From positions 85,812 to 149,811 of the forward strand of contig CAMUHY010000005.1 of assembly GCA_947088865.1 (NCBI GenBank): 64,000 nucleotides of DNA. The letters run 5' to 3'. Of the stretch, positions 1-64,000 are shown piece by piece. Position 1 is the stretch's first letter, and every line of letters starts with the position of its first letter. The notes under the pieces were generated by a model. That model saw nothing but the letters and a program-made list of their open reading frames with translations. It did not search any database and was not told the DNA's origin. Made by a program: the position numbers and the translations under genes. This DNA is from an uncultured Eubacterium sp. GTDB lineage: Bacteria > Bacillota > Clostridia > Lachnospirales > Lachnospiraceae.

Positions 1-408
1 CTTACTATCTTAAATAAAAAATCAGGCGTACTTGGCATGTCAGGCGGAATTTCAAGTGATTTTAGAGACTTAGAGGCAGCAGCAGATGGGGGAAATGAAG
101 TAGCTAAAGTTACACTGGAAGCATATGCTTATAGAGTTGCAAAATATATCGGTGCATATACAGCAGCGATGAACGGTGTGGATGCCATTACATTTACAGC
201 GGGTGTTGGTGAAAATGCGGCATGGTTAAGACCAATGATTGCACAGTATCTTGGTTATCTTGGCGTTTGTCTGGACGAGGAAGCAAGCAAGAAAGCGTGC
301 GGAGAGTGCGGAATTATATCAACACCAGATTCTAAGGTAAAACTTTGTGTGATTCCAACCAATGAAGAGCTTGCTATTGCAAGAGAAACATTAGCACTCG
401 TTCAGTAA
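1..408 (+). CDS. ackA: Acetate kinase, C-terminal part (cut by window start)
   Basis: Acetate kinase makes ATP and acetate from acetyl phosphate in the cytoplasm. The frame is open from base 1 (reading [16 protein letters not shown]) to the TAA at 406-408, so about 135 C-terminal residues are visible and the start is outside. The family's SSDFRDLE motif and the downstream [10 protein letters not shown] segment of the second actin-like ATPase domain are present. No strong terminator follows; the next gene has its own promoter. In many Clostridia ackA precedes DUF177-rpmF, which agrees with the context here. Identification is firm; the partner gene pta is not visible. Confidence 0.95.
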
Positions 409-495
409 ACGTTCATTAAAAACGGCAGCAAGCATGTTATTACTTTTGGCAATATAGAATAAAATTGCTATAACCTATAATATGTAAAATTTTTA

Positions 496-524
496 TTGAC
501 AAATAACATATAGGTGCGTATAAT
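496..524 (+). promoter_or_regulatory. Sigma-A type promoter for the DUF177-rpmF operon
   Basis: TTGACA at 496-501 and TATAAT at 519-524 are separated by exactly 17 bp, a perfect match to the housekeeping consensus. It lies 27 bp upstream of the DUF177 start codon, so the leader would be short. Confidence 0.85.
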
Positions 525-550
525 AGGAAAAGTGTGAATTGGAGACAATT

Positions 551-1072
551 ATGCTAATTGATTTTAGAGAACTTCTATTCGGCACAAGGGATTTGATTTC
601 ACAGCAGGTTGAACTGGAGATGAACACTATCAATAATGGTGTTTCAAGTTATGATATTGTAAAAAAAGAACCTTTTGAATTATGCCTTACAAAGGTAGGT
701 AAAGGGAAGTTTCATATCAGTGCCAAATCGTTTGTGAGGCTTCGTATTCCTTGTGATAGATGTCTGGAACCTGTCGATACAGATGTCGATTTTGTAATTG
801 ATGAATCCGTTGATATGGCAGAGGCATCGGAGGATGAAGAGAGTGAAGAAAAAGACTATATTGATGGATACAACCTCGACGTGGACAAACTTGTTTTTAG
901 TGAAATATTGCTGTCCATGCCTAGAAAAATTTTGTGTAAGGAAGACTGCAAAGGACTATGTCTTGTTTGCGGTGCAAACCTTAACATAGCCGAATGTGGT
1001 TGTGACAGGTCTGTTTTAGACCCAAGAATGTCTGTTTTCAAGGATATTTTAAACGATTTTAAGGAGGTGTAG
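551..1072 (+). CDS. YceD/DUF177 family protein
   Basis: A 173-residue protein of the YceD (DUF177) family, which is linked to large-subunit rRNA accumulation and is commonly cotranscribed with rpmF. Visible features are an acidic middle (EASEDEESEEKD) and a C-terminal cysteine cluster, with CKEDCKGLC followed by CGANLN and CGC, typical of Firmicute members and possibly zinc-binding. The ATG at 551 is preferred over the in-frame TTG at 539 because GGAG lies at 541-544 with suitable spacing. It ends four bases before rpmF, whose ribosome binding site (AAGGAGGTG) overlaps its last codons. The exact biochemical role is unknown. Confidence 0.88.
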   Translation: MLIDFRELLFGTRDLISQQVELEMNTINNGVSSYDIVKKEPFELCLTKVGKGKFHISAKSFVRLRIPCDRCLEPVDTDVDFVIDESVDMAEASEDEESEEKDYIDGYNLDVDKLVFSEILLSMPRKILCKEDCKGLCLVCGANLNIAECGCDRSVLDPRMSVFKDILNDFKEV

Positions 1073-1076
1073 CTAT

Positions 1077-1256
1077 ATGTCAATTTGTCCAAAGAATAAA
1101 TCTTCTAAGGCTAGAAGAGACAAGAGAAGAGCAAACTGGAAGATGAGCGTTCCAAATCTTGTTAAGTGCAGTAAGTGCGGTGCTTTGATGATGCCTCACA
1201 GAGTTTGCAAATCTTGTGGTTCATATAATAAAAAAGAAATTATTTCTGTTGACTAA
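1077..1256 (+). CDS. rpmF: 50S ribosomal protein L32
   Basis: A 59-residue basic protein starting MSICPKNKSS. L32 binds 23S rRNA in the large ribosomal subunit. It carries four cysteines in a zinc-ribbon arrangement: C31 and C34 (CSKC), then C44 and C47 (CKSC). This is the zinc-containing form of L32. The start follows AAGGAGGTG. It is the last gene of the two-gene operon and is followed by a strong terminator. Length and charge fit the family exactly. Confidence 0.96.
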   Translation: MSICPKNKSSKARRDKRRANWKMSVPNLVKCSKCGALMMPHRVCKSCGSYNKKEIISVD

Positions 1257-1287
1257 TAAAGTGATAAAATGCAATAGTGTTCAATGG

Positions 1288-1336
1288 TGGGATTACCGTA
1301 AAATGAGAAATTCATTTTGCGGCAGTCCCATTTTTA
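1288..1336 (+). terminator. Rho-independent terminator after rpmF
   Basis: A long inverted repeat of about 19 bp (TGGGATTACCG...CGGCAGTCCCA, with a few G:U pairs) and a GAAA loop is followed by CATTTTTATT. It ends the DUF177-rpmF transcript. Confidence 0.9.
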
Positions 1337-1575
1337 TTGTTTATTATATTGATTTAGTTTTCGTTGAGCTTATTTTTTAATAATAGTATCTTTTATCTTA
1401 ACCTTTTTTGAGTTTCAATTGTTAAATTCATATAATTAATTATATTAATAATTAAAATATGTAGTAAATTATAATCAAACATAAAAAGTGTATTAATTTT
1501 AATTGACTTGTATTTTATAATAATATATAATTTTTTATAAAATATTTACAATTACTTATCTAGGTGTAAATATTC
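1337..1575. other. A+T-rich spacer, no gene seen
   Basis: About 240 bp of very A+T-rich DNA (long runs of TTAATTATATTAATAATT type) between the rpmF terminator and a dispersed repeat. No open frame with a ribosome binding site and no RNA gene was seen. It marks the left edge of the two-gene islet inserted before plsX. Confidence 0.6.
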
Positions 1576-1730
1576 TTTAACTTTATCAAGGAAATACCTT
1601 ATTTTAATGTTATAGAGAAATAGGTGTTGACTTGCTTATTTTAGTAAAAGCTATCACTGAAAAACTGAGATAGCAGTTATGAGGTATGTACAAGTAGCGT
1701 AGGGCATTGCAAATATCCGCTTTGACTTTT
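1576..1730 (+). repeat. Dispersed structured repeat, copy R1
   Basis: Begins TTTAACTTTATCAAGGAA and ends GCATTGCAAATATCCGCTTTG, matching the ends of copies at 30036, 44053 and 58906. Inside is a hairpin GCTATC...GATAGC (1650-1673) corresponding to GCTGC/GCAGC in the 30 kb copy. The terminal hairpin is degenerate here (AGGGCAT against ATCCGCT). It lies directly upstream of the membrane protein gene at 1785. Confidence 0.7.
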
Positions 1731-1784
1731 ATATTTTTTTTCTACGTAAGATTTAAAATTATTTTTATTTTTAGGAGGGATGTT

Positions 1785-3032
1785 ATGTCTTCAATTCATG
1801 AGTTTATAAAAAGGAATGCAAGTTTAATTCTACATATTTTTGTTACTTTAGTTTTTTGTACTTTTCTTGGAATATTTTTTGAAAAATTTTCAGATTATTT
1901 ATTGTTTGCAAATGTAGTTTTATTATTGATAGGAGTATACCTTGTTTATAGGATGATTTTTAAAAAAATTTATGCAGATTCTTTTTTAAAATTAATTTGC
2001 ATATTATTAATGATAATATCAGCAAATCATTTTTATTCATATAGTAAATTGATAAGTGTATTTCCATGGTTAGCAAATAATCATAAATTATTAATCATTG
2101 GATTAATCGTAACATTGCTTACTATTTTGTTTGTATTTAAACTTTTTACATATTTTGAATCTTCTAATAAGCATAAATTTGCAAATAATAATATATTAAA
2201 TGAATCAAATAATTCAAATAACTCAAATAACCCCAATGAATTAAATATACCACAACAGGATTTACCAACAATTCGTAGTGAGATTTTTTCTTTTTTACGT
2301 TTTTTAAGCATTGCAATTATATTGTGTTTAATTATATTTATACCTGCACTATTACTTTACCTTTTTAACAAACATGATTTAGATAAATCTACCCTTGAAT
2401 TTGATAAGGTACTTTCTTTCCTATTAAGTTATGGTTCATCATTTTTATTAATTCTTTTTGCAGTTGTTATAACTATTGTCACTTTAATTTATATTATTAA
2501 GTATATATATAATCAAATTCGATTTTTTAAAATATCGAATGATAAAGAATCATCCGCAATTCCTACATATGCTTTTAGTGTTATTATTGTTTGTATACTT
2601 TTATTTTTATCGTGGCGAATAACGAATTTTTCACTGAATGATATTACAGAAACAATGGCAATTGGTAATTATTTAGCATTACCATTGGCAGTAATTATAA
2701 TAATGGTATTGTTTTTTTTACTTGTTCAAATAGTACATGCAGTAATTTTAATGTTAAGCCAAGTATCAACAACGAATATAAAAGATTTTTTGCGAAAGCA
2801 AGAAGAAAAATTAAAAATTGGTCATAATATTGTAAAAATAATAGAATGTATTATTGACACAATTTTACAGACTATTTTAGCTGTTCTTGAGTTTATAAAA
2901 TTTATACCTAATTTCTTTATTTCATTAAGTAAGATGATTTTATTGGAGGATAGTGAAAGAGAAAATCAAGATGAAGACAAAGAAAATGAAATCTCTAATA
3001 TTGAAAAAGATGTTACAGCAATGGATGATTAA
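1785..3032 (+). CDS. Unrecognised polytopic membrane protein
   Basis: A 415-residue protein with about eight hydrophobic segments: four in residues 10-130, a hydrophilic asparagine-rich linker (NNNILNESNNSNNSNN) around 140-160, then four more up to about residue 345, and a charged acidic tail. I do not recognise the family. The ATG at 1785 follows TTAGGAGGGATGTT, so the in-frame ATG at 1707 is rejected. It is separated by 35 bp from a second membrane protein and both are strikingly A+T-rich; together they form a likely two-gene unit. It could be a transporter-like or surface-stress membrane protein, but nothing in the sequence fixes a function. Confidence 0.8.
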   Translation: MSSIHEFIKRNASLILHIFVTLVFCTFLGIFFEKFSDYLLFANVVLLLIGVYLVYRMIFKKIYADSFLKLICILLMIISANHFYSYSKLISVFPWLANNHKLLIIGLIVTLLTILFVFKLFTYFESSNKHKFANNNILNESNNSNNSNNPNELNIPQQDLPTIRSEIFSFLRFLSIAIILCLIIFIPALLLYLFNKHDLDKSTLEFDKVLSFLLSYGSSFLLILFAVVITIVTLIYIIKYIYNQIRFFKISNDKESSAIPTYAFSVIIVCILLFLSWRITNFSLNDITETMAIGNYLALPLAVIIIMVLFFLLVQIVHAVILMLSQVSTTNIKDFLRKQEEKLKIGHNIVKIIECIIDTILQTILAVLEFIKFIPNFFISLSKMILLEDSERENQDEDKENEISNIEKDVTAMDD

Positions 3033-3067
3033 TCGAACTTAAAAGATAAAACTTAGGAGGATACATT

Positions 3068-4588
3068 ATGAAAAAAGATGAACCATTTAATTCTCATAAT
3101 GAAGGGATTCGTATTGTTAAAATTGCCGCCTTTTGTTTTGCTATTGTTTCATGGTTTGCGACAGCACAGGGGTTACAGGAGTATGTTTTCAATGGTCAAT
3201 ATTGGCAAGCATGTATGATTTCATTTGGAATACAATCAATATTATTTGTATTTAACTTAAAGTTGCCAGAATATTTTGCACAAATTGGCAAAAGAGTTCC
3301 TAATAATCTACGAAAATATAGAAAATATCATTTAGGTAAAAAAAGAGGAACTTTTAAGGATACGTTTAAATGGACACGTTTGCAAAAAATAATTGCTTTT
3401 TTTTATGTACTTATATTATTAGCGAGTTCTTTTTTTTCCTTTGTGTATATGACAAATCTTGTTTATAAAAATACTAGGTACATAGATGCTAATATTGTTT
3501 TAGATAGAAATTATCGGATGTATTTAAACAAAGTTGATGTGTATACAAACGAATTTATTAAAGTTTCTCAGCTTACAATCAATAAAAAATTATCGGACTT
3601 GCAAAGTTTGATTAAAGATAGCAATGTCCAAAGTGAGCGAAAGTCTAAGAGTGAGCTTCAAAATGAATTAATTGAGAAGAAAGAAGAACTTAATAAAATA
3701 ATTGTTGCAAAAGAAGAAACTAAAAATATATTTGACACAGCAAAAAAAATGTATGAGACACCTATGGATGTTCGGTGGCGTGATTTAAGTGCATATAATA
3801 GCGAAAGAACTGAGTATGAAACTGCAAGAGGTAATTTAAAAATTGCTGAAGAAGCAGTTGCGGCAGCCGAATTAGAACTTGATAAGGCACAATTAGCATT
3901 AGATAATTATAAACCCACTTTAAATACAGTTGTACATGATTTACTTGTTGCAACCTTAAATTTTCAATCCAATAGTGATGAACTAAAATCTTTGATGACA
4001 CAATTAAATGATATAGTGCTTGAAACGAATGAAAGCGAAATTACAGCAGAAACTTTTGCACAAATTGTTGTACATACAAAAGAATTATCAATTTCAATTG
4101 ATAATTATCATTTACTAAATATGATTCAATCTAAAGAGGGGGATAACAATGATATAGCAGATTTTAAAACTCAAATGATAAGTAATGAAATTATTGTTCC
4201 AGCGCCATCGTCCGAAAGTTTTTTAGAGGATAAAGAACAGTGGGAAACTCAATGGAAAAAACGTTTTTTATTGTTAGAAAATATAATAAAAAGTGTTCCG
4301 AATTATTCTGAATCTACTACAAGTGCAATTGATAATATTGGTGAAATTGTAGATATTCAATCATTAAAAGAATTTAAAGCACAAGAAATATCTGATAAAA
4401 TTGATATTATAGTTAGAACAAATTTAGCGAATATTAATGCGTTAGAACGTGCTATTAAGTTGTTGGTTAGTGATTTTCCTATTTTGGCATGGTTTTCATT
4501 TGGGATTGCAATATTTTTTGATATATCTTCTTTATTAGCTGGGTTGTTTGTTTATCTTACACCTGTTGTTAGAATTAAAAAAAATTAA
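3068..4588 (+). CDS. Unrecognised membrane protein with coiled-coil domain
   Basis: A 506-residue protein with hydrophobic segments near residues 16-35, 46-64 and 105-130, then about 340 mostly hydrophilic residues. That stretch includes a strongly helical, charged section (about 170-290, rich in K, E and A) that looks like a coiled coil. One or two further hydrophobic segments end the protein (about 470-502). The layout resembles membrane-anchored coiled-coil proteins seen on plasmids and integrative elements, but no family motif was recognised. AGGAGG at 3055-3060 supports the ATG at 3068. Probably cotranscribed with the preceding membrane protein. Confidence 0.8.
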   Translation: MKKDEPFNSHNEGIRIVKIAAFCFAIVSWFATAQGLQEYVFNGQYWQACMISFGIQSILFVFNLKLPEYFAQIGKRVPNNLRKYRKYHLGKKRGTFKDTFKWTRLQKIIAFFYVLILLASSFFSFVYMTNLVYKNTRYIDANIVLDRNYRMYLNKVDVYTNEFIKVSQLTINKKLSDLQSLIKDSNVQSERKSKSELQNELIEKKEELNKIIVAKEETKNIFDTAKKMYETPMDVRWRDLSAYNSERTEYETARGNLKIAEEAVAAAELELDKAQLALDNYKPTLNTVVHDLLVATLNFQSNSDELKSLMTQLNDIVLETNESEITAETFAQIVVHTKELSISIDNYHLLNMIQSKEGDNNDIADFKTQMISNEIIVPAPSSESFLEDKEQWETQWKKRFLLLENIIKSVPNYSESTTSAIDNIGEIVDIQSLKEFKAQEISDKIDIIVRTNLANINALERAIKLLVSDFPILAWFSFGIAIFFDISSLLAGLFVYLTPVVRIKKN

Positions 4589-4598
4589 TAGAGGACAA

Positions 4599-4647
4599 TT
4601 AAGGTAGCCATGATATTTTCAAAATACAAATATCACAGCTACCTTAA
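4599..4647 (+). terminator. Hairpin closing the two-gene islet
   Basis: TTAAGGTAGC pairs with GCTACCTTAA, with an inner GATATTT/AAATATC stem. There is no clear U-run on either side, so it may be a weak or factor-assisted terminator, or an element boundary. Confidence 0.55.
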
Positions 4648-4847
4648 GTATTAATACAAAAAACATAATATACAAGAGTTTCTTTTTTCTTTTCAAAAAT
4701 TTTACCATCAATATCTATACTTTTTCTTGATTTATCACCCATTTTATAGTATATTAAGGCAAGACTTTGGTCTGATACTTGTTGATGTTGCCAATTTTGT
4801 GCAGGACTTAATGTTTCAAAGCAAAATGGGGCAATTGACAGAAAGGT
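4648..4847. other. Spacer with a possible reverse-strand gene remnant
   Basis: No + strand gene is present. On the minus strand the frame from about 4830 down to a TAA at 4644 reads like protein (for example LSPAQNWQHQQVSDQSLALI, then GDKSRKSIDIDGK). In that direction it is cut off by plsX and has no start signal of its own. It may be the tail of a lost gene or simply an open frame by chance. Confidence 0.3.
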
Positions 4848-5888
4848 ATGGTTGTTGATATGGCTCAACTATGTAGGGTTGCATTGGATGCAATGGGAGG
4901 TGATAACGCCCCAGATGAAATTGTAAAAGGTGCTGTCCATGCAGTGAATGCAACAAATAATATTGAGGTAAATCTTGTTGGAAAACAAGAGTTAATAAAA
5001 GAGCAGCTTAAAAAATATAAATATAATAAAGATAGAATAAAAATTACCGATGCAAGAGATGTTATTGAAACAGGCGATTCGCCTGTGATGGCAGTTCGGA
5101 GAAAGAAAGAATCCTCTCTTGTAAAAGCATTGTATATTGTAAAAAACGGCGAGGCTGATGCGTTTGTTTCAGCAGGAAGTTCAGGCGCTATTATTGTCGG
5201 AGGTCAGACCATTGTAGGTAAGATAAAAGGGGTAGAGCGTCCGCCGATGGCTCCATTGATTCCTACGGCAAAAGGCGTTTCTATACTGATAGACAGCGGC
5301 GGCAATGTCGATGCCAGACCTAATTTTTTGATTCAGTGGGCAAAGATGGGTTCTTTGTATATGGAACATATCATTGGCATTAAAAAGCCAAAAGTAGCTA
5401 TTGTTAATGTCGGTGTGGAGGAAGAAAAAGGGAATGCACTTGTAAAAGCAACATATCCTTTGTTAAAAGAATGTAAGGATATCCATTTTATTGGCAGTAT
5501 TGAAGCCAGAGAAATTCCAAACGGGGAAGCCGATGTGATTGTCTGTGATGCTTTTGTTGGAAATGTTATTTTAAAATTATATGAGGGTACAGCGTCCACT
5601 TTGATTAAGACTATCAAGGGCTGTATGATGAAAAGTGTTAAAACTAAGATTGGTGCTTTATTGATAAAAAAAGCTCTCAAGCAAGAGCTTAAAAAGATGG
5701 ATGCCACAGAGTATGGCGGCGCGCCGTTAATTGGATTAAATGGTCTAGTCGTAAAAGTGCATGGCAATGCGAAATCAAAAGAGATAAAAAATGCACTGCT
5801 TCAATGCGTTAAATTTAAACAGCAAAATATTAATCAATTAATAGCAAAATCAATGAAAAAAGAAGAAAAAGAAGAAATAGAAAATTGA
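4848..5888 (+). CDS. plsX: Phosphate acyltransferase PlsX
   Basis: PlsX converts acyl-ACP to acyl-phosphate at the membrane, feeding PlsY (present at 33931) for phosphatidic acid synthesis. The VALDAMGGDNAPDE motif, GSSGA and the C-terminal GGAPLIGLNG are all visible. Length (346 residues) fits the family. The start is odd: family members normally begin M-R/K-V-ALDAMGG, but here an extra MVVDMAQLC precedes RVALDAMGG and the ribosome binding site is poor (AAAGG only 2 bp before the ATG at 4848; 4860 is the alternative). Just before the motif is ATGTAGGGTTGCA, one base away from the expected ATG-AGG-GTT-GCA. acpP follows after 25 bp. Confidence 0.93.
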   Translation: MVVDMAQLCRVALDAMGGDNAPDEIVKGAVHAVNATNNIEVNLVGKQELIKEQLKKYKYNKDRIKITDARDVIETGDSPVMAVRRKKESSLVKALYIVKNGEADAFVSAGSSGAIIVGGQTIVGKIKGVERPPMAPLIPTAKGVSILIDSGGNVDARPNFLIQWAKMGSLYMEHIIGIKKPKVAIVNVGVEEEKGNALVKATYPLLKECKDIHFIGSIEAREIPNGEADVIVCDAFVGNVILKLYEGTASTLIKTIKGCMMKSVKTKIGALLIKKALKQELKKMDATEYGGAPLIGLNGLVVKVHGNAKSKEIKNALLQCVKFKQQNINQLIAKSMKKEEKEEIEN

Positions 5889-5913
5889 TAAAAGTTATTT
5901 TAGGAGGTTTATG

Positions 5914-6138
5914 ATGGAATTTGAAAAAATGCAGGGAATTATTGCGGAAGTGTTGGATATTGACAAATCAAAAATTACATTGGAAAGTACTTTTGAAGAA
6001 TTGGGCGCCGATTCTTTAGACGTTTTACAGATTATTATGGGAATTGAGGATACATTTGAGATTAAGATTCCTGATGAAGCAACAGAAAAGATTGTAACAG
6101 TATCCGATGCAGTTGAACAGATTAAAACGGTGCTTTAA
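5914..6138 (+). CDS. acpP: Acyl carrier protein
   Basis: A 74-residue acidic helical carrier protein for fatty acid synthesis. Ser34 in GADSLD is the phosphopantetheine attachment site. Two adjacent ATGs exist (5911, 5914); the second is 6 bp from AGGAGG at 5902-5907 and is preferred. Located between plsX, which uses acyl-ACP, and rnc, a conserved order. A terminator follows. Confidence 0.96.
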   Translation: MEFEKMQGIIAEVLDIDKSKITLESTFEELGADSLDVLQIIMGIEDTFEIKIPDEATEKIVTVSDAVEQIKTVL

Positions 6139-6171
6139 TCTTTAGAATTTTGTTATTTTGTTGCATAAAAT

Positions 6172-6205
6172 GAGGCTGCCGCATTGGAGCGGTAGCCTCT
6201 TATTT
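6172..6205 (+). terminator. Rho-independent terminator after acpP
   Basis: GAGGCTGCCGC and GCGGTAGCCTC form an 11-bp stem with one G:U pair and a loop of six bases, followed by TTATTT. Confidence 0.85.
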
Positions 6206-6245
6206 GACATAAAAGCCTTGCAGTATGCGGCATGAAAGGAGTAAA

Positions 6246-6965
6246 ATGCCTCAGCACAATACAAATTTAGATGAATTTCAAAATCGTATAGGTTATCAAT
6301 TTAATGATATTAATATGTTAAAAAATGCTTTGACACACAGTTCTTATGCCAATGAAATAAAATTAAAAAAGGTAAGTAATAATGAACGGCTTGAATTTTT
6401 GGGAGATGCCGTGTTAGAGCTGACTTCAAGCGATTATATTTATCGAAATAATCAAATGAGCGAAGGGGAGATGTCGAGGCTGCGTGCAAGTATTGTATGT
6501 GAGCCTACATTAGCTATGTGTGCCCGAAGTTTTGGTCTGGAAAAATATATAATGCTTGGAAAAGGGGAAGAGCTGACAGGAGGACGAGAGCGTGATTCGA
6601 TTATCTCCGACGCCTGTGAAGCATTAATCGGTTCTATTTATATAGATGGTGGATTTGCTAAAGCAAAAGAGTTTATTGAAAAATTTATATTAAATGATTT
6701 GGAGAATAAAAAACTTTTTTATGACAGTAAGACTATTTTGCAGGAAGTTGTGCAAGCACATGGATTGGATGTAGAGTATGAACAGATATCGGAAGTTGGA
6801 CCAGAACATGACAAGACATTTGTTGTCAGTGCAAAATGCGGTGATTTATTTCATGTTCAAGCTAGTGGGCATACAAAAAAGGCAGCACAGCAAAAGGCAG
6901 CATATGAGGCTCTTTTATTATTGAAAAAAAGAAACATTGATATCAAACCGAAAGGGAAGAAATAA
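6246..6965 (+). CDS. rnc: Ribonuclease III
   Basis: Cleaves double-stranded RNA in rRNA and mRNA processing. The 239-residue protein has the RNase III signature NNERLEFLGDAVLEL near residues 45-60, the second acidic site around SDACEALIGSIYIDGG, and a C-terminal double-stranded RNA binding domain (about 160-232; HTKKAAQQKAAYEALL). The ATG at 6246 follows GAAAGGAG; an in-frame ATG at 6225 lacks a site. Its stop TAA shares one base with the smc start (ATAATG), so the two are translationally linked. Confidence 0.95.
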   Translation: MPQHNTNLDEFQNRIGYQFNDINMLKNALTHSSYANEIKLKKVSNNERLEFLGDAVLELTSSDYIYRNNQMSEGEMSRLRASIVCEPTLAMCARSFGLEKYIMLGKGEELTGGRERDSIISDACEALIGSIYIDGGFAKAKEFIEKFILNDLENKKLFYDSKTILQEVVQAHGLDVEYEQISEVGPEHDKTFVVSAKCGDLFHVQASGHTKKAAQQKAAYEALLLLKKRNIDIKPKGKK

Positions 6966-9900
6966 TGTATTTAAAAAGTATAGAAGTGCAAGGGTTCAAA
7001 TCGTTTGTCAATCGAATTGTATTTGAATTTCCAACAGGTATTACAGGTATTGTAGGACCAAACGGTTCCGGCAAAAGCAATGTTGCCGATGCAGTTCGTT
7101 GGGTTTTGGGTGAACAGAGTGCAAAACAGCTTCGTGGTGCAAAAATGGAAGATGTTATATTTGCAGGCACACAGGCAAGAAAACCGGTGGGGTATGCTTA
7201 TGTATCCATTACATTAGATAATTCAGACCATGCACTTTTGGTTGATTACAATGAAGTGACTATTACAAGAAAAGTATTTCGTTCTGGAGAAAGCGAATAC
7301 AAAATCAATGGCAATAGCTGTCGGTTAAGGGATATAACAGAATTATTTTATGACACAGGTATTGGCAAAGAGGGTTATTCGATTATAGGTCAAGGTCAGA
7401 TTGATAAAATTCTTAGCGGAAAACCAGAGGAACGACGAGAATTATTTGACGAGGCAGCAGGAATTGTCAAATTTAAGAGAAGAAAAGCGGCATCCATTAA
7501 AAAGCTGGAACATGAGCATGAAAATTTGGTGCGTGTAAAAGATATTTTGGCAGAACTGGAAAAACAAGTTGAACCGTTAAAAGAACAGTCTGAAAAAGCA
7601 AGAGAATATTTAAAATTAAAAGAAAATTTAAAAATACATGATGTCAATGCGTTTTTATTAGAACATGAAAAAATCAAAACGGAACTTTCAAATCTTAATT
7701 CAAAATTAGAGATTGTTATGACCGATTTAAAACAGTCTAATGAAGATTATGAGGCGACAAAAGCGGAATATGAGGATATTGAAGAACAGCTCAAACGCTT
7801 AAATCATGATTTGGATAACATTAATCATATGTTGTCGGATACAGAAGTTGAAAAAGAGCGTTTGGAGGGGATGATAAATGTATATGCAGAGCAGATAAAA
7901 ACCATTGAGGCGAGCAATATACATTTTACAAACAGACAGCAAGTGATTGACCATTCCATTGAGGAAAAACAGCAAGAGATGGAATGTCAAAAAAAAGAAA
8001 AAGAAGAGCTTGACAGTTGTTTAAAGGAGTATGAACAAAAGAAAAAAGACATCGAACAGCAGTCAACATTGATGCAAGATTCCATAACAGAAATTTCTGA
8101 AAAAATTGATTGGAACAATAATGTTATTTTTGGACTTTTAGGTGAAAAAAATGCAATCGCTGCAAATAATCAGCGTCTTGCAACAATGTTAGAGCAGTTT
8201 AATATTCGTAAAGCAGAGTATAACAGCCAGATTATACAATACAAAAGTGAGGAGAATATTCAAGATGATATTCTTTGTCAATATGAAAAGCAGCTTTTAG
8301 AAGAACAAAATAAGATAAAAGAAATTGAAAGCAATATCAATCAATTAAATACCAATATAGAAAAAAACAAGCTGCGTATTGGAGAGCTTACCAATCTTAT
8401 TGACAGGCAGCAGGCTGGGTATCACAGAGAAAAATCAAAGCTGGAATCATTAATTGATATTACGACAAAGTATGACGGTTATGGAAACAGCATAAAAAAG
8501 ATTATGGAGCAAAAAGCCTCAAACAAGGGAATACTTGGTGTAATTGCCGATGTCATTAAGGTTGAAAAAAAATATGAGACGGCTATTGAAACAGCATTAG
8601 GCGGAACGATACAAAACATTGTTACCGATAATGAAAATACAGCAAAAGAACTGATTACATATTTAAAAGAAAATAAATTTGGACGAGCTACTTTTTTGCC
8701 ATTGTCAACAATCAGTGGGAAAAATACACTTGAAAAAGAACCTTGCATAAAGGAAAATGGCGTTGTGGGGATTGCGAGCAATCTTGTCAAAGTAAGTTTT
8801 GAATATGAAAAACTTGCAAAATATTTGTTGGGTCGTATTTTAGTGGTTGATACAATTGATAATGCGCTTGTCATTGCCAGAAAATATAAACATAGTATAA
8901 GAATTGTGACATTGGAGGGAGAACAGCTTAATCCAGGCGGTTCTATGACAGGCGGAGCCTTTAAAAATACCAATAATTTACTTGGAAGAAGGCGTGAGAT
9001 AGAAGAACTGAAAAAAAATGTTGCCGCGATAAACAAAGAACTTGGAGAATATAAGGAGGAATTGTCTAAACAAAGGCAAGAACGAACCTTATTGAGAGAA
9101 CAACTGGATAACAGCAATCAATTGATGAGAGAAGCACAGATTGCAATAAATACAGTCCAGATGAATTTAAATCAAGCAAAAGGCAAAAAAGAAGATATTA
9201 TAAAAACATATAAGTTGGCTGTTCAAAATATTGCACAGATAGACCGTGAAATAAACGATATCAATCTGCAATTGTCCAATGTGACAAAAAATTCAAACGA
9301 ATTAGACCATAAAAAAGAATTGGCGCAAAAAGAAATTGATGCGTTAAATGAGTTATTATTGCAAAAACATCAAGAAGAAAACAAACATCATGGTTTGGCA
9401 CAGCAAATAACGATTGAGTATTCTTCACTGGTTCAAAAAGAACAGTTTATCCATGAAAATATGCAGCGTTTGGAGTCCGAAATTAAGGCTTTAGAAAATG
9501 AAAAAGCGGATATTATCACAAAAATGGCGACAACAAATGATGATATTGCGGCCAAAAATAACGAAATTGTAGATGTAAAAGAACAGATAAAAAATGCTGG
9601 AAAGCAAATGAATCAGTATCATAAAAAAGTAGACGAATTAAAGGCTATGCGGGAACAGTGGAATGAGACACACAAGGCATTTTTTGAAAAGAGAGAACAA
9701 ATTAGCGCGCATATATCAGATTTGGATAAAGAGGCAACTCGTTTAAATGCTAGTATAGAAAAGCAGGAGGAAGCTAATGATAACATTATTAACTATATGT
9801 GGGAAGAATATGAATTGACATATAGTTATGCGCTTCCATTTAAAGATGAAAATCTTACAAGTTTATCCTTTATTAAAAAACAAATACAAGCGTTAAAAAC

Positions 9901-10549
9901 ACAGATAAAATCGTTAGGTGACGTCAATGTCAATGCAATTGAAGAATATAAACAGGTCAGCGAACGATATACGTTTTTAAAGGAACAGCATGATGATTTG
10001 ATTGAGTCCGAAAATGTATTAAATACAATTATTAAAGATTTAGATACTGGAATGAGGGTTCAATTTAAGCAAAAATTTGAGGAGATTAAAGTAGCGTTTG
10101 ACAACGTATTTAAAGAGCTTTTTGGCGGAGGTCGAGGAGCCATACAGCTTATGGAAGATGAGGATATCTTAGAAGCTGGTATTCATATTATTTCACAACC
10201 GCCCGGAAAAAAACTTCAAAATATGATGCAGCTTTCTGGTGGAGAACGAGCGTTGACAGCGATTGCATTACTGTTTGCCATACAAAATTTAAAGCCTTCA
10301 CCATTTTGCTTGTTGGACGAAATTGAAGCGGCGCTTGATGATTCCAATGTAGAACGATTTGCAAATTATCTTCATAAGTTGACAAAACATACACAGTTTA
10401 TCGTCATTACACATAGAAGAGGCACGATGAATGCAGCAGACCGTCTATATGGTATTACCATGCAGGAAAAAGGTGTTTCAACACTAGTTTCGGTTGATTT
10501 GATTGAGGATAAATTGGAAAAAGAAAGGGGATACAATGGGGCTGTTTAG
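6965..10549 (+). CDS. smc: Chromosome segregation protein SMC
   Basis: The ATPase of the condensin complex that organises the nucleoid with ScpA and ScpB. At 1194 residues it is standard length. Walker A is GPNGSGKSN around residue 35. Two long coiled-coil arms flank a hinge at about 515-650, with glycine-rich GGSMTGG near 660. The signature motif LSGGERALTA lies at about 1090 and Walker B LLDEIEAALDD at about 1115. It overlaps rnc by one base and ftsY by 14 bases; the rnc-smc-ftsY order is typical of Firmicutes. Confidence 0.97.
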   Translation: MYLKSIEVQGFKSFVNRIVFEFPTGITGIVGPNGSGKSNVADAVRWVLGEQSAKQLRGAKMEDVIFAGTQARKPVGYAYVSITLDNSDHALLVDYNEVTITRKVFRSGESEYKINGNSCRLRDITELFYDTGIGKEGYSIIGQGQIDKILSGKPEERRELFDEAAGIVKFKRRKAASIKKLEHEHENLVRVKDILAELEKQVEPLKEQSEKAREYLKLKENLKIHDVNAFLLEHEKIKTELSNLNSKLEIVMTDLKQSNEDYEATKAEYEDIEEQLKRLNHDLDNINHMLSDTEVEKERLEGMINVYAEQIKTIEASNIHFTNRQQVIDHSIEEKQQEMECQKKEKEELDSCLKEYEQKKKDIEQQSTLMQDSITEISEKIDWNNNVIFGLLGEKNAIAANNQRLATMLEQFNIRKAEYNSQIIQYKSEENIQDDILCQYEKQLLEEQNKIKEIESNINQLNTNIEKNKLRIGELTNLIDRQQAGYHREKSKLESLIDITTKYDGYGNSIKKIMEQKASNKGILGVIADVIKVEKKYETAIETALGGTIQNIVTDNENTAKELITYLKENKFGRATFLPLSTISGKNTLEKEPCIKENGVVGIASNLVKVSFEYEKLAKYLLGRILVVDTIDNALVIARKYKHSIRIVTLEGEQLNPGGSMTGGAFKNTNNLLGRRREIEELKKNVAAINKELGEYKEELSKQRQERTLLREQLDNSNQLMREAQIAINTVQMNLNQAKGKKEDIIKTYKLAVQNIAQIDREINDINLQLSNVTKNSNELDHKKELAQKEIDALNELLLQKHQEENKHHGLAQQITIEYSSLVQKEQFIHENMQRLESEIKALENEKADIITKMATTNDDIAAKNNEIVDVKEQIKNAGKQMNQYHKKVDELKAMREQWNETHKAFFEKREQISAHISDLDKEATRLNASIEKQEEANDNIINYMWEEYELTYSYALPFKDENLTSLSFIKKQIQALKTQIKSLGDVNVNAIEEYKQVSERYTFLKEQHDDLIESENVLNTIIKDLDTGMRVQFKQKFEEIKVAFDNVFKELFGGGRGAIQLMEDEDILEAGIHIISQPPGKKLQNMMQLSGGERALTAIALLFAIQNLKPSPFCLLDEIEAALDDSNVERFANYLHKLTKHTQFIVITHRRGTMNAADRLYGITMQEKGVSTLVSVDLIEDKLEKERGYNGAV

Positions 10550-11474
10550 TAAATTAAAAGAAGGTCTTACAAAAACAAGGAATAATATTGTAGCAGGCAT
10601 TGATTCCATATTCAGTGGTTTTTCAAGTATTGATGATGAATTTTATGAAGAACTTGAGGAAACCCTAATTATGGGGGATATTGGCGTTCGAGCTACGGAG
10701 GAGATTATTGAAGATTTAAAAATAAAAGTAAAAGAAAATAAGATTAAAAATCCGACGGATTGCAAACAACTTTTAATTGATACCATAAAAGAAAAAATGA
10801 ATCTTGGTGAAAATGCGTATGAATTTGAAAACCGCAAATCTATTGTAATGTTGATTGGCGTAAATGGCGTTGGAAAGACAACATCCGTAGGTAAACTTGC
10901 AGGGCATTTGAGGGCGCAAAACAAGAAGGTGCTGATGGCTGCTGCCGATACATTTCGAGCTGCCGCTATTGAGCAGCTCACGGAGTGGTCAAACAGAACA
11001 GGAACCGATATTATTGCACAGTCGGAAGGTTCAGACCCTGCGGCAGTTATTTATGATTCCATCGCTGCTGCCAAAGCAAGAAATGTCGATGTTTTGCTGT
11101 GCGATACGGCAGGACGGCTTCATAACAAAAAAAATTTGATGGAAGAGCTGCGAAAGATTGACAGAATTATTGAAAGAGAGTATTCTGATGCGTACAGAGA
11201 AAATTTGATTGTATTGGATGCTACAACAGGTCAAAATGCACTGTCCCAATTAAAAGAATTTAATGATGTCACCAATATTACAGGAATTATTCTTACAAAG
11301 ATGGACGGAACGGCAAAGGGCGGAATTGCCGTTGCTATTCAGGCAGAGATGGGGATTCCTGTAAAATATATTGGCGTCGGTGAACGTGTGGAAGATTTGC
11401 AAAAATTTGATTCGGATACATTTGTCAATGCGTTGTTTGATGTGAAGCATGAAGAGCAGGAGAATGAAGAATAA
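10536..11474 (+). CDS. ftsY: Signal recognition particle receptor FtsY
   Basis: GTPase docking ribosome-nascent chain-SRP complexes at the membrane, partner of Ffh (17578). The 312-residue protein begins with a short amphipathic helix (MGLFSKLKEGLTKTR) and lacks the long acidic A domain of proteobacterial FtsY, as is usual in Firmicutes. G1 is GVNGVGKTTS near residue 107; DTAGRLHNK and TKMDGTAKGG follow. The ATG at 10536 follows AAAGGGG and lies inside the end of smc; the frame's upstream ATG at 10503 has no site. Confidence 0.96.
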   Translation: MGLFSKLKEGLTKTRNNIVAGIDSIFSGFSSIDDEFYEELEETLIMGDIGVRATEEIIEDLKIKVKENKIKNPTDCKQLLIDTIKEKMNLGENAYEFENRKSIVMLIGVNGVGKTTSVGKLAGHLRAQNKKVLMAAADTFRAAAIEQLTEWSNRTGTDIIAQSEGSDPAAVIYDSIAAAKARNVDVLLCDTAGRLHNKKNLMEELRKIDRIIEREYSDAYRENLIVLDATTGQNALSQLKEFNDVTNITGIILTKMDGTAKGGIAVAIQAEMGIPVKYIGVGERVEDLQKFDSDTFVNALFDVKHEEQENEE

Positions 11475-11502
11475 AAGGATAGAAGTGGAGAATAGAAAAA
11501 TA

Positions 11503-12720
11503 ATGGAAGAGTTATCGTTAAAAAAATTTGAGGAGGCTTCTGAGAAAGTAAAAGAAGTCACATTAGATACCAACCTTGTATTTAGTGAATATTTTAGCAG
11601 CAAAACGGGCAATAAAGTTTATCTTAAACCAGAAAATATGCAGTATACAGGAGCTTATAAGGTAAGGGGAGCTTACTATAAAATAAGCACATTATCGGAT
11701 GAGGAAAGAAAAAAAGGGTTGATTACGGCATCCGCTGGCAATCATGCGCAAGGCGTTGCCTATGCGGCTAAAAAATATGGTGTGAAGGCAACGGTTGTTA
11801 TGCCAACCACGACACCACTTATTAAGGTTAATCGAACAAAAAATTATGGCGCCAATGTTATTTTATATGGCAATGTATATGACGAGTCCTGTGAATATGC
11901 GATGAATCTTGCCGAAAAAGAAGGACTTACATTTGTTCATCCGTTTAACGACCTTGACGTAGCGACGGGACAAGGCTCCATTGCTATGGAGATAATAAAA
12001 GAACTGCCAACCGTCGATTATATTCTTGTTCCTGTTGGCGGCGGCGGACTGGCTACGGGTGTTTCTGCTCTGGCAAAATTTTTAAATCCAAGTATAAAAG
12101 TGATTGGTGTTGAGCCAGCAGGCGCTAATTGTCTTCAAGTATCATTAAAAGAGGGAAAAGTGGTAACGCTTCCTTCTGTCAATACCATTGCAGATGGAAC
12201 GGCTGTTCAGACGCCAGGCGATAAATTATTCCCATATCTTCAAAAAAATTTGGATGATGTTATTGCAGTTCCCGATGAAGATTTGATTGTTGCGTTTCTT
12301 GATATGGTAGAAAATCATAAGATGGTTGTGGAAAATTCAGGACTTTTGACGGTGGCAGCATTAAAACAGCTCAAAGTAAAAGATAAGAAAATCGTTGCTA
12401 TCCTTTCAGGCGGCAATATGGATGTAATAACCATGTCTTCTGTGGTACAGCAAGGTCTTGTTCAGCGAAGCAGAATTTTTACAGTTTCTGTTTTGCTTCC
12501 AGATAAGCCAGGCGAGCTTGTCCGTGTTGCAAGCATTATAGCGGAGGCAAAAGGAAATGTTATTAAGCTGGAACATAACCAGTTTGTAAGTATTAACAGA
12601 AAAGCTACCGTTGAGCTTAGAATAACGATTGAAGCATTTGGACATGAACACAAAAACGAAATTGTAAAAAAATTAGAAGAAGACGGATTAAGACCCAAAA
12701 TTGTAAAAGTGAATATTTAA
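11503..12720 (+). CDS. ilvA: Threonine ammonia-lyase (threonine dehydratase)
   Basis: PLP enzyme converting threonine to 2-oxobutanoate and ammonia, for isoleucine synthesis or threonine catabolism. The PLP lysine is Lys53 in TGAYKVRGA; the SAGNHAQG and PVGGGGLATG phosphate-binding loops are present. A single C-terminal ACT domain (about residues 325-405) suggests allosteric control and the short (about 400 residue) form rather than the two-ACT long form. The start is uncertain: ATG at 11503, or GTG at 11485 with AAAGGA 5 bp upstream. No ilv genes are nearby, so biosynthetic versus catabolic use is undecided. Confidence 0.92.
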   Translation: MEELSLKKFEEASEKVKEVTLDTNLVFSEYFSSKTGNKVYLKPENMQYTGAYKVRGAYYKISTLSDEERKKGLITASAGNHAQGVAYAAKKYGVKATVVMPTTTPLIKVNRTKNYGANVILYGNVYDESCEYAMNLAEKEGLTFVHPFNDLDVATGQGSIAMEIIKELPTVDYILVPVGGGGLATGVSALAKFLNPSIKVIGVEPAGANCLQVSLKEGKVVTLPSVNTIADGTAVQTPGDKLFPYLQKNLDDVIAVPDEDLIVAFLDMVENHKMVVENSGLLTVAALKQLKVKDKKIVAILSGGNMDVITMSSVVQQGLVQRSRIFTVSVLLPDKPGELVRVASIIAEAKGNVIKLEHNQFVSINRKATVELRITIEAFGHEHKNEIVKKLEEDGLRPKIVKVNI

Positions 12721-12765
12721 AAGATTTCTAATGAGTAAAAAAGATGATAAGCAGGAGATAAAATA

Positions 12766-14799
12766 ATGAAAAATTGGAAAATGAGTAGAAAACTCACAAT
12801 TGGAATTATGCTTATTGTTATATTGTGTATGAGCTTGTTATATATAGTAGCAAACAAGACATTGAGCGGATTGATTGAGCAATCCGAACATAAGCATATG
12901 GAAAATATGTTGACAGCACAAGTCGGTATGATTGAAGAATATGTAACTAGACAAGAAGAGTCTTTGATTGCATATAGTAAAACTCCTGCGGTTAGAGAAC
13001 TTTTAAAAGATGTAAATAATAAGGAAAAATCCGATTATGTGCAGGAATATACCAATAATTATTATAATGGATTAGATAATTGGGAAGGTCTGTACATTGG
13101 CGAATGGAATACACATGTTATTACACACACCACACCAGGTGTTGCTGGTATGATTTTAAGAGAAGGCGATTCATTAAAAGAACTGCAAAAGGCTATGATT
13201 TCAAGAAATGGGTTGTACGATGCTGGAATTATTGTATCGCCAGCATCGGGAAAACTTATTTTGTCAATGTACTGTCCTGTATTTGATACAGATGGAACGA
13301 CAATTTTAGGTTATGTCGGCGGAGGACCACTTGTCGAAAAATTAAAAGAAATTTTAGATAAAATGCAAAATAAAGAAGATACAGCAAAGTACTATATGAT
13401 AAATGTTCAAACAGGCATGTATATTTTTGCTGAAGACGAAACGTTAATAGCAACAAAAATTCAAGATGATATGCTTTTGGATATTATAAGTCAGATAAAA
13501 GCAGGCACCACCATAGGAGAAGCAAGAGCTAAAAATGAACAAGGCATACAGATTGCCAACTTTCAATATATTGACAAGCAAGAATGGGCTGTTGTTTCTT
13601 TTGACAATGAAAATAATATTTATAGTACAGCCAATAAAAACATGGCGATTCTAGGTCAAATCTGTATTCTTTTTGTTCTGATAATTAGTGTATTGGCATT
13701 TATTATGATTTCTTTTAGTATAAAGCCATTGCGTTATATAGAAGAATCTATTATAGAGTTTAGTCATTTAAAACTTCAAAAAAATGAAAAAATGCAGTCA
13801 TGGGTTGGGAAAAAAAGTGAAGTTGGAAAAATTGCAACAGCGATGGATTCGCTATATACTGCAATGACTGATATTGTAAATACATTGGCTTCATGTTCTG
13901 CTTCTTTAAATGATATGGCTGAAAAAATGCAGGATTCCTCTAATTTATTGATTGCCTGTGTTTCTGATAATTCTGAAGCGACAGCAGCTTTTGCACAGCA
14001 TACAAAAGAGATTGACTGTGCTATGGATATGGTTGGTCAGGAAATGGTTGAGATTACAAAAGTTGTCTCAAAGGTGGAGAATCAAATTAAGCAGGGAAAT
14101 ACATACAGTACTGGATTATTAGACAAAGTAGAACAAATACAGCAAATGGTGAACGTTACATTGGAAAATACTAATATGCAGATTGGTGAAAATCAGCAGG
14201 CAATCGAGAAAGCAATGGAAGAATTGCAGTCCATTATGCGCATTGATGCAATGGCTTCGCAAATTTTAGATATTACTAGCCAGACAAATTTGCTGTCTTT
14301 AAACGCTTCCATTGAAGCGGCAAGAGCAGGCGAGGCAGGAAAAGGCTTTGCAGTCGTTGCCAGTGAAATTGGCAATTTAGCAAGCAGCTCATCTAAGACA
14401 ACAACACAGATTCAGCAAATTTGCAATGAGACAAAAAATAATATTGCCCATGTTCAGACCTGTTTTGATGAGGTGATTTTATTTTTACAAAAAGATGTTC
14501 AGATGCAGTTTACAGAATTTGCAACAGCTATCAAAGATTATGGCAGTTCAATTACTAACATGCAGATAATTATATCAAATATTGCTCAAGCTTCTGATAT
14601 ATTTGTGGATACCGTGCAAAATATACAGGAGCAGATTCGCAAAGTATCAGATGTTCCAGACAGTTCCAATATTAAAAATGAGGATATATTAGATAAATCC
14701 AGACAAATAAAAGAAATGGTGGAAGTAATGAATGTTATTGTCAGCAGAAACAAGGAAAATGCAAATGAAATTGATGGCGTTTTAAGACGTTTTTCATAA
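12766..14799 (+). CDS. Methyl-accepting chemotaxis protein
   Basis: A 677-residue transmembrane chemoreceptor. Membrane segment 1 lies at about residues 10-30; an extracellular sensor with Cache-like features ([39 protein letters not shown]) fills about 35-290; membrane segment 2 lies at about 298-320. The cytoplasmic coiled-coil has the signalling tip [20 protein letters not shown] around 510-530. It would signal through CheA/CheW to flagella or another output. Cache receptors commonly bind small organic ligands; the ligand here is unknown. The ATG is 8-9 bp after GGAG. No chemotaxis genes lie nearby. Confidence 0.92.
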
Positions 14800-14941
14800 A
14801 GGAACGTTTTAGTTTTCACATATATTACACACTTTAAACATAATTTAACCATTTTATACCTTTATGATTTAGACAGTCAAGCGGATAGAACAATCCTTTG
14901 ATAAGATTAAAGATTAAAATTTAAAAACGCTTTATCAGCGT

Positions 14942-14960
14942 AGAAATGGGGTATATTATG
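14942..14960 (+). promoter_or_regulatory. GAAATGGGG-type leader/ribosome binding site
   Basis: AGAAATGGGG directly before the lipoprotein start, one member of a recurring leader motif. An in-frame ATG at 14946 lies 12 nt before the preferred ATG at 14958. Confidence 0.6.
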
Positions 14961-17063
14961 TTCAATTATAGAAGATTAACCACAGCATTATTGACAGGTA
15001 CTATTGTAATGTTTTCTGTTACAGGATGTGCAAACACGGATGTGACTCAAGCAGAAATTCAAGTACACACAAATAATTCGCAAAAGACAGCATTTACAAG
15101 TAATTCGGATTTAAAGGTGGAATATACAAGTGAAGAGTTGGATGCCAGTTTTGATGAATCAACGTGTACTAAAATTGTACTTGGAAATGAAACCGTTGAA
15201 ATTACGTCACCAGGAACCTATCTACTCAGTGGTACACTTACAGAAAAAAGTATCCATGTAAATTGTAATGAAAAAGACACAGTACGATTTATATTAAATG
15301 GCGTTCAAATAACCAATTCAACAGAGGCGCCCATTGTTATAGAAGAAGCAAAAAAAGTAATTCTTACCCTTGCTGAAGGGACAAATAATACAATTACCGA
15401 TTCAAGAAACACAACGACAGAACAAGAATATTCGGCAGCAATATCGTCAAAAGCAGACCTTACAATAAATGGAAAAGGGACATTGACAGTCAATGCAAAA
15501 TATCGCAATGGTATAAAAAGTTCAGATGATTTAAAGATAGTATCAGGAACATTTGATATTGATAGTAAAGAAGATGGAATTGTCGGCAAAGACTTATTGG
15601 CTGTCCGTGATGGAAATTATACGATTACCGCAGGGACAGATGGAATGAAATCGACTTATGACACAGATACTTCTAAAGGAAATATTGTTATTGAGGGCGG
15701 ACAATTTCAAATTACATCACAAAATGATGGGATTCAGTCTCAAAATATATTGGCGGTAAGCAATGGTATATTTACAATAAAAACGGGAACAGGGGCAAGT
15801 GAAGCCTTAAAATCAAATAGTAATATCAATGACAGACAACGAGTCGATTGGGGAAATAATGCGACAACAACATCCGACAATTCGGAGAGCAATAAAGGAC
15901 TCAAATCAGAAAATGCGACATATATTACAGGCGGTACGTATACAATAGACAGTCAAGATGACAGTATTCATTCCAATGGACAGATTGTTATTGATGGTGG
16001 AACATTTTATTTAAGTACAGGCGATGATGGTGTTCATGCAGATAGCTCGATTGAGATAAATGGAGGAAACATTGATATTCAAAAAAGTTATGAGGGTATT
16101 GAAGCCGAAAAAATTACAATCAATCAAGGAAGTATATCCATTGTATCCAGTGATGATGGAATTAATGCTGCCAATGGAAGCAGCACAGGATTTTCAATGG
16201 GCGGCGGCATGAAAAATAATGGACAGAACGTGACCGAAAATGCACAATCAAGTACAATACTGTTGACAATCAATGGAGGCACTATTGTAGTCAATGCAGA
16301 TGGCGACGGAATTGACTCAAACGGAAGTGTGATTGTTAATGGTGGAGAAATTGTTGTGATGGGACCAACAAACAATAACAATGCAGCATTGGATTTTGAC
16401 AGTCAATTTGAAATCAATGGGGGAACGTTGATGGCGTTTGGGTCAAGTGGAATGTTGGAAGTACCAACGTCAGCAGCCAACGGGTGCTGTCTGGCGGCGA
16501 CATTTGAGACGCAGACAGATGATTTGGCATTTGAATTAAAGGATTCATCGGGAAATACGATTATGAGTTATACACCTGTAAAAAGTTATTCTTCTGCAAT
16601 TGTGTATTCTGAAAAGATTAAAAATTCAAATCAATATACCATAAAAGCTGGAAATAGCAGTGTAGAATTGACTGCCACAGAAGGCGTTACAACAAGCGGG
16701 AATGTTGGTATGGGTGGAATGCCAGGAAATCAGGGGATGTTTGGCAATCAAGGCAAGCCCGATATGCAGGGCGGCAGAGGTGGTCGCGGCAGCGCAAATA
16801 ATGATGGAATGAGTGTGCCAAGCGATGGTATACCTGGTGAAATGGGAATGCCAAATACAGATGGCGTGCCTGATAAAATGGGAATGCCAAATGCAGATGG
16901 TGTGTCCGATGAAATAGGAATGCCAAATAGAGGCAGCGTGCCAAATGAAATGAATATGCCTGAAAATGAAGATGGAAATAATAATGCTATTCCAGATAAA
17001 AACAATATAAAGCAAAAAGGACAAAACGGTACAGATACGCAGGACAATATGAATTTTATGTAA
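14958..17063 (+). CDS. Surface lipoprotein with carbohydrate-binding beta-helix (DUF4353/Cthe_2159-like)
   Basis: A 701-residue secreted protein. The N-terminus is a lipoprotein signal (FSVTGC, lipid-modified Cys at about residue 23). The body is made of repeated beta-strand turns such as TINGGTIVVNADGDGIDSNG and EINGGNIDIQKS, typical of the 'carbohydrate-binding domain-containing' beta-helix family whose member Cthe_2159 binds pectic polysaccharide. The tail (from about residue 580) is rich in Gly, Met, Asn and Pro and carries tandem GMPNxDGVPDxM units. It could bind plant polysaccharide or display an adhesive tail. The start follows GGGG. The MCP upstream is separated by 158 bp. Confidence 0.82.
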   Translation: MFNYRRLTTALLTGTIVMFSVTGCANTDVTQAEIQVHTNNSQKTAFTSNSDLKVEYTSEELDASFDESTCTKIVLGNETVEITSPGTYLLSGTLTEKSIHVNCNEKDTVRFILNGVQITNSTEAPIVIEEAKKVILTLAEGTNNTITDSRNTTTEQEYSAAISSKADLTINGKGTLTVNAKYRNGIKSSDDLKIVSGTFDIDSKEDGIVGKDLLAVRDGNYTITAGTDGMKSTYDTDTSKGNIVIEGGQFQITSQNDGIQSQNILAVSNGIFTIKTGTGASEALKSNSNINDRQRVDWGNNATTTSDNSESNKGLKSENATYITGGTYTIDSQDDSIHSNGQIVIDGGTFYLSTGDDGVHADSSIEINGGNIDIQKSYEGIEAEKITINQGSISIVSSDDGINAANGSSTGFSMGGGMKNNGQNVTENAQSSTILLTINGGTIVVNADGDGIDSNGSVIVNGGEIVVMGPTNNNNAALDFDSQFEINGGTLMAFGSSGMLEVPTSAANGCCLAATFETQTDDLAFELKDSSGNTIMSYTPVKSYSSAIVYSEKIKNSNQYTIKAGNSSVELTATEGVTTSGNVGMGGMPGNQGMFGNQGKPDMQGGRGGRGSANNDGMSVPSDGIPGEMGMPNTDGVPDKMGMPNADGVSDEIGMPNRGSVPNEMNMPENEDGNNNAIPDKNNIKQKGQNGTDTQDNMNFM
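16827..16962 (+). repeat. Tandem repeats in the lipoprotein tail
   Basis: Four to five imperfect 39-bp units encode GMPNTDGVPDK-M-like 13-residue repeats near the C-terminus. Such in-frame units readily change copy number by slippage. Confidence 0.7.
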
Positions 17064-17090
17064 AATTGTTTACAATAAAATACAATAATA

Positions 17091-17128
17091 TGAAAGGGTG
17101 TCAAGTATTTTTACTTGACACCCTTTCA
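17091..17128 (+). terminator. Perfect hairpin after the lipoprotein gene
   Basis: A 17-bp perfect stem (TGAAAGGGTGTCAAGTA and its complement) with a TTTT loop. No U-run follows. Its 3' arm contains the -35 box of the next promoter. Confidence 0.75.
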
Positions 17129-17143
17129 CAGTCGTGATATGAT
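17115..17143 (+). promoter_or_regulatory. Promoter of ylxM-ffh, overlapping the hairpin
   Basis: TTGACA at 17115-17120, 17-bp spacer, TATGAT at 17138-17143. The -35 box lies in the 3' arm of the preceding hairpin, so hairpin and promoter share bases. It would drive ylxM and ffh. Confidence 0.75.
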
Positions 17144-17196
17144 ACACGAGGCTTAACAATAATTGTATGAAGTTATTATAATAAATAGGAGTGTTT

Positions 17197-17550
17197 ATGG
17201 AGAAATTCGTTGAACAAACGCTTCTTTACGATTTTTATGGAGAATTGCTAAGTGAACATCAGCGCAACATTTATAAAGATGTGATTTTTAATGATTTGTC
17301 ATTGAGTGAAATTGCTGATGAGTATGGCATATCAAGGCAAGGCGTCCATGATATCATTAAAAGAGTCAACCATTCTTTGTGTGTATATGAAGACAAATTG
17401 CGTTTAGTTGAAAAATTTTTGTCAACAAAGGAAAAGCTTTGTACAATAGAGCGTTTGACAGAAGAAGTAATTCATTCAGACAGTCTTGACAGCGTTGATA
17501 TTGTTAGGCAGATACGCGTTATTGTGAAAGAAATCATTGATAGTATATAG
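17197..17550 (+). CDS. ylxM: YlxM/P13-like helix-turn-helix protein
   Basis: A 117-residue sigma-70 region-4-like protein always found beside ffh in Firmicutes. The helix-turn-helix is in residues about 20-60 ([20 protein letters not shown]). The family is implicated in SRP function, although its DNA target is unclear. The ATG at 17197 is 6-7 bp after AGGAG; the in-frame GTG at 17191 is too close to the site. ffh starts 27 bp later, in the same operon. Confidence 0.93.
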
Positions 17551-17577
17551 TTGCTGTCGCAACAGAATTGAGGGTTT

Positions 17578-18933
17578 ATGGCATTTGACAGCTTATCCGA
17601 TAAACTTCAGAATATATTTAAGAATTTAAGAGGCAAGGGCAGGCTTTCTGAAGCTGATGTAAAAGCTGCTTTAAAAGAAGTGAAGATGGCTTTACTGGAA
17701 GCAGATGTCAATTTTAAAGTAGTAAAACAGTTTGTAAAGTCTGTGGAAGAACGAGCCATTGGACAAGATGTGATGACAAGCCTTACACCAGGTCAGATGG
17801 TTATTAAGATTGTCAATGAAGAGATGATTTCCCTGATGGGTTCAGAGACAACCGAGATTGCTTTAAAATCAGGCGGTGAGATTACCGTTGTTATGATGGC
17901 TGGATTGCAGGGTGCAGGTAAAACAACAACAACAGCAAAACTTGCAGGAAAGTTTAAGGCAAAAGGAAAGAAGCCATTGTTAGTTGCCTGTGATATTTAC
18001 AGACCAGCAGCAATTGAACAGTTAAAGATAAATGGACAAAAACAGGAAGTTGAAGTGTTTTCTATGGGAACAAACAACAGTCCTGTTGATATTGCAAAAG
18101 CTGCAATCAATCATGCCAAGATGAACAGTTACAATGTTGTCATTTTAGATACAGCAGGTCGTCTTCATGTAGATGAAGATATGATGACAGAGTTGATTCA
18201 GATAAAAGAGCAAGTGCATGTAGACCAGACGGTTCTTGTTGTCGATGCAATGACAGGACAAGATGCGGTCACGGTTTCCTCTTCTTTTAATGAAAAGGTG
18301 GGGATTGACGGAGTTATTCTTACAAAATTGGACGGTGATACAAGGGGCGGTGCTGCTTTGTCAATAAAAGCAGTGACAGGCAAACCAATCTTGTATGTTG
18401 GTATGGGTGAAAAGCTTTCCGACCTTGAACAGTTTTATCCGGACAGAATGGCATCAAGAATACTGGGCATGGGCGATGTGCTTACGCTGATTGAGAAGGC
18501 GGAGGCTCAAATTGATGCAGATAAAGCAAAAGAGATGGAGCAAAAGCTCAAAAAAGCCGATTTTGATTTTAATGATTTCTTGGAATATATGGGACAAATT
18601 AAGAATTTAGGGGGCATTGGCTCGATTCTTGATATGCTTCCAGGTATGGGAATCGGCGGACAGATAAAAGGTCTTGATGCTTCAGCAACAGACGATGCGG
18701 AGGCGAATATGAAAAAGACCGAAGCAATTATCTATTCGATGACACCAGCCGAGCGAAGCAATCCGAATTTATTAAATCCTTCAAGAAAAAATAGAATTGC
18801 CAGAGGTGCAGGTGTTGATATCAGCGAAGTGAATCGTTTAGTAAAGCAATTTGAGCAGATGAAAAAAATGATGAAACAGATGCCTGGTATGATGAAGGGC
18901 GCTAAAAAGGGACGTTTTAAATTACCTTTTTAA
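17578..18933 (+). CDS. ffh: Signal recognition particle protein Ffh (SRP54)
   Basis: GTPase and signal-sequence receptor of the signal recognition particle, acting with 4.5S/SRP RNA and FtsY. The 451-residue protein has an N domain (1-90), a G domain with GLQGAGKTTTTAK near residue 108, DTAGRLHVDED and TKLDGDTRGG, and a methionine-rich M domain (about 300-451; MKKMMKQMPGMMKG). Its stop TAA lies inside TTTTTAACTGCATCAAG, the boundary of a dispersed repeat derivative. rpsP follows after 246 bp. Confidence 0.97.
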   Translation: MAFDSLSDKLQNIFKNLRGKGRLSEADVKAALKEVKMALLEADVNFKVVKQFVKSVEERAIGQDVMTSLTPGQMVIKIVNEEMISLMGSETTEIALKSGGEITVVMMAGLQGAGKTTTTAKLAGKFKAKGKKPLLVACDIYRPAAIEQLKINGQKQEVEVFSMGTNNSPVDIAKAAINHAKMNSYNVVILDTAGRLHVDEDMMTELIQIKEQVHVDQTVLVVDAMTGQDAVTVSSSFNEKVGIDGVILTKLDGDTRGGAALSIKAVTGKPILYVGMGEKLSDLEQFYPDRMASRILGMGDVLTLIEKAEAQIDADKAKEMEQKLKKADFDFNDFLEYMGQIKNLGGIGSILDMLPGMGIGGQIKGLDASATDDAEANMKKTEAIIYSMTPAERSNPNLLNPSRKNRIARGAGVDISEVNRLVKQFEQMKKMMKQMPGMMKGAKKGRFKLPF

Positions 18934-18973
18934 CTGCATCAAGTAACACAGCAGATTGTAAATATCCGCTGTG
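18929..18973 (+). repeat. Dispersed repeat, short derivative R6
   Basis: TTTTTAACTGCATCAAG is followed after only a few bases by ACAGCAGAT-TGTAAAT-ATCCGCTGT. These are the 5' boundary and the terminal hairpin of the long repeats, with the middle missing. The hairpin has 9 bp with one mismatch. It overlaps the ffh stop codon. Confidence 0.6.
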
Positions 18974-18988
18974 ATGTAGATACAATAG

Positions 18989-19145
18989 GTTTGCAAACAT
19001 AACCCGTAAGGTTATAGTACCGTAGGAACTACGGAAAGGTTTTTCCTCATAAAAAAGCCATAGCTTTGGAAACTGATAGCTCGTAAAAATAAATTTTCCT
19101 AAATGGTTGAGAAGGATTAAAAGAAACGCTCACTTTGATAAGTGA
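18989..19145 (+). promoter_or_regulatory. Array of small hairpins in the rpsP leader
   Basis: Between ffh and rpsP are at least four short hairpins: ATAACC-CGTAA-GGTTAT (18999-19015), CCGTAG-GAA-CTACGG (19020-19034), AAAGC-CATA-GCTTT (19054-19067) and TCACTT-TGAT-AAGTGA (19130-19145), plus the palindrome GTTTGCAAAC. No known riboswitch or ribosomal leader was recognised. It could be a cis-regulatory RNA of the S16 operon or a processing region. Confidence 0.5.
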
Positions 19146-19179
19146 AAGTAGTTCACTAAATAGTAGGAGGTGAAAATTC

Positions 19180-19425
19180 ATGGCAGTAAAGATTCGATTG
19201 AAAAGATTAGGGGAAAAGAAGTCTCCTTTTTATAGAATTATCGTTGCAGATTCAAGGTCTCCAAGAAATGGTAGATTTATTGACCAAATCGGTACGTATG
19301 ACCCTAATTATAATCCTAGTAAGCTTAACATTGACGCTGAAGCAGCTAAAAAATGGCTGGCAAACGGCGCTCAGCCTACGGAAGTTGTTGGCAAGCTCTT
19401 CAAGATAGCCGGTATTGAGAAGTAA
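19180..19425 (+). CDS. rpsP: 30S ribosomal protein S16
   Basis: An 81-residue small-subunit protein, needed for 30S assembly. The start [20 protein letters not shown] and GTYDP motif are diagnostic. Preceded by TAGGAGGTG and a structured leader. khpA follows 25 bp later. Confidence 0.97.
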
Positions 19426-19450
19426 ACAAACTAGTGGAGGTGTTGTTTCG

Positions 19451-19684
19451 GTGAAAGAATTAGTTGAAGTAATTGCTAAGGCACTAGTTGAAAATCCTAA
19501 TGAAGTTGTTGTAAAAGAGACAGAAAAGGATAGAGCTATTATTATTGAGCTGAAAGTTGCTCCTTCTGATATGGGAAAAGTTATTGGCAAGTCGGGAAAA
19601 ATAGCAAGAGCTATCCGCTCCGTTGTCACTGCTGCATCCTCTAAATCAGATAAAAAAGTGATTGTTGAGATTGACAATTGTTAA
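19451..19684 (+). CDS. khpA: KH-domain RNA-binding protein KhpA (YlqC)
   Basis: A 77-residue single-KH protein that binds RNA, usually with KhpB/Jag, and affects cell-wall elongation and RNA processing in Firmicutes. The GxxG loop is in VIGKSGKIARAIR. The start is GTG at 19451, after GGAGG at 19436-19440; an earlier in-frame ATG at 19415 lies within rpsP and lacks a site. It sits between rpsP and rimM as in other Firmicutes. A terminator follows, separating it from rimM. Confidence 0.94.
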   Translation: MKELVEVIAKALVENPNEVVVKETEKDRAIIIELKVAPSDMGKVIGKSGKIARAIRSVVTAASSKSDKKVIVEIDNC

Positions 19685-19757
19685 GATGAATAATTGTTAA
19701 AACAAAAAATGTGATTTGTATTTGTTGAAAATAGACAATAAAGCATTCATATTTCAT

Positions 19758-19790
19758 AAAATAAGCGGGCGGCTGCCCGCTTATTTTATA
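19758..19790 (+). terminator. Rho-independent terminator after khpA
   Basis: AAAATAAGCGGGC pairs perfectly with GCCCGCTTATTTT (13 bp) around a GGCT loop. Confidence 0.92.
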
Positions 19791-19861
19791 TATGGAAAGT
19801 ATAGAGAAAGCAGTTAATATATATAATGAGGGATAGTATCAAAAATAATATTGATACGTTT

Positions 19862-19880
19862 CAGAATGGGGGATTTTATG
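19862..19880 (+). promoter_or_regulatory. CAGAATGGGGG-type leader before rimM
   Basis: Member of the recurring leader class; the in-frame ATG at 19866 is exactly 12 nt before the rimM ATG at 19878, and the GGGGG between them is the ribosome binding site. Confidence 0.5.
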
Positions 19881-20390
19881 GAAGACTTATTAAGAGTAGG
19901 TGTTATCACGAAAACACATGGTATTAAGGGTGAAGTAAAACTGTTTCCTACATCGGATGATTTAGAACGATATAAAGTATTAAAAAAGTGTATTATTCAG
20001 AGTAAGCGGGAACATATTGAAGTGGAAGTTGAGTATGTTAAATTTTTTAAACAGTATGTTATTGTGAAGTTTAAAGAATTTAACAGTATTAATGATATCG
20101 AAAAATATGTAAAAAGTGACCTTATGGTTACAAGAGAACATGCAATACCATGTGAAGAAGGAGAATATTTTATATGCGATTTAATTGGACTTACGGTAAT
20201 GACAGATGAGGGACAATTGTTGGGTGAACTTACGGATGTTCTTGAGACAGGCGCCAATAATGTATATGAAGTCACAAACGCAGAAGGAAAAAAATATCTT
20301 CTTCCAGTAATAGACCAATGTATTTTAGCGCATCATTTAGAAGAGAAAAAAATAATTGTACATATATTACCAGGATTACTTGATATATAA
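19878..20390 (+). CDS. rimM: Ribosome maturation factor RimM
   Basis: A 170-residue factor that binds S19 and assists 30S head maturation. Residues 1-90 form the RimM N-domain (LLRVGVITKTHGIKGEVKLF) and about 95-170 a PRC-barrel (GVLETGANNVYEV-like segment, LLPVIDQCI). In most Firmicutes trmD follows immediately; here the next gene is a DUF4234 protein. The start at 19878 is preferred over 19851 or 19866. Confidence 0.94.
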   Translation: MEDLLRVGVITKTHGIKGEVKLFPTSDDLERYKVLKKCIIQSKREHIEVEVEYVKFFKQYVIVKFKEFNSINDIEKYVKSDLMVTREHAIPCEEGEYFICDLIGLTVMTDEGQLLGELTDVLETGANNVYEVTNAEGKKYLLPVIDQCILAHHLEEKKIIVHILPGLLDI

Positions 20391-20449
20391 GAAAAAATAT
20401 GATATCATTATAAAGAAAATTAAATTTTTATAAAAAGGAGGTACATAAG

Positions 20450-20839
20450 ATGCCGATTCAAAACCGTAATCTAGCTATGTACATAGTTTTATCCATTGTA
20501 ACTTGTGGACTTTTTGGTATTTATTGGTTTATCGTTGTAACCGATGATGTTAAAAGTATTGTAAATGATAACCAAACTCCAAGCGGTGGTGTAGCATTTC
20601 TTTTAACACTTGTAACATGTGGTATTTATGGATTTTTCTGGGCTTATAAGATGGGTGAAAAAATTGACTATATGAAGTCTATGCAGGGTATGCCATCAGG
20701 CAATTCAAGCATACTATTTCTCATTCTTGAGATATTCGGATTACAGATTGTTAATTTAGCGCTTATACAAGATTCTGTTAATAAATTTGTTGATATGAAT
20801 AATAGACCAAATGGCAATGGTCCAATGACTAATTTTTAA
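20450..20839 (+). CDS. DUF4234 small membrane protein
   Basis: A 129-residue protein with three hydrophobic segments. Two are near-repeats of each other: YIVLSIVTCGLFGIYWFI (about 11-28) and FLLTLVTCGIYGFFWAYKMG (about 49-68), the hallmark of DUF4234. A third is about 84-104. Function is unknown. AAAGGAGG precedes the ATG. It lies in the usual place of trmD, with its own terminator, so it is probably a separate transcript or the end of the rimM unit. Confidence 0.85.
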   Translation: MPIQNRNLAMYIVLSIVTCGLFGIYWFIVVTDDVKSIVNDNQTPSGGVAFLLTLVTCGIYGFFWAYKMGEKIDYMKSMQGMPSGNSSILFLILEIFGLQIVNLALIQDSVNKFVDMNNRPNGNGPMTNF

Positions 20840-20878
20840 AAAATAAAATTGTCCATATAAGAAAAGTTAAATGTTAAA

Positions 20879-20923
20879 AAATGCTTACAGTTTGACGTCA
20901 TGTTAAATTGTAAGTATTTTTTT
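20879..20923 (+). terminator. Rho-independent terminator after the DUF4234 gene
   Basis: AAATGCTTACAGTTT pairs with AAATTGTAAGTATTT (two G:U or mismatched positions) and is followed by TTTTT. Confidence 0.85.
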
Positions 20924-21128
20924 GCCTAAGAATTTATAACATGTAAACCTTTATAAAGTTTGATTTATTATTTCAACTAAATTTATGTAAAATAAGTTTG
21001 AATTTACTTTTTGGTGGATTTAAAATAGTTTATTATAATAAATAGGATGAAGCAGATATGTATTATTTGTTTTATTGTTTGATGAAATTTGAAAAATTTT
21101 GTTTTTTGTGCGGGAAATGAGGAGTAAG

Positions 21129-22844
21129 ATGCGAAAAAAAATATTTGTTCAATGTATGATGCAATATGTATGGTTATTGTTGATAGAAGCTGTGTTAGCA
21201 ATTGTTGTCAGCTATACGATGGTACAGGGCAATCAAATTATCAGTGTGGTTATTGATGATATGTTAGCAGGAAAAGATGTTTTGTTTGCCCATTTTGTTG
21301 TTCAGTTTTTGATATTTACAATTGTTGGCGTTTTGGGGTCTTTTATACAAAGTATAGCAGCATCAAAATATGCTGTATATATATGTACAAAATATAAAGA
21401 TTTGGTTGTTGAAAAGCTTTATTCCATAGAATATAAATATTTTGATTCCAATTATGTGGCGACTCTTTTAAATAAAGTCATAGGTGATTTAGGGGAAATT
21501 GCAGGATTTTTGGAATCGGTACTGCCGCAAATGATAAGTAATATTATTGCTATTATTATATATTCCGTCTACATAGCGCAGTTAAATTTAGGATTGTGGA
21601 TATTGATTGTTGTATCGTATCCTTTAATTTTTTGGATCGCCAATATATTAGTAAAAAAAATTAGCGGTCTGCAAAGCATTTTCCGGCAAAAAGTAGATAA
21701 AATAGCAGAGATTGCCCAAGATGCAGTAAATGGAATTTTAGTGTTGCGTTCTTTTGGAATGGAGCAAATTTTTCAGAAAAAGATGCATACGGCAACCAAA
21801 GAATTGGTAGAAAATGAAGAAAAACGAACACAGATGACAAATACGGCAATGGTTATCAGAAAGATGATTCAATGGCTGCCCAATATTATCAGTGCTGTTT
21901 ATGCCGTGTATTTAGTAAGTCAAGGCGATATTAGTCTTGGCGGATTGGTCGCCTTTATTTTAGTTTTAAATAAATTTGTAGAAGCTTTTATTGAATTGCC
22001 GTTTTGTATGGTTGATGCATCGGCTGGTATGGTTTGTATAAAACGTATGGAGGAAATTTTTGATGCAAAAGAGGAGATGGGCGGAGTACAATGTGTACCG
22101 ATAGATACTGATGTGACGCTTTGTTTTGAGAATGTCAATTTTGGATATACACAGGATAATCTGGTCTTGCAAAATTTGTCTTTTGAGGTAAAAAAGGGAG
22201 AAAGTGTTGCTTTTGTCGGTGAATCCGGAGGTGGAAAAAGTACTATCTTTCATTTGCTATGCGGATTTTATGAAAAGACGAGCGGCAATTATCAACTGAT
22301 GGGCAGGCGTATTGAGGATTGGAATAGGAAAGCGTTAAGAGAACAAATTGCTTTGGTTTCTCAAAATGTATTTTTGTTTCCAACGACTATTGAAGAAAAT
22401 ATTTTATATGGGAATCCAAAGGCAACCCATGAAGAAATGGTTGAAGCATGTAAGAAAGCAGAAATTCATGCGTTTATTATGACATTGCCGCAAGGATATC
22501 AAACGGTAGTGGGAGAGCGAGGCGCTATTCTTTCAGGAGGACAGAAGCAGCGCATCTCCATTGCCAGAGCAATTTTAAAAGATGCACCAATTTTATTGTT
22601 AGACGAGCCTACATCGGCATTAGATGTAGAGACGGAAAGCAGTATACAAAATGCAATTGGAGCAGTTATGTCTGGAAGGACTTGTATTACAATTGCACAT
22701 CGTTTATCAACCATTGTCCATGCAGATAAAATTTTAGTATTAAAGCAGGGACATATTGTAGAATGGGGTACGCATGAGGAGTTGATGGCATTAGGACAAG
22801 TATATGCGGCAATGTATGGGGAGGCAGATAATGAAGAATTATAA
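21129..22844 (+). CDS. ABC exporter half-transporter, subunit 1
   Basis: A 571-residue fused permease-ATPase of the exporter type. The six-helix membrane domain covers about 1-310, and the ATPase domain has GESGGGKST (Walker A), LSGGQKQRISIARAIL (signature), LLLDEPTSALD (Walker B) and the switch His in IAHRLST. Start chosen at ATG 21129 after AGGAG; ATG 21117 is in-frame 12 nt upstream. It overlaps the second half-transporter by 14 bases, so they probably form a heterodimer. The substrate (lipid, peptide or drug) cannot be told. The pair interrupts the usual rimM-trmD-rplS order. Confidence 0.92.
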   Translation: MRKKIFVQCMMQYVWLLLIEAVLAIVVSYTMVQGNQIISVVIDDMLAGKDVLFAHFVVQFLIFTIVGVLGSFIQSIAASKYAVYICTKYKDLVVEKLYSIEYKYFDSNYVATLLNKVIGDLGEIAGFLESVLPQMISNIIAIIIYSVYIAQLNLGLWILIVVSYPLIFWIANILVKKISGLQSIFRQKVDKIAEIAQDAVNGILVLRSFGMEQIFQKKMHTATKELVENEEKRTQMTNTAMVIRKMIQWLPNIISAVYAVYLVSQGDISLGGLVAFILVLNKFVEAFIELPFCMVDASAGMVCIKRMEEIFDAKEEMGGVQCVPIDTDVTLCFENVNFGYTQDNLVLQNLSFEVKKGESVAFVGESGGGKSTIFHLLCGFYEKTSGNYQLMGRRIEDWNRKALREQIALVSQNVFLFPTTIEENILYGNPKATHEEMVEACKKAEIHAFIMTLPQGYQTVVGERGAILSGGQKQRISIARAILKDAPILLLDEPTSALDVETESSIQNAIGAVMSGRTCITIAHRLSTIVHADKILVLKQGHIVEWGTHEELMALGQVYAAMYGEADNEEL

Positions 22845-24552
22845 ATTGTTTGTTCGTTCTATGAAGGTAATGGGAAAGCGAATGGTTCTTTATTTGGGTG
22901 CTATTTTTATGATGAGTGTAACATTTTCTATGTTCTCTATTATGAGTTCGCTTTTGATGAAAAGCGTTGTAGATATTGCGCAGGTAGGAGAATATCAAAA
23001 ATTAGCGACAACGATTGGCGTTATTGTAGGGGTTGGCATAGTTTCTTTGTTAATATACAGGGTTGCAACAATTCGCTATAATGTGGAGGCAAAGCGAGTA
23101 TATGGCGTTCTTTCAGAGGCTGTATTAGAGGCCGAGATGCATTTGCCGTACAGTTATTATGAAAAACACCATAGCGGAGAAATTATATCAAAAATATCGT
23201 ATGACTTAACAAAAATGGGGGATATTTATGGGTCTAGGCTACGAAGAGTGGTGATGCCATTTATTCAAGTGGTGATATTTTTGATACCAATGTTTTTGCT
23301 GAGCTGGCAGTTGACGCTCTGTCTGGTAGGTGTCAATGCTATAATGATGGGTTCAGAGATGATGCTGCTTAATCCAATGCACAGGGTAAGCACAGAGCTG
23401 TCCGCAATTAATACAAAAATGACAAGTCGTTTATCGGATTTGTTGCAGGGAATGGAACAGGTGCGAATGTATGCAAGCGGTTATAAGACGGTACAAGAAT
23501 TTAAAACGCAAAATCATTGTTATGCCAAAAAATCCAACAAAATGATTTTATATGTTGCCTGTTTGGAATCTGGAGGAAAAGGATTTGAGTTGCTGTGTTC
23601 ATTGGTTTTTCTTATGATAGGGATTTATTTTGTAGAAAAAGGATATACAACACTTGGCGCTTTGACTGCTATTTATACGATGTATGGTGCGTTTTCTTTT
23701 CAGTTTTTGCAGATGGGAAAATATATTCCAGAGTTGGTAGGGTGTCTTGCCAATGCAAAAAATATTTTTGATTTTTTAGATGAAGCGAGAGAACCACAGA
23801 ATTGGTATATGAATTTTTTGGATGAACGCAAAAAGACACAAAACAAGCAACAACAAAAAGTAAAGATGAAAAAGGATGGCATAGAGGAAGAATTTGCTGT
23901 AAATATGGACAGCGTTACATTTTCTTACGATAAAGAAAATATTGTGCTTCAAGATTTTTCATTGCAGATAAAAAGTGGTGAATGTGTAGCCATTACAGGT
24001 GCATCGGGCTGTGGAAAGACGACGCTCTCAAAGCTTTTATTAGGTTTATATCCACTTGATGAGGGTACCATTATAATCAATGGATTGGATATAAAAAAAT
24101 GTCATCTGACAGCATTAAGAAAACAGATAGCCTATGTTCCGCAAGAACCTTATCTATTTAATGGTTCGATTGAGGAAAATATACGAATGGGACGACCTGA
24201 CGCCACAGAAAAAGAAATTATCGAGGCTGCCAAGCAAGCCAATGCGCATGAATTTATTATTCATTTATCGGAAGGGTATCAAACAAATGCGGGAGAGCGA
24301 GGCAATAATTTGTCCGGCGGGCAGCGTCAGCGAATTGCTATTGCCAGAGCAATATTAAAAGATTGCCCTATTATTCTTATGGACGAGGCAACTTCTGCTT
24401 TGGATAATGAATCGGAGCAATTTGTAAATGAGGCGTTGAAAAATTTGCAGGGCAAAAAAACGATTGTAATCATTGCACATCGCCCATCAACGATACAATT
24501 AGCAGATAGAGTGTGTTGCATGGATGAAAATTTCTATTGCAATTTACAATAA
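22831..24552 (+). CDS. ABC exporter half-transporter, subunit 2
   Basis: A 573-residue partner of the preceding exporter: membrane domain about 1-310, then a nucleotide-binding domain with GASGCGKTT, LSGGQRQRIAIARAIL, ILMDEATSALD and AHRPST. The charged stretch (ERKKTQNKQQQKVKMKKDG) links the domains. The protein stops about 20 residues after the switch histidine (ADRVCCMDENFYCNLQ), so the normal 'G-x-IVE-x-GTHEEL' tail present in the partner is missing. The ATG at 22831 follows GGGGAGG. Confidence 0.92.
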   Translation: MKNYKLFVRSMKVMGKRMVLYLGAIFMMSVTFSMFSIMSSLLMKSVVDIAQVGEYQKLATTIGVIVGVGIVSLLIYRVATIRYNVEAKRVYGVLSEAVLEAEMHLPYSYYEKHHSGEIISKISYDLTKMGDIYGSRLRRVVMPFIQVVIFLIPMFLLSWQLTLCLVGVNAIMMGSEMMLLNPMHRVSTELSAINTKMTSRLSDLLQGMEQVRMYASGYKTVQEFKTQNHCYAKKSNKMILYVACLESGGKGFELLCSLVFLMIGIYFVEKGYTTLGALTAIYTMYGAFSFQFLQMGKYIPELVGCLANAKNIFDFLDEAREPQNWYMNFLDERKKTQNKQQQKVKMKKDGIEEEFAVNMDSVTFSYDKENIVLQDFSLQIKSGECVAITGASGCGKTTLSKLLLGLYPLDEGTIIINGLDIKKCHLTALRKQIAYVPQEPYLFNGSIEENIRMGRPDATEKEIIEAAKQANAHEFIIHLSEGYQTNAGERGNNLSGGQRQRIAIARAILKDCPIILMDEATSALDNESEQFVNEALKNLQGKKTIVIIAHRPSTIQLADRVCCMDENFYCNLQ

Positions 24553-24574
24553 GATATGATATTATCTAAAAGTT

Positions 24575-24641
24575 GTGAAAAAGAGATGGTCCTCTGTTAC
24601 AGTTTTTGTATTAAGAACATCCGAATATCAAGGAGGAAACG
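24575..24641 (+). promoter_or_regulatory. Probable L19 leader RNA
   Basis: A compact structure just before rplS: GATG (24585-24588) pairs with CATC (24618-24621), with inner pairs CT/AG and TAC/GTA around an AGTTTTT loop, ending in CCGAATATCAAGGAGG. The GGTCCTCTGTTAC...AGAACATCCG layout resembles the ribosomal protein L19 leader described in Firmicutes, in which L19 represses its own synthesis. The match is from memory, not from a covariance search. Confidence 0.5.
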
Positions 24642-24989
24642 ATGAATAATATTATTAAGAGCATTGAAGATGCGCAGATGAAGGCTGAAGTTCCAGTATT
24701 TAACGTAGGTGATACAGTAAGAGTATCCGCTAAGATTAAAGAGGGAAACCGTGAGAGAATACAGGTATTTGAAGGCACTGTATTAAAGAAGCAGGGAACC
24801 GGCGTAAGAGCTACATTTACAGTAAGGAAGCTTTCAAGCGGTATTGGCGTTGAAAAGACATGGCCTATACATTCTCCTATTGTTGAGAAGGTAGAAGTTG
24901 TAAGACGCGGTAAGGTAAGAAGAGCAAAACTTTATTATTTGCGCAATCGAACAGGTAAGGCTGCTAAGGTAAAAGAATTAGTTAAGTAA
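24642..24989 (+). CDS. rplS: 50S ribosomal protein L19
   Basis: A 115-residue large-subunit protein at the 30S-50S interface. [23 protein letters not shown] and the basic C-terminus ([20 protein letters not shown]) are typical. AAGGAGG precedes the ATG. Followed by a terminator, so with its own leader it may be transcribed alone. Confidence 0.97.
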
Positions 24990-25015
24990 TTTAACAAACT
25001 TTGTATTATATTTTT

Positions 25016-25053
25016 GAACATCTGTAAGTTTTTACTTGTAGATGTTCTTTTTT
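25016..25053 (+). terminator. Rho-independent terminator after rplS
   Basis: GAACATCTGTAAGT pairs with ACTTGTAGATGTTC around TTTT (two weak positions), then TTTTTT. Confidence 0.9.
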
Positions 25054-25258
25054 CACTTTATTAGGTAAATTGTAAATATTTACTGGATTAGAAATCAGTG
25101 TTTTTAAGGTATTCCAAAGTAATGGTGTTTATGATAATATTAACTGAAGAATTAATAGATTAAAAATACAAAAGCGATTATATAATTTCGGTTATGTAAA
25201 AGGCAAAAGTATAATATAATCAAAATACTTATAAAAGATATATAAAGGATACAATACA

Positions 25259-25819
25259 ATGTCAACATTTTTAAGAAGATACAAGGAAAATGTTTTATTA
25301 CAAAAGAGGTGCAAGGAAATTGTCAATATATTGATGATTATTGTATTTGCCTATTCACTGGTACTGTTTACATGTGACCGCACAGTGATTCATGGCAATT
25401 CAATGAAACCGACCATTGAAAATGAAAACACCGTTTTGATTAACCGAATGGCATACGCATTGACGTCGCCAAACCGTTTTGATATTGTGGCGTTTAAGAA
25501 AAGAGGAATCCAGTCAAACAAAGTATATATAAAAAGAATTATTGGAGTGCCAGGTGATACCATACAAATTAAGGATAAGCAAATTTATATCAATGGACAA
25601 TTGCTTTCCGATGACAAATATAATAGCAATATATTGACGCCTGGCATTGCTGCACAAGAACTGAAATTAAAGGAAAATGAGTACTTTTTGATGGGCGATA
25701 ACCGCAATAACAGTGAAGACAGCCGTTTTGCCAATATTGGATTGGTTAAAAAAGAAGATATTATTGGAACAGTATGGATGGTGGTTGCACCATTTGAGAA
25801 TATTAAAATTATTACATAG
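25259..25819 (+). CDS. lepB: Signal peptidase I
   Basis: Membrane serine protease removing signal peptides from secreted proteins. The 186-residue protein has one N-terminal membrane segment (about 22-38), the catalytic Ser48 (GNSMKPT) and the general-base Lys92 (YIKRIIGVPGD), plus the GDNRNNSEDSR box near residue 145. This is the short Gram-positive form. The promoter was not clearly identified in the A+T-rich 200-bp spacer upstream. Placement between rplS and rbgA is the usual Firmicute order. Confidence 0.95.
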   Translation: MSTFLRRYKENVLLQKRCKEIVNILMIIVFAYSLVLFTCDRTVIHGNSMKPTIENENTVLINRMAYALTSPNRFDIVAFKKRGIQSNKVYIKRIIGVPGDTIQIKDKQIYINGQLLSDDKYNSNILTPGIAAQELKLKENEYFLMGDNRNNSEDSRFANIGLVKKEDIIGTVWMVVAPFENIKIIT

Positions 25820-25967
25820 CAAAAAGAATGATATGAAAAATAAATTTTTTATGTGCCTGTTTGTGTTGAAGTGTCACAAATAAGGATGGTTGTGGCAATA
25901 AATTGCTTTCACGAATTTTTATTGTGCAATTTTTATGCTATGCTACGCTTCAGAATGGAGAGATAAT

Positions 25968-26825
25968 ATGAATCATTATCAATGGTATCCGGGACATATG
26001 ACGAAAGCTAGGCGTATGATGGAAGAAAATATCAAGTTGATAGACCTTGTTATAGAGGTGCTTGATGCCAGAATACCGTTTAGCAGCAGAAATCCAGATA
26101 TTGATACACTGGCAAAAAATAAAGCCAGAATGATTTTGTTAAATAAATCGGATTTGTCGGATAAAGATATAAACAAATTGTGGATGGATTATTATAAAGA
26201 AAAAGGAATCTTTTGTATTCAGATTAATTCAAGAACACAAGAAGGAATAAAACAGATTAACAGTATGGTTGTTAAAGCGTGCAGTGAAAAAATGGAGCGC
26301 GACAAAAGAAAAGGCATTATGAATCGCCCCATTCGAGCAATGGTTGTGGGGATTCCCAATGTGGGAAAATCAACATTTATTAATTCATATGCAGGCAAGG
26401 CCTGTGCCAAAACAGGTAATAAGCCAGGTGTCACAAAGGGAAAACAGTGGATTAAATTGAGAGATAATATTGAATTGTTGGATACGCCCGGAATTTTATG
26501 GCCAAAGTTTGATAATCAAATGGTGGGACGTAATCTTGCCATGATAGGCTCTATGAATGACGAAATTATTGACAAGGGCGATTTAGCATTTGAAGTATTA
26601 AAATATGTAAAACAGCATTATCCGCAAAAGATTGCTGCAAGATATCAAATTGATGAAGAGAAAGAAATTGTTGAAATAATGGATGATATTGCGACCGTTC
26701 GAGGGTGTCTAAAAAAAGGAGCAAGCACGGATTATGATAAAGTTGCAGGTATTATATTAGACGATTTTAGAAGTGCAAGATTAGGAAATATAACATTGGA
26801 AAAGCCAAGTGATATTATACAGTAA
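25968..26825 (+). CDS. rbgA: Ribosome biogenesis GTPase RbgA (YlqF)
   Basis: A circularly permuted GTPase needed for late 50S assembly. The G-motifs appear in permuted order: LLNKSD (G4) near residue 60, then GIPNVGKST (G1) near 126 and DTPGILWP (G3) near 170. It starts MNHYQWYPGHMTKARR, the family signature. The ATG at 25968 follows GAATGGAGAGA; the upstream in-frame ATG at 25935 has no site. At 285 residues it is full length. Confidence 0.95.
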   Translation: MNHYQWYPGHMTKARRMMEENIKLIDLVIEVLDARIPFSSRNPDIDTLAKNKARMILLNKSDLSDKDINKLWMDYYKEKGIFCIQINSRTQEGIKQINSMVVKACSEKMERDKRKGIMNRPIRAMVVGIPNVGKSTFINSYAGKACAKTGNKPGVTKGKQWIKLRDNIELLDTPGILWPKFDNQMVGRNLAMIGSMNDEIIDKGDLAFEVLKYVKQHYPQKIAARYQIDEEKEIVEIMDDIATVRGCLKKGASTDYDKVAGIILDDFRSARLGNITLEKPSDIIQ

Positions 26826-26858
26826 TTGGAATTAAAATAAAAGGATGCAAAAAATAAA

Positions 26859-27530
26859 ATGAGTACAAAAAAGATAACTGAAAAACAGAAGGAAAAATTG
26901 CAGGCAGAAATTAAACGAACAGAAGAATTAAAGGCATATGAGCGCGAGTATGGAGATTATAAGTTTATATGCGGAATTGACGAGGCAGGCAGAGGTCCGT
27001 TAGCAGGTCCAGTCGTTGCAGGCGCTGTGATATTGCCGAAAGACTGCGATATTCTTTACATCAATGACTCAAAAAAACTCAGTGAAAAAAAGCGCGAAGA
27101 GTTATATGAAATCATAACAAAAAAGGCGGTAAGCTGGGCTGTTGGCATTGTGGAACAAGATGTGATTGACAAAATCAATATTCTTCAAGCAACGTATGAA
27201 GCTATGCGGCAAGCTATTAATAAACTCTCGGTTCAACCCGATATACTATTAAACGATGCCGTTACAATACCCGATGTAACGATAAAACAAGTGCCGATTA
27301 TAAAAGGAGATGCAAAAAGTATCAGCATTGGGGCAGCAAGCATTCTAGCAAAGGTAACGAGAGACCGTATTATGCAGGATTATGATAAGTTATATCCTCA
27401 GTATCAGTTTGGAAAACATAAAGGATATGGCACAAAAGAACATACCAGTATAATAAAAGAGATAGGACCTTGCCCAATTCATCGAAAGACATTTATAAAG
27501 AAAATTGTAAAAGCGTCGGAAAAAGAATAG
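26859..27530 (+). CDS. rnhB: Ribonuclease HII
   Basis: Removes ribonucleotides from DNA and RNA primers. The 223-residue protein has the active-site motif GIDEAGRGPLAGPVVAGAV (about 41-59, two catalytic acids), SKKLSEKKRE and the C-terminal GYGTKEH, plus the N-terminal KxKEK-rich helix typical of Gram-positive RNase HII. It follows rbgA as in Bacillus. The ribosome binding site (AAAGGATG) is somewhat far from the ATG. Confidence 0.94.
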   Translation: MSTKKITEKQKEKLQAEIKRTEELKAYEREYGDYKFICGIDEAGRGPLAGPVVAGAVILPKDCDILYINDSKKLSEKKREELYEIITKKAVSWAVGIVEQDVIDKINILQATYEAMRQAINKLSVQPDILLNDAVTIPDVTIKQVPIIKGDAKSISIGAASILAKVTRDRIMQDYDKLYPQYQFGKHKGYGTKEHTSIIKEIGPCPIHRKTFIKKIVKASEKE

Positions 27531-27590
27531 ATTGTATCGACGCGTTGCTTAACACAAATTTGTAGGAGATTATGTTTCTTTGTGCAGAAA

Positions 27591-27616
27591 GCAGCGCAGA
27601 AATGAGGAGCTTTATG
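27591..27616 (+). promoter_or_regulatory. GCGCAGAAATGAGGA leader before the ylqG-like gene
   Basis: Clear example of the recurring leader. The in-frame ATG at 27602 lies 12 nt upstream of the true ATG at 27614, and AGGAG between them is the ribosome binding site. The preceding CTTTGTGCAGAAAGC also recurs at 36 and 39 kb. Confidence 0.6.
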
Positions 27617-29320
27617 CAGTTAAATTTAAATTCAATTATTCATCAATTAACGAACAATGCAGGCAGTTCTGTGGATAAAAATGCACAGACAAGTAATACG
27701 GCTCCCAATGTGTCTAGTAATGTGCAAAATACACAGCCTAGTACGTCTGCTGGAAATGCCTTGCTTCAAAATATGTTGGCAGGCGATACCTTCACAGGAA
27801 AAGTGATGAGTATTAAAGATAGTATGGCACTTCTTATGCTGACGGGAGGCGATTTTGTCAATGCGCATATTGCAGAGGGTTCTTCTGTTTCTGTCGGACA
27901 GAATCTTACATTTTTAATAGAACAAAATACAAAGCAAAATATTTCAATCAAACCGCTTACCATGAATGAACAGCAGGCTTTTCTTATCAACAAAGCGCTG
28001 GATGCCGCAGGATATTCGTTAAATGAAAGCAATATTCATATTGTAAAAGAGTTAATCGGTATGAATATGCCAATTGATGCGGCGATGATTGAAAAAATGA
28101 TTACAAGTGCAAATGAATTTCCACAGGCAAATTTAAAGACCATTGCCAATTTAATACGCCTTGAAATGCCTATTACGCAAGATAATATTATGCAGTTTGA
28201 AGCTTATAGCAATTATCAAAATAGCATATCAAGTCAATTAAATAGTATGGGGGAACAATTTAGCCAGTTATTTACTAATATTGTGAGTAATGAGGCGGCT
28301 ATGAAAAACAGCGCCGTAGCAGATAATGAAGCACTTGCAGGTAATCTTGCAAAATTACAAAATTTTAATATGCAGCAGGCTTCTATGTTAAATGATATTG
28401 TAAACACATTGTACCAAAATACCTCGTATCAAAATCAAGATGCCACATATCAAAACGGTTTACAGGAAGCTGTGCTGTCACAGCCCTTACAGGATGTGCT
28501 TTCTGATAAACAGATGAAAACACTTGAAAGTACAATAAATCAGTTGTTGTCCGAATCCCCTGATAATGAGCAGCTTCAGACGATATCGAATGCTCTTAGA
28601 GAAAAGTCGCTGACAACCAATCAGCTTTTAAGTGATTTGACCTTGCTGCTTAAAAATAATCCAGAGTTTGCCTCGAAGTTTAGCAGTTTTGGCGAGGCTT
28701 CTATTATGGAAAAATTATTTTCGCAGATGATAAATGAAACAATGAAATTGACGCCGGCAGATGTAGCAAAAGAGGATGGAATAAAAAATTATTATAAACG
28801 CTTAAAGCAATCTCTTGAAAAATTGACATCTGATGGCAGAGAGAGTGCATTGCCACAGGAATTGTCTAAAAGTATGAATGAGGTCAAAGCGAATATTGAT
28901 TTTATGAATGACTTAAATAAAAATATGACATATGTCCAGATTCCAATACAGCTAAAAAACAGTGAAACCAATGGTGAATTATATGTTTTTACCAATAAAA
29001 AAGCGTTGTCAAAAGGTGCGGATAACGTTAGTGCAATGCTGCATTTGGATATGGAACATTTAGGACCGATTGATATTTATGTGCGGCTTCAAAACAAAAA
29101 TGTCTCAACAAATTTTTGTCTGGCAAGTGAAGAATTGCTTGATTTTGTGTATGCTCATATTGATAAATTGGATGCAAGGTTACAGGCACTTGGATATTCA
29201 ACAAGTTTTGAGATGAAACTAAATGAACCAGAAGATAAATTTGATTTTGTTGAGGACTTTGTCGAAAAGGATATTTCAAAAAATAGTACGTCGCAGTTTA
29301 TTTTGGATATAAGAGCGTAA
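27614..29320 (+). CDS. YlqG-like protein with FliK-type C-terminus
   Basis: A 568-residue protein rich in Asn, Gln and Ser in its first 90 residues, with long helical middle and a C-terminal region (about 430-540; MLHLDMEHLGPIDIYVRLQN, LDARLQALGYSTSFEMKL) like the hook-length control protein FliK C-domain. In Bacillus subtilis, ylqG (FliK-like) and ylqH (FlhB-like) follow rnhB in the same order. The role of this pair outside a flagellar operon is not known. Start at ATG 27614; ATG 27572 is in-frame but lacks a site. Confidence 0.78.
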   Translation: MQLNLNSIIHQLTNNAGSSVDKNAQTSNTAPNVSSNVQNTQPSTSAGNALLQNMLAGDTFTGKVMSIKDSMALLMLTGGDFVNAHIAEGSSVSVGQNLTFLIEQNTKQNISIKPLTMNEQQAFLINKALDAAGYSLNESNIHIVKELIGMNMPIDAAMIEKMITSANEFPQANLKTIANLIRLEMPITQDNIMQFEAYSNYQNSISSQLNSMGEQFSQLFTNIVSNEAAMKNSAVADNEALAGNLAKLQNFNMQQASMLNDIVNTLYQNTSYQNQDATYQNGLQEAVLSQPLQDVLSDKQMKTLESTINQLLSESPDNEQLQTISNALREKSLTTNQLLSDLTLLLKNNPEFASKFSSFGEASIMEKLFSQMINETMKLTPADVAKEDGIKNYYKRLKQSLEKLTSDGRESALPQELSKSMNEVKANIDFMNDLNKNMTYVQIPIQLKNSETNGELYVFTNKKALSKGADNVSAMLHLDMEHLGPIDIYVRLQNKNVSTNFCLASEELLDFVYAHIDKLDARLQALGYSTSFEMKLNEPEDKFDFVEDFVEKDISKNSTSQFILDIRA

Positions 29321-29369
29321 AAATAAGAATCATAGCTAATAAATATTGTATGGAAGAATGGTGATTTTT

Positions 29370-29684
29370 ATGGCGGGATATAAAGGAACACAAAACAATA
29401 GTGATAAAAATAAGGAAAAGACAAAAGTATCCGTTGCGCTGGAATATACGCCTGGTGAAGAAGCTCCTAAGATTATTGCCTCTGGAAAAGGCGTTTTGGC
29501 AGAAAAGATTATTGAGAAGGCAAAAGAATCGGATGTGCCTATTTATGAGGATAGTAAACTGGCAAATACCTTATCGAAATTAGAGCTTGGCGACATGATT
29601 CCACCAGAACTTTATGAAGTTGTAGCAGAAATACTTGTTTTTGTGGATGATTGTGATAAAATGAAAAGTAAAGTTAAAATATAA
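29370..29684 (+). CDS. ylqH: FlhB/EscU C-terminal-like export switch protein (YlqH)
   Basis: A 104-residue soluble protein matching the cytoplasmic domain of FlhB/EscU export-switch proteins (VSVALEYTPGEEAPKIIASG, then IYEDSKLANTLSKLELGDMIP, LYEVVAEILVFV) but lacking the membrane part and the NPTH autocleavage site. It pairs with the upstream FliK-like gene, as ylqG-ylqH in Bacillus. It ends 14 bp before yraN. Confidence 0.88.
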   Translation: MAGYKGTQNNSDKNKEKTKVSVALEYTPGEEAPKIIASGKGVLAEKIIEKAKESDVPIYEDSKLANTLSKLELGDMIPPELYEVVAEILVFVDDCDKMKSKVKI

Positions 29685-29698
29685 TAGAGGATTTTTAT

Positions 29699-30040
29699 TT
29701 GAACAAAAAAGCAATTGGTTCAAAGTGGGAAGCTGCTGCCAGAGAGTACATCAAAACATGCGGCTATGAAATTGTGTGCTGCAATTATAGATGTTTTATA
29801 GGAGAGATTGACATTATTGCAAAAGAACAAAAAACAATAATCTTTATTGAAGTAAAATTTCGCAGTTCAAGGCATTTTGGTACTGCGGTTGAATCGGTAG
29901 ACTATAAAAAACAACAAAAAATACGCCGTGTAGCTGCCCATTTTTTGACGACAACATATCATACAGAATCCATGCCTTGCCGATTTGATGTTTTAGGATT
30001 TGATAAAGAAAAAATAACCTATATAAAAAATGCGTTTTAA
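29699..30040 (+). CDS. yraN: UPF0102 (YraN) nuclease-like protein
   Basis: A 113-residue member of UPF0102 with an endonuclease-like core: GEIDIIAKEQKTIIFIEVKFR carries the E-D-ExK pattern. The biochemical role is not established. It begins with TTG at 29699, with AGAGG about 8 bp upstream. Its stop TAA falls in GCGTTTTAACCTTATCAAGG, that is, inside the boundary of a dispersed repeat. Confidence 0.88.
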   Translation: MNKKAIGSKWEAAAREYIKTCGYEIVCCNYRCFIGEIDIIAKEQKTIIFIEVKFRSSRHFGTAVESVDYKKQQKIRRVAAHFLTTTYHTESMPCRFDVLGFDKEKITYIKNAF

Positions 30041-30205
30041 CCTTATCAAGGAAGTCTTTTGCTTCAATATCGTGAAGATATAAGCGGGAGTGAAGGATTT
30101 GTTTATTTTAGTGGGGTATAACTTTTCCCACTAAAAAGCTGCAATAGCAGCTATGTGGTTTAAGCAGGCAGCCAAGTGGATTGCGAATATTCACTTAACT
30201 TTTAT
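30036..30205 (+). repeat. Dispersed structured repeat, copy R2 (longest)
   Basis: Starts TTTTAACCTTATCAAGGAAGTC at the yraN stop codon. It contains the hairpin AGCTGC-AATA-GCAGCT (30138-30152), GTGGTTTAAGCAGGCAGC, and the end hairpin AGTGGAT-TGCGAAT-ATTCACT, in which the usual GCGGAT/ATCCGC pair is replaced by another pairing set. It forms most of the leader of pgeF. Confidence 0.75.
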
Positions 30206-30216
30206 TGGGAGGTTGT

Positions 30217-31092
30217 ATGATTAATAGTAGTATTCGGCGAATTGCTGGCAGACCCAAGACATGTACATTTGTTCAGGCAGATAATGGGGTGACTTATATA
30301 GAGTTTGCTCCATTAAAAGAAATCGACTTTATCACACATGGGTTTTCGACAAGACTTGGCGGTGTCAGTTCTGGAATTTATAAAAGTATGAATCTTACAT
30401 TTAACTTATCGGATAACCCCTGCCATGTAAAAAGAAATTTCGAGCTGATGGGAGAGGCGTTAAAAATTAAACCAGAACATATGGTTTATTCTAAACAGAC
30501 GCACACAACAAATGTTTTAAAAGTAGATAAACATCATTTGGGTATGGGTATAACAAAGGAGCGAACCTTTGACAATATAGATGGATTGGTTACAAATATA
30601 CCTGGTTTATGTCTTGTAACTTCTTTTGCAGATTGTATTCCCGTTGTTATTGTTGATAAAAAAAATCATTGTATTGCTTCGGTTCATTCTGGCTGGAAAG
30701 GCACAGTCGGAAATATATCAAAAAATGCTGTTGAATTAATGAAACAAGAGTTTAACAGTGATGTAAAAGATATGACAGCACTGATAGGACCAGGAATATG
30801 CCCTTCCTGTTATGAGGTTGGCAGTGATGTGGCAGAACAATTTATTCGTCGATATACGCCTGAAGAACAGCAGCAGATAGTGTTAAAAGGAGCATTTCCA
30901 GATAAGTACCAATTAGATTTGACAAGTGCAAATATATACAATCTTATTCATGCAGGAATAGACCATGCAAATATCTTTGTGAGTGATATTTGCACATGCT
31001 GCAATTCTGATATTTTATTTTCACATAGGGCGACACAGGGCAAAAGAGGCATTTTGTGCATGTTTGTGTGTATAAAGGAACAAATTGTATAA
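30217..31092 (+). CDS. pgeF: YfiH/PgeF family purine nucleosidase-like (laccase-domain) protein
   Basis: A 291-residue member of the YfiH/DUF152 family, whose members have purine nucleoside phosphorylase or adenosine deaminase activity and, as PgeF, edit peptidoglycan synthesis. Zinc ligands of the family are visible: H in SKQTHTTN, C in SFADCIPV, H in VHSGWKGT. The start ATG at 30217 follows GGGAGG, directly after repeat R2. Substrate is not determined here. Confidence 0.9.
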   Translation: MINSSIRRIAGRPKTCTFVQADNGVTYIEFAPLKEIDFITHGFSTRLGGVSSGIYKSMNLTFNLSDNPCHVKRNFELMGEALKIKPEHMVYSKQTHTTNVLKVDKHHLGMGITKERTFDNIDGLVTNIPGLCLVTSFADCIPVVIVDKKNHCIASVHSGWKGTVGNISKNAVELMKQEFNSDVKDMTALIGPGICPSCYEVGSDVAEQFIRRYTPEEQQQIVLKGAFPDKYQLDLTSANIYNLIHAGIDHANIFVSDICTCCNSDILFSHRATQGKRGILCMFVCIKEQIV

Positions 31093-31104
31093 AGTTATGA
31101 TATA

Positions 31105-31158
31105 TTTTAATTTTATCAAGTAAGTGGCAAAACAAAATTGCAATATCTTTTTGACTAA
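31105..31158 (+). repeat. Dispersed repeat, shortened derivative R5
   Basis: TTTTAATTTTATCAAGTAAGT followed shortly by ATTGCAATATCTTTTTGA: both ends of the long repeat are recognisable and the middle is missing. It lies between pgeF and a small lipoprotein gene. Confidence 0.45.
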
Positions 31159-31177
31159 AATGGTAAGGAGGTTAAAA

Positions 31178-31492
31178 ATGAAAAATGCGTTTTACCTATT
31201 TACAGTCCTTGTTATCTTATTTTCATTTACAGCTTGCAGCAGTAAAGCAAATAATAGGGCAACATTTCAGGCGACAATATTAGAAATACATGACAATTAC
31301 TATCTTGTTGAACCAGTTGAAGGAAGCACAGAGCTTAACAGTGCAGACCAGATAACCATTTCTATAACGAGTGTCAATGTTTCATCAAAACCAAATGTGG
31401 GAGAACTTCTGGAAATTGTATATGATGGTGTGATTGCAGAATCCTATCCTGCTCAAATTATGAATGTTTATAGTATTCGTGTTATCAAATAA
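31178..31492 (+). CDS. Small lipoprotein
   Basis: A 104-residue protein with a lipoprotein signal (FSFTAC, Cys at about residue 20) and an 80-residue domain (ATFQATILEIHDNYYLVEP, VGELLEIVYDG) of the small beta-barrel kind found in DUF3221-like lipoproteins. Function is unknown. AAGGAGG precedes the ATG at 31178; an upstream in-frame ATG at 31124 would hide the signal peptide and is rejected. Confidence 0.82.
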   Translation: MKNAFYLFTVLVILFSFTACSSKANNRATFQATILEIHDNYYLVEPVEGSTELNSADQITISITSVNVSSKPNVGELLEIVYDGVIAESYPAQIMNVYSIRVIK

Positions 31493-31530
31493 GACGATAA
31501 TGGAAATATTGTATCTTAAAGGTATAAGGT

Positions 31531-31630
31531 AAGGGCTGTTGCAAAATAAAAATTTTATACGCAATATAGTAATTCGCTAAGTGAATGATAACTATATTTG
31601 GTATTGAAAAATTTTTTGTAACAGCCCTTT
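31531..31630. repeat. MITE-like inverted-repeat element or bidirectional terminator
   Basis: A 100-bp element with ends AAGGGCTGTTGCAAAA and its near-complement TTTTTTGTAACAGCCCTT. Internal pairs (AAAAATTTT, ATATAGT/ACTATAT, ATTCGCTAAGTGAAT) let the whole element fold into one hairpin. GGGCTGTTGCAAAA resembles the ends of some transposase-carrying elements, suggesting a miniature non-autonomous copy. It lies between convergent genes and could terminate both. Confidence 0.6.
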
Positions 31631-31644
31631 ATAAAATAATAGGA

Positions 31645-32487
31645 TTACATTCTTCTTTTTCTTTTGCTTGCGCGTATTGTCAAATAGGTAATCAGTGAAA
31701 GAATCACAATCGGAAGTAAAAGGGAGAGTACGGTTGATAAAATTTCTGTGTAAAAAGGAGTGTCTCTCCATGATTTTTTAATCTCTTTATATTCAGCGGT
31801 GCTGACAATTTCTTTTAATTGATTTTTCATCGCTTGAGTCAATTCACTTTGGTTGGTCTGTATGGCAAATGAAACAGCTTTTCCCTGCATAATGGTATAG
31901 TATTTTCGGACATAAATGGTCACGTCATTGTTGGCGACAGAAGTTATATCGGTGACATAGTAATGTGTGCCGTTTAGCGTGTCAATAAATGAATTGGTGA
32001 TGGTTTCAGTAACACTATCATTTGCAATATTAGCCCATGTGTCTACATAGTGTTGAAATTGACTTTCAAGTGTATTGTTGTCCATCTCATTAAAATTAAT
32101 ATAATTGTTGGGCGCATCTTTCCCGCTTACAAGAATTTCATAAATTACTTCATCTTTAGGTATAATTTCAAGGTATACATTGTTGACTTTCATCAATGCG
32201 CGCAGTTGTTCTACATCCTCTGCACCTATTTTTTCAAGATAGGAATTGTTGGATGTAACATTTTGCGTAAAGGTTACTAAATCATTAGGAACTCTAACCG
32301 CTACATCAATATCGGCAAGGTTAAAGGTTGAATATTGGTTTGAACTTTCTGTGCTTGAGTTTTCTGCATTAGCGCTTGATGTGTTATCGTTAGCATGTAC
32401 AAGAACAGGCTTTATCATTGAAGTAATAGTGAATACCAGAACAGTAAATAATACTGTCAATAGAATAAATTTATTTTTTTTGTACAT
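31645..32487 (-). CDS. Membrane-anchored extracellular protein, function unknown
   Basis: A 280-residue protein with an N-terminal signal or membrane segment (about 8-30, ending near VHAND), a Ser/Asn-rich linker, an extracellular domain (about 55-240), and a C-terminal membrane segment (about 245-270) before a basic KRKRRM tail. The topology is extracytoplasmic, held at the C-terminus. On the minus strand a GAGGTCATCA site precedes the start. I do not recognise the family; the domain has a PsbP/lipoprotein-like look but this is not secure. Convergent with the lipoprotein gene across the inverted-repeat element. Confidence 0.8.
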   Translation of the reverse strand: MYKKNKFILLTVLFTVLVFTITSMIKPVLVHANDNTSSANAENSSTESSNQYSTFNLADIDVAVRVPNDLVTFTQNVTSNNSYLEKIGAEDVEQLRALMKVNNVYLEIIPKDEVIYEILVSGKDAPNNYINFNEMDNNTLESQFQHYVDTWANIANDSVTETITNSFIDTLNGTHYYVTDITSVANNDVTIYVRKYYTIMQGKAVSFAIQTNQSELTQAMKNQLKEIVSTAEYKEIKKSWRDTPFYTEILSTVLSLLLPIVILSLITYLTIRASKRKRRM

Positions 32488-32605
32488 TGATGACCTCTTT
32501 TCCTCATTTTGTTATATACCATATCACAGAACTTTACAAAAATCAATTTAACTGTTATTATATGTAAGGTTAAGGTTGAAAAACTATGTAGAATAGGGGG
32601 TTCAT

Positions 32606-33934
32606 ATGAGTAAACCGATTGTAGCTGTTGTAGGCAGACCCAATGTAGGCAAGTCAACATTGTTTAATGGTTTAGCTGGGCAACAGATTTCTATTGTAAA
32701 AGATACACCCGGCGTTACAAGGGATAGAATATATGCAGATGTAACATGGCTTGATAAAGCGTTTACATTAATTGATACCGGCGGAATTGAGCCAGACAGC
32801 AGTGATGTTATTCTTTCACAGATGAGAGAACAGGCACAGATTGCTATTGATACAGCCGATGTTATTATATTTATGACCGATGTACGGCAAGGTCTGGTTG
32901 ATTCGGATGCAAAAGTGGCCGATATGTTAAGACGTTCCCATAAGCCGATTGTCTTGGTAGTCAATAAGGTTGATAATTTTGAAAAGCAGATGCCCGATGT
33001 ATATGAATTTTATAATCTTGGAATTGGAGAGCCTATGCCAATATCGGCTATATCAAAGCTAGGTCTTGGCGATATGCTCGATGAAGTCACAAAATGGTTT
33101 CCAGAGGATAAAGAAGCGCAGGAAGATGATGATAGACCAAAGATAGCAATTGTTGGAAAGCCGAATGTTGGAAAGTCGTCTATTGTCAATAAACTGTTTG
33201 GGGAAAATAGAGTGATTGTATCCGATATTGCAGGAACGACAAGAGATGCCATTGACACTACAATAAACTATAATGGGCAGGATTACGTATTTATAGATAC
33301 AGCAGGACTTCGCAGAAAAAGCAAAATTAAGGAAGAGTTGGAGCGGTATAGCATTATTCGTACCGTTTCCGCAGTGGAGCGAGCCGATATTGTTATTGTT
33401 GTTATTGACGCCAACGAGGGTGTGACAGAACAAGATGCAAAGATTGCGGGAATTGCACATGAACGTGGAAAAGGTATTATTATTGCGGTGAATAAATGGG
33501 ATGCAATAGAAAAGGATGATAAGACTATATATCAGTTTACCAATAAGATTAAAGAGACATTAAGTTTTATACCTTATGCAGAAATTTTATTTATATCGGC
33601 TAAGACAGGTCAGCGTTTAAATAAAATATATGAATTGATTGATGCAATTGTTGAAAGTCAAAATATGAGAATCCCAACAGGTGTGCTGAATGAAATTTTG
33701 ACAGAGGCTGTTTCTATGCAGCAGCCTCCATCTGATAAGGGAAAACGACTGCGAATTTATTATATGACGCAAGTTTCAGTAAAACCGCCAACGTTTGTTA
33801 TGTTTATTAATGATAAAAACTTAACACACTTTTCATATACAAGATATATCGAAAATAAAATTCGTGAAGCGTTTGGTTTTCGAGGGACAGCTATTCATTT
33901 TATCAATAGAGAGCGAAAAGGAAAGGAACTATGA
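32606..33934 (+). CDS. der: Ribosome biogenesis GTPase Der (EngA)
   Basis: A tandem-GTPase protein essential for 50S assembly. The 442-residue protein has domain 1 ([12 protein letters not shown] near residue 10, DTGGIE, NKVD) and domain 2 ([12 protein letters not shown] near 184, [12 protein letters not shown]), and a C-terminal KH-like domain (about 350-442). AGGGGG precedes the ATG. Its stop overlaps the plsY start (ATGA), so the two are translationally coupled. Confidence 0.97.
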
Positions 33935-34590
33935 AAGAACGTATAATATGTATTATAATAGGATATTTTATAGGCGCTATTATTCAAACAGGATATTGGA
34001 TTGGTCGTTTTTCTCATATTGACATCAGAAATTATGGAAGCGGCAATGCCGGAACGACAAATGTTATGAGAAATCTTGGGAAAAAAGCGGGATTGCTGAC
34101 ATATGCTTTTGATATGTTGAAAGTTCTCCTCTCGGATGTTATAATTCATTTTTTATTTGGAAATAATCTAGGTAATGAGATGCTTTTATTTTTGTATAGT
34201 GGTTTTGGTGTTGTTTTAGGGCATAATTTTCCATTTTATTTAAAATTTAAAGGCGGAAAAGGAATAGCAGCTTCATCAGGTGTTATTATATCGCTGTTCG
34301 TTTTTCCAAAACATTGCTGGCTTTTTACGATTGTTGGAATGATAATATTTGGTTCGGTGACTTATTTTTCAAAATATGTTTCCGTAGGTTCATTAACGGC
34401 ATTAACGGTATGGTTTCTGCAATTTTGCCTGTGGATTGTTATAGGCTGGCTGCCATTGTCAACAAGAGATGCCGTTGAGGGGTGTATTCTTGTATTTATT
34501 ATTACCGCATTAGGATTTATAAGGCATCGCAGTAATCTGGCAAGGCTTGCCAATGGCACAGAACGAAAAATAGGTCAGAAAAAAGAGTAA
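33931..34590 (+). CDS. plsY: Glycerol-3-phosphate acyltransferase PlsY
   Basis: Integral membrane enzyme transferring the acyl group from acyl-phosphate (made by PlsX) to glycerol-3-phosphate. The 219-residue protein has about five membrane segments and the motifs [10 protein letters not shown] and [15 protein letters not shown]. It overlaps der by four bases and is followed by gpsA, whose product supplies its substrate, so the three genes form a coherent phospholipid module. Confidence 0.95.
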
Positions 34591-34603
34591 GGTGGAGGTT
34601 CGC

Positions 34604-35614
34604 ATGGCAAATATAAGCATTTTGGGGGAAGGAAGCTGGGGTTTAGGTCTGGCAATTTTACTTTACAATAATAGACATCATGTCAAAGTTTGGTCTATCT
34701 TTCCAGATAAGATAGCAATTTTAAATAAAGTAAGACAAAATGAGACTGCTCTTCCAGGCGTTATTATTCCCGATGCGGTGGAATTTACAACGGATATACA
34801 AGAGACAATAGAGGGCAGTGACGTTATTATTATGGCGGTTGCTTCACCTTATACAAGGTCAACATCAAAGATGATTGCTCCTTATGTTAAAGGTGGTCAA
34901 TATATTGTAAACGTTGCAAAAGGTATTGAAAATGATACATTGATGACACTGTGTCAGATAGTCGAACAAGAAGTGCCGCAGGCAACGGTGGCTGTTCTTT
35001 CTGGACCAAGCCATGCGGAAGAAGTTAGTCGTGGCATACCGACTTCTTGTGTTGTGGGAACACATAAAAAAGAAGATGCCGAATATCTGCAAAATTTATT
35101 TATGAATGATGTATTTCGTGTGTATACGAGTCCAGATATGCTTGGTATCTGTATAGGGGGCGCGCTTAAAAATGTGATTGCATTGGCTTCTGGCATTGCA
35201 GACGGTTTGGGATATGGCGATAATTCAAAGGCGGCATTGATAACAAGAGGTATTGCAGAAATTGGACGTCTTGGCATAGCAATGGGAGCAGACCCTATGA
35301 CATTTGTCGGTTTGTCTGGAATTGGTGATTTGGTTGTCACATGTGCCAGTATGCACAGCCGTAATAGAAGGGCAGGCATTTTGATTGGAAAAGGCTATAC
35401 GAAAGATGAGGCGATGAAAGAGGTTCAAATGGTGGTGGAAGGCGTCCATTCTGCAAAAGCCGCCTATCTTTTATCACAAAAATATCATGTTGAGATGCCT
35501 ATTGTAGCACAGGTTAATGAGATATTATTTTATGGCAAAAATCCAGCCGATGCAGTAAAAGAGCTGATGTTAAGAGATAAAAAGATAGAGAGTGACAATA
35601 TAAAATGGAATTGA
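34604..35614 (+). CDS. gpsA: Glycerol-3-phosphate dehydrogenase [NAD(P)+]
   Basis: Reduces dihydroxyacetone phosphate to glycerol-3-phosphate for phospholipid synthesis. The 336-residue protein has the Rossmann motif GEGSWGLGLA (the usual GAGSWG with Ala replaced by Glu), catalytic Lys in the GGALKNVIA segment near residue 190, and GLSGIGDLVVTC. The ATG at 34604 follows GGTGGAGG; an upstream in-frame ATG at 34592 is too early. Confidence 0.96.
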   Translation: MANISILGEGSWGLGLAILLYNNRHHVKVWSIFPDKIAILNKVRQNETALPGVIIPDAVEFTTDIQETIEGSDVIIMAVASPYTRSTSKMIAPYVKGGQYIVNVAKGIENDTLMTLCQIVEQEVPQATVAVLSGPSHAEEVSRGIPTSCVVGTHKKEDAEYLQNLFMNDVFRVYTSPDMLGICIGGALKNVIALASGIADGLGYGDNSKAALITRGIAEIGRLGIAMGADPMTFVGLSGIGDLVVTCASMHSRNRRAGILIGKGYTKDEAMKEVQMVVEGVHSAKAAYLLSQKYHVEMPIVAQVNEILFYGKNPADAVKELMLRDKKIESDNIKWN

Positions 35615-35660
35615 TTGGATAAGAGCAAATGGTTGCTTTTGTCCTGTGAAAGGAAAAAAT

Positions 35661-36218
35661 ATGCGTGTAATTGCAGGCACGGCAAGAAGCCTGCCTTTAA
35701 AGTGTGTTGAGGGGTTGGAGACAAGACCTACAACGGATAGAATAAAAGAGACCTTGTTTAATATCCTTCAAAGCGATATAGCAGGCGCAAGGTTTCTTGA
35801 TTTATTTTCAGGAAGCGGAGCTATTGGAATTGAGGCATTGAGTCGAGGAGCAAGACAAGCGATTCTGATTGAAAGCTCAAAAAAATGTGTAAACTGTATA
35901 AAAGAAAATCTTGCATTTACACATTTAAGCGATAAAGCAATTGTTATGGAACAAGATGTGATAACCGCATTAAATCGTATGCCGTCAAAAGAAGTTTTTG
36001 ATATTGTATTTATCGATGCGCCTTACAGACAAGGATATGATAAAGAAGTGCTGCGTGTATTGCGAAATGCCCCTTTTATAGACTCGTATACGATGATTAT
36101 TATAGAGGAAGCCATTGATACGGATTTTTCTTACATAGATGAAGATTTTGGATTTCGTATGACAAAAATAAAAAAATATAAAACCAATAAACATATATTT
36201 TTAAATGTAGTGTTATAA
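35661..36218 (+). CDS. rsmD: 16S rRNA (guanine(966)-N(2))-methyltransferase RsmD
   Basis: SAM-dependent methyltransferase for 16S rRNA. The 185-residue protein starts MRVIAGTARSLPL, with substrate loop RPTTDRIKETLFNIL, SAM motif FLDLFSGSGAIGIEALSRGA (about 44-63) and IDAPYR in place of NPPY. ATG 35661 follows AAAGGAAAA. Neighbours coaD and ylbJ repeat the ylbH-ylbI-ylbJ order of Bacillus. Confidence 0.94.
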   Translation: MRVIAGTARSLPLKCVEGLETRPTTDRIKETLFNILQSDIAGARFLDLFSGSGAIGIEALSRGARQAILIESSKKCVNCIKENLAFTHLSDKAIVMEQDVITALNRMPSKEVFDIVFIDAPYRQGYDKEVLRVLRNAPFIDSYTMIIIEEAIDTDFSYIDEDFGFRMTKIKKYKTNKHIFLNVVL

Positions 36219-36258
36219 AAAGTGATTGAAAGTTGAATATTAAAATTTTCAATTATAA

Positions 36259-36290
36259 AGTTTGTGTCTGTACGCTGCTTGTCACAAACT
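36259..36290 (+). other. Hairpin in the coaD leader
   Basis: AGTTTGTG pairs with CACAAACT around a 16-base loop that includes CTGCTTGTCAC. A second weak hairpin ATTGAAA...TTTTCAAT lies just upstream (36224-36252). Confidence 0.45.
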
Positions 36291-36320
36291 CGCAAGAACA
36301 TATTATTTTTTGTGTAAAAA

Positions 36321-36346
36321 GCGGCGTAGAAATAGGAGTAATCATG
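36321..36346 (+). promoter_or_regulatory. GCGTAGAAATAGGAG leader before coaD
   Basis: Member of the recurring leader family with an ATAGG variant (no upstream ATG); preceded by TTTTTTGTGTAAAAAGC as at 27.6 and 39.5 kb. It fixes the coaD start at 36344. Confidence 0.6.
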
Positions 36347-36823
36347 AAAAGTGCAATTTATCCGGGAAGTTTTGACCCTGTGACACTTGGACATGTTGAT
36401 ATTATTAAGCGTTCTGCTGGTTTGACCGATAAATTGATTGTAGGGGTCTTAAATAATAGTACGAAAACTCCATTGTTTTCGGTTGAAGAACGTGTTAATA
36501 TGTTAAAAAATGTAACAAGGAAGATTCCTAATGTAGAGGTGGTGAGTTTTACAGGACTTCTTGTAGATTTTGCCAAAGAAAAAGACTGTCATGTAATTAT
36601 AAGAGGACTGCGGGCAGTGACCGATTTTGAATATGAGCTTGCAATGGCACAGACAAACCGAGTTGCCAACCCTGATGTGGATACGATATTTTTAACGACA
36701 AGTCTTAAATATGCGTATTTAAGCTCAAGCATTGTAAAAGAAATGGCTCAATATAATGGTGATATAAGTAAATTTGTACCAGAAGAGGTAATTGAACAGA
36801 TTTACAGTAAATATGGAAGATGA
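36344..36823 (+). CDS. coaD: Phosphopantetheine adenylyltransferase
   Basis: Penultimate step of coenzyme A synthesis. The 159-residue protein starts [20 protein letters not shown] with the nucleotidyltransferase motif (TxGH) and has [12 protein letters not shown] and [10 protein letters not shown]. The frame extends upstream to 36233 but this reads through the leader and is rejected. Located downstream of rsmD as in Bacillus. Confidence 0.96.
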
Positions 36824-36841
36824 TTTAAAGGGAGATATACC

Positions 36842-37501
36842 ATGAGTAGAATAGAACAGCTTATAAGTGACATAGAAGCGTACATAGAGAATTGTAAATT
36901 TCAAAAATTTTCTGCAACAAAAATCATTGTTGATAAAGAACAGCTTGAAGATATGTTAACAGAGCTAAGAATGAGAACTCCTGATGAAATTAAAAAATAT
37001 CAAAAGATTATGAACAATAAAGAGGCAATTCTTAATGAGGCAAATGAACAGGCTGACAAGATGCGCAAGGAAGCAAAAGCACAGGCAGATGCGATATTAA
37101 ATCAAGCCCAGATACATACGGCAGAGCTTATCAGTGAACATGAAGTGATGCAGCAAGCTTATGACCAAGCCAATCAACTGATTGACAGCTCAAGAGCGCA
37201 GGCACAGGCAATTATTGACAGGGCGGCACAAAATGCGTACAGCATACGTACAGGTGCAATTGATTATACCGATGAGATGCTTTCCAGATTACAATATATT
37301 ATTGAACATTCCATTAAAGATAATAAACGCCATTATGAAACATTGATTAATGATTTGGAATCTATGTTAGCTGTTGTTACAAATAATCGAAATGAATTAA
37401 AAAGCGATAATGGAGAAGAAACCGTCCAGACGCAGGAACATACAGAGCAAGTCGAAGATACACAACAAAATATACCACAACAGACAGAAGGTCAACAGTA
37501 A
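36842..37501 (+). CDS. Coiled-coil protein downstream of coaD
   Basis: A 219-residue hydrophilic, helical protein with an Ala/Gln/Glu-rich coiled coil (about 60-130; EQADKMRKEAKAQADAIL) and a Gln/Glu-rich tail ending QQTEGQQ. No signal or membrane segment. The pattern resembles stalk subunits such as V-type ATPase subunit E or DivIVA-like proteins, and Clostridial homologues after coaD are commonly just named 'ATPase'. Function unknown. It ends before a pair of hairpins. Confidence 0.8.
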   Translation: MSRIEQLISDIEAYIENCKFQKFSATKIIVDKEQLEDMLTELRMRTPDEIKKYQKIMNNKEAILNEANEQADKMRKEAKAQADAILNQAQIHTAELISEHEVMQQAYDQANQLIDSSRAQAQAIIDRAAQNAYSIRTGAIDYTDEMLSRLQYIIEHSIKDNKRHYETLINDLESMLAVVTNNRNELKSDNGEETVQTQEHTEQVEDTQQNIPQQTEGQQ

Positions 37502-37503
37502 AA

Positions 37504-37524
37504 AAGAGCTGCTATGCAGCTCTT
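37504..37524 (+). other. Short perfect hairpin
   Basis: AAGAGCTGC-TAT-GCAGCTCTT, a 9-bp stem right after the stop codon of the coiled-coil protein gene; may act together with the following terminator. Confidence 0.6.
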
Positions 37525-37531
37525 ATAAAAT

Positions 37532-37565
37532 AAAAATACTCTTGGGTTAGCCCAAGAGTATTTTT
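37532..37565. terminator. Bidirectional terminator overlapping the ylbJ end
   Basis: AAAAATACTCTTGGG pairs perfectly with CCCAAGAGTATTTTT (15 bp, loop TTAG). A-rich and T-rich flanks allow termination on both strands. The ylbJ stop codon (complement of 37547-37549) lies inside its loop region. Confidence 0.9.
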
Positions 37566-38470
37566 GCAGTTAGTATTGTGACAATAACATACAATATTTT
37601 GCCTGATAGATATTTTTTAATATGGACGTACTCTCTTCCAATTCCAATTGTCTGCATCAGTGTTGAAATGCCTCCAAACGCGTTGATGGCAAGGATAAGT
37701 ATCGCTTTATTTGTCACTGGAATGTGCATATTGTTGATATAAAAAATTCCATTTGTAATTTCTGCAATGCCACAGGTAAGATTGCGATATAATTCAGGAA
37801 TAAAATATATACTATATATATAGTTTGAAATGCAAGAAAAAATAACAATATATCCGCCTAATTTTAACATATTTTTAACAGTTCTGCCCATTTCTTCATC
37901 AATAATAGAACTCCAGTTGATTGATGTATGGTTTTTTATATTTTCCATGTCCGTATTTTTTTGGTCTTTTTTGATATTCTTTTTTTTATCAGTAGAAGCG
38001 GCGTTTTCTAGTATCTTTTCATAGATAATTAAAATTCCCAGACAGATAAATACAGGTAAATATGTACACAACAGTAAGATGGATATGTTTATCTCATTAA
38101 AACAAGACATAGTAAATACATAATTGAGCATAAAAGAAGGGCTTGAAATATTGCATAATGGCATTATCCGCATAAGTAAAGGGTCTGGCTTGTTGTCGCG
38201 GCAGTATGCTGCAATTAATATGCCGCCCACTGGAAAACCGCACAGCACGCCTGCTAAAATAATATAACTGTATATAAAGGACTTTTTTATTGGAAAAATG
38301 CGCAGCACAATAGAGGATAGCAGTGCGGCTGGAAAAAGACCAGGCATTACGGTGAATGCCCATAATTTTAATCCTAAAATAGTACCGTTGAAAGCATCAT
38401 GCGGCGTGATGATAACAGTAAAAAGGAGGACTACAAACACGGCAATAAGCAGTTTATTTAATTTTTTCAT
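37547..38470 (-). CDS. ylbJ: YlbJ-like sporulation membrane protein
   Basis: A 307-residue polytopic membrane protein of the YlbJ family (nucleoside-recognition/gate domains), required for sporulation in Bacillus. Seen: about seven hydrophobic segments, the motif MPGLFPAALLSSIVLRIFP (about 43-61), GVLCGFPVGG (about 75-84) and AINAFGGISTLMQTIG (about 262-277). Shorter than the Bacillus protein (about 400), with a charged KKNIKKDQKN loop in the middle. Its location next to rsmD-coaD is conserved, but here it is on the opposite strand. Confidence 0.85.
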   Translation of the reverse strand: MKKLNKLLIAVFVVLLFTVIITPHDAFNGTILGLKLWAFTVMPGLFPAALLSSIVLRIFPIKKSFIYSYIILAGVLCGFPVGGILIAAYCRDNKPDPLLMRIMPLCNISSPSFMLNYVFTMSCFNEINISILLLCTYLPVFICLGILIIYEKILENAASTDKKKNIKKDQKNTDMENIKNHTSINWSSIIDEEMGRTVKNMLKLGGYIVIFSCISNYIYSIYFIPELYRNLTCGIAEITNGIFYINNMHIPVTNKAILILAINAFGGISTLMQTIGIGREYVHIKKYLSGKILYVIVTILTAKILLG

Positions 38471-38609
38471 AGTTCGTCTCCATGCTGGGACTGGTTTTTT
38501 AGTACAATATATGAAAAGGTAATATTAAATATTTATAAAATTTAAAAGATGTTTATTATTTTTATAAGGTATGTTATAATTTAGCGAAAAGCGATAATGA
38601 GGATTGATT

Positions 38610-39413
38610 ATGGAATTACAATTATGGAAAGAGATTCTTACTCCTTATGATTTGGCAGTGGAAGAGCTGACCGTTAAATTTAATCATATTATTAAGGAAT
38701 ATCGTCAGCAGGGGTGTTATTCACCGATTGAACAAGTGACTGGCAGAGTGAAAAGTATTTCAAGCATTATTGGCAAAGCGCAGAAAAAACATATTGCGAT
38801 GAATGAAATTGAAGAACGCGTGGAAGATATTGCTGGAATAAGGCTGATATGCCAATTTGTCAATGATATTTATTCGGTTGTGGAGTTGATTCGCAATCGA
38901 AGCGATATGAAAGTGAAAAGTGAAAAAGACTATATAACGCATATGAAGGAAAGCGGTTATAGAAGCTACCATATCATTGTAATGTACAGTGTAGAGACAA
39001 CAACAGGTACAAAAGAAATTCCAGTAGAAATACAAATTAGAACATTAGGTATGAATTTTTGGGCGATAATTGAACATTCTCTGCAATATAAGTATCAGGG
39101 AAATATACCATCTTATGTTAAAGAGCGTTTAACGAGTGCATCAAAAGCCATTATTACATTAGACAATGAGATGGAATCCATCCATGATGATGTGATTGAT
39201 GCACAAAATTACTATTATATTCGCGCGAATATTGTATCGGATATTTTAGGTAACATACAAAATTTATATAAATGTGTCAATAAAAAAGAAATTGAAAAAA
39301 TACAGGATGAATTTTATGAGATATATCAAGGCGGAGATATCAGTAAATTAGAGCAGTTTAATAAACAGCTTGATATCGTTGCCGAGAGTTATCGAATGCA
39401 GTCTATGACATAG
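38610..39413 (+). CDS. Small alarmone synthetase ((p)ppGpp synthetase, RelQ type)
   Basis: Makes (p)ppGpp from ATP and GDP/GTP in the stringent response. The 267-residue protein has only the synthetase domain: RVKSISSIIGKAQKK (about 48-62), YITHMKESGYRSYHIIV with the G-loop (about 110-126) and EIQIRTLGMNFWAIIEHSLQYK (about 142-163, given here by its ends). There is no HD hydrolase domain and no TGS/ACT. ATG at 38610 follows ATGAGGATTG. It is divergent from ylbJ. Confidence 0.9.
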   Translation: MELQLWKEILTPYDLAVEELTVKFNHIIKEYRQQGCYSPIEQVTGRVKSISSIIGKAQKKHIAMNEIEERVEDIAGIRLICQFVNDIYSVVELIRNRSDMKVKSEKDYITHMKESGYRSYHIIVMYSVETTTGTKEIPVEIQIRTLGMNFWAIIEHSLQYKYQGNIPSYVKERLTSASKAIITLDNEMESIHDDVIDAQNYYYIRANIVSDILGNIQNLYKCVNKKEIEKIQDEFYEIYQGGDISKLEQFNKQLDIVAESYRMQSMT

Positions 39414-39439
39414 AGTATTTATAGGTTATAAGCAAGCAA

Positions 39440-39460
39440 AGCGGATTGTGGATATCTGCT
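39440..39460 (+). repeat. Solo terminal hairpin of the dispersed repeat
   Basis: AGCGGAT-TGTGGAT-ATCTGCT followed by TAACACAAGG. The stem is kept by a G:U pair. Next to it is a second hairpin AGGTTG/CAACCT (39468-39485), then the leader of the next gene. Confidence 0.6.
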
Positions 39461-39504
39461 TAACACAAGGTTGCTAAAACAACCTAAAGATTCTTGCACA
39501 AAAA

Positions 39505-39529
39505 CAGCGAAGAAATGGGGATTACTATG
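39505..39529 (+). promoter_or_regulatory. CAGCGAAGAAATGGGG leader
   Basis: Recurring leader preceding the rRNA methyltransferase start; in-frame ATG at 39515 is 12 nt before the ATG at 39527. Confidence 0.6.
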
Positions 39530-40936
39530 AATTTGCCACAGAAATATATTGATAATATGAGCGATATTTTAGGTGCGACCGAGTTGGAGGCTTATCTTAA
39601 TAGTTTCTATGATAATCGATTGTATGGTTTAAGGGTCAATACAATGAAAATTTCAGTTGAGGAATTTTTGCGGATATCACCTTTTAAATTGACGCCCATT
39701 CATTGGATTGACAATGGCTTTTATTATCATGAAGAAGATAAACCAGCAAAACATCCTTATTATTATGCAGGGCTGTATTATATACAAGAGCCAAGCGCCA
39801 TGACACCTGCTAATGTACTTCCTGTGGACAGCGGCGATATCATTCTGGATATGTGTGCGGCGCCTGGCGGAAAATCAACCGAGCTAGGTGCAAAGTTAAA
39901 TCATTCAGGGCTGCTTATTACAAATGATATCAGTAATTCAAGAACAAAGGCGCTGTTAAAAAATATTGAAGTATTTGGGATACCCAATGTGTGTGTGTTC
40001 AATGAAGACCCCAAACGATTGGTTTCAAAATTTGAGGGATATTTTGATAAAATTCTTATTGATGCACCTTGTTCAGGGGAAGGAATGTTTAGAAAAGACA
40101 ATAAGCTAATAAAAAGCTGGGAAAAAAGTGGACCGGATGTCTATTCTAAAATTCAGCGTGATATTATTCTTTGCGGCGCCAATATGCTGCGTCCGGGCGG
40201 GAAGATGCTCTATTCTACATGTACGTTTTCCAAGCTTGAAAATGAGGAGACTGTGCGGTTTCTTTTAAAACAATGCCCAGATATTCATTTGATAGATATT
40301 CAAAAGCAGGAGGGTTTTTGTTCTGGTATAGCATATGATGAAGAATTACAATCACTGCATATTGAAAAGTGCGTTCGTCTTTTTCCTCATAAGATAAAAG
40401 GAGAAGGTCATTTTATTGCACTGTTTGAAAAAGAAACAAAGGATTGCCAAACCGTTCGCTTTCCGCAAAGTTATGAGGGGGCAGTAAGTGATATAGGAAG
40501 AACAAACAATACGAAAATACCAAAAGAACTGGAGGAATTTTTTGCACATACAACAATTCCGATTCATTCCTTAAAAATAAAATTATATGATACAAAGGTG
40601 TATCAGACAGTGCCTTTGATGATGGATAATAAAGGGTATCGAGTAATTCGTGAAGGATTGTTTTTAGGGGAATTGAAAAAAAATCGTTTTGAGCCAAGTC
40701 AGGCGTTGGCAATGGCATTAGACAAAACGCAGTATGATAATATCATTAGTTTGCCGTCAGACGATGGTCGTATTATTAAATATTTAAAGGGAGAGACACT
40801 GGAACTGCCCGAATTTAAAAACAGTAATTCCAATGGCTGGGTTCTTGTATGTGTTGACGGCTATCCATTAGGCTGGGGCAAGTATGATGGATATTGCCTT
40901 AAAAATAAATATCTCTCAGGCTGGCGGTGGTTGTGA
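39527..40936 (+). CDS. RsmF/NSUN-type RNA (cytosine-C5-)methyltransferase
   Basis: A 469-residue SAM-dependent 5-methylcytosine methyltransferase. The SAM motif DMCAAPGGKSTELGAKL (about 112-128), IDAPCSGEGMFR (about 182-193, catalytic Cys) and the second Cys in LYSTCTFSKLENE (about 230-242) are visible. The C-terminal region (about 300-469) resembles the RsmF PUA-like RNA-binding part. It probably modifies 16S rRNA. The frame starts at 39494 but the upstream part is leader. Ends in a TGATG overlap with the next gene. Confidence 0.92.
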   Translation: MNLPQKYIDNMSDILGATELEAYLNSFYDNRLYGLRVNTMKISVEEFLRISPFKLTPIHWIDNGFYYHEEDKPAKHPYYYAGLYYIQEPSAMTPANVLPVDSGDIILDMCAAPGGKSTELGAKLNHSGLLITNDISNSRTKALLKNIEVFGIPNVCVFNEDPKRLVSKFEGYFDKILIDAPCSGEGMFRKDNKLIKSWEKSGPDVYSKIQRDIILCGANMLRPGGKMLYSTCTFSKLENEETVRFLLKQCPDIHLIDIQKQEGFCSGIAYDEELQSLHIEKCVRLFPHKIKGEGHFIALFEKETKDCQTVRFPQSYEGAVSDIGRTNNTKIPKELEEFFAHTTIPIHSLKIKLYDTKVYQTVPLMMDNKGYRVIREGLFLGELKKNRFEPSQALAMALDKTQYDNIISLPSDDGRIIKYLKGETLELPEFKNSNSNGWVLVCVDGYPLGWGKYDGYCLKNKYLSGWRWL

Positions 40937-41640
40937 TGCGGTTAGATAAATATCTTGCAGATATGCAAAAAGGTACGCGCAGTCAGATAAAAACATATAT
41001 TAAAAAAGGACGGATAAAAGTAGGTGATACCGTTGTTATATCGCCAGATTTTAAAATTGAACCTGGCAGTGATTTGGTTTTGATGGATAACGTTCCAGTG
41101 GATTATGTTTTTTTTGAATACTATATGTTAAATAAACCTGCTGGAGTGGTAACGGCGACAACGGATAAAAAAGAAAAAACCGTTTTGGATTTGATACAGT
41201 CTAAGCGAAATGATTTATTTCCAGTGGGAAGGCTTGATAAAGATACAGAAGGACTCCTTCTTATTACCAATGACGGACCGCTTGCCCATAAAATTTTATC
41301 GCCCAAAAATCATATTGATAAGACGTATTATACAAAAGTAAAGGGACAGCTCGATGAAACGATTACAGCGCTTTTTTTAAAAGGTCTTCAAGTTGATGAT
41401 GATTTTTGTGCATTGCCTGCCAAGTTGGCAATTTTAAGTTATGATAAAGAGTCTGACAGCACAACGGCTTATATAACGATACAAGAAGGAAAATTCCATC
41501 AAATAAAGAGAATGTTTGTAGCAGTAGGCAGTGAAGTTTTATATTTAAAAAGGGTATCGATGGGAAATTTAAAATTAGATACCAATCTTAAATTAGGAGA
41601 ATATCGTCCGCTTACATCAAGTGAGATAGAAAATCTGTGA
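40936..41640 (+). CDS. RsuA/RluB family pseudouridine synthase
   Basis: A 234-residue rRNA pseudouridine synthase with an N-terminal S4 RNA-binding domain (1-50; MRLDKYLADMQKGTRSQIK) and the catalytic motif PVGRLDKDTEGLLLITNDG (Asp in GRLDKDT, about residue 101). ATG 40936 shares its first base with the stop of the upstream gene (TGATG). Which uridine it modifies is not visible. Confidence 0.9.
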   Translation: MRLDKYLADMQKGTRSQIKTYIKKGRIKVGDTVVISPDFKIEPGSDLVLMDNVPVDYVFFEYYMLNKPAGVVTATTDKKEKTVLDLIQSKRNDLFPVGRLDKDTEGLLLITNDGPLAHKILSPKNHIDKTYYTKVKGQLDETITALFLKGLQVDDDFCALPAKLAILSYDKESDSTTAYITIQEGKFHQIKRMFVAVGSEVLYLKRVSMGNLKLDTNLKLGEYRPLTSSEIENL

Positions 41641-41655
41641 TAATGAGGTGCAACG

Positions 41656-43482
41656 ATGCATGATTTTTTGCCAATAAGTAAAGAGGATATGAGAAAAAGA
41701 GGATGGGAACAGTGCGATTTTGTCTATATTATCGGTGATGCGTATGTAGACCATTCTTCGTTTGGACATGCCATTATCAGCAGAGTGCTGGAATCAAGAG
41801 GGTATAAAGTTGGGATTATCGCACAGCCGGATTGGAAAGATAAAGAAAGTATTACAATTCTTGGGAAACCACGTTTGGGTTTTTTGGTATCTGGCGGAAA
41901 TATGGACTCGATGGTAAACCATTATACAGTAGGTAAAAAGCATCGAAAAACCGATGCGTATACGCCCGGCGGTGTTGTGGGAAAACGACCAGATTATGCA
42001 ACCATTGTTTACTGTAATCTGATTAAACAGACTTACAAAAAAGTACCGATTATTATAGGTGGTATTGAGGCTTCTTTAAGACGGCTTGCACATTATGATT
42101 ATTGGTCAGATAAAGTAAAACATTCTATATTAATTGATTCTGGTGCGGATATTCTTTCTTATGGAATGGGAGAACACTCTATTGTCGAGATTGCCGATGC
42201 TCTAAGCAGTGGAATTGATATAAAAGATATTACATTTATAAAGGGTACCGTATATAAAACAAGTACACTTGACAGTGTTTATGACTTTATCCAATTGCCT
42301 GATTTTCATACAATTTCATCCGATAAACGCCAGTATGCAAAAAGTTTTAAGATACAGTATGAAAATACCGACCCATTTACCGCAAAAACATTAGTAGAAC
42401 CGTACAAAGAAAAATGTTTTGTGGTGCAAAACCCACCAGCAATGCCACTTACCATAATGGAAATGGACGATATATACGCACTGGACTATATGCGGGATTA
42501 TCACCCTATATATAAAAAACAAGGTGGCGTGCCTGCTTTGTCGGAAGTAAAGTTTAGTATCACAAGCAATCGCGGCTGTTTTGGAGGCTGTAACTTTTGT
42601 GCATTGACATTTCATCAGGGAAGAATTGTTCAAGTAAGAAGTCATGAGTCCATTTTACAGGAAGCTGTGATAATGACAAAGGAGCCTGATTTTAAGGGAT
42701 ATATCCATGATGTTGGCGGACCGACTGCAAATTTTAGAAAGACCTCCTGTGACAAACAGTTGACGCATGGCGTATGTATGGGCAAACAATGTCTATTTCC
42801 AAAGCCTTGTGCCAATTTAACCGTAGAACATACCGATTATATTAATCTGCTTAGAAAGCTGCGCAAATTGCCAAATGTTAAAAAGGTATTTATACGTTCA
42901 GGAATACGGTTTGATTATTGTATGGCAGATAAAAATGATACCTTTATAAAAGAACTGTGTCAGCATCATATTAGCGGACAGCTTCGTGTAGCGCCTGAAC
43001 ATGTTAGCGATAAGGTGTTAAAGCTGATGGGGAAGCCTTCTAGTAAAGTGTACCAATCCTTTTTAAAGCGATACGAAACAATCAATCAAAAAACAGGAAA
43101 AAAGCAGTATATTGTTCCGTATCTGATGTCCTCTCATCCGGGTTCAACATTAAAAGAAGCCATTGAGCTGGCAGAGTACATCCGTGACTTGGGTTATATG
43201 CCAGAACAAGTGCAGGACTTTTATCCAACGCCGTCAACCATTTCAACTTGTATGTATTATACAGGCGTGAATCCGTTGACTATGGAAGAAGTCTACACTC
43301 CTGTGACATTCCATGAAAAAGCAATGCAGCGAGCGTTGATACAATACAAAAAACCAGAAAATTATGAGCTCGTAAAAGAAGCATTGATAAAAGGCAATCG
43401 CAGCGATTTGATTGGTTTTGATAAAAAATGCCTTATTGCACCCCGAAAGCAGCATAGAAATGGAAGGAAAAACAAAAAATGA
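41656..43482 (+). CDS. ygiQ: YgiQ family radical SAM protein
   Basis: A 608-residue protein of unknown substrate. The radical SAM iron-sulfur motif is CFGGCNFC (CxxxCxxC, about residue 308-315) preceded by SITSNRG. The N-terminal third contains the YgiQ-specific region ([20 protein letters not shown]) and the rest [10 protein letters not shown] and [22 protein letters not shown] precedes the ATG. It ends in an ATGA overlap with a small membrane protein gene. Confidence 0.93.
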
Positions 43483-44057
43483 TAAAACATTTAGAAAAAG
43501 GGCAGTTTGGTTATCTATCTGCCAAAAAGAAAAGAAATTTAATCATTATGATTATTGCGTTTGCTTTGGTGATAGTTTGTTTTATTGTTGGTCTTATCAT
43601 CTTTAAGGACAAGAATAATATTTTAACAGTTGTATCCATTGTGTTGGTTCTTCCTGCTGCCAAATTTGCCGTTGCATATTTTATTTTAGTGCCTCATGCG
43701 GCGGCACAGCTTCATTTGAAGGAAGCAGTTGAAAAGATTTCAGGAAGTCTTATTGTATTATATGATTTAGTGTTATCCAACAAAGTCAGTCCTATTGGAA
43801 CACAAGTAGTTGCCATTACAGACACGCTGATTATTGCATTGACCAATGAGACAAAAGCAGATAAAAAACTGTTTGAAAATAGTGTCAAAGAATTTATGCA
43901 GGTCGATGGCTGTACGGTAACAGTAAAGCTTTATACCGATGAAAAATCTTTTTTGGCAAAATTAAATATGCTTGCAAAAAGCAATTCAGGCGATGTGGAA
44001 AAAGATTTGACAAAAATGGAAAAAAATTCAGCATCGATTCAATCAATGGCTATTTAA
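43479..44057 (+). CDS. Small two-helix membrane protein after ygiQ
   Basis: A 192-residue protein with two membrane segments (about 24-45 and 49-72) and a soluble C-terminal half. Its stop TAA is inside TATTTAACTTCATCAAGG, the start of repeat R3. It overlaps ygiQ by four bases, so the two are translated together, but no function can be proposed. Confidence 0.8.
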
Positions 44058-44184
44058 CTTCATCAAGGAAGTCTCCCACTTTAATACTGCAAAGGCATAA
44101 GTGAGGTGGATTTGCTTAAAATCTACAATAGTAGCTAGGTGGTTTAAGGAGGCAGCGTAGCGGATTGCAAATATCGGCTTTGGC
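44053..44184 (+). repeat. Dispersed structured repeat, copy R3
   Basis: Begins TTTAACTTCATCAAGGAAGTC over the upstream stop codon. Contains CTCCCACTTTAATACTGC... pairing partly with ATAAGTGAGGTGG, then CTAC-AATA-GTAG (44122-44133) where copy R2 has GCTGC-AATA-GCAGC, GTGGTTTAAGGAGGCAGC and the end hairpin AGCGGAT-TGCAAAT-ATCGGCT. Confidence 0.75.
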
Positions 44185-44243
44185 AAAATAAATGGACGGC
44201 AATATATTAAAATTTTTAATCAATAAAAAAGGCGGAATAAGGT

Positions 44244-45314
44244 GTGCGAGAGTTTACAATATCAAGTTTAGAAGCAGGGCAGCGTCTGGATAAATACCTT
44301 TTTAAACTGCTTCCCAATGCGGGGAGAAATTTTATTTATAAGATGCTTAGAAAGAAAAATATTACGTTTAATAATAAAAAAGCCGACGGCAATGAAAAGG
44401 TTTGTCAAGGAGATTTGGTAAAAATTTATTTTGCGGATGAAACGTTTGAAAAATTTTCAGGCAAAGATAAGGCAAACAAGAATACTTCAAAAGATGGTTT
44501 GACATTGGATAAAAATATTTTGATATCCAATAAAAAATTATTGCCAGCGCTTGATATTATATATGAAAATGAAGATTATTTATTGGTGAATAAGCCTGTG
44601 GGGGTGTTATCGCAAAAGGCGGATGCAAAAGATATTGCTTTAGTGGATATGATTGAGGAATATCTTGCACAAAAAGAAGGAAAGCCATTTTCAACATTTA
44701 AGGCGGGTATCTGCAATCGTCTTGACAGGAATACAAGCGGGATTGTGGCAGCAGGAAAAAGCATTTATGGACTTCAAAAGCTGTCGGAGGGGTTTCGTTT
44801 AAGGACTTATTTGAAGTATTACATTGCAGTAGTAAAGGGCGTGATTGATAAAAGAGCATTGATTACAAGTTATTTAAGTAAAGATGAACATATCAATAAA
44901 GTTCATATTATCAGTGAACAAGAATACAGGCAGTGCAGCAATAAAGAACAGTATGTTGCCATTCAGACAGAGTATATACCTGTTTGCTCCTGTTCTTGCT
45001 TAACATTGTTAAAGGTGCATCTGTTGACGGGCAAATCGCATCAGATAAGAGCGCATCTTGCTTATATAAATCATCCGATAGCAGGCGATGTCAAATATGG
45101 CGACAACCATTTCAATCAGTATGTTTTTCGTCAATACAAAGTAAAGAGCCAGATGCTTCATGCGTATGAACTTCATATTCCAAAAAAGAGTGATGATAAA
45201 TTAACACAGGATATTATCGTAAAAACGGATATACCTGATAGTTTTATCAGCGTATTAAAGGGAGAAAAAATATGGGAACATGGAATTCAAGAGGTCTTAG
45301 AGGCTCTACATTAG
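44244..45314 (+). CDS. RluA-family pseudouridine synthase (RluC-like)
   Basis: A 356-residue rRNA pseudouridine synthase with an N-terminal S4 domain (about 10-70) and catalytic motif NRLDRNTSGIVAAGKS (about 156-171; Asp in RLDRNT). GTG start at 44244, with AAGG only 1-2 bp before; the start is therefore uncertain. It overlaps recU by 43 bases in another frame. Confidence 0.9.
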   Translation: MREFTISSLEAGQRLDKYLFKLLPNAGRNFIYKMLRKKNITFNNKKADGNEKVCQGDLVKIYFADETFEKFSGKDKANKNTSKDGLTLDKNILISNKKLLPALDIIYENEDYLLVNKPVGVLSQKADAKDIALVDMIEEYLAQKEGKPFSTFKAGICNRLDRNTSGIVAAGKSIYGLQKLSEGFRLRTYLKYYIAVVKGVIDKRALITSYLSKDEHINKVHIISEQEYRQCSNKEQYVAIQTEYIPVCSCSCLTLLKVHLLTGKSHQIRAHLAYINHPIAGDVKYGDNHFNQYVFRQYKVKSQMLHAYELHIPKKSDDKLTQDIIVKTDIPDSFISVLKGEKIWEHGIQEVLEALH

Positions 45315-45811
45315 AAAGTTTGATTAATTTATCCAACGAAAAATATTTAGCGGGAAATTTAGCGATTATACAAAAAATTCCAACACCTATTACACCTGTG
45401 AATATAGACCAGTCAACAAGACATATTACGCTTGCCTATTTTGATAAGAAAAGTACGGTTGATTATATTGGCGCCGTTCAGGGGATACCCATTTGTTTTG
45501 ACGCGAAGGAGAGCGTCTCTGACACCTATCCTTTGCAGAATATACATCCGCATCAAATTGATTTTATGTCCCATTTTGAAAAGCAACATGGCATATCATT
45601 TATCATTTTGTATTTTTCTTCCAGAGATGAGTTTTATTATATTCCATTTTGTGATATAATACATTTTTGGGATAGAGGTCAAAACGGTGGGCGTAAAAGT
45701 TTCACCTATAAAGAAATAAAAAAAGAATACAGGATATATCAAGCGCAGGGTGTGCCTGTTCATTATCTTGAATTGATTAATAAAGATTTGGCATCAAGAG
45801 AAAAAATGTAG
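45272..45811 (+). CDS. recU: Holliday junction resolvase RecU
   Basis: Cuts Holliday junctions in recombinational repair. The 179-residue protein shows RGSTLESLIN (about 9-18), the conserved PTPI near residue 37, the nuclease core STVDYIGAVQGIPICFDAKES (D in VDY, D/K in FDAKE) and FILYFSSRDEFYYIP. Start at ATG 45272 inside the upstream gene. Its N-terminus is slightly short compared with Bacillus RecU (about 200). AAAGGGAGA precedes the start. Confidence 0.9.
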   Translation: MGTWNSRGLRGSTLESLINLSNEKYLAGNLAIIQKIPTPITPVNIDQSTRHITLAYFDKKSTVDYIGAVQGIPICFDAKESVSDTYPLQNIHPHQIDFMSHFEKQHGISFIILYFSSRDEFYYIPFCDIIHFWDRGQNGGRKSFTYKEIKKEYRIYQAQGVPVHYLELINKDLASREKM

Positions 45812-45836
45812 TGTAATGTTAAAGAAGGGAAGTTGT

Positions 45837-47105
45837 ATGGAAAAAAATCTTATTGAGAAATTTGAACTTTTAGATGGAAATGCCATTATTGATATGAATT
45901 ATTGCGTACTTACAGCCAATGAACAAATGTATCGTTTTTTGGGTATTTCAGCGTCTGTTATTTCGATTATTGAATCAATACATCAAGTGGATGTAGATGA
46001 CTTTATGGATGTTTGTGAGAATCTGAAGGAAGATGAATATGTTGATATGGTTCTTAGAATACGAAGGTCTGATAATTCATATCGATGGATATTGCTCCAT
46101 ATAGCAAAATTTGCTTACAGGTCAGAGGACAATGAATTTGAATATTTAGAGATAAATGCTTCGGATATTCTTTCATTAAAACGCCGAAATATGACATTAC
46201 AGGATACAATAAAAGTTTTTAGACAAAGTTTAAATATCAAAAATGAAACGTTTATGATTTATGATTATCACACAAAACGATATCAGATTAACAGTATTTT
46301 AAACGATGAGATTCATAATATTATTGATATGAATATTATGAATTTAAAAGAGAAGGTTGAGGCAGAGCATTTTATTGATGACAGTACAATGGATGAATAT
46401 ATTTCGTACTGTAAAGATATAAAAGAGGGTACATTATCCTACAAGCATATATTTAAAACGAATATTTTAAATGATACATGCGAGTTTGACACGGTAGAAT
46501 TGACAGTACATACCATTTATCATAATGGTAAGCCAAACAAAGCGATTGGCAGCATACATAATCTTTCGGATAAAGTGATATATGAAAAGGAGGAAGAAGG
46601 AGAAAAAAGCGACAGCAACAAAGATGCTTCTTTGGAATTATATCAATTTTGTGCGGACAGCATTTTGTATAAAGCCAATTGTGAGTTTTCACTATTTTTA
46701 TTGGAGATAGACGGCTATGAGGAGATGGAACGACAAAAAGGTACAAGCTATGTTCAAGATTTGTATAAAATTGCATTGAGAACAACGACACAGTTAGTAG
46801 GAAAGCGTGGAATTGTCTGTGATATAAGACAAAATTTAATCGGCATAGTGGTAAAAGATATCAATAATGAAGTTGTTTTAAGAGCTTTTATTGAATCGCT
46901 GCGAAATCAAATTTCATGGAATGTGCTGCTGACGCATGATAATCGACAGATAACCTTTTCAATTGGAATTGCAAGGTATCCGCAGAATGGTTTGGATATG
47001 GATATTGTTTATAAAAAGATGTATCAGGCTTTAAATATATGCCATATGAGAGGGGAAAATCGATATATCATATACAGAGAACATCTGCATGGTGAATTGA
47101 CATAA
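45837..47105 (+). CDS. PAS-like plus degenerate GGDEF-domain protein
   Basis: A 422-residue cytoplasmic protein. Residues about 10-130 look like a PAS sensor domain, about 130-245 a second one. The C-terminal 170 residues have GGDEF topology (FSLFLLEIDGYEEMERQKG, FSIGIARYPQNGLDMDIVYKKM, ALNICHMRGENRYIIY). The active-site loop, where GGDEF would be, reads CDIRQNLIGIVV, so the catalytic signature is gone. It is probably a sensor or effector rather than a cyclic-di-GMP synthase. ATG at 45837 follows GAAGGGAAG. Confidence 0.75.
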   Translation: MEKNLIEKFELLDGNAIIDMNYCVLTANEQMYRFLGISASVISIIESIHQVDVDDFMDVCENLKEDEYVDMVLRIRRSDNSYRWILLHIAKFAYRSEDNEFEYLEINASDILSLKRRNMTLQDTIKVFRQSLNIKNETFMIYDYHTKRYQINSILNDEIHNIIDMNIMNLKEKVEAEHFIDDSTMDEYISYCKDIKEGTLSYKHIFKTNILNDTCEFDTVELTVHTIYHNGKPNKAIGSIHNLSDKVIYEKEEEGEKSDSNKDASLELYQFCADSILYKANCEFSLFLLEIDGYEEMERQKGTSYVQDLYKIALRTTTQLVGKRGIVCDIRQNLIGIVVKDINNEVVLRAFIESLRNQISWNVLLTHDNRQITFSIGIARYPQNGLDMDIVYKKMYQALNICHMRGENRYIIYREHLHGELT

Positions 47106-47170
47106 CAGAATGACAAGAAGAGTATAAACGGTTTGTGAACCGTGCAGATTTAGTAAGAATGGAGGAGACA

Positions 47171-48496
47171 ATGAAAAAGGATTTACTGCATACACCGGAA
47201 GGCGTAAGAGATATATATAATGGAGAATGTGCAAGAAAGCTTGTGCTGCAAAATCGCTTAAAGGATGTATGTATGGCTTATGGATATAACAATATTCAAA
47301 CGCCTACATTAGAATTTTTTGATGTGTTTAGCAAAGAGAGGGGCTGTATACCTTCTTTTGAGATGTTTAAATTATTTGACCGATATGGAAATACAATGGT
47401 TATGCGTCCAGATATGACGCCGTCTGTTGCAAGGACTGCCGCCAAATATTACGCTGAAAATATACTGCCGGTCAAGCTGTGGTATGAGGGGAATATTTTT
47501 ATCAATGTCAGTCAATATTATCAGGGAAAATTAAAAGAAACAACGTCCATAGGGGCAGAGCTAATTGGAGATAGCAGTATTGATGCCGATTTTGAAATTA
47601 TTTCAATGGTGATTGACTGTATGAAAAATGCAGGATTAAAAGAATTTCAGGTTGAGGTTGGAAATGTCTCATTTTTTAGAGGGCTTCTTAGTGAGGCGGG
47701 TATTTGCGGCGACGAAGAAGAAATGTTGATTTCGCTTATTCAGGAAAAAAATTATATTGGCGTGGAGGAATTGTTAAATTCGTTGCATATTGATAAACAT
47801 ATTGCCAATGTTTTGCTGGAATTGCCGCAAATGTTTGGTTCTGCTGAAGTTCTTGACAGAGCAAGAAATCTTACGGATAACAAAACGTGTATTGAGGCAA
47901 TCGACAGGCTTTGTGCATTGTATGATTTGTGTAAAGTAACAGGTGCAGAACAATATATATCGTTTGATTTAGGCTTGTTAAGCAAACATTCCTATTATAC
48001 AGGATTTATTTTTTATGCGTATACTTTTGGAACAGGCGAACCTGTTGCAGGAGGGGGACGTTATGACAATCTGCTTGGGCAATTTGGCTGTGACAAGCCC
48101 TCAATTGGTTTTTCGATTACAGTTGACAGTCTGATGGCGGCAATTGCAAGGCAAGATTTACATATTCCTGTTGATATTACAGGCGTATTGTTATTGTATC
48201 ATGCGGGCAATGTTGTTCATGCTATTTCGATTGCAGATAAATTGAGAGCAAGAAATGTGCCTGTCAGTATGATAGCTTATAATGAAAATAAATCCGAACT
48301 TCAATATTGTGAATATGCACTCAATTCGCAACTGGCGCATGTTGTGATGCTTCCTGAATTTGACAAAGGCAGCAGTGCTTCCAATGCAGATAGAGTATGT
48401 GAAATTTCGCAGGATACAATCGTAAAGGTTTGTTCTTCTAAACATCATACAAAAAAAGAGATAACCATTGCGGATTTGTTAGGAGGTACATTTTAA
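47171..48496 (+). CDS. hisZ: ATP phosphoribosyltransferase regulatory subunit HisZ
   Basis: HisRS-like subunit that activates the short HisG in the first step of histidine synthesis. The 441-residue protein has [24 protein letters not shown] and [13 protein letters not shown] but lacks tRNA synthetase function. ATG at 47171 follows GGAGG with 5 bp. Its stop overlaps the hisG start by one base. First gene of the histidine operon. Confidence 0.94.
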
Positions 48497-49140
48497 TGAG
48501 GTATATTACAATTGCACTCTCAAAGGGACGTCTTGCAAAAAAGGCGCTTGAAATGTTTGAGCATATTGGCATTACATGCGAAGAGATGAAAGATGAAAAG
48601 ACGAGGAAATTAATTTTTACCAATGAAGAATTGGGGTTAAAATTTTTCCTAGCAAAGCCTTCCGATGTGCCAACATATGTGGAATATGGGGCGGCTGATA
48701 TTGGAATTGTCGGAAAAGATACGATTCTTGAGGAAGGGCGCAAATTATATGAAGTGCTGGATTTAAATACAGGAAAATGCAAAATGTGCGTGTGCGGTCC
48801 GCAGTCTGCAAAAGATAAATTACAGCATCATGAGTTGATTCGTGTGGCGACAAAATATCCCAATATTGCAAAAGATTATTTTTACAATAAAAAACACCAG
48901 ACCGTAGAGATTATCAAGTTGAATGGTTCCGTAGAATTAGCGCCTATTGTGGGGCTTTCAGAAGTGATTGTTGATATTGTGGAGACAGGAGCTACTTTAA
49001 AAGAAAATGGACTCTCTGTACTAGAAGAGGTTTGTCCATTATCTGCTCGAATGGTCGTAAATCAAGTGAGCATGAAAATGGAAAATGAACGAATTAATAC
49101 CATTATTACTGATTTAAGAAATTATTTGCAGTGTGTTTGA
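48496..49140 (+). CDS. hisG: ATP phosphoribosyltransferase, short form
   Basis: Condenses ATP with PRPP, the first step of histidine synthesis. The 214-residue short form needs HisZ, which is directly upstream. Starts [17 protein letters not shown]; the PRPP motif [15 protein letters not shown] is near residues 157-171. It lacks the C-terminal histidine-binding domain of the long form, so feedback control would pass through HisZ. Confidence 0.95.
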
Positions 49141-49185
49141 TAAAAAAGTAGCATAAAAATAAGATTAAGATTCAAATTTTTAAAA

Positions 49186-49211
49186 GCAGTGTGGAAATGA
49201 GGAAAAATATG
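49186..49211 (+). promoter_or_regulatory. GCAGTGTGGAAATGAGGA leader before hisD
   Basis: Recurring leader inside the histidine operon; in-frame ATG at 49197, 12 nt before the hisD start at 49209. Confidence 0.6.
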
Positions 49212-50498
49212 AAAATTGTTAAATTGACGAATGAGAGCAAAAAAAATATTTTAGAAAATTTATTGAAGAGAAGCCCAAACAATTATGGAAAATTTGAGGC
49301 AGCAGTGAATGATATTCTTGCAGATATCAAAGAAAATGGAGATAAAGCGCTTTTTGATTATACAAAAAAATTTGACAAAGCCGATATCAACGAGTCGAAC
49401 GTTATTGTTACACAGGCTGAAATTGAAAAAGCATACACACAAGTGGATGCTGGGTTAATTGATGTAATAAGAAAAGCGATTGTCAATATTCGTTCCTACC
49501 ACGAAAAGCAAAAACAATATAGCTGGTTTGATTCAAAGCCAGATGGAACGATTTTAGGACAAAAAATCACCCCGCTTGCGCGCGTCGGCGTGTATGTACC
49601 TGGCGGAAAAGCGGCTTATCCTTCTTCTGTTCTTATGAATGTAATCCCAGCAAAAGTTGCAGGGGTTGAACAAATTATAATGTGTACGCCGCCAGATAAA
49701 GATGGCAATGTGTATCCAACAACACTTGTTGCGGCACATGAGGCGGGGGTTGATGTGATTTATAAGGCAGGCGGTGCGCAGGCTGTTGCGGCAATGGCTT
49801 ATGGAACAACGTCTATACCAAAAGTAGATAAAATTGTAGGACCTGGAAATATCTATGTAGCATTAGCTAAAAAGGCAGTATTTGGCTATGTAAGTATTGA
49901 TTCAGTAGCAGGACCAAGTGAAATTATGGTAATTGCAGATGAGAGCGCTAATCCAAGATTTGTGGCAGCCGATTTGTTATCGCAGGCGGAACATGACGAG
50001 ATGGCATCCGCTATTCTTGTCACAACAAGTGAAGATGTTGCTTGCAGTGTATCTAATGAAGTGGATGCGTTTGTAGAACAATTATCAAGAAAAGAAATTA
50101 TACAGAAATCATTAGACAATTATGGTTATATATTAGTGGCAGATTCAATGGAAGAAGCCATTGAGGTAGCCAATGAAATTGCTTCAGAACACCTTGAAAT
50201 TGTCACCCAAAATCCATTTGATATGATGACGAAAATAAAGAATGCAGGAGCTATTTTTCTTGGGGATTACAGCAGTGAGCCGCTTGGCGATTATTTTGCA
50301 GGACCGAATCATGTCCTGCCAACCAATGGCACAGCAAAATTTTTCTCACCGCTTAGTGTTGATGACTTTATTAAAAAATCAAGTATTATATCGTATTCAA
50401 AAAATGCGTTGGAAGCCATACATGCGGATATAGAAACATTTGCCAATGCAGAATATCTCACAGCACATGCCAATTCTATACATGTTCGTTTTGAGTAA
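49209..50498 (+). CDS. hisD: Histidinol dehydrogenase
   Basis: Final two oxidations of histidine synthesis. A 429-residue protein with ARVGVYVPGGKAAYPSSVLM (about 116-135), AGPSEIMVIAD, SQAEHDEMA (zinc ligands Gln and His) and GPNHVLPT. A 68-bp gap separates it from hisG. ATG at 49209 preferred because GAGG sits 6 bp upstream. Confidence 0.96.
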   Translation: MKIVKLTNESKKNILENLLKRSPNNYGKFEAAVNDILADIKENGDKALFDYTKKFDKADINESNVIVTQAEIEKAYTQVDAGLIDVIRKAIVNIRSYHEKQKQYSWFDSKPDGTILGQKITPLARVGVYVPGGKAAYPSSVLMNVIPAKVAGVEQIIMCTPPDKDGNVYPTTLVAAHEAGVDVIYKAGGAQAVAAMAYGTTSIPKVDKIVGPGNIYVALAKKAVFGYVSIDSVAGPSEIMVIADESANPRFVAADLLSQAEHDEMASAILVTTSEDVACSVSNEVDAFVEQLSRKEIIQKSLDNYGYILVADSMEEAIEVANEIASEHLEIVTQNPFDMMTKIKNAGAIFLGDYSSEPLGDYFAGPNHVLPTNGTAKFFSPLSVDDFIKKSSIISYSKNALEAIHADIETFANAEYLTAHANSIHVRFE

Positions 50499-50546
50499 AA
50501 ATAAAAAATCATATGAGTAATAAATGGTTTTATACGATGCAAAAAT

Positions 50547-50570
50547 AGCACAGAAATGAGGGTTATTATG
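50547..50570 (+). promoter_or_regulatory. GCACAGAAATGAGGG leader before hisB
   Basis: Second leader of this class within the histidine operon; in-frame ATG at 50556, 12 nt before the start at 50568. Confidence 0.6.
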
Positions 50571-51167
50571 AGTAATAATTATATACGTCAAGCAAATATC
50601 ACGCGAAAAACAAATGAGACCGATATTTCATTAAAATTTGTTCTTGATGGTTTTGGAGATTCCAATATTAATACAGGCATCGGTTTTTTTGACCATATGC
50701 TTATCAGTTTTGCAAAGCATGGTTTATTTAATCTTGATGTAAAGGCGACAGGCGATTTGATTGTAGATTGTCATCATACAATAGAAGATGTCGGGATTGT
50801 TCTTGGTGAGGCAATTAAAAAAGCGGCTGGAGATAAAAAAACGATACGACGATACGGCGATATTATCTTGCCGATGGACGAGGCATTAATTATGTGTGCA
50901 ATTGATTTATCAGGGCGTCCTTATCTTGTCTTTGAAGCCGATTTTCATTCTGATAGGGTGGGGTATTTTGACACACAAATGGTAAAAGAGTTTTTCTATG
51001 CGGTTTCATACAGCGCTGGAATCAATCTTCATATAAGGCAATTGAGCGGAGAAAATGACCATCATATTATTGAGGGTATGTTTAAGGCTTTTGCAAAGAC
51101 ATTGGATGAGGCAACCATAAAAGATGCAAGAATAAAAAGTTTGTTGTCCACAAAAGGGACATTATAA
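50568..51167 (+). CDS. hisB: Imidazoleglycerol-phosphate dehydratase
   Basis: A 199-residue dehydratase of histidine synthesis. Motifs IGFFDHMLISFAKHG, DCHHTIEDVGIVLGEA and ENDHHIIEGMFKAFA supply the metal-binding histidines. A monofunctional form, with no phosphatase domain. hisA follows 15 bp later. Confidence 0.96.
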   Translation: MSNNYIRQANITRKTNETDISLKFVLDGFGDSNINTGIGFFDHMLISFAKHGLFNLDVKATGDLIVDCHHTIEDVGIVLGEAIKKAAGDKKTIRRYGDIILPMDEALIMCAIDLSGRPYLVFEADFHSDRVGYFDTQMVKEFFYAVSYSAGINLHIRQLSGENDHHIIEGMFKAFAKTLDEATIKDARIKSLLSTKGTL

Positions 51168-51182
51168 AAAGGAGAGAAAAAG

Positions 51183-51905
51183 ATGCGTTTATATCCAGCG
51201 ATAGATATAAAAAATGGTCAGTGTGTCCGTTTAAAAAAGGGACAATTTAATGAGGTTACGGTTTATTCGGATAAACCATATGAGATTGCAAAGGAATTTG
51301 AGGCTGATGGAGCAAGGTTTATACATATAGTAGACCTTGACGGAGCTTTAAAGGGAGAGCGGGTGAATGCAAAGGCAATAGAACATATTGTAAAAAGTGT
51401 TTCTGTTCCTGTTCAGCTAGGCGGTGGTATCCGAACCCTTGACAATATAAAAGATGTGCTGGATTTAGGTGTTTATCGTGTTATTATTGGAACAAAAGCA
51501 GTTGAAAATCCAGAGTTTATCAAAGAGGCAATCAAGCAGTTTGGCGCCGAACGTATTGTTGTCGGCATTGATGCAAAAGATGGATTTGTGGCAGTTGAAG
51601 GCTGGGAAAAGTTAAGTGATAAAACAGCGTTAAGCTTGGCGCTTGCGATGAAAGATATAGGGGTTCAGACCATTGTATATACAGATATCTCAAAAGATGG
51701 TATGCTGACAGGTCCTAATATTGAGCAGACAAAGCTTTTATCAGACCAGACAGGGATTGATATTATTGCTTCCGGCGGCATGTCTTGTATGGAGGATTTA
51801 AACCATGTATATAAAGCGGGCATACATGGCGCGATTATGGGGAAAGCGCTCTATGAAAAAAAGATTTGTCTAAAGGAAGCCATAGAACAGTTTGAAAGGA
51901 ATTAA
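51183..51905 (+). CDS. hisA: ProFAR isomerase HisA
   Basis: (Beta-alpha)8-barrel isomerase acting on ProFAR. The 240-residue protein starts MRLYPAIDIKNGQCVRLKKG (catalytic Asp8 in PAIDIKNG) and has YTDISKDGMLTGPN (second Asp at about 129). AAAGGAGAG precedes the ATG. The downstream gene is 3 bp away. Confidence 0.96.
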   Translation: MRLYPAIDIKNGQCVRLKKGQFNEVTVYSDKPYEIAKEFEADGARFIHIVDLDGALKGERVNAKAIEHIVKSVSVPVQLGGGIRTLDNIKDVLDLGVYRVIIGTKAVENPEFIKEAIKQFGAERIVVGIDAKDGFVAVEGWEKLSDKTALSLALAMKDIGVQTIVYTDISKDGMLTGPNIEQTKLLSDQTGIDIIASGGMSCMEDLNHVYKAGIHGAIMGKALYEKKICLKEAIEQFERN

Positions 51906-51908
51906 AAA

Positions 51909-53213
51909 ATGTCTTACAAGAAATTAATACCAACCATCTATTTAAAGGATGGGGCTGCCTATAAAGATTTACAATGCAGTGAAAAAAATAACGATGGAAA
52001 TGCAGTGTCGCTTGCAGTCAATTACAGCAATAATGGCGCTGATGAAATTATTATAATGGATATGTCTTATGATGATGCATCTCATGAAGATGCAATTAGC
52101 ATTATCCGACAGATTACAAAGCAAATTGACACACCTGTTCTGGTCGGTGGCAATATAAACAGGGTAGAAGATGTTAAAAAATATCTTTATGCGGGGGCAA
52201 AAATTGCTTTGTTGGATGATTTAAGAGAAAGCAATATGCTGATGATGAAGGAAGTTGCAGACCGATTTGGAAGCGATAAAATTGGTTTGATAAGCCATTC
52301 TTTTGATAAAGATATTTATGAGATGGCAAAAAATAATCATATTTGTGTTAATATTTTAAGTCAAAAATGCAGTGCAAGCGTACAGGATTTTTTAGAAATC
52401 CCTACGATTGCTTTTGTCAATGAGAATATGTTGCATAATTATGTAGATAACGATACAAGAATATTTTGTGAAATTTTAAAGAAAAAAAATGTGTGTGGTG
52501 TAACCAGTTTTCATTTATCAAAACCCGACTATGATTTTATGAGAATAAAAGCAAAGCTGAGCGATTTAGGAATTGCAATGAATACATTTGAAAGTGCAAT
52601 ATCATTTTCTAGATTTAGTTTAAATGGTGATGGTTTGATTCCTGTGATTGTGCAGGATTATAAAACGGATGAAGTTTTGATGTTAGCCTATATGAATGAG
52701 GAGAGCTATAATGCAACGCTGCGTACAGGAAAGATGACGTATTTTAGCAGAAGCCGCGAGAAATTGTGGGTGAAAGGATTAACTTCAGGACATTTTCAAT
52801 ATGTTCGTTCGATTAGTATTGACTGTGATAATGATACGCTGCTTGCCAAAGTAAAGCAGGTTGGCGCGGCATGTCACACAGGCAGTCGAAGCTGTTTTTA
52901 CCGTGAATTAATGTCAATGGAATATGCACAGACCAATCCGTTAAAAGTGTTTAATGATGTAATGAATGTGATTGAGGATAGAAAACAACATCCAAAAGAA
53001 GGTTCTTATACCAATTATTTATTTGATAAAGGAATTGATAAGATACTGAAAAAGTGCGGTGAGGAGGCAACGGAAATTATTATTGCCGCCAAAAATCCAG
53101 ACCCGGAAGAAATCAAATATGAAATATCGGATTTTTTGTATCACATTATGGTATTGATGGTGCTTCGCGGTGTAACGTGGGAAGATATTGTAAAAGAACT
53201 TGCCAATAGATAA
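51909..53213 (+). CDS. hisIE: HisIE with N-terminal degenerate HisF-like barrel
   Basis: A 434-residue fusion. Residues about 218-330 are the HisI cyclohydrolase ([26 protein letters not shown] with zinc cysteines) and about 345-434 the HisE pyrophosphatase ([15 protein letters not shown]). The first about 215 residues align with HisF ([46 protein letters not shown]). However, the two catalytic aspartates of HisF, remembered as D11 and D130 in T. maritima, are Tyr11 and His130 here. It is therefore likely a pseudo-HisF, perhaps structural. No other hisF, hisH or hisC is in this window. Confidence 0.9.
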
Positions 53214-53215
53214 TA

Positions 53216-53273
53216 ACCACAGCATAGCTGTGGTATAAAAGTTCGCAATGCGAACTTTAGGCATCGAACGATG
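53216..53273 (+). other. Tandem array of three short hairpins
   Basis: ACCACAGC-ATA-GCTGTGGT, AAAGTTCGC-AAT-GCGAACTTT and CATCG-AA-CGATG follow each other within 58 bp after hisIE. There is no U-run, so this is not a standard terminator. They may act in mRNA processing between the his genes and the RNase gene. Confidence 0.6.
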
Positions 53274-53305
53274 TAAGAACTTATAATATCTCATTATATA
53301 AAAAA

Positions 53306-53331
53306 CGCACAGAAATGAGGACAAGATTTTG
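53306..53331 (+). promoter_or_regulatory. GCACAGAAATGAGGA leader before the RNase G-like gene
   Basis: Recurring leader with AGAAATGAGG, here before a TTG start at 53329. It supports that start. Confidence 0.6.
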
Positions 53332-54561
53332 AAGTATATTATTACACATATGGATGATTATTTTATATCTGCACAATATGAAAATGATGTTTGTATTGCT
53401 CTGCGTTCCTATAAGAAAAAGAATAGCAACAGCGCTGATATTACAATGGGCAATATCTATATTGGGCGTGTGGAAAATGTCGTAAAAAATATTAACTGTG
53501 CGTTTATCGAAATTCAAAAAGGAATCAAATGTTATTATTCATTGGATGATAATAAAAAACATATTTTTTTGAGAAAAGAAAATGATGGTCGTGTCAATCA
53601 AGGGGATGCCCTTTTAGTTCAGGTGTGTAAGGAGCCGTTAAAAACAAAATCGGCTACGGTGACAGGAAAGGTAGAATTGGTGGGGAAGTATTTAGTACTT
53701 TCAACCAATGTAGATGGTGTTTATATTTCATCAAATATAAAAAATGACACTTGCTGTAAGTCGTTAAAAGATGAATTGATTTTATATCTTGACCGTCAAT
53801 CAAACGAATTTGCAAATAAGACCAATTATGGTTTTATTCTTCGTTCTAACAGTATATATGCACAGCAAGAGGACGTTTTAAATGAGGCAAAAAAGCTGAT
53901 AAATAATTTTTATGAAATTCTTAAGAATGGTATATATGGCAAGTTTTGTACTTGCCTTTACCAGTCTGTGCCTTCTTACATTCGAGAAATTCAAGATATA
54001 TCCAATGAACATTTAGAAGAAATCATTACAGATGATATGCAGGTGGCAGAATTGTTAAAACAGTCACTTACAGGAAAAGATGTGGAAAAAGTAAGATGGT
54101 ATCAAGATGATATGCTGCCATTATATAAATTGTACGATATTGAAAAGCAATTAAAAAAAGCTTTATCACCAAAAGTTTGGTTAAAATGTGGCGGATTTAT
54201 TGTGATACAACAGACGGAAGCGCTTGTGTCTATTGATGTCAATTCTGCAAAATGTGTATCAAAAAAGCGCGGTGAGCAGGCGTTAGAAGATACTTATTTT
54301 AAGGTCAATATGGAAGCTGCTGCTGAAATTGCCATACAGCTTCGTCTTCGCAATATTTCAGGAATTATTATTGTTGATTTTATTAATATGAAAGAAAAGG
54401 AACATTATAATCAACTGATTGCCGCCTTAAAAGAATATTTTAAGAAAGATAAAATAATGACAACATTTGTTGATATCACACGACTTGGCTTGGTAGAGAT
54501 TACAAGAAAAAGAGTGGGAAAAACGTTGAAAGAAGTTTATGAGGATTATCGTATTGAGTGA
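53329..54561 (+). CDS. rng: Ribonuclease G/E family protein
   Basis: A 410-residue endoribonuclease of the RNase E/G family with the S1-like region (NIYIGRVENVVKNINCAFIEI, about 41-61), catalytic aspartates in SIDVNSAK and IIIVDFINMK (about 303 and 346), and FVDITRLGLVEITRKRVG. The protein stops soon after TRKR and lacks the CPxC-type zinc-link present in many RNase G/E proteins. TTG start (53329) after GAGGACAAGAT. Its end overlaps the PAP2 gene by 23 bases. Confidence 0.9.
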   Translation: MKYIITHMDDYFISAQYENDVCIALRSYKKKNSNSADITMGNIYIGRVENVVKNINCAFIEIQKGIKCYYSLDDNKKHIFLRKENDGRVNQGDALLVQVCKEPLKTKSATVTGKVELVGKYLVLSTNVDGVYISSNIKNDTCCKSLKDELILYLDRQSNEFANKTNYGFILRSNSIYAQQEDVLNEAKKLINNFYEILKNGIYGKFCTCLYQSVPSYIREIQDISNEHLEEIITDDMQVAELLKQSLTGKDVEKVRWYQDDMLPLYKLYDIEKQLKKALSPKVWLKCGGFIVIQQTEALVSIDVNSAKCVSKKRGEQALEDTYFKVNMEAAAEIAIQLRLRNISGIIIVDFINMKEKEHYNQLIAALKEYFKKDKIMTTFVDITRLGLVEITRKRVGKTLKEVYEDYRIE

Positions 54562-55066
54562 TAAAAAATATTCGTATGAGGATTTTTATAATAAAATAAG
54601 TCTTCCTATAAAAAATTCATCTTTAAAATATAAAATTTTCTTATTTATCTATCGCTATTTGGTATATTTGACGGTTCTTATTTATATGGCATTGTTGATA
54701 TATTGTCTGATTCAAGGCTTATATCATCAACTATTTAACGCTGTTTTGACGCCTGCTATAACTTTTATTGTGGTGACAATCGTGCGGCGGCTTATCAATG
54801 CGCCGCGTCCTTATAAGGTTTATCCGATTAAGCCTTTAATAGAAAAAAACAAAGCAGGCGAGTCTTTTCCAAGCAGACATACATTGTCTATTACCATTAT
54901 TGCAATGGCTGGATTGTATATTTGGTGGCCGGCAGGTGTGGTTTTATGGGTAATGTCTGTATGTATGGGAATTTCAAGGGTTATTGCCGGCGTGCATTTT
55001 CCAAGAGATGTGCTGGCAGCGGCTATGATTAGTATTGTGGCTGGAATGGGTATGTTTTTTTGGTAA
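54539..55066 (+). CDS. PAP2-family membrane phosphatase
   Basis: A 175-residue integral membrane phosphatase of the lipid/undecaprenyl pyrophosphate phosphatase type. The three PAP2 motifs are RRLINAPRPY (about 84-93), FPSRHTLS (about 110-117) and SRVIAGVHFPRDV (about 145-157). Five or six membrane segments. Start ATG 54539 overlaps the RNase gene; TTG 54554 after GAGG is an alternative. It could recycle undecaprenyl pyrophosphate, but the substrate is not fixed by sequence. Confidence 0.85.
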   Translation: MRIIVLSDKKYSYEDFYNKISLPIKNSSLKYKIFLFIYRYLVYLTVLIYMALLIYCLIQGLYHQLFNAVLTPAITFIVVTIVRRLINAPRPYKVYPIKPLIEKNKAGESFPSRHTLSITIIAMAGLYIWWPAGVVLWVMSVCMGISRVIAGVHFPRDVLAAAMISIVAGMGMFFW

Positions 55067-55070
55067 AAAT

Positions 55071-55092
55071 GGCGGATTGTGAATATCTGCTT
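55071..55092 (+). repeat. Solo terminal hairpin of the dispersed repeat
   Basis: GGCGGAT-TGTGAAT-ATCTGCT followed by TAACTTACACAA, matching the 3' end of the long repeats and the solo copy at 39440. It lies directly after the PAP2 gene and before the GH4 gene. Confidence 0.6.
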
Positions 55093-55136
55093 AACTTACA
55101 CAATTCTTACATTATGCTTTGGAAAGGGGGATTATG

Positions 55137-56495
55137 ATGGAAAAAAAGAACATAAAACTTGCTTATATTGGGGGCGGTTCTAAAATGTGGGCAAGAGTAT
55201 TTATGAATGATTTAGCATTGTGCAAAGATATGACAGGAGAAATTGGACTGTATGATATTGATATGGAGGCGGCTAATCGAAATAAACGTATTGGCGAACA
55301 TATCAACCAATCGCCAGAAATTTGTACAAAATGGAATTATGTGGTCTATGAGAGCTTAGAATTATGCCTTTTGGATGCAGATTTTGTCGTTATATCCATT
55401 TTGCCGGGTACATTTGAGGATATGAGGGTGGATGTTCATATGCCTGAAAAATATGGCATTTATCAAAGTGTAGGCGATACAGCAGGACCAGGCGGTGTTA
55501 TGCGCGCTGTTCGCACCGTTCCTATTTTTGAAACATTTGCACATGCTATCAAAAATATATGTCCAAAGGCATGGGTGATTAATTTTACCAACCCAATGAG
55601 TATATGCACAAAAACATTATATGATATTTTTCCTGAAATCAAAGCTTTTGGCTGCTGCCATGAGGTTTTTCATACGCAGGATTTTTTATGTGACATTTTA
55701 AAAGAACATACAGGAATTTGTGCAAAGCGAAAAGATATTTATACAGAGGTTGCAGGAATCAATCATTTTACATGGATTAGCAGTGCAACATATCAAGATA
55801 TTGAAATTATGGATTTTTTGCCGGAATATATAGAGAAACATTTTGAGGAAGGTTATTATGAACATGGTGCTGCCGACCAATATAAAACAGATTGCTTTGC
55901 TTATGCCAATAGAGTAAAAATGGATATGTATAAGCGTTATGGTGTTTTGGGGGCAGCAGGAGACCGGCATTTAGCTGAATTTATGAATGGTTCATGGTAT
56001 CTGAAAAATCCACAGCAAGTAGAATCATGGAAATTTGCTTTAACGCCTGTTGATTTTAGAATTAATCAAATGAATGAAAAAATCAAAGAGTCCAAAGAAA
56101 TGGCAGAGGGTGTTCGTCCTGTAAAAGTGGAAAAATCGGACGAGGAAGCCGTTGATTTAATGCGTGCTGTGCTTGGACTTACAAGTGCAGTGAGCAATGT
56201 AAATATGGTAAATAAAGGGCAGATTGATTGGTTGCCAAAAGGAAGTATTGTAGAGTCCAATGCTATATTTACCAATAATAATGTCAATCCAATTATGACA
56301 AAGCCGCTTCCAAAAAGTGTACAAGTGCTTGTAAAACGCTGTTGTGACAATGTTGATGTGCTGTATGAGGGAATTAAAAATAACGATATGGATATGATAT
56401 TTGCAGCATTTATCAATCAGCCGCTCTGTTCATGTCTGACAATTGATGAGGGTAGAACGCTGTTTGAGGAAATGCTTGCGCATATAAAACATTGA
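55137..56495 (+). CDS. Family 4 glycosyl hydrolase (alpha-glucosidase/galactosidase type)
   Basis: NAD- and metal-dependent glycosidase (GH4). The 452-residue protein has the Rossmann motif IGGGSKMW (about 11-18) and DID for NAD, the metal ligands Cys and His in GCCHE (about 180-184) and GINHF (about 212-216), and VGDTAGPGGVMRA. Substrates in this family include alpha-galactosides, alpha-glucosides and galacturonides, mostly phosphorylated or not by subgroup; the specificity here is unclear. ATG 55137 follows AAAGGGGG. No sugar transporter lies nearby. Confidence 0.9.
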   Translation: MEKKNIKLAYIGGGSKMWARVFMNDLALCKDMTGEIGLYDIDMEAANRNKRIGEHINQSPEICTKWNYVVYESLELCLLDADFVVISILPGTFEDMRVDVHMPEKYGIYQSVGDTAGPGGVMRAVRTVPIFETFAHAIKNICPKAWVINFTNPMSICTKTLYDIFPEIKAFGCCHEVFHTQDFLCDILKEHTGICAKRKDIYTEVAGINHFTWISSATYQDIEIMDFLPEYIEKHFEEGYYEHGAADQYKTDCFAYANRVKMDMYKRYGVLGAAGDRHLAEFMNGSWYLKNPQQVESWKFALTPVDFRINQMNEKIKESKEMAEGVRPVKVEKSDEEAVDLMRAVLGLTSAVSNVNMVNKGQIDWLPKGSIVESNAIFTNNNVNPIMTKPLPKSVQVLVKRCCDNVDVLYEGIKNNDMDMIFAAFINQPLCSCLTIDEGRTLFEEMLAHIKH

Positions 56496-56564
56496 TTTAT
56501 TTTGGTGAGAAATGAGTCAAGCGGAAATGTTTGTGTTGCACAATCTTCAAGGAAAAATACCATC

Positions 56565-56658
56565 CAACTATCGTAAATAGTTGAAACTGACGCTGTAATG
56601 CGTTAAGTAATTAATGTTACTTTTGAGGGGAGAGCCGCTTTGTGGTTTTCCCTTTTTT
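56565..56658 (+). other. Hairpin array ending in a terminator
   Basis: Three hairpins CAACTAT-CGTAA-ATAGTTG (56565-56583), TGACGC-TGTAAT-GCGTTA (56588-56605) and AGTAA-TTAATG-TTACT (56606-56621) precede a terminator: GGGAGAGCC pairs with GGTTTTCCC (G:U pairs) then TTTTTT. This is downstream of the GH4 gene, 330 bp before the fusion gene. It could be a simple terminator or an attenuator. Confidence 0.55.
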
Positions 56659-56988
56659 GTATATTAAATATATCATATCTAATAACGAAATGTAAAAAAT
56701 AATTGTTTTTGAATGAATCTAAAATATTAAAAATAAAATTTTACTATTCTTTATTGGCTTTATAGCAGAAAATTTTTTGTAATATGGTATGTTTGCTCAA
56801 AATAATATAGCAATAAAACTGTAATATATAGTAAGTATTCTAATAATTTAAAGGAAAATAAAGAAAATTTATTTTATAATTTTATAAAACGAAAATCTGA
56901 AAGACGATAGTTAAGAAGCTTAGATATATAGTGAAAAAGAAGATTGGATTGTCTGTTAATATAAAGTGTATGTAAAATGGAGGTTTGT
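56659..56988. other. A+T-rich spacer before the fusion gene
   Basis: About 330 bp with no gene or clear RNA structure, dominated by A and T. It may contain the promoter of the fusion gene; TTGTCT...TAATAT spacing is not a convincing match. Confidence 0.5.
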
Positions 56989-58755
56989 ATGAAGGTTGGA
57001 ATTATAGGTATGGGGAATATGGGAAGTAAATATGCTCAGTTGATAGCTAAAGGTGAGATAGCTGGAATGGAATTATCGGCTATTACAAGAGTGTCACAGG
57101 AAAGATGGGATAGTATAAAGGATTATGTGAGTACAGATTTGCATAAATTTCATTCTGGTGATGATATGTTTGATGCTGTCGATAAAGGAGTGTTGAAGCT
57201 GGATGCCGTTCTTATTGTAACACCGCATTATTCACATGAGACGTTGGCAGTTAAAGCATTTGAAAGAGGTATAAGTGTGCTGTGTGATAAGCCAGCAGGA
57301 GTGTATTCTAAGCAGGCGCGCAATATGCTAGATGCATATAATGCTGTGAAGAAGGATAATCCTAGTATCTTGTACGGTTATATATTTCATCAGCGAACAT
57401 TTCCAATATATAAAAAGATGAAGCAGATAGTTGACAGTGGCGAATATGGAAAGATAAAGCGAGTAAATTGGGTGGTTACAGACTGGTATCGCTCGAATGC
57501 CTATTATGCGTCAGCAAGTTGGAGAGCAACATGGAAGTATGATGGTGGGGGAACACTGCTCAATCAATGTCCGCATAATCTTGACCTGCTTGCATGGATA
57601 TGCGGCAAACCTGAGAGCGTGAACGGCTTTTGCAGAGAGGGGCAGTATCATTCCATAGAGGTGGAGGATGAAGTGACTGCTTATCTTGAATGGGAAAATG
57701 GAGCGAGTGGAGTATTTATTGCATCGACGGGAGAAGCGCCAGGAGTGAACAGGCTGGAGATTAGTCTGGATAATGCGCTGCTTGTATGTGAGAATGGTCA
57801 GTTAAGGATAGCGGTGCTTGATAAACCTGAAATTGAGTATAGAAATGGAACAGGAGATTTATTTGCCAAGCCGTCCTATACATGGCAGGATATAGAAGTT
57901 GAAGCGTCGGACAAGGCTTACAATAAGGTGTTGGAGAGCTTTGTGAGAGGTGAGATGGTGGCAGCAGGAGAGGAGGCTATCAATAGTCTTTATATTTCCA
58001 ATGCAATCTATCTGTCATCATGGGAGAGCCGCAAAGTGAAGATACCAAAGTCGGGGACTGCATATGAGAAGCAGTTTGAGCAGGAATTTGAGACAGGACT
58101 TAGCAGGAAGTTGGAAAAGAATGATAAGAAGCTGGAAAGGGCTACCTCTTGTGCAGAGATTATAAGGCTCGTTTTAGGCGCATGTAGTACAAACTGTTAT
58201 ATTGTTTATAATAAGTCATCTCGGAAATGCTTTATAATAGACCCAGCAGATGAGGCAGAGAAGATAATAAATGTTATAGAAGAAAATGGTTTGAAACCAC
58301 AGTATATCATAATAACACATGGACACACAGACCATATACTGGCGATGAGAGCGCTGGTGGACAGGTATGACATACCAGTTATGATTAGCCGGATAGATGC
58401 ATGGAGACTGTTGGATGAGAGGCTAATTAATGAACGTCCGTATGTCAGAGAACCCTATAAACCAGTTAGAGCTTCGGTGCTTCTTAGTGAGGGTGATGAA
58501 ATCTGGCTTGATGATATCCGTTTTCAGATAATGATACTTCCAGGACACACACCAGGTTCTATGGCTATCGTTGGGGATAGTATTATATTTACTGGAGATA
58601 CGCTGATGGCAGACAGATGCGGCAAGACAAGTCTTTTAGGCGGAGATGAACAGGCATTAGCAGAGTCTGTGAAGCGATTAAAAGATATGCCTAAAGACTA
58701 TATGATATATCCAGGACATCGTGAGATTACTATGCTGTGTGAGTGTGGGATATAG
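56989..58755 (+). CDS. Gfo/Idh/MocA oxidoreductase fused to a metallo-beta-lactamase fold hydrolase
   Basis: A 588-residue fusion. Residues 1-350 are a Gfo/Idh/MocA dehydrogenase: IIGMGNMG (NAD site), CDKPAG (99-103), GGGTLLNQCPHNLDLL (187-201). Residues about 390-588 are a complete MBL-fold hydrolase: THGHTDH (443-449), His520 (LPGHTPGS), Asp537 (TGDT), His577 (YPGHRE), all metal ligands present. A Lys-rich linker (about 372-387) joins them in one frame without a stop. By eye the gene is richer in G+C and AAG/CTG codons than neighbours, hinting at transfer. ATG 56989 follows GGAGG. I do not know this fusion; it may act on a sugar-derived lactone or ester. Confidence 0.85.
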   Translation: MKVGIIGMGNMGSKYAQLIAKGEIAGMELSAITRVSQERWDSIKDYVSTDLHKFHSGDDMFDAVDKGVLKLDAVLIVTPHYSHETLAVKAFERGISVLCDKPAGVYSKQARNMLDAYNAVKKDNPSILYGYIFHQRTFPIYKKMKQIVDSGEYGKIKRVNWVVTDWYRSNAYYASASWRATWKYDGGGTLLNQCPHNLDLLAWICGKPESVNGFCREGQYHSIEVEDEVTAYLEWENGASGVFIASTGEAPGVNRLEISLDNALLVCENGQLRIAVLDKPEIEYRNGTGDLFAKPSYTWQDIEVEASDKAYNKVLESFVRGEMVAAGEEAINSLYISNAIYLSSWESRKVKIPKSGTAYEKQFEQEFETGLSRKLEKNDKKLERATSCAEIIRLVLGACSTNCYIVYNKSSRKCFIIDPADEAEKIINVIEENGLKPQYIIITHGHTDHILAMRALVDRYDIPVMISRIDAWRLLDERLINERPYVREPYKPVRASVLLSEGDEIWLDDIRFQIMILPGHTPGSMAIVGDSIIFTGDTLMADRCGKTSLLGGDEQALAESVKRLKDMPKDYMIYPGHREITMLCECGI

Positions 58756-58853
58756 GATGAAACAATGATTACTTTTAATAAATGCAGGTGGTTTGATTGA
58801 TAAGATTTGGACATTATTTATGTAAAAAGCATCATAAGAACAGGAAATAAAAG

Positions 58854-58909
58854 AAACGTCGAGAATAGGCAAAAATGTGTAGCATTTATGCAGGTTTTCG
58901 GCGTTTTTT
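58854..58909 (+). terminator. Rho-independent terminator after the fusion gene
   Basis: AAACGTCGAGAA pairs with TTTTCGGCGTTT (G:U pairs), with an inner stem AAATG/CATTT, ending in TTTTTT. It directly abuts repeat R4. Confidence 0.8.
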
Positions 58910-58986
58910 AATCTTATCAAGGAAGTCCTTTCCTCACTTTAATACGGCAAAGGCATAAGTGTGAGTGGGGATTTGTGAATATCTTT
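58906..58986 (+). repeat. Dispersed structured repeat, copy R4 (internally deleted)
   Basis: TTTTAATCTTATCAAGGAAGTC, then CTCACTTTAATACGGCAAAGGC-ATAAGTGTGAG, closely matching R3; after GTGGGGATTTG it jumps to TGAATATCTTTTGAT, so the middle hairpin and GTGGTTTAAG segment are missing. Confidence 0.7.
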
Positions 58987-58999
58987 TGATGTTTTCAAT

Positions 59000-59143
59000 A
59001 TGCTTGTTGTCCGTTACCCCGACACATACGAGTTGGTAAAACAGGATGAAGTATCTAAGACTGATTCTTTTCTCAAGTCATATGTTAGTTATTGTAATCA
59101 AGGGCAATTAATACAGAACAGAGAAAACAGGCAGGGTAGATGA
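59000..59143 (+). other. Short open frame, possible gene remnant
   Basis: A 47-codon frame starting MLVVRYPDTYELVKQ and ending in TGA. It reads like a protein fragment but has no ribosome binding site; it may be the tail of a lost gene. The rest of 59144-59590 holds no gene I can support. Confidence 0.3.
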
Positions 59144-59590
59144 TGTTTGTAAAGAATAGAGAAAAGGAAAATTAAGAAAAATATATTGGAATTGTGGGCG
59201 TGGTTGTAATAAAATAACAGCGTTAAACAATTTAACAAATCTGAATTTGAAAACCATAAAATTATGAGTGCTTATTGCTCTCCATAGGTTATCAATGAAA
59301 TCCTCCGAAAGCGTTGAAAATAAAGGATTTATCATAATTAGTACACCTTATCCCTTTATATAATTTCACACAAGTTTACTCCTTTCTTGACTGTTTATAA
59401 GGGCAAGAAAATCTGATAACAAGATATAACAGAGTGGGACAATCGAAGAACTGTGATATCTTAGAATGGACAGCATGGCTAGGTAACATAAGAGCTTGAG
59501 AGAGAAATTGTGAACAAGAAAATCATTTTTGCATAAGTACAGAAAGGCAGCAGAGAAATCTTTGCCGCCTAAAAATTTTCCGAAAAGGTC

Positions 59591-59621
59591 TTGTTTGTTA
59601 CGTTGCGTAATGATTTATAAT
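59591..59621 (+). promoter_or_regulatory. MerR-type promoter-operator
   Basis: TTGTTT (-35, 59591-59596) and TATAAT (-10, 59616-59621) are 19 bp apart, the long spacer characteristic of MerR-controlled promoters. Centred in the spacer is the dyad TTACG-TTG-CGTAA (59598-59610). The regulator starts 22 bp downstream, so autoregulation is expected. Confidence 0.7.
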
Positions 59622-59643
59622 ATGTTTCAGGAGGTAAAGGACT

Positions 59644-60441
59644 ATGGCAAAATACAGGGCAATTCCAGATGGATATATGACGGTTGGAGAGGTTGCAAAG
59701 AAAATGGGAGTTACTGTTCGTACATTGCAATATTATGACAAGGAAGGTTTGTTATCCCCTTCGGCAGAAAGTGAAGGTGGGCGAAGACTTTATACAGATA
59801 AAGACTTAGTTATACTTTATCAAATTATATCTTTGAAATTATTGGGGTTTTCTTTGGATGATATAAAGCATCGCTTAATTTCTTTAGAAACACCAACTGA
59901 TGTGGCAACCGCCCTCACTGAACAGGCAGATAGCATACGAGAGAAAATAGAACAACTAACCGATTCTTTAACAGCAATCGAACAGTTAAAGGAAGAAGTA
60001 TTACAAATGCAGACCATCAATTTGAAGAAGTATGCAGATATTATTGTCAATCTGCAAATGAAAAACGACTCTTACTATCTCATTAAGCGTTTTGATGATG
60101 ATATGCTTGACCATATTCGTAATCGTTTTGATAAGGAAAGCGGTTTGAATTTTATGGATAGATTTAATCATTTGAGTGATGAAATTATAGAACTGCAAAA
60201 GGAAAATGTGTCCCCTGAAAGTGAGAAATGCCAACGAATTGTAAAAGAATATTGGGGATTGATTACAGAATTTACAAACGGTGATATGAGTATGCTTCCA
60301 AAATTGATGGAGGTCGGTAATATTGATACCACTACAAATGCTTGGGAAAAAAGACAAAAAATTGTAAATGACTATTTAGAGCTGGCTTTGCAAGTCTACT
60401 TTTCAAGAATTGGAGGAAATCCGTTTGAGGGGGTGGAATGA
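59644..60441 (+). CDS. MerR family transcriptional regulator
   Basis: A 265-residue regulator. Residues about 12-80 form the MerR helix-turn-helix and wing (YMTVGEVAKKMGVTVRTLQYY, LYTDKDLVILYQI), followed by a coiled-coil dimer helix (about 85-125) and a TipAS-like C-terminal domain (about 150-260) that could bind a small molecule or antibiotic. AGGAGG precedes the ATG. It overlaps the ABC relic by four bases, suggesting it once controlled an ABC-2 transporter. Confidence 0.9.
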   Translation: MAKYRAIPDGYMTVGEVAKKMGVTVRTLQYYDKEGLLSPSAESEGGRRLYTDKDLVILYQIISLKLLGFSLDDIKHRLISLETPTDVATALTEQADSIREKIEQLTDSLTAIEQLKEEVLQMQTINLKKYADIIVNLQMKNDSYYLIKRFDDDMLDHIRNRFDKESGLNFMDRFNHLSDEIIELQKENVSPESEKCQRIVKEYWGLITEFTNGDMSMLPKLMEVGNIDTTTNAWEKRQKIVNDYLELALQVYFSRIGGNPFEGVE

Positions 60442-61033
60442 TGAATCGTGCAATACAAGTTTGTGGATTAAAGAAAAACTATGGCAGCAACATTGTTCTC
60501 AATGGACTTGATTTTGAAATTGAAAAGGGAGAAACTTTCGCACTGCTCGGTGTAAATGGTGCAGGAAAAACGATAACTCTTGAATGTATTGAGGGTTTGA
60601 GAAAATATGATAGTGGTACAATTACGATAAATGGGAAAATGGGTATTCAGTTGCAATCATCATCTTTACCTGCACATATCAAACCGATGGAAGCTGTAAG
60701 ATTATTTTCAAAATGGAACAAGGCAAAGATTGATTTCACTATGCTTAACGCTTTTGGCATTAAAGAAACCACGAAAAAACAGTACATCCAACTATCCACA
60801 GGACAAAAAAGGCGATTACATCTTGCCCTCAATTATGCTTTCGGGATTATGTTTCCTATTGAGTTTTTACCCGATTTTTTGGAAACGATAGGACTAATTT
60901 TCCCAGCCTCTTGGGGATACCAATTGATGTTGGATAATGGATTTTGATTTGAAAATCTATGGTATCTAATCTTTATCTTTTTTACAGCGGTAATTGTATG
61001 TGGAATAGTTTTGAAAAAACAAAAAGCAAAATA
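60438..61033 (+). pseudogene. Chimeric relic: ABC ATPase joined to the end of an ABC-2 permease
   Basis: The first about 130 codons are a good ABC ATPase (GVNGAGKTITL, LQSSSLPAH with the Q-loop, STGQKRRLHLAL), but Walker B is missing. The frame then continues directly into AFGIMFPIEFLPDFLETIG and FPASWGYQLM, the C-terminal part of an ABC-2 permease. A TGA at 60945 stops it; one frame over the permease tail continues (FENLWYLIFIFF...VLKKQKAK) to 61033. An internal deletion has thus fused two genes, and a frameshift followed. It is almost certainly non-functional. Confidence 0.8.
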
Positions 61034-61049
61034 GTTTGGAGGGAAAAGT

Positions 61050-61204
61050 TTTGAGCAAAACACAATGGATACTTTGCTCTGTCTGTGGTAAGGATACAAG
61101 AAGATACCAAGATTAAAAATTTTCCTTTGTATTGTCCGAAGTGTAAGAAAAAAACAATCATCAATGTTCAGGATATGAAAATTACACTTGCAAACAATCA
61201 ATGA
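61050..61204 (+). pseudogene. Frameshifted cysteine-rich KTR-domain gene
   Basis: Begins TTG at 61050 after TTGGAGGGAAAAG, reading SKTQWILCSVCGKDTR, then loses frame; another frame resumes with EDTKIKNFPLYCPKCKKKTI and stops at 61204. The two CxxC pairs and length match the 'cysteine-rich KTR domain' proteins often carried by conjugative transposons and ICEs of Firmicutes. A small deletion destroyed it. Confidence 0.7.
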
Positions 61205-61312
61205 TTATGTATGCCACCATTATGGATAATACTATAACTATATTGGTATACTAAATTGGTAACATTTTGTACGGATAATATGATAATATTATTATTTAAG
61301 GAGGACATACAA

Positions 61313-61840
61313 ATGTCAGTATACTATAACGAAGACTTCAAAATGGAAGTTGTAAGAGCCTATATGGCTAGGGAAAAATCCACAGCAGATATAGCTGCTG
61401 CAATTGTTAAAGGAAAAAGATAAAGAGATTGAGTTCTAAAAAAATCAGCCACATTCTTCATAAAGAAAATCGATTGGAACAGTACCAGTTTATTGACAGG
61501 TATAAGCAGGAATTCAGCATCCGCTGGCTCCTGTGCAGATGGGTATTTATCCAAATGCCTATTATAATTACAGAAAGGATAAGAAAGCCGAATATAGGAA
61601 ACAAAAAGAGTAGATAAAAGATAAGATACTAAAAATATACAATAAACACCATAAAAATACGGAGTATCAGATAATGAAGGTTTATTTGTTATGGGCAAAC
61701 ATAAGCTTGAGTAATAAAACAATATTAAAATATATGTAGGAGTTGGGAATCCGCTCTACGATAACACCTAAAAAACCAACATACAAAAAGGAGGAGTACT
61801 ATAAAAATCATAAAACAGATTGCAGATATTTACTAGATTT
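61313..61840 (+). pseudogene. IS3-family transposase relic (OrfA and OrfB fragments)
   Basis: OrfA start at 61313 after AAGGAGG: MSVYYNEDFKMEVVRAYMAR, cut by a stop after 36 codons. Downstream in shifted frames are OrfB-like pieces: FIDRYKQEFSIRWLLCRW, YPNAYYNYRKDKKAEYRKQK, then IKDKILKIYNKHHKNTEYQI and ITPKKPTYKKEEYYKNHKT. It is truncated before the DDE catalytic domain. Exact IS type not determined. Confidence 0.75.
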
Positions 61841-62243
61841 AGTTTGTTTTTTTAGAAACGTTGTATTTAATATTTATTAGAAAATTTTTATAATTTAGAA
61901 CAAAGTAAAATAAATTTCGTATATATTATAAAATATATATTTATTAATTAGTTTTTAATGATATAAAATAGTGATATTTTCATATGAAAGTAACAATAAG
62001 ATGGAAAAAAGTTAATATAAAATATACAAAATAAATAATAAAGTTTACATATATTAATAAAAATGCTATAATCTAAGTGGGATTAATTTCTAAATAAATT
62101 ATTAGAGATGAGCAAAACACATCAATAAAAAAATGAGCTTTGGTAAACAGATTTACACCTTTTATAAAATAACTATTTAAAGATATAGTAAGGCTAAGGT
62201 AAGTCCAAAACTTACGAAAGATTAGATATAGGGTACTGGAGAA
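61841..62243. other. A+T-rich gap between IS relics
   Basis: About 400 bp with no gene. GTAAGTCCAAAACTTAC (62198-62214) could form a small hairpin. Nothing else was recognised. Confidence 0.5.
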
Positions 62244-62560
62244 TTAAAAAGGTTTTTTTAACAAGTTAATATGTGCAAGATTATTTAAATTTACAACAGA
62301 ATTTTTGTTTCTTACCCACATTCTTTCCTATCCAATATTTTTAAACTGAGCATGGTAACCTTCACATTCCGTATGAAGAGAATAGCAATTTTTAAAGTAT
62401 TTCCTTTTTCGGTCAATAGAATGTCTTAAATCATCAGAAATCGTCATGTGATTTGTACAGCCATGATATTTTTTGCCATTATAAAGATTTTTATGATGAC
62501 AAGGATAATCAATAGTATTAGAAAATTTTAAAGGACAACAGAATTATCTGCCAAAAATAT
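62244..62560 (-). pseudogene. Transposase relic A, C-terminal part (DDE type)
   Basis: Reading the minus strand: FCCPLKFSNTIDYPCHHKN, NGKKYHGCTNHMTISDDLRH, SIDRKRKYFKNCYSLHTECE, GYHAQFKNIG-stop-ERMWVRNKNSVVNLNNLAHI. This matches the C-terminus of the same DDE transposase family as the fragment at 63277-63801. It has internal stops and no start. Confidence 0.7.
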
Positions 62561-62730
62561 ATATTGAGTTATATAGGTAATTGTGAAATAAGTTTATAAA
62601 ATTGATTCCAACAAGTAAAAATTTGGCTATGCCAGATTTTTGGAGGGAGGATGTAGATAACAAGATTTTATGGCATGGAAATAAAGCAGATAGGGATATC
62701 TGCCTGTAAAACGATATGCAGCGTATGAGA

Positions 62731-63260
62731 TTATGCAATCAGTGGCTTTAAGCTGCGGATATATTGATGTTTATGGATTTTGTCAGCAACCATTACGATA
62801 ACAAGCTGTGTAATCCCAGTAAGTAGAAAATCAGCGTGCAAAGGCTTTTTGTTTTGGTATTTGCGTCTGGTAACACAAAATTAGTGCTTTAGAATCTGCA
62901 AGTCTTTTATCCTCATCTGAGGAGTTGCATTTGTTTTCAATTGTAATGTTGGAGTGTGCTTCAGGAAAGTTTTTATTATAGAAGGTGATGTCTCTGACAA
63001 TGCCAAGCCCGTTTGTGATAATGCCAAATTTATAGGTATAACAGAAATACCCATTAATGTAGCTGGATAGCCGGATTAGCGGTTGCGTGGGAAGGCATGA
63101 AGCTATTAGTAGCTTTCTAAGAATCGTCAAGGTTATGTGCTTTCTTAAAGGCTTTCAGTTGTTTGATAATACAGCTGGCATATTTGGGATTATTTTCAGT
63201 CACATATGCTTTAATACTGGAAGTATCAAATAAAACCATAGCAGTCTTGTCTGTATTAAT
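62731..63260 (-). pseudogene. Transposase relic B, inserted in relic A
   Basis: On the minus strand, in several frames: TDKTAMVLFDTSSIKAYVTE, then LSSYINGYFCYTYKFGIITN, SSDEDKRLADSKALI, and after a deletion [30 protein letters not shown]-stop. This is a second DDE transposase (IS4/IS1182-like), truncated at its start and with most of its C-terminal half deleted. It separates the two halves of relic A. Confidence 0.7.
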
Positions 63261-63276
63261 CTATTGGCATATCGGT

Positions 63277-63801
63277 TCAGTCAAATTTATAATCCCTATT
63301 TGTTTTGGGCTGATTATCGGATTTAAATTTATTGAAGAGAAACGATTTCTTATTATTTTGAGAAGAGTTGGCAAAAACAGGAGTAGAATCCAATCTGATA
63401 AAAGAGTTATCTAAAATGCCTTTATGGGCAAGAAAAAGGACTTGAGATTTCATGATATGGGAAAACAGAGTGTTATCAAAATTTTTCAAAAAATGGTTAA
63501 AAGTCCAATAAGAAGGAAGAGATAAGAAAATATTAAAACTACAATAGTAAGCAATCAAAAGATTGTTCTTGAGAAATTCAATAAGGTTGGTAATGCTAGA
63601 AAAAACTTTGCACTTTATAACAATAAAAGAATGAATCATGGCATGAGTAGAAAAATCTTTATGACCCATTTTAGGATATTCCTGAATAAAAGATAAATTA
63701 AGGTTGAATAAAAGAGAATGATAAAATTTGGCAATGGGTTGTGAAGTGAAAAGACGAAAGTCTTTGGTGATTTTTTGATGGTAGAGAGCAATTAGCCTTC
63801 T
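63277..63801 (-). pseudogene. Transposase relic A, N-terminal part
   Basis: On the minus strand, from a stop at 63802: LFTSQPIAKFYHSLLFNLNL, HAMIHSFIVIKCKVFSSI, PLPSYW-like SLPSYWTFNHFLKNF, ILDNSFIRLDSTPVFANSSQ and KSDNQPKTNRDYKFD then stop. The order fits the N-terminus of a DDE transposase whose C-terminus is at 62244-62560. No intact start codon with a ribosome binding site is present. Confidence 0.72.
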
Positions 63802-63894
63802 TTATAGAATGTTTATTTGTGGTAACTTAATGATACTATAAAGAGCTGATTGTTACTATAAATACAAAACGAAAAGTTTTGGGAGGGAAAATAT

Positions 63895-64000
63895 ATGTCG
63901 GATGAGAATAAAAATATTTTTGTATCACATCAGCATAATGATGCTGATAAAATAGAGGCTTTTAAAGATTTGATTGGAAGACATGGAATAAATATGCGGG
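63895..64000 (+). CDS. TIR-domain protein, N-terminus (cut by window end)
   Basis: ATG 63895 follows GGGAGGGAAAATAT. The 35 visible residues read MSDENKNIFVSHQHND, then IEAFKDLIGRHGINMR. The NIFVSH strand followed by an acidic helix is the start of a TIR-like (MTH538/DUF1863) fold, as found in Thoeris ThsB and related NAD-signalling immune proteins. Identification is based on the first quarter only; the catalytic glutamate and any partner gene lie outside. It lies beside a patch of IS relics, a usual setting for defence genes. Confidence 0.65.
   Translation, partial: MSDENKNIFVSHQHNDADKIEAFKDLIGRHGINMR

Follow-up and report, generated by a model that had tools for sequence, protein, structure and literature searches.

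The window, a 64,000-nucleotide stretch of DNA from an uncultured Eubacterium sp. of the Lachnospiraceae, carries copies of a hairpin-rich repeat. The copy at 30036-30199 (+ strand, 152.2 bits) is of class A and nearly complete: its target, TTTAA, lies at 30036-30040 and the element itself at 30041-30199, with second, middle, fourth and 3' hairpins, an eroded outer stem (P1, a run of 4 bp) and the end CTTAAC. The TAA of this target is the stop codon of an ORF at 29699-30040. A second class-A copy (44053-44184, +, 116.5 bits), which lacks the middle hairpin and ends in CTTTGGC, is similarly placed, the TAA of its target (TTTAA, 44053-44057) being the stop of an ORF at 43479-44057. The class-A copy at 1576-1726 (+, 115 bits; target TTTAA, 1576-1580; end CTTTGAC) is diverged. 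A fourth (58907-58986, +; 27.5 bits over 58907-59073) retains the target TTTAA and the left-end hairpin (second stem) and is deleted or rearranged beyond it, where the sole remnant may be part of the 3' hairpin. Of these four, the copies at 1576, 30036 and 44053 extend by sequence as far as the 3' hairpin.

A 21-base start, allowing up to three mismatches, was matched four times in the window and never in 100 shuffles. Model R1 (E up to 10) found eight places, all on the + strand: these four starts plus 39312-39464, 18938-18970, 54974-55095 and 25063-25084, the last at chance level (E 0.89). The other three are right-end remnants on the + strand, namely GGTTATAAGCAAGCAAAGCGGATTGTGGATATCTGCTTAAC at 39424-39464 (27.4 bits over 39312-39464), GCGGATTGTGAATATCTGCTTAAC at 55072-55095 (16 bits over 54974-55095, E 0.021) and a third at 18940-18974 (17.9 bits over 18938-18970, E 0.0071). 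An earlier sequence-only reading had placed three of the four starts exactly and the last one base early (58906), and had rightly described uniform + orientation and G:U versions of the end stem at 39 and 55 kb, both of which are these remnants. Its description of a shared start, middle hairpin and end hairpin fits the copies at 1576 and 30036 but not those at 44053 and 58907.

The family is real and extends beyond the window. A covariance model built from eight copies, used for both own-genome and family searches, gave at least 144 matches in the organism's own genome, where 150 of 925 candidates were scored, and matched 26 of the 200 Lachnospiraceae genomes sampled. Two Lachnospira species had at least 37 and at least 30 matches (48 candidates scored in each). 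Near-identical sets of copies occur within species, reaching dozens to more than 100 copies in some gut Lachnospiraceae, and one pair of copies from different genera is identical at 162 of 163 aligned positions. Incomplete copies also occur, either minimal (without P2-P4) or cut at the 5' or 3' end. In the mostly open-access literature on Lachnospiraceae that was searched, no element of this kind was found, nor was it found as a structured RNA.

Constant co-orientation with genes, as proposed from the window, was seen there but not genome-wide. Among 70 of the 144 own-genome copies, analyzed with a simple ORF caller, flanking genes (upstream, then downstream, with the element taken as +) read ++ at 32 copies, +- at 15, -+ at 10 and -- at seven; three more had one flank unread and three lay inside an ORF. 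A co-directional gene lay upstream of 47 of 65 copies. Bias towards the lagging-strand orientation was mixed: 24 of 26 copies had it on G000:C1 but five of nine on C3, and on G008:C1 it was 10 of 15. Over three G000 contigs 37 of 43 were so oriented, a figure confounded with gene direction.

In the predicted fold of the gene-sense (top) strand, P1 is the outer stem, P2 the left-end hairpin and P5 the right-end hairpin, with two inner hairpins, P3 and P4. As had been suggested as a check, pairing covaried above shuffled background (0.316 against 0.148) over 29 copies, which came from no fewer than 24 genomes and were hand-picked for diversity, not sampled at random. The paired changes first seen in the window stems are real. 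Covariation figures for P1 are low because its columns are out of register between classes; counted per copy, P1 runs of at least 7 bp were present in 22 of 29. Helices 3-9 contain 51 G.T and nine A.C pairs (81 and 34 with helix 2 added), and this excess identifies the gene-sense strand as the folded one. Strong covariation, the G.T excess and the frequent position downstream of a co-directional gene would all suit a structured RNA (a 3' UTR element, small RNA or stabiliser) selected for its RNA fold and spread only secondarily. However, the same covariation and G.T excess are expected from a folded single strand of DNA, and minimal, 5'-cut and 3'-cut copies exist. No Rfam family reached gathering score in the window, where a riboswitch or other known RNA was rejected on this basis. 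Permissive scans of eight loci placed just two chance-level matches on a copy, RAGATH-25 (E 1.9) and mir-3012 (E 3), both on the opposite strand, at L002, and far below gathering score.

Also against selection as an RNA are orthologous sites in a close relative that have no copy. In an empty-site comparison of two Lachnospira species, four of eight joined sites were clean in G008, with the element absent and the target TTGAA present once; where the element is present it is inserted just 3' of this target without duplication. The other four sites were diverged, unresolved, shortened or filled, and four comparisons with G001 were too diverged to read. A class-A copy also interrupts a prophage minor head gene, the reading frame of which resumes past the end of the copy, while the homologous gene of Faecalibacterium phage FP_Lugh has no interruption. 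Overall, we regard the structured RNA explanation as very unlikely. Two possibilities were first offered, a structured RNA and a small non-autonomous mobile unit. Empty sites, near-identical copy sets, the cross-genus pair and, as described below, left-end homology and a guide rule all support the mobile unit. A role as RNA may exist as a by-function, since the sense strand folds and covaries, but a discrete RNA was not evident.

Like IS200/IS605 elements, the repeat inserts 3' of a specific target of four or five bases without duplicating it, has subterminal hairpins at both ends of one strand (P2 and P5) and, by reading, lacks terminal inverted repeats. The bases 5' of P2 are AAGT or CAAT/CATT/CAGT and the targets TTTAA or TTGAA. 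A left guide rule, in which base 1 pairs with target base -3, 2 with -4 and 4 with -1, held in all 29 rows when tested on alignment columns; 2000 permutations of the guides gave a mean of 15.4 and a maximum of 25, and other registers at most seven. In IS608, guide pairings +16:-3 and +17:-4 are described (PMC5934647). The TTTAA and TTGAA classes, with their matching guides, show natural retargeting. Class counts are approximate, as some copies were missed or mis-registered: of 117 matches 60 were paired, comprising 29 TTTAA and 27 TTGAA consistent with their loop letters and four mixed.

The left end of the element is homologous to the left ends of tnpA-bearing IS605 elements. Searched against 39 tnpA loci, a left-end profile gave eight matches with E < 0.1, each on the same strand as tnpA. 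Of these, five are 113 to 157 nt upstream of the PF01797 match (L339, 6.8e-5; L343, 8.3e-5; L112, 2.9e-4; L340, 8.7e-4; L344, 0.07) and three 1209 to 1259 nt downstream, at the position of the right end (L342, L344 and L112). Twelve weaker matches (E 2 to 9) fell in mixed places, and the reversed profile, as control, gave a single match (E 3). The Lachnospiraceae IS605-type elements compared (L112, which also has tnpB, L343/L402, L339/L410, L340 and L344/L409) share with the repeat the target TTTAA (TTTAT in L406 and L407), AGCAAGAA before the left hairpin, a C-rich left hairpin and the guide bases. Left ends with target TTTAT have AAGA in place of AAGT. Six of eight gene-bearing left ends fitted the guide rule by script, which mis-sited L112 (AAAT by reading); L403 does not fit. 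By eye, an enclosing P1-like stem can be seen in L112, L402 and L403. These elements differ from the repeat in being long and gene-bearing.

For the right end (P5), no counterpart was found at the tnpA loci searched. IS605 right ends examined (L313, which is L112, L403, L405 and L411) finish in GTAGTTCA, whereas the repeat has P5 followed by TTGAC, TTTAC or TTAAC. A right-end guide candidate, CAAG/GAAG, paired at all three positions in 11 of the 29 rows, at two of the three in most others, and at positions 2 and 4 in 24. At the 39 tnpA loci a right-end profile had no match better than its reversed control, and P3 had no match. A longer autonomous element bounded by right-end-only copies was sought and none was found. 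A motif search of the own genome's four Y1 loci revealed no parent, and the right-end motif had solely loose matches (six to seven errors; L105, L115 and L121) at 24 Y1 loci. Isolated P3-like hairpins, without the rest of the element, lie near three TnpB loci (L309, L318 and L330).

TnpB could enter in another way, if copies were transcribed from the upstream gene and acted in trans as guide (omega) RNAs for resident TnpB nucleases. PF07282 is present in five of eight genomes with copies (G000, G001, G003, G008 and G036) and in one of six where no copies were found; that one is G014, and the domain is absent from copy-bearing G015, G039 and G046. The tip of P2 has letters in common with one IS605 right-end hairpin (L309), the only match outside copies of the element, and was dropped as a lead; the likeness is accounted for by the similar hairpins that IS605 elements have at their left and right ends. 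Thirty TnpB loci had no close right-end match except within two inserted copies, L307 and L322. The omega RNA explanation is the least probable of those considered.

Presence of a resident transposase does not follow the element closely. A Y1 match (E ≤ 1e-20) was absent from 10 of 26 element-positive genomes and present in 57 of 174 negative ones, and the L112 TnpA subgroup was not significantly co-distributed with the element (four of 26 positive and 13 of 174 negative genomes, omitting three with partial matches; Fisher p 0.25). Neither G008, with at least 37 matches, nor G001, with four, had a PF01797 match. This absence, together with a GTAG at the base of the 3' hairpin that resembles REP sequences (PMC3733652, PMC8266576), could indicate some other duplication-free machinery, such as group II intron-type reverse splicing or a RAYT or Y2 (IS91-like) enzyme. 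Set against it are the left-end IS605 homology, the guide rule obeyed in 29 of 29 rows and the lack of any intron family in the Rfam scans; such machinery seems even less likely than a structured RNA.

It is therefore very probable that the repeats are a non-autonomous transposable element of IS200/IS605 type, about 160 nt long, moved as single-stranded DNA by TnpA acting in trans, and a new family among such elements is the best reading. Precise insertion 3' of TTGAA at four sites without duplication, the fold, its covariation, the agreement of guide and target and the left-end homology are shown here. Against this reading stand the lack of a TnpA match in G008 and G001, the loose co-distribution of element and transposase, the unmatched right end, the incomplete pairing of the right-end guide candidate, the isolated P3-like hairpins and the mixed lagging-strand bias. 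The element has no genes of its own, and IS605-type transposases are most likely its movers, presumably a TnpA related to that of the IS605 elements with homologous left ends. It is unusual in that its outer stem extends into the target, its core has three hairpins and its right end differs from those of the IS605 elements examined.

In the proposed mechanism the element would act as single-stranded DNA with the top strand folded. A Y1 (HUH) TnpA supplied in trans would bind the end hairpins, and the four bases 5' of P2 would pair with the last four target bases, selecting both the left cut and the insertion site; insertion would follow directly 3' of the target without duplication. P1 pairs mainly with the element's own 5' end, and its return strand, also paired with two to four target bases, may help present the left cleavage site. 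Excision is probably scarless, and the orientation bias would be consistent with insertion into the lagging-strand template.

Known systems share some of these features. Palindrome-associated transposable elements (PATEs) are IS200/IS605 derivatives consisting of ends only (PMC7290912); they too are short, lack their own transposase and are presumed to be mobilized in trans, while the repeat differs in its high copy number, many genera, covarying three-hairpin core and two target classes. REP/REPIN sequences and TnpA-REP resemble it in having a hairpin with GTAG at its 5' foot, numerous copies that are mostly intergenic and presumed Y1 mobilization. However, the GTAG REPs surveyed are 20 to 40 bp and are reported from Proteobacteria, Cyanobacteria, Chloroflexi and the PVC group (PMC3733652, PMC8266576); the repeat, about 160 nt long with an IS605-like left end, is not a GTAG-tagged short palindrome flanking a cognate RAYT gene. 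IS608 also inserts 3' of a short target and has a left guide 5' of a hairpin with the same pairing geometry, but differs in target and hairpins; the pairing of P1 with the target recalls an extended pairing engineered in IS608, although P1 pairs mainly within the element (PMC5934647).

A more far-reaching possibility, which we consider doubtful, is that the element parasitizes IS605 transposases as a generalist and has a control module of its own. P1 would then be the natural form of extended left-end/target pairing, which to our knowledge is otherwise known only in engineered form, in IS608. The conserved P3-P4 core, as folded DNA or as its transcript, might itself be functional and recruit or gate a trans factor, so allowing amplification where no resident TnpA remains, and the two classes might reflect target choice switched in nature by coordinated changes in guide, P1 and right end.

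Recognition of this family explains a large set of intergenic hairpin repeats in gut Lachnospiraceae that could otherwise be taken for riboswitches or small RNAs. It also provides a natural series of DNA-guided transposons, with two target classes and matching guide changes across many genera, which could be used to study the co-evolution of guide, target and right end and any tuning of targeting by the outer stem.

Copies of the repeat begin in the window at 1576, 30036, 44053 and 58907 with a common start, TTTAA[CT]nTnATCAAGGAA, which gave four matches there and none in 100 shuffles. With matches to a covariance model of the element (R1) also found genome-wide, the repeat family proposed in the sequence-only reading is real. 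R1 matched eight places in the window at E up to 10, all on the + strand; three of these span from start to 3' hairpin, the remaining ones being partial or chance. At two copies (30036 and 44053) the TAA of the target (the bases directly 5' of the element) also terminates the reading frame of the gene upstream. A 36-nt tandem repeat (three copies shown) lies at 16824-16960, within the ORF at 14946-17063.

The element consensus of about 160 nt was derived from copies elsewhere in the same genome. TTTAA is followed by C... and by one strand of an outer stem (P1), then by a left-end hairpin with a C-rich foot (P2) directly preceded by AAGTC, the hairpin TTTCAGTGGGAG..CTCCCACTGAAA (P3) and a short hairpin, AGCTAC..GTAGCT (P4). 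P4 is followed by the returning P1 strand with a linker, reading GGTTATGAGCAAGTAGC in relatives and in many cases GGTTTGAGCAAGTAGC in the own genome, and then by the 3' hairpin AGCGGATTGCGAATATCCGCT (P5), the element ending with TTAAC in the own genome and TTGAC or TTTAC in relatives.

To assess the fold, 29 copies chosen by hand and representing at least 24 genomes (by record prefix) were aligned with MAFFT. Paired cells made up 86.7%, compared with 77.1% after shuffling and at most 49.7% when partners were slid by 1-3 columns. Both-sided changes occurred in 28 of 52 pairs, and the covariation score of 0.316 (0.148 shuffled) was reached in 0 of 500 shuffles, confirming above background the paired changes originally noticed in the stems. 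An unbroken P1 stretch of 7 bp or more is present in 22 of the 29 copies, with 16 different stems across the 29, and the P1 return strand extends into the target by 2-4 bases; among the aligned copies, the three from the own genome have a P1 eroded to 4 bp. Helices 3-9 contain 51 G.T and 9 A.C pairs (81 and 34 with helix 2 added), and from this excess of G.T it follows that the gene-sense strand is the folding strand. This is expected both of an RNA and of the active strand of an IS605-type element, and the data favour neither.

Mobility was examined by joining the flanks of 16 copies from one Lachnospira species (G003) and searching eight of the joins in five genomes. In a second Lachnospira species (G008) four of the eight sites were clean and empty, consisting of flank, a single TTGAA and the other flank, where the filled counterpart reads flank, TTGAA, C...CTTTAC, flank. 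Of the other four, one was empty but diverged, one ambiguous, one held a shortened derivative and one was filled in both; four comparisons with genome G001 were too divergent to read. From the clean empty and filled sites, the element starts with the C that follows TTGAA, ends with TTTAC and inserts 3' of its target without duplication. In a viral contig, a TTTAA-class copy disrupts a minor head gene whose reading frame resumes after TTGAC, and the homologous gene of Faecalibacterium phage FP_Lugh is uninterrupted. The repeats are mobile units, one of the two options originally offered, four TTGAA sites being empty in G008 and carrying the target once.

At the left end, guide and target agree with the rule of a known system. 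In IS608, target base -3 pairs with guide base +16 and target base -4 with +17 (according to an excerpt of PMC5934647); a further pair, between guide base 4 and target -1, we infer from AAAG and TTAC, the published guide and target. In every one of the 29 rows the four bases 5' of P2 allow all three pairs; 18 rows combine AAGT with TTTAA, and 11 combine CAAT, CATT or CAGT with TTGAA. Across 2000 permutations of the guides, on average 15.4 and never more than 25 of the 29 rows fitted, and shifted windows gave at most 7. Between the TTTAA and TTGAA classes there are further differences, in P1 and in the right-end sequence (TTGAC versus TTTAC). Applied to the right end, the rule holds fully in 11 of 29 rows, and for pairs 2 and 4 in 24.

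The left end of the element resembles those of gene-bearing IS605 elements, in which TTTAA or TTTAT is followed by a spacer, AGCAAGAA and a C-rich hairpin; three of these (L112, L402 and L403) also have an enclosing, P1-like stem. TTTAT left ends carry the guide AAGA, and six of eight gene-bearing left ends scored by script obey the guide rule. When the left 60 columns were turned into a profile and searched against 39 loci carrying a Y1 transposase gene (TnpA, PF01797), eight hits had E below 0.1, every one on the tnpA strand: five lie 113-157 nt 5' of the PF01797 match (L339, L343, L112, L340 and L344) and three lie 1209-1259 nt 3' of it, in right-end position (L342, L344 and L112). Twelve further hits (E 2-9) had mixed locations, and reversed sequences gave one hit (E = 3). 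P3 and right-end profiles found nothing above chance at the 39 loci, and P5 had no counterpart among the IS605 loci examined. In a wider locus set, the whole profile found isolated P3-like hairpins (CAGTCGGAGTACAAGCTCCGACTG and CAGTGGGAGTATAAGCTCCCACT) near TnpB genes at three loci, two in Lachnospira relatives (L309, L318) and one on contig C7 of the own genome (L330), with the rest of the element absent.

Shortened and compound forms were also observed. In derivatives of about 50 nt the start of the left end is joined to the right end (L003, L182, L189 (4147), L200, L225, L253 and L271), consistent with deletion between internal direct repeats such as AGCAAGT. Minimal forms comprise only the P1 hairpin, linker and P5 (L051, L168, L176, L199 and L217), L199 and L217, from two genomes, having upstream contexts that look alike by eye. 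In tandem copies (L133, L250, L248 and L049) a second element lies at or near the right end of the first, with junctions TTTAC|CGCAGTG and TTGAC|CCGAATC.

The own genome (3.29 Mb) has at least 144 R1 matches at E ≤ 0.01, a lower bound because only 150 of 925 candidates were scored; the eight copies from which R1 was built match by construction. At E ≤ 1e-6, with 48 candidates scored per genome, R1 matched eight genomes in a set of 61 made up of the own genome and relatives: the own genome itself, four from its genus (37, 30, 4 and 1 matches), one from a different genus (20) and two belonging to other families (7 and 2). With 14 candidates scored per genome, 26 of 200 genomes sampled from the family (own included) had matches. 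A 3'-hairpin pattern search of named genomes found at least 111 stretches, the 80 matches listed including Lachnospiraceae bacterium, Lachnospira, Blautia, Roseburia, Eubacterium, Hespellia, Lacrimispora, Acetitomaculum and other Clostridia; one viral contig also matched. Near-identity between copies can occur inside one species; between genera, a Lachnospira pectinoschiza copy and an Acetitomaculum ruminis copy share 162 of their 163 aligned positions, the alignment containing one gap. Similar stretches occur in nine of 50,697 gut phage records, three covering at least 80% of the query, and a plasmid search gave no match to the element.

Co-orientation with genes, originally described as invariable, holds within the window and not genome-wide. 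Among 70 of the 144 own-genome copies, flanking-gene directions were ++ in 32, +- in 15, -+ in 10 and -- in 7, with three copies having incomplete flanks and three lying inside an ORF. On own-genome contig C1, where + strand GC skew was negative in 10 of 10 samples, the - strand carries 24 of 26 copies, and on C3 (also negative in 10 of 10) five of nine. On the window's contig all eight copies are on +, with positive skew sampled within the window, and on a 949 kb contig of G008 (positive in 20 of 20) 10 of 15 are on +. This strand bias has the sign expected if elements enter the lagging-strand template, as described for IS608 and ISDra2 (in an excerpt of PMC6006769), and is non-uniform and confounded with gene direction. 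An apparent rho-independent terminator of the upstream gene (hairpin and T-tract) directly precedes several copies (L148, L156, L150, L123 and other G003 and G008 loci).

In the 200-genome sample, Y1 matches at E ≤ 1e-20 were found in 16 of 26 element-positive and 57 of 174 element-negative genomes (Fisher p 0.008). Counting only TnpA of the L112 subgroup (identity of at least 59%, three genomes with partial hits excluded) gave 4 of 26 and 13 of 174 (p 0.25). Two near-identical IS605 copies (97.6%) in the own genome (L305 on C1 and L311 on C18) have a tnpA with an in-frame stop and apparently TTGAA directly before them. Lachnospira and a related genus also contain a second family of TnpB elements (L314, L318, L321, L325, L320 and L317), whose ends, AGTAACGG, seem to resemble those of IS607-type elements. 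PF01797 is absent in G008 and G001. A burst of copies followed by transposase loss would account for such element-bearing genomes; alternatively, a phage or plasmid may supply the transposase. The family is to be placed among the non-autonomous IS200/IS605-type elements, of which it forms a new variant with a richer structure, probably moved in trans by an IS605-type transposase.
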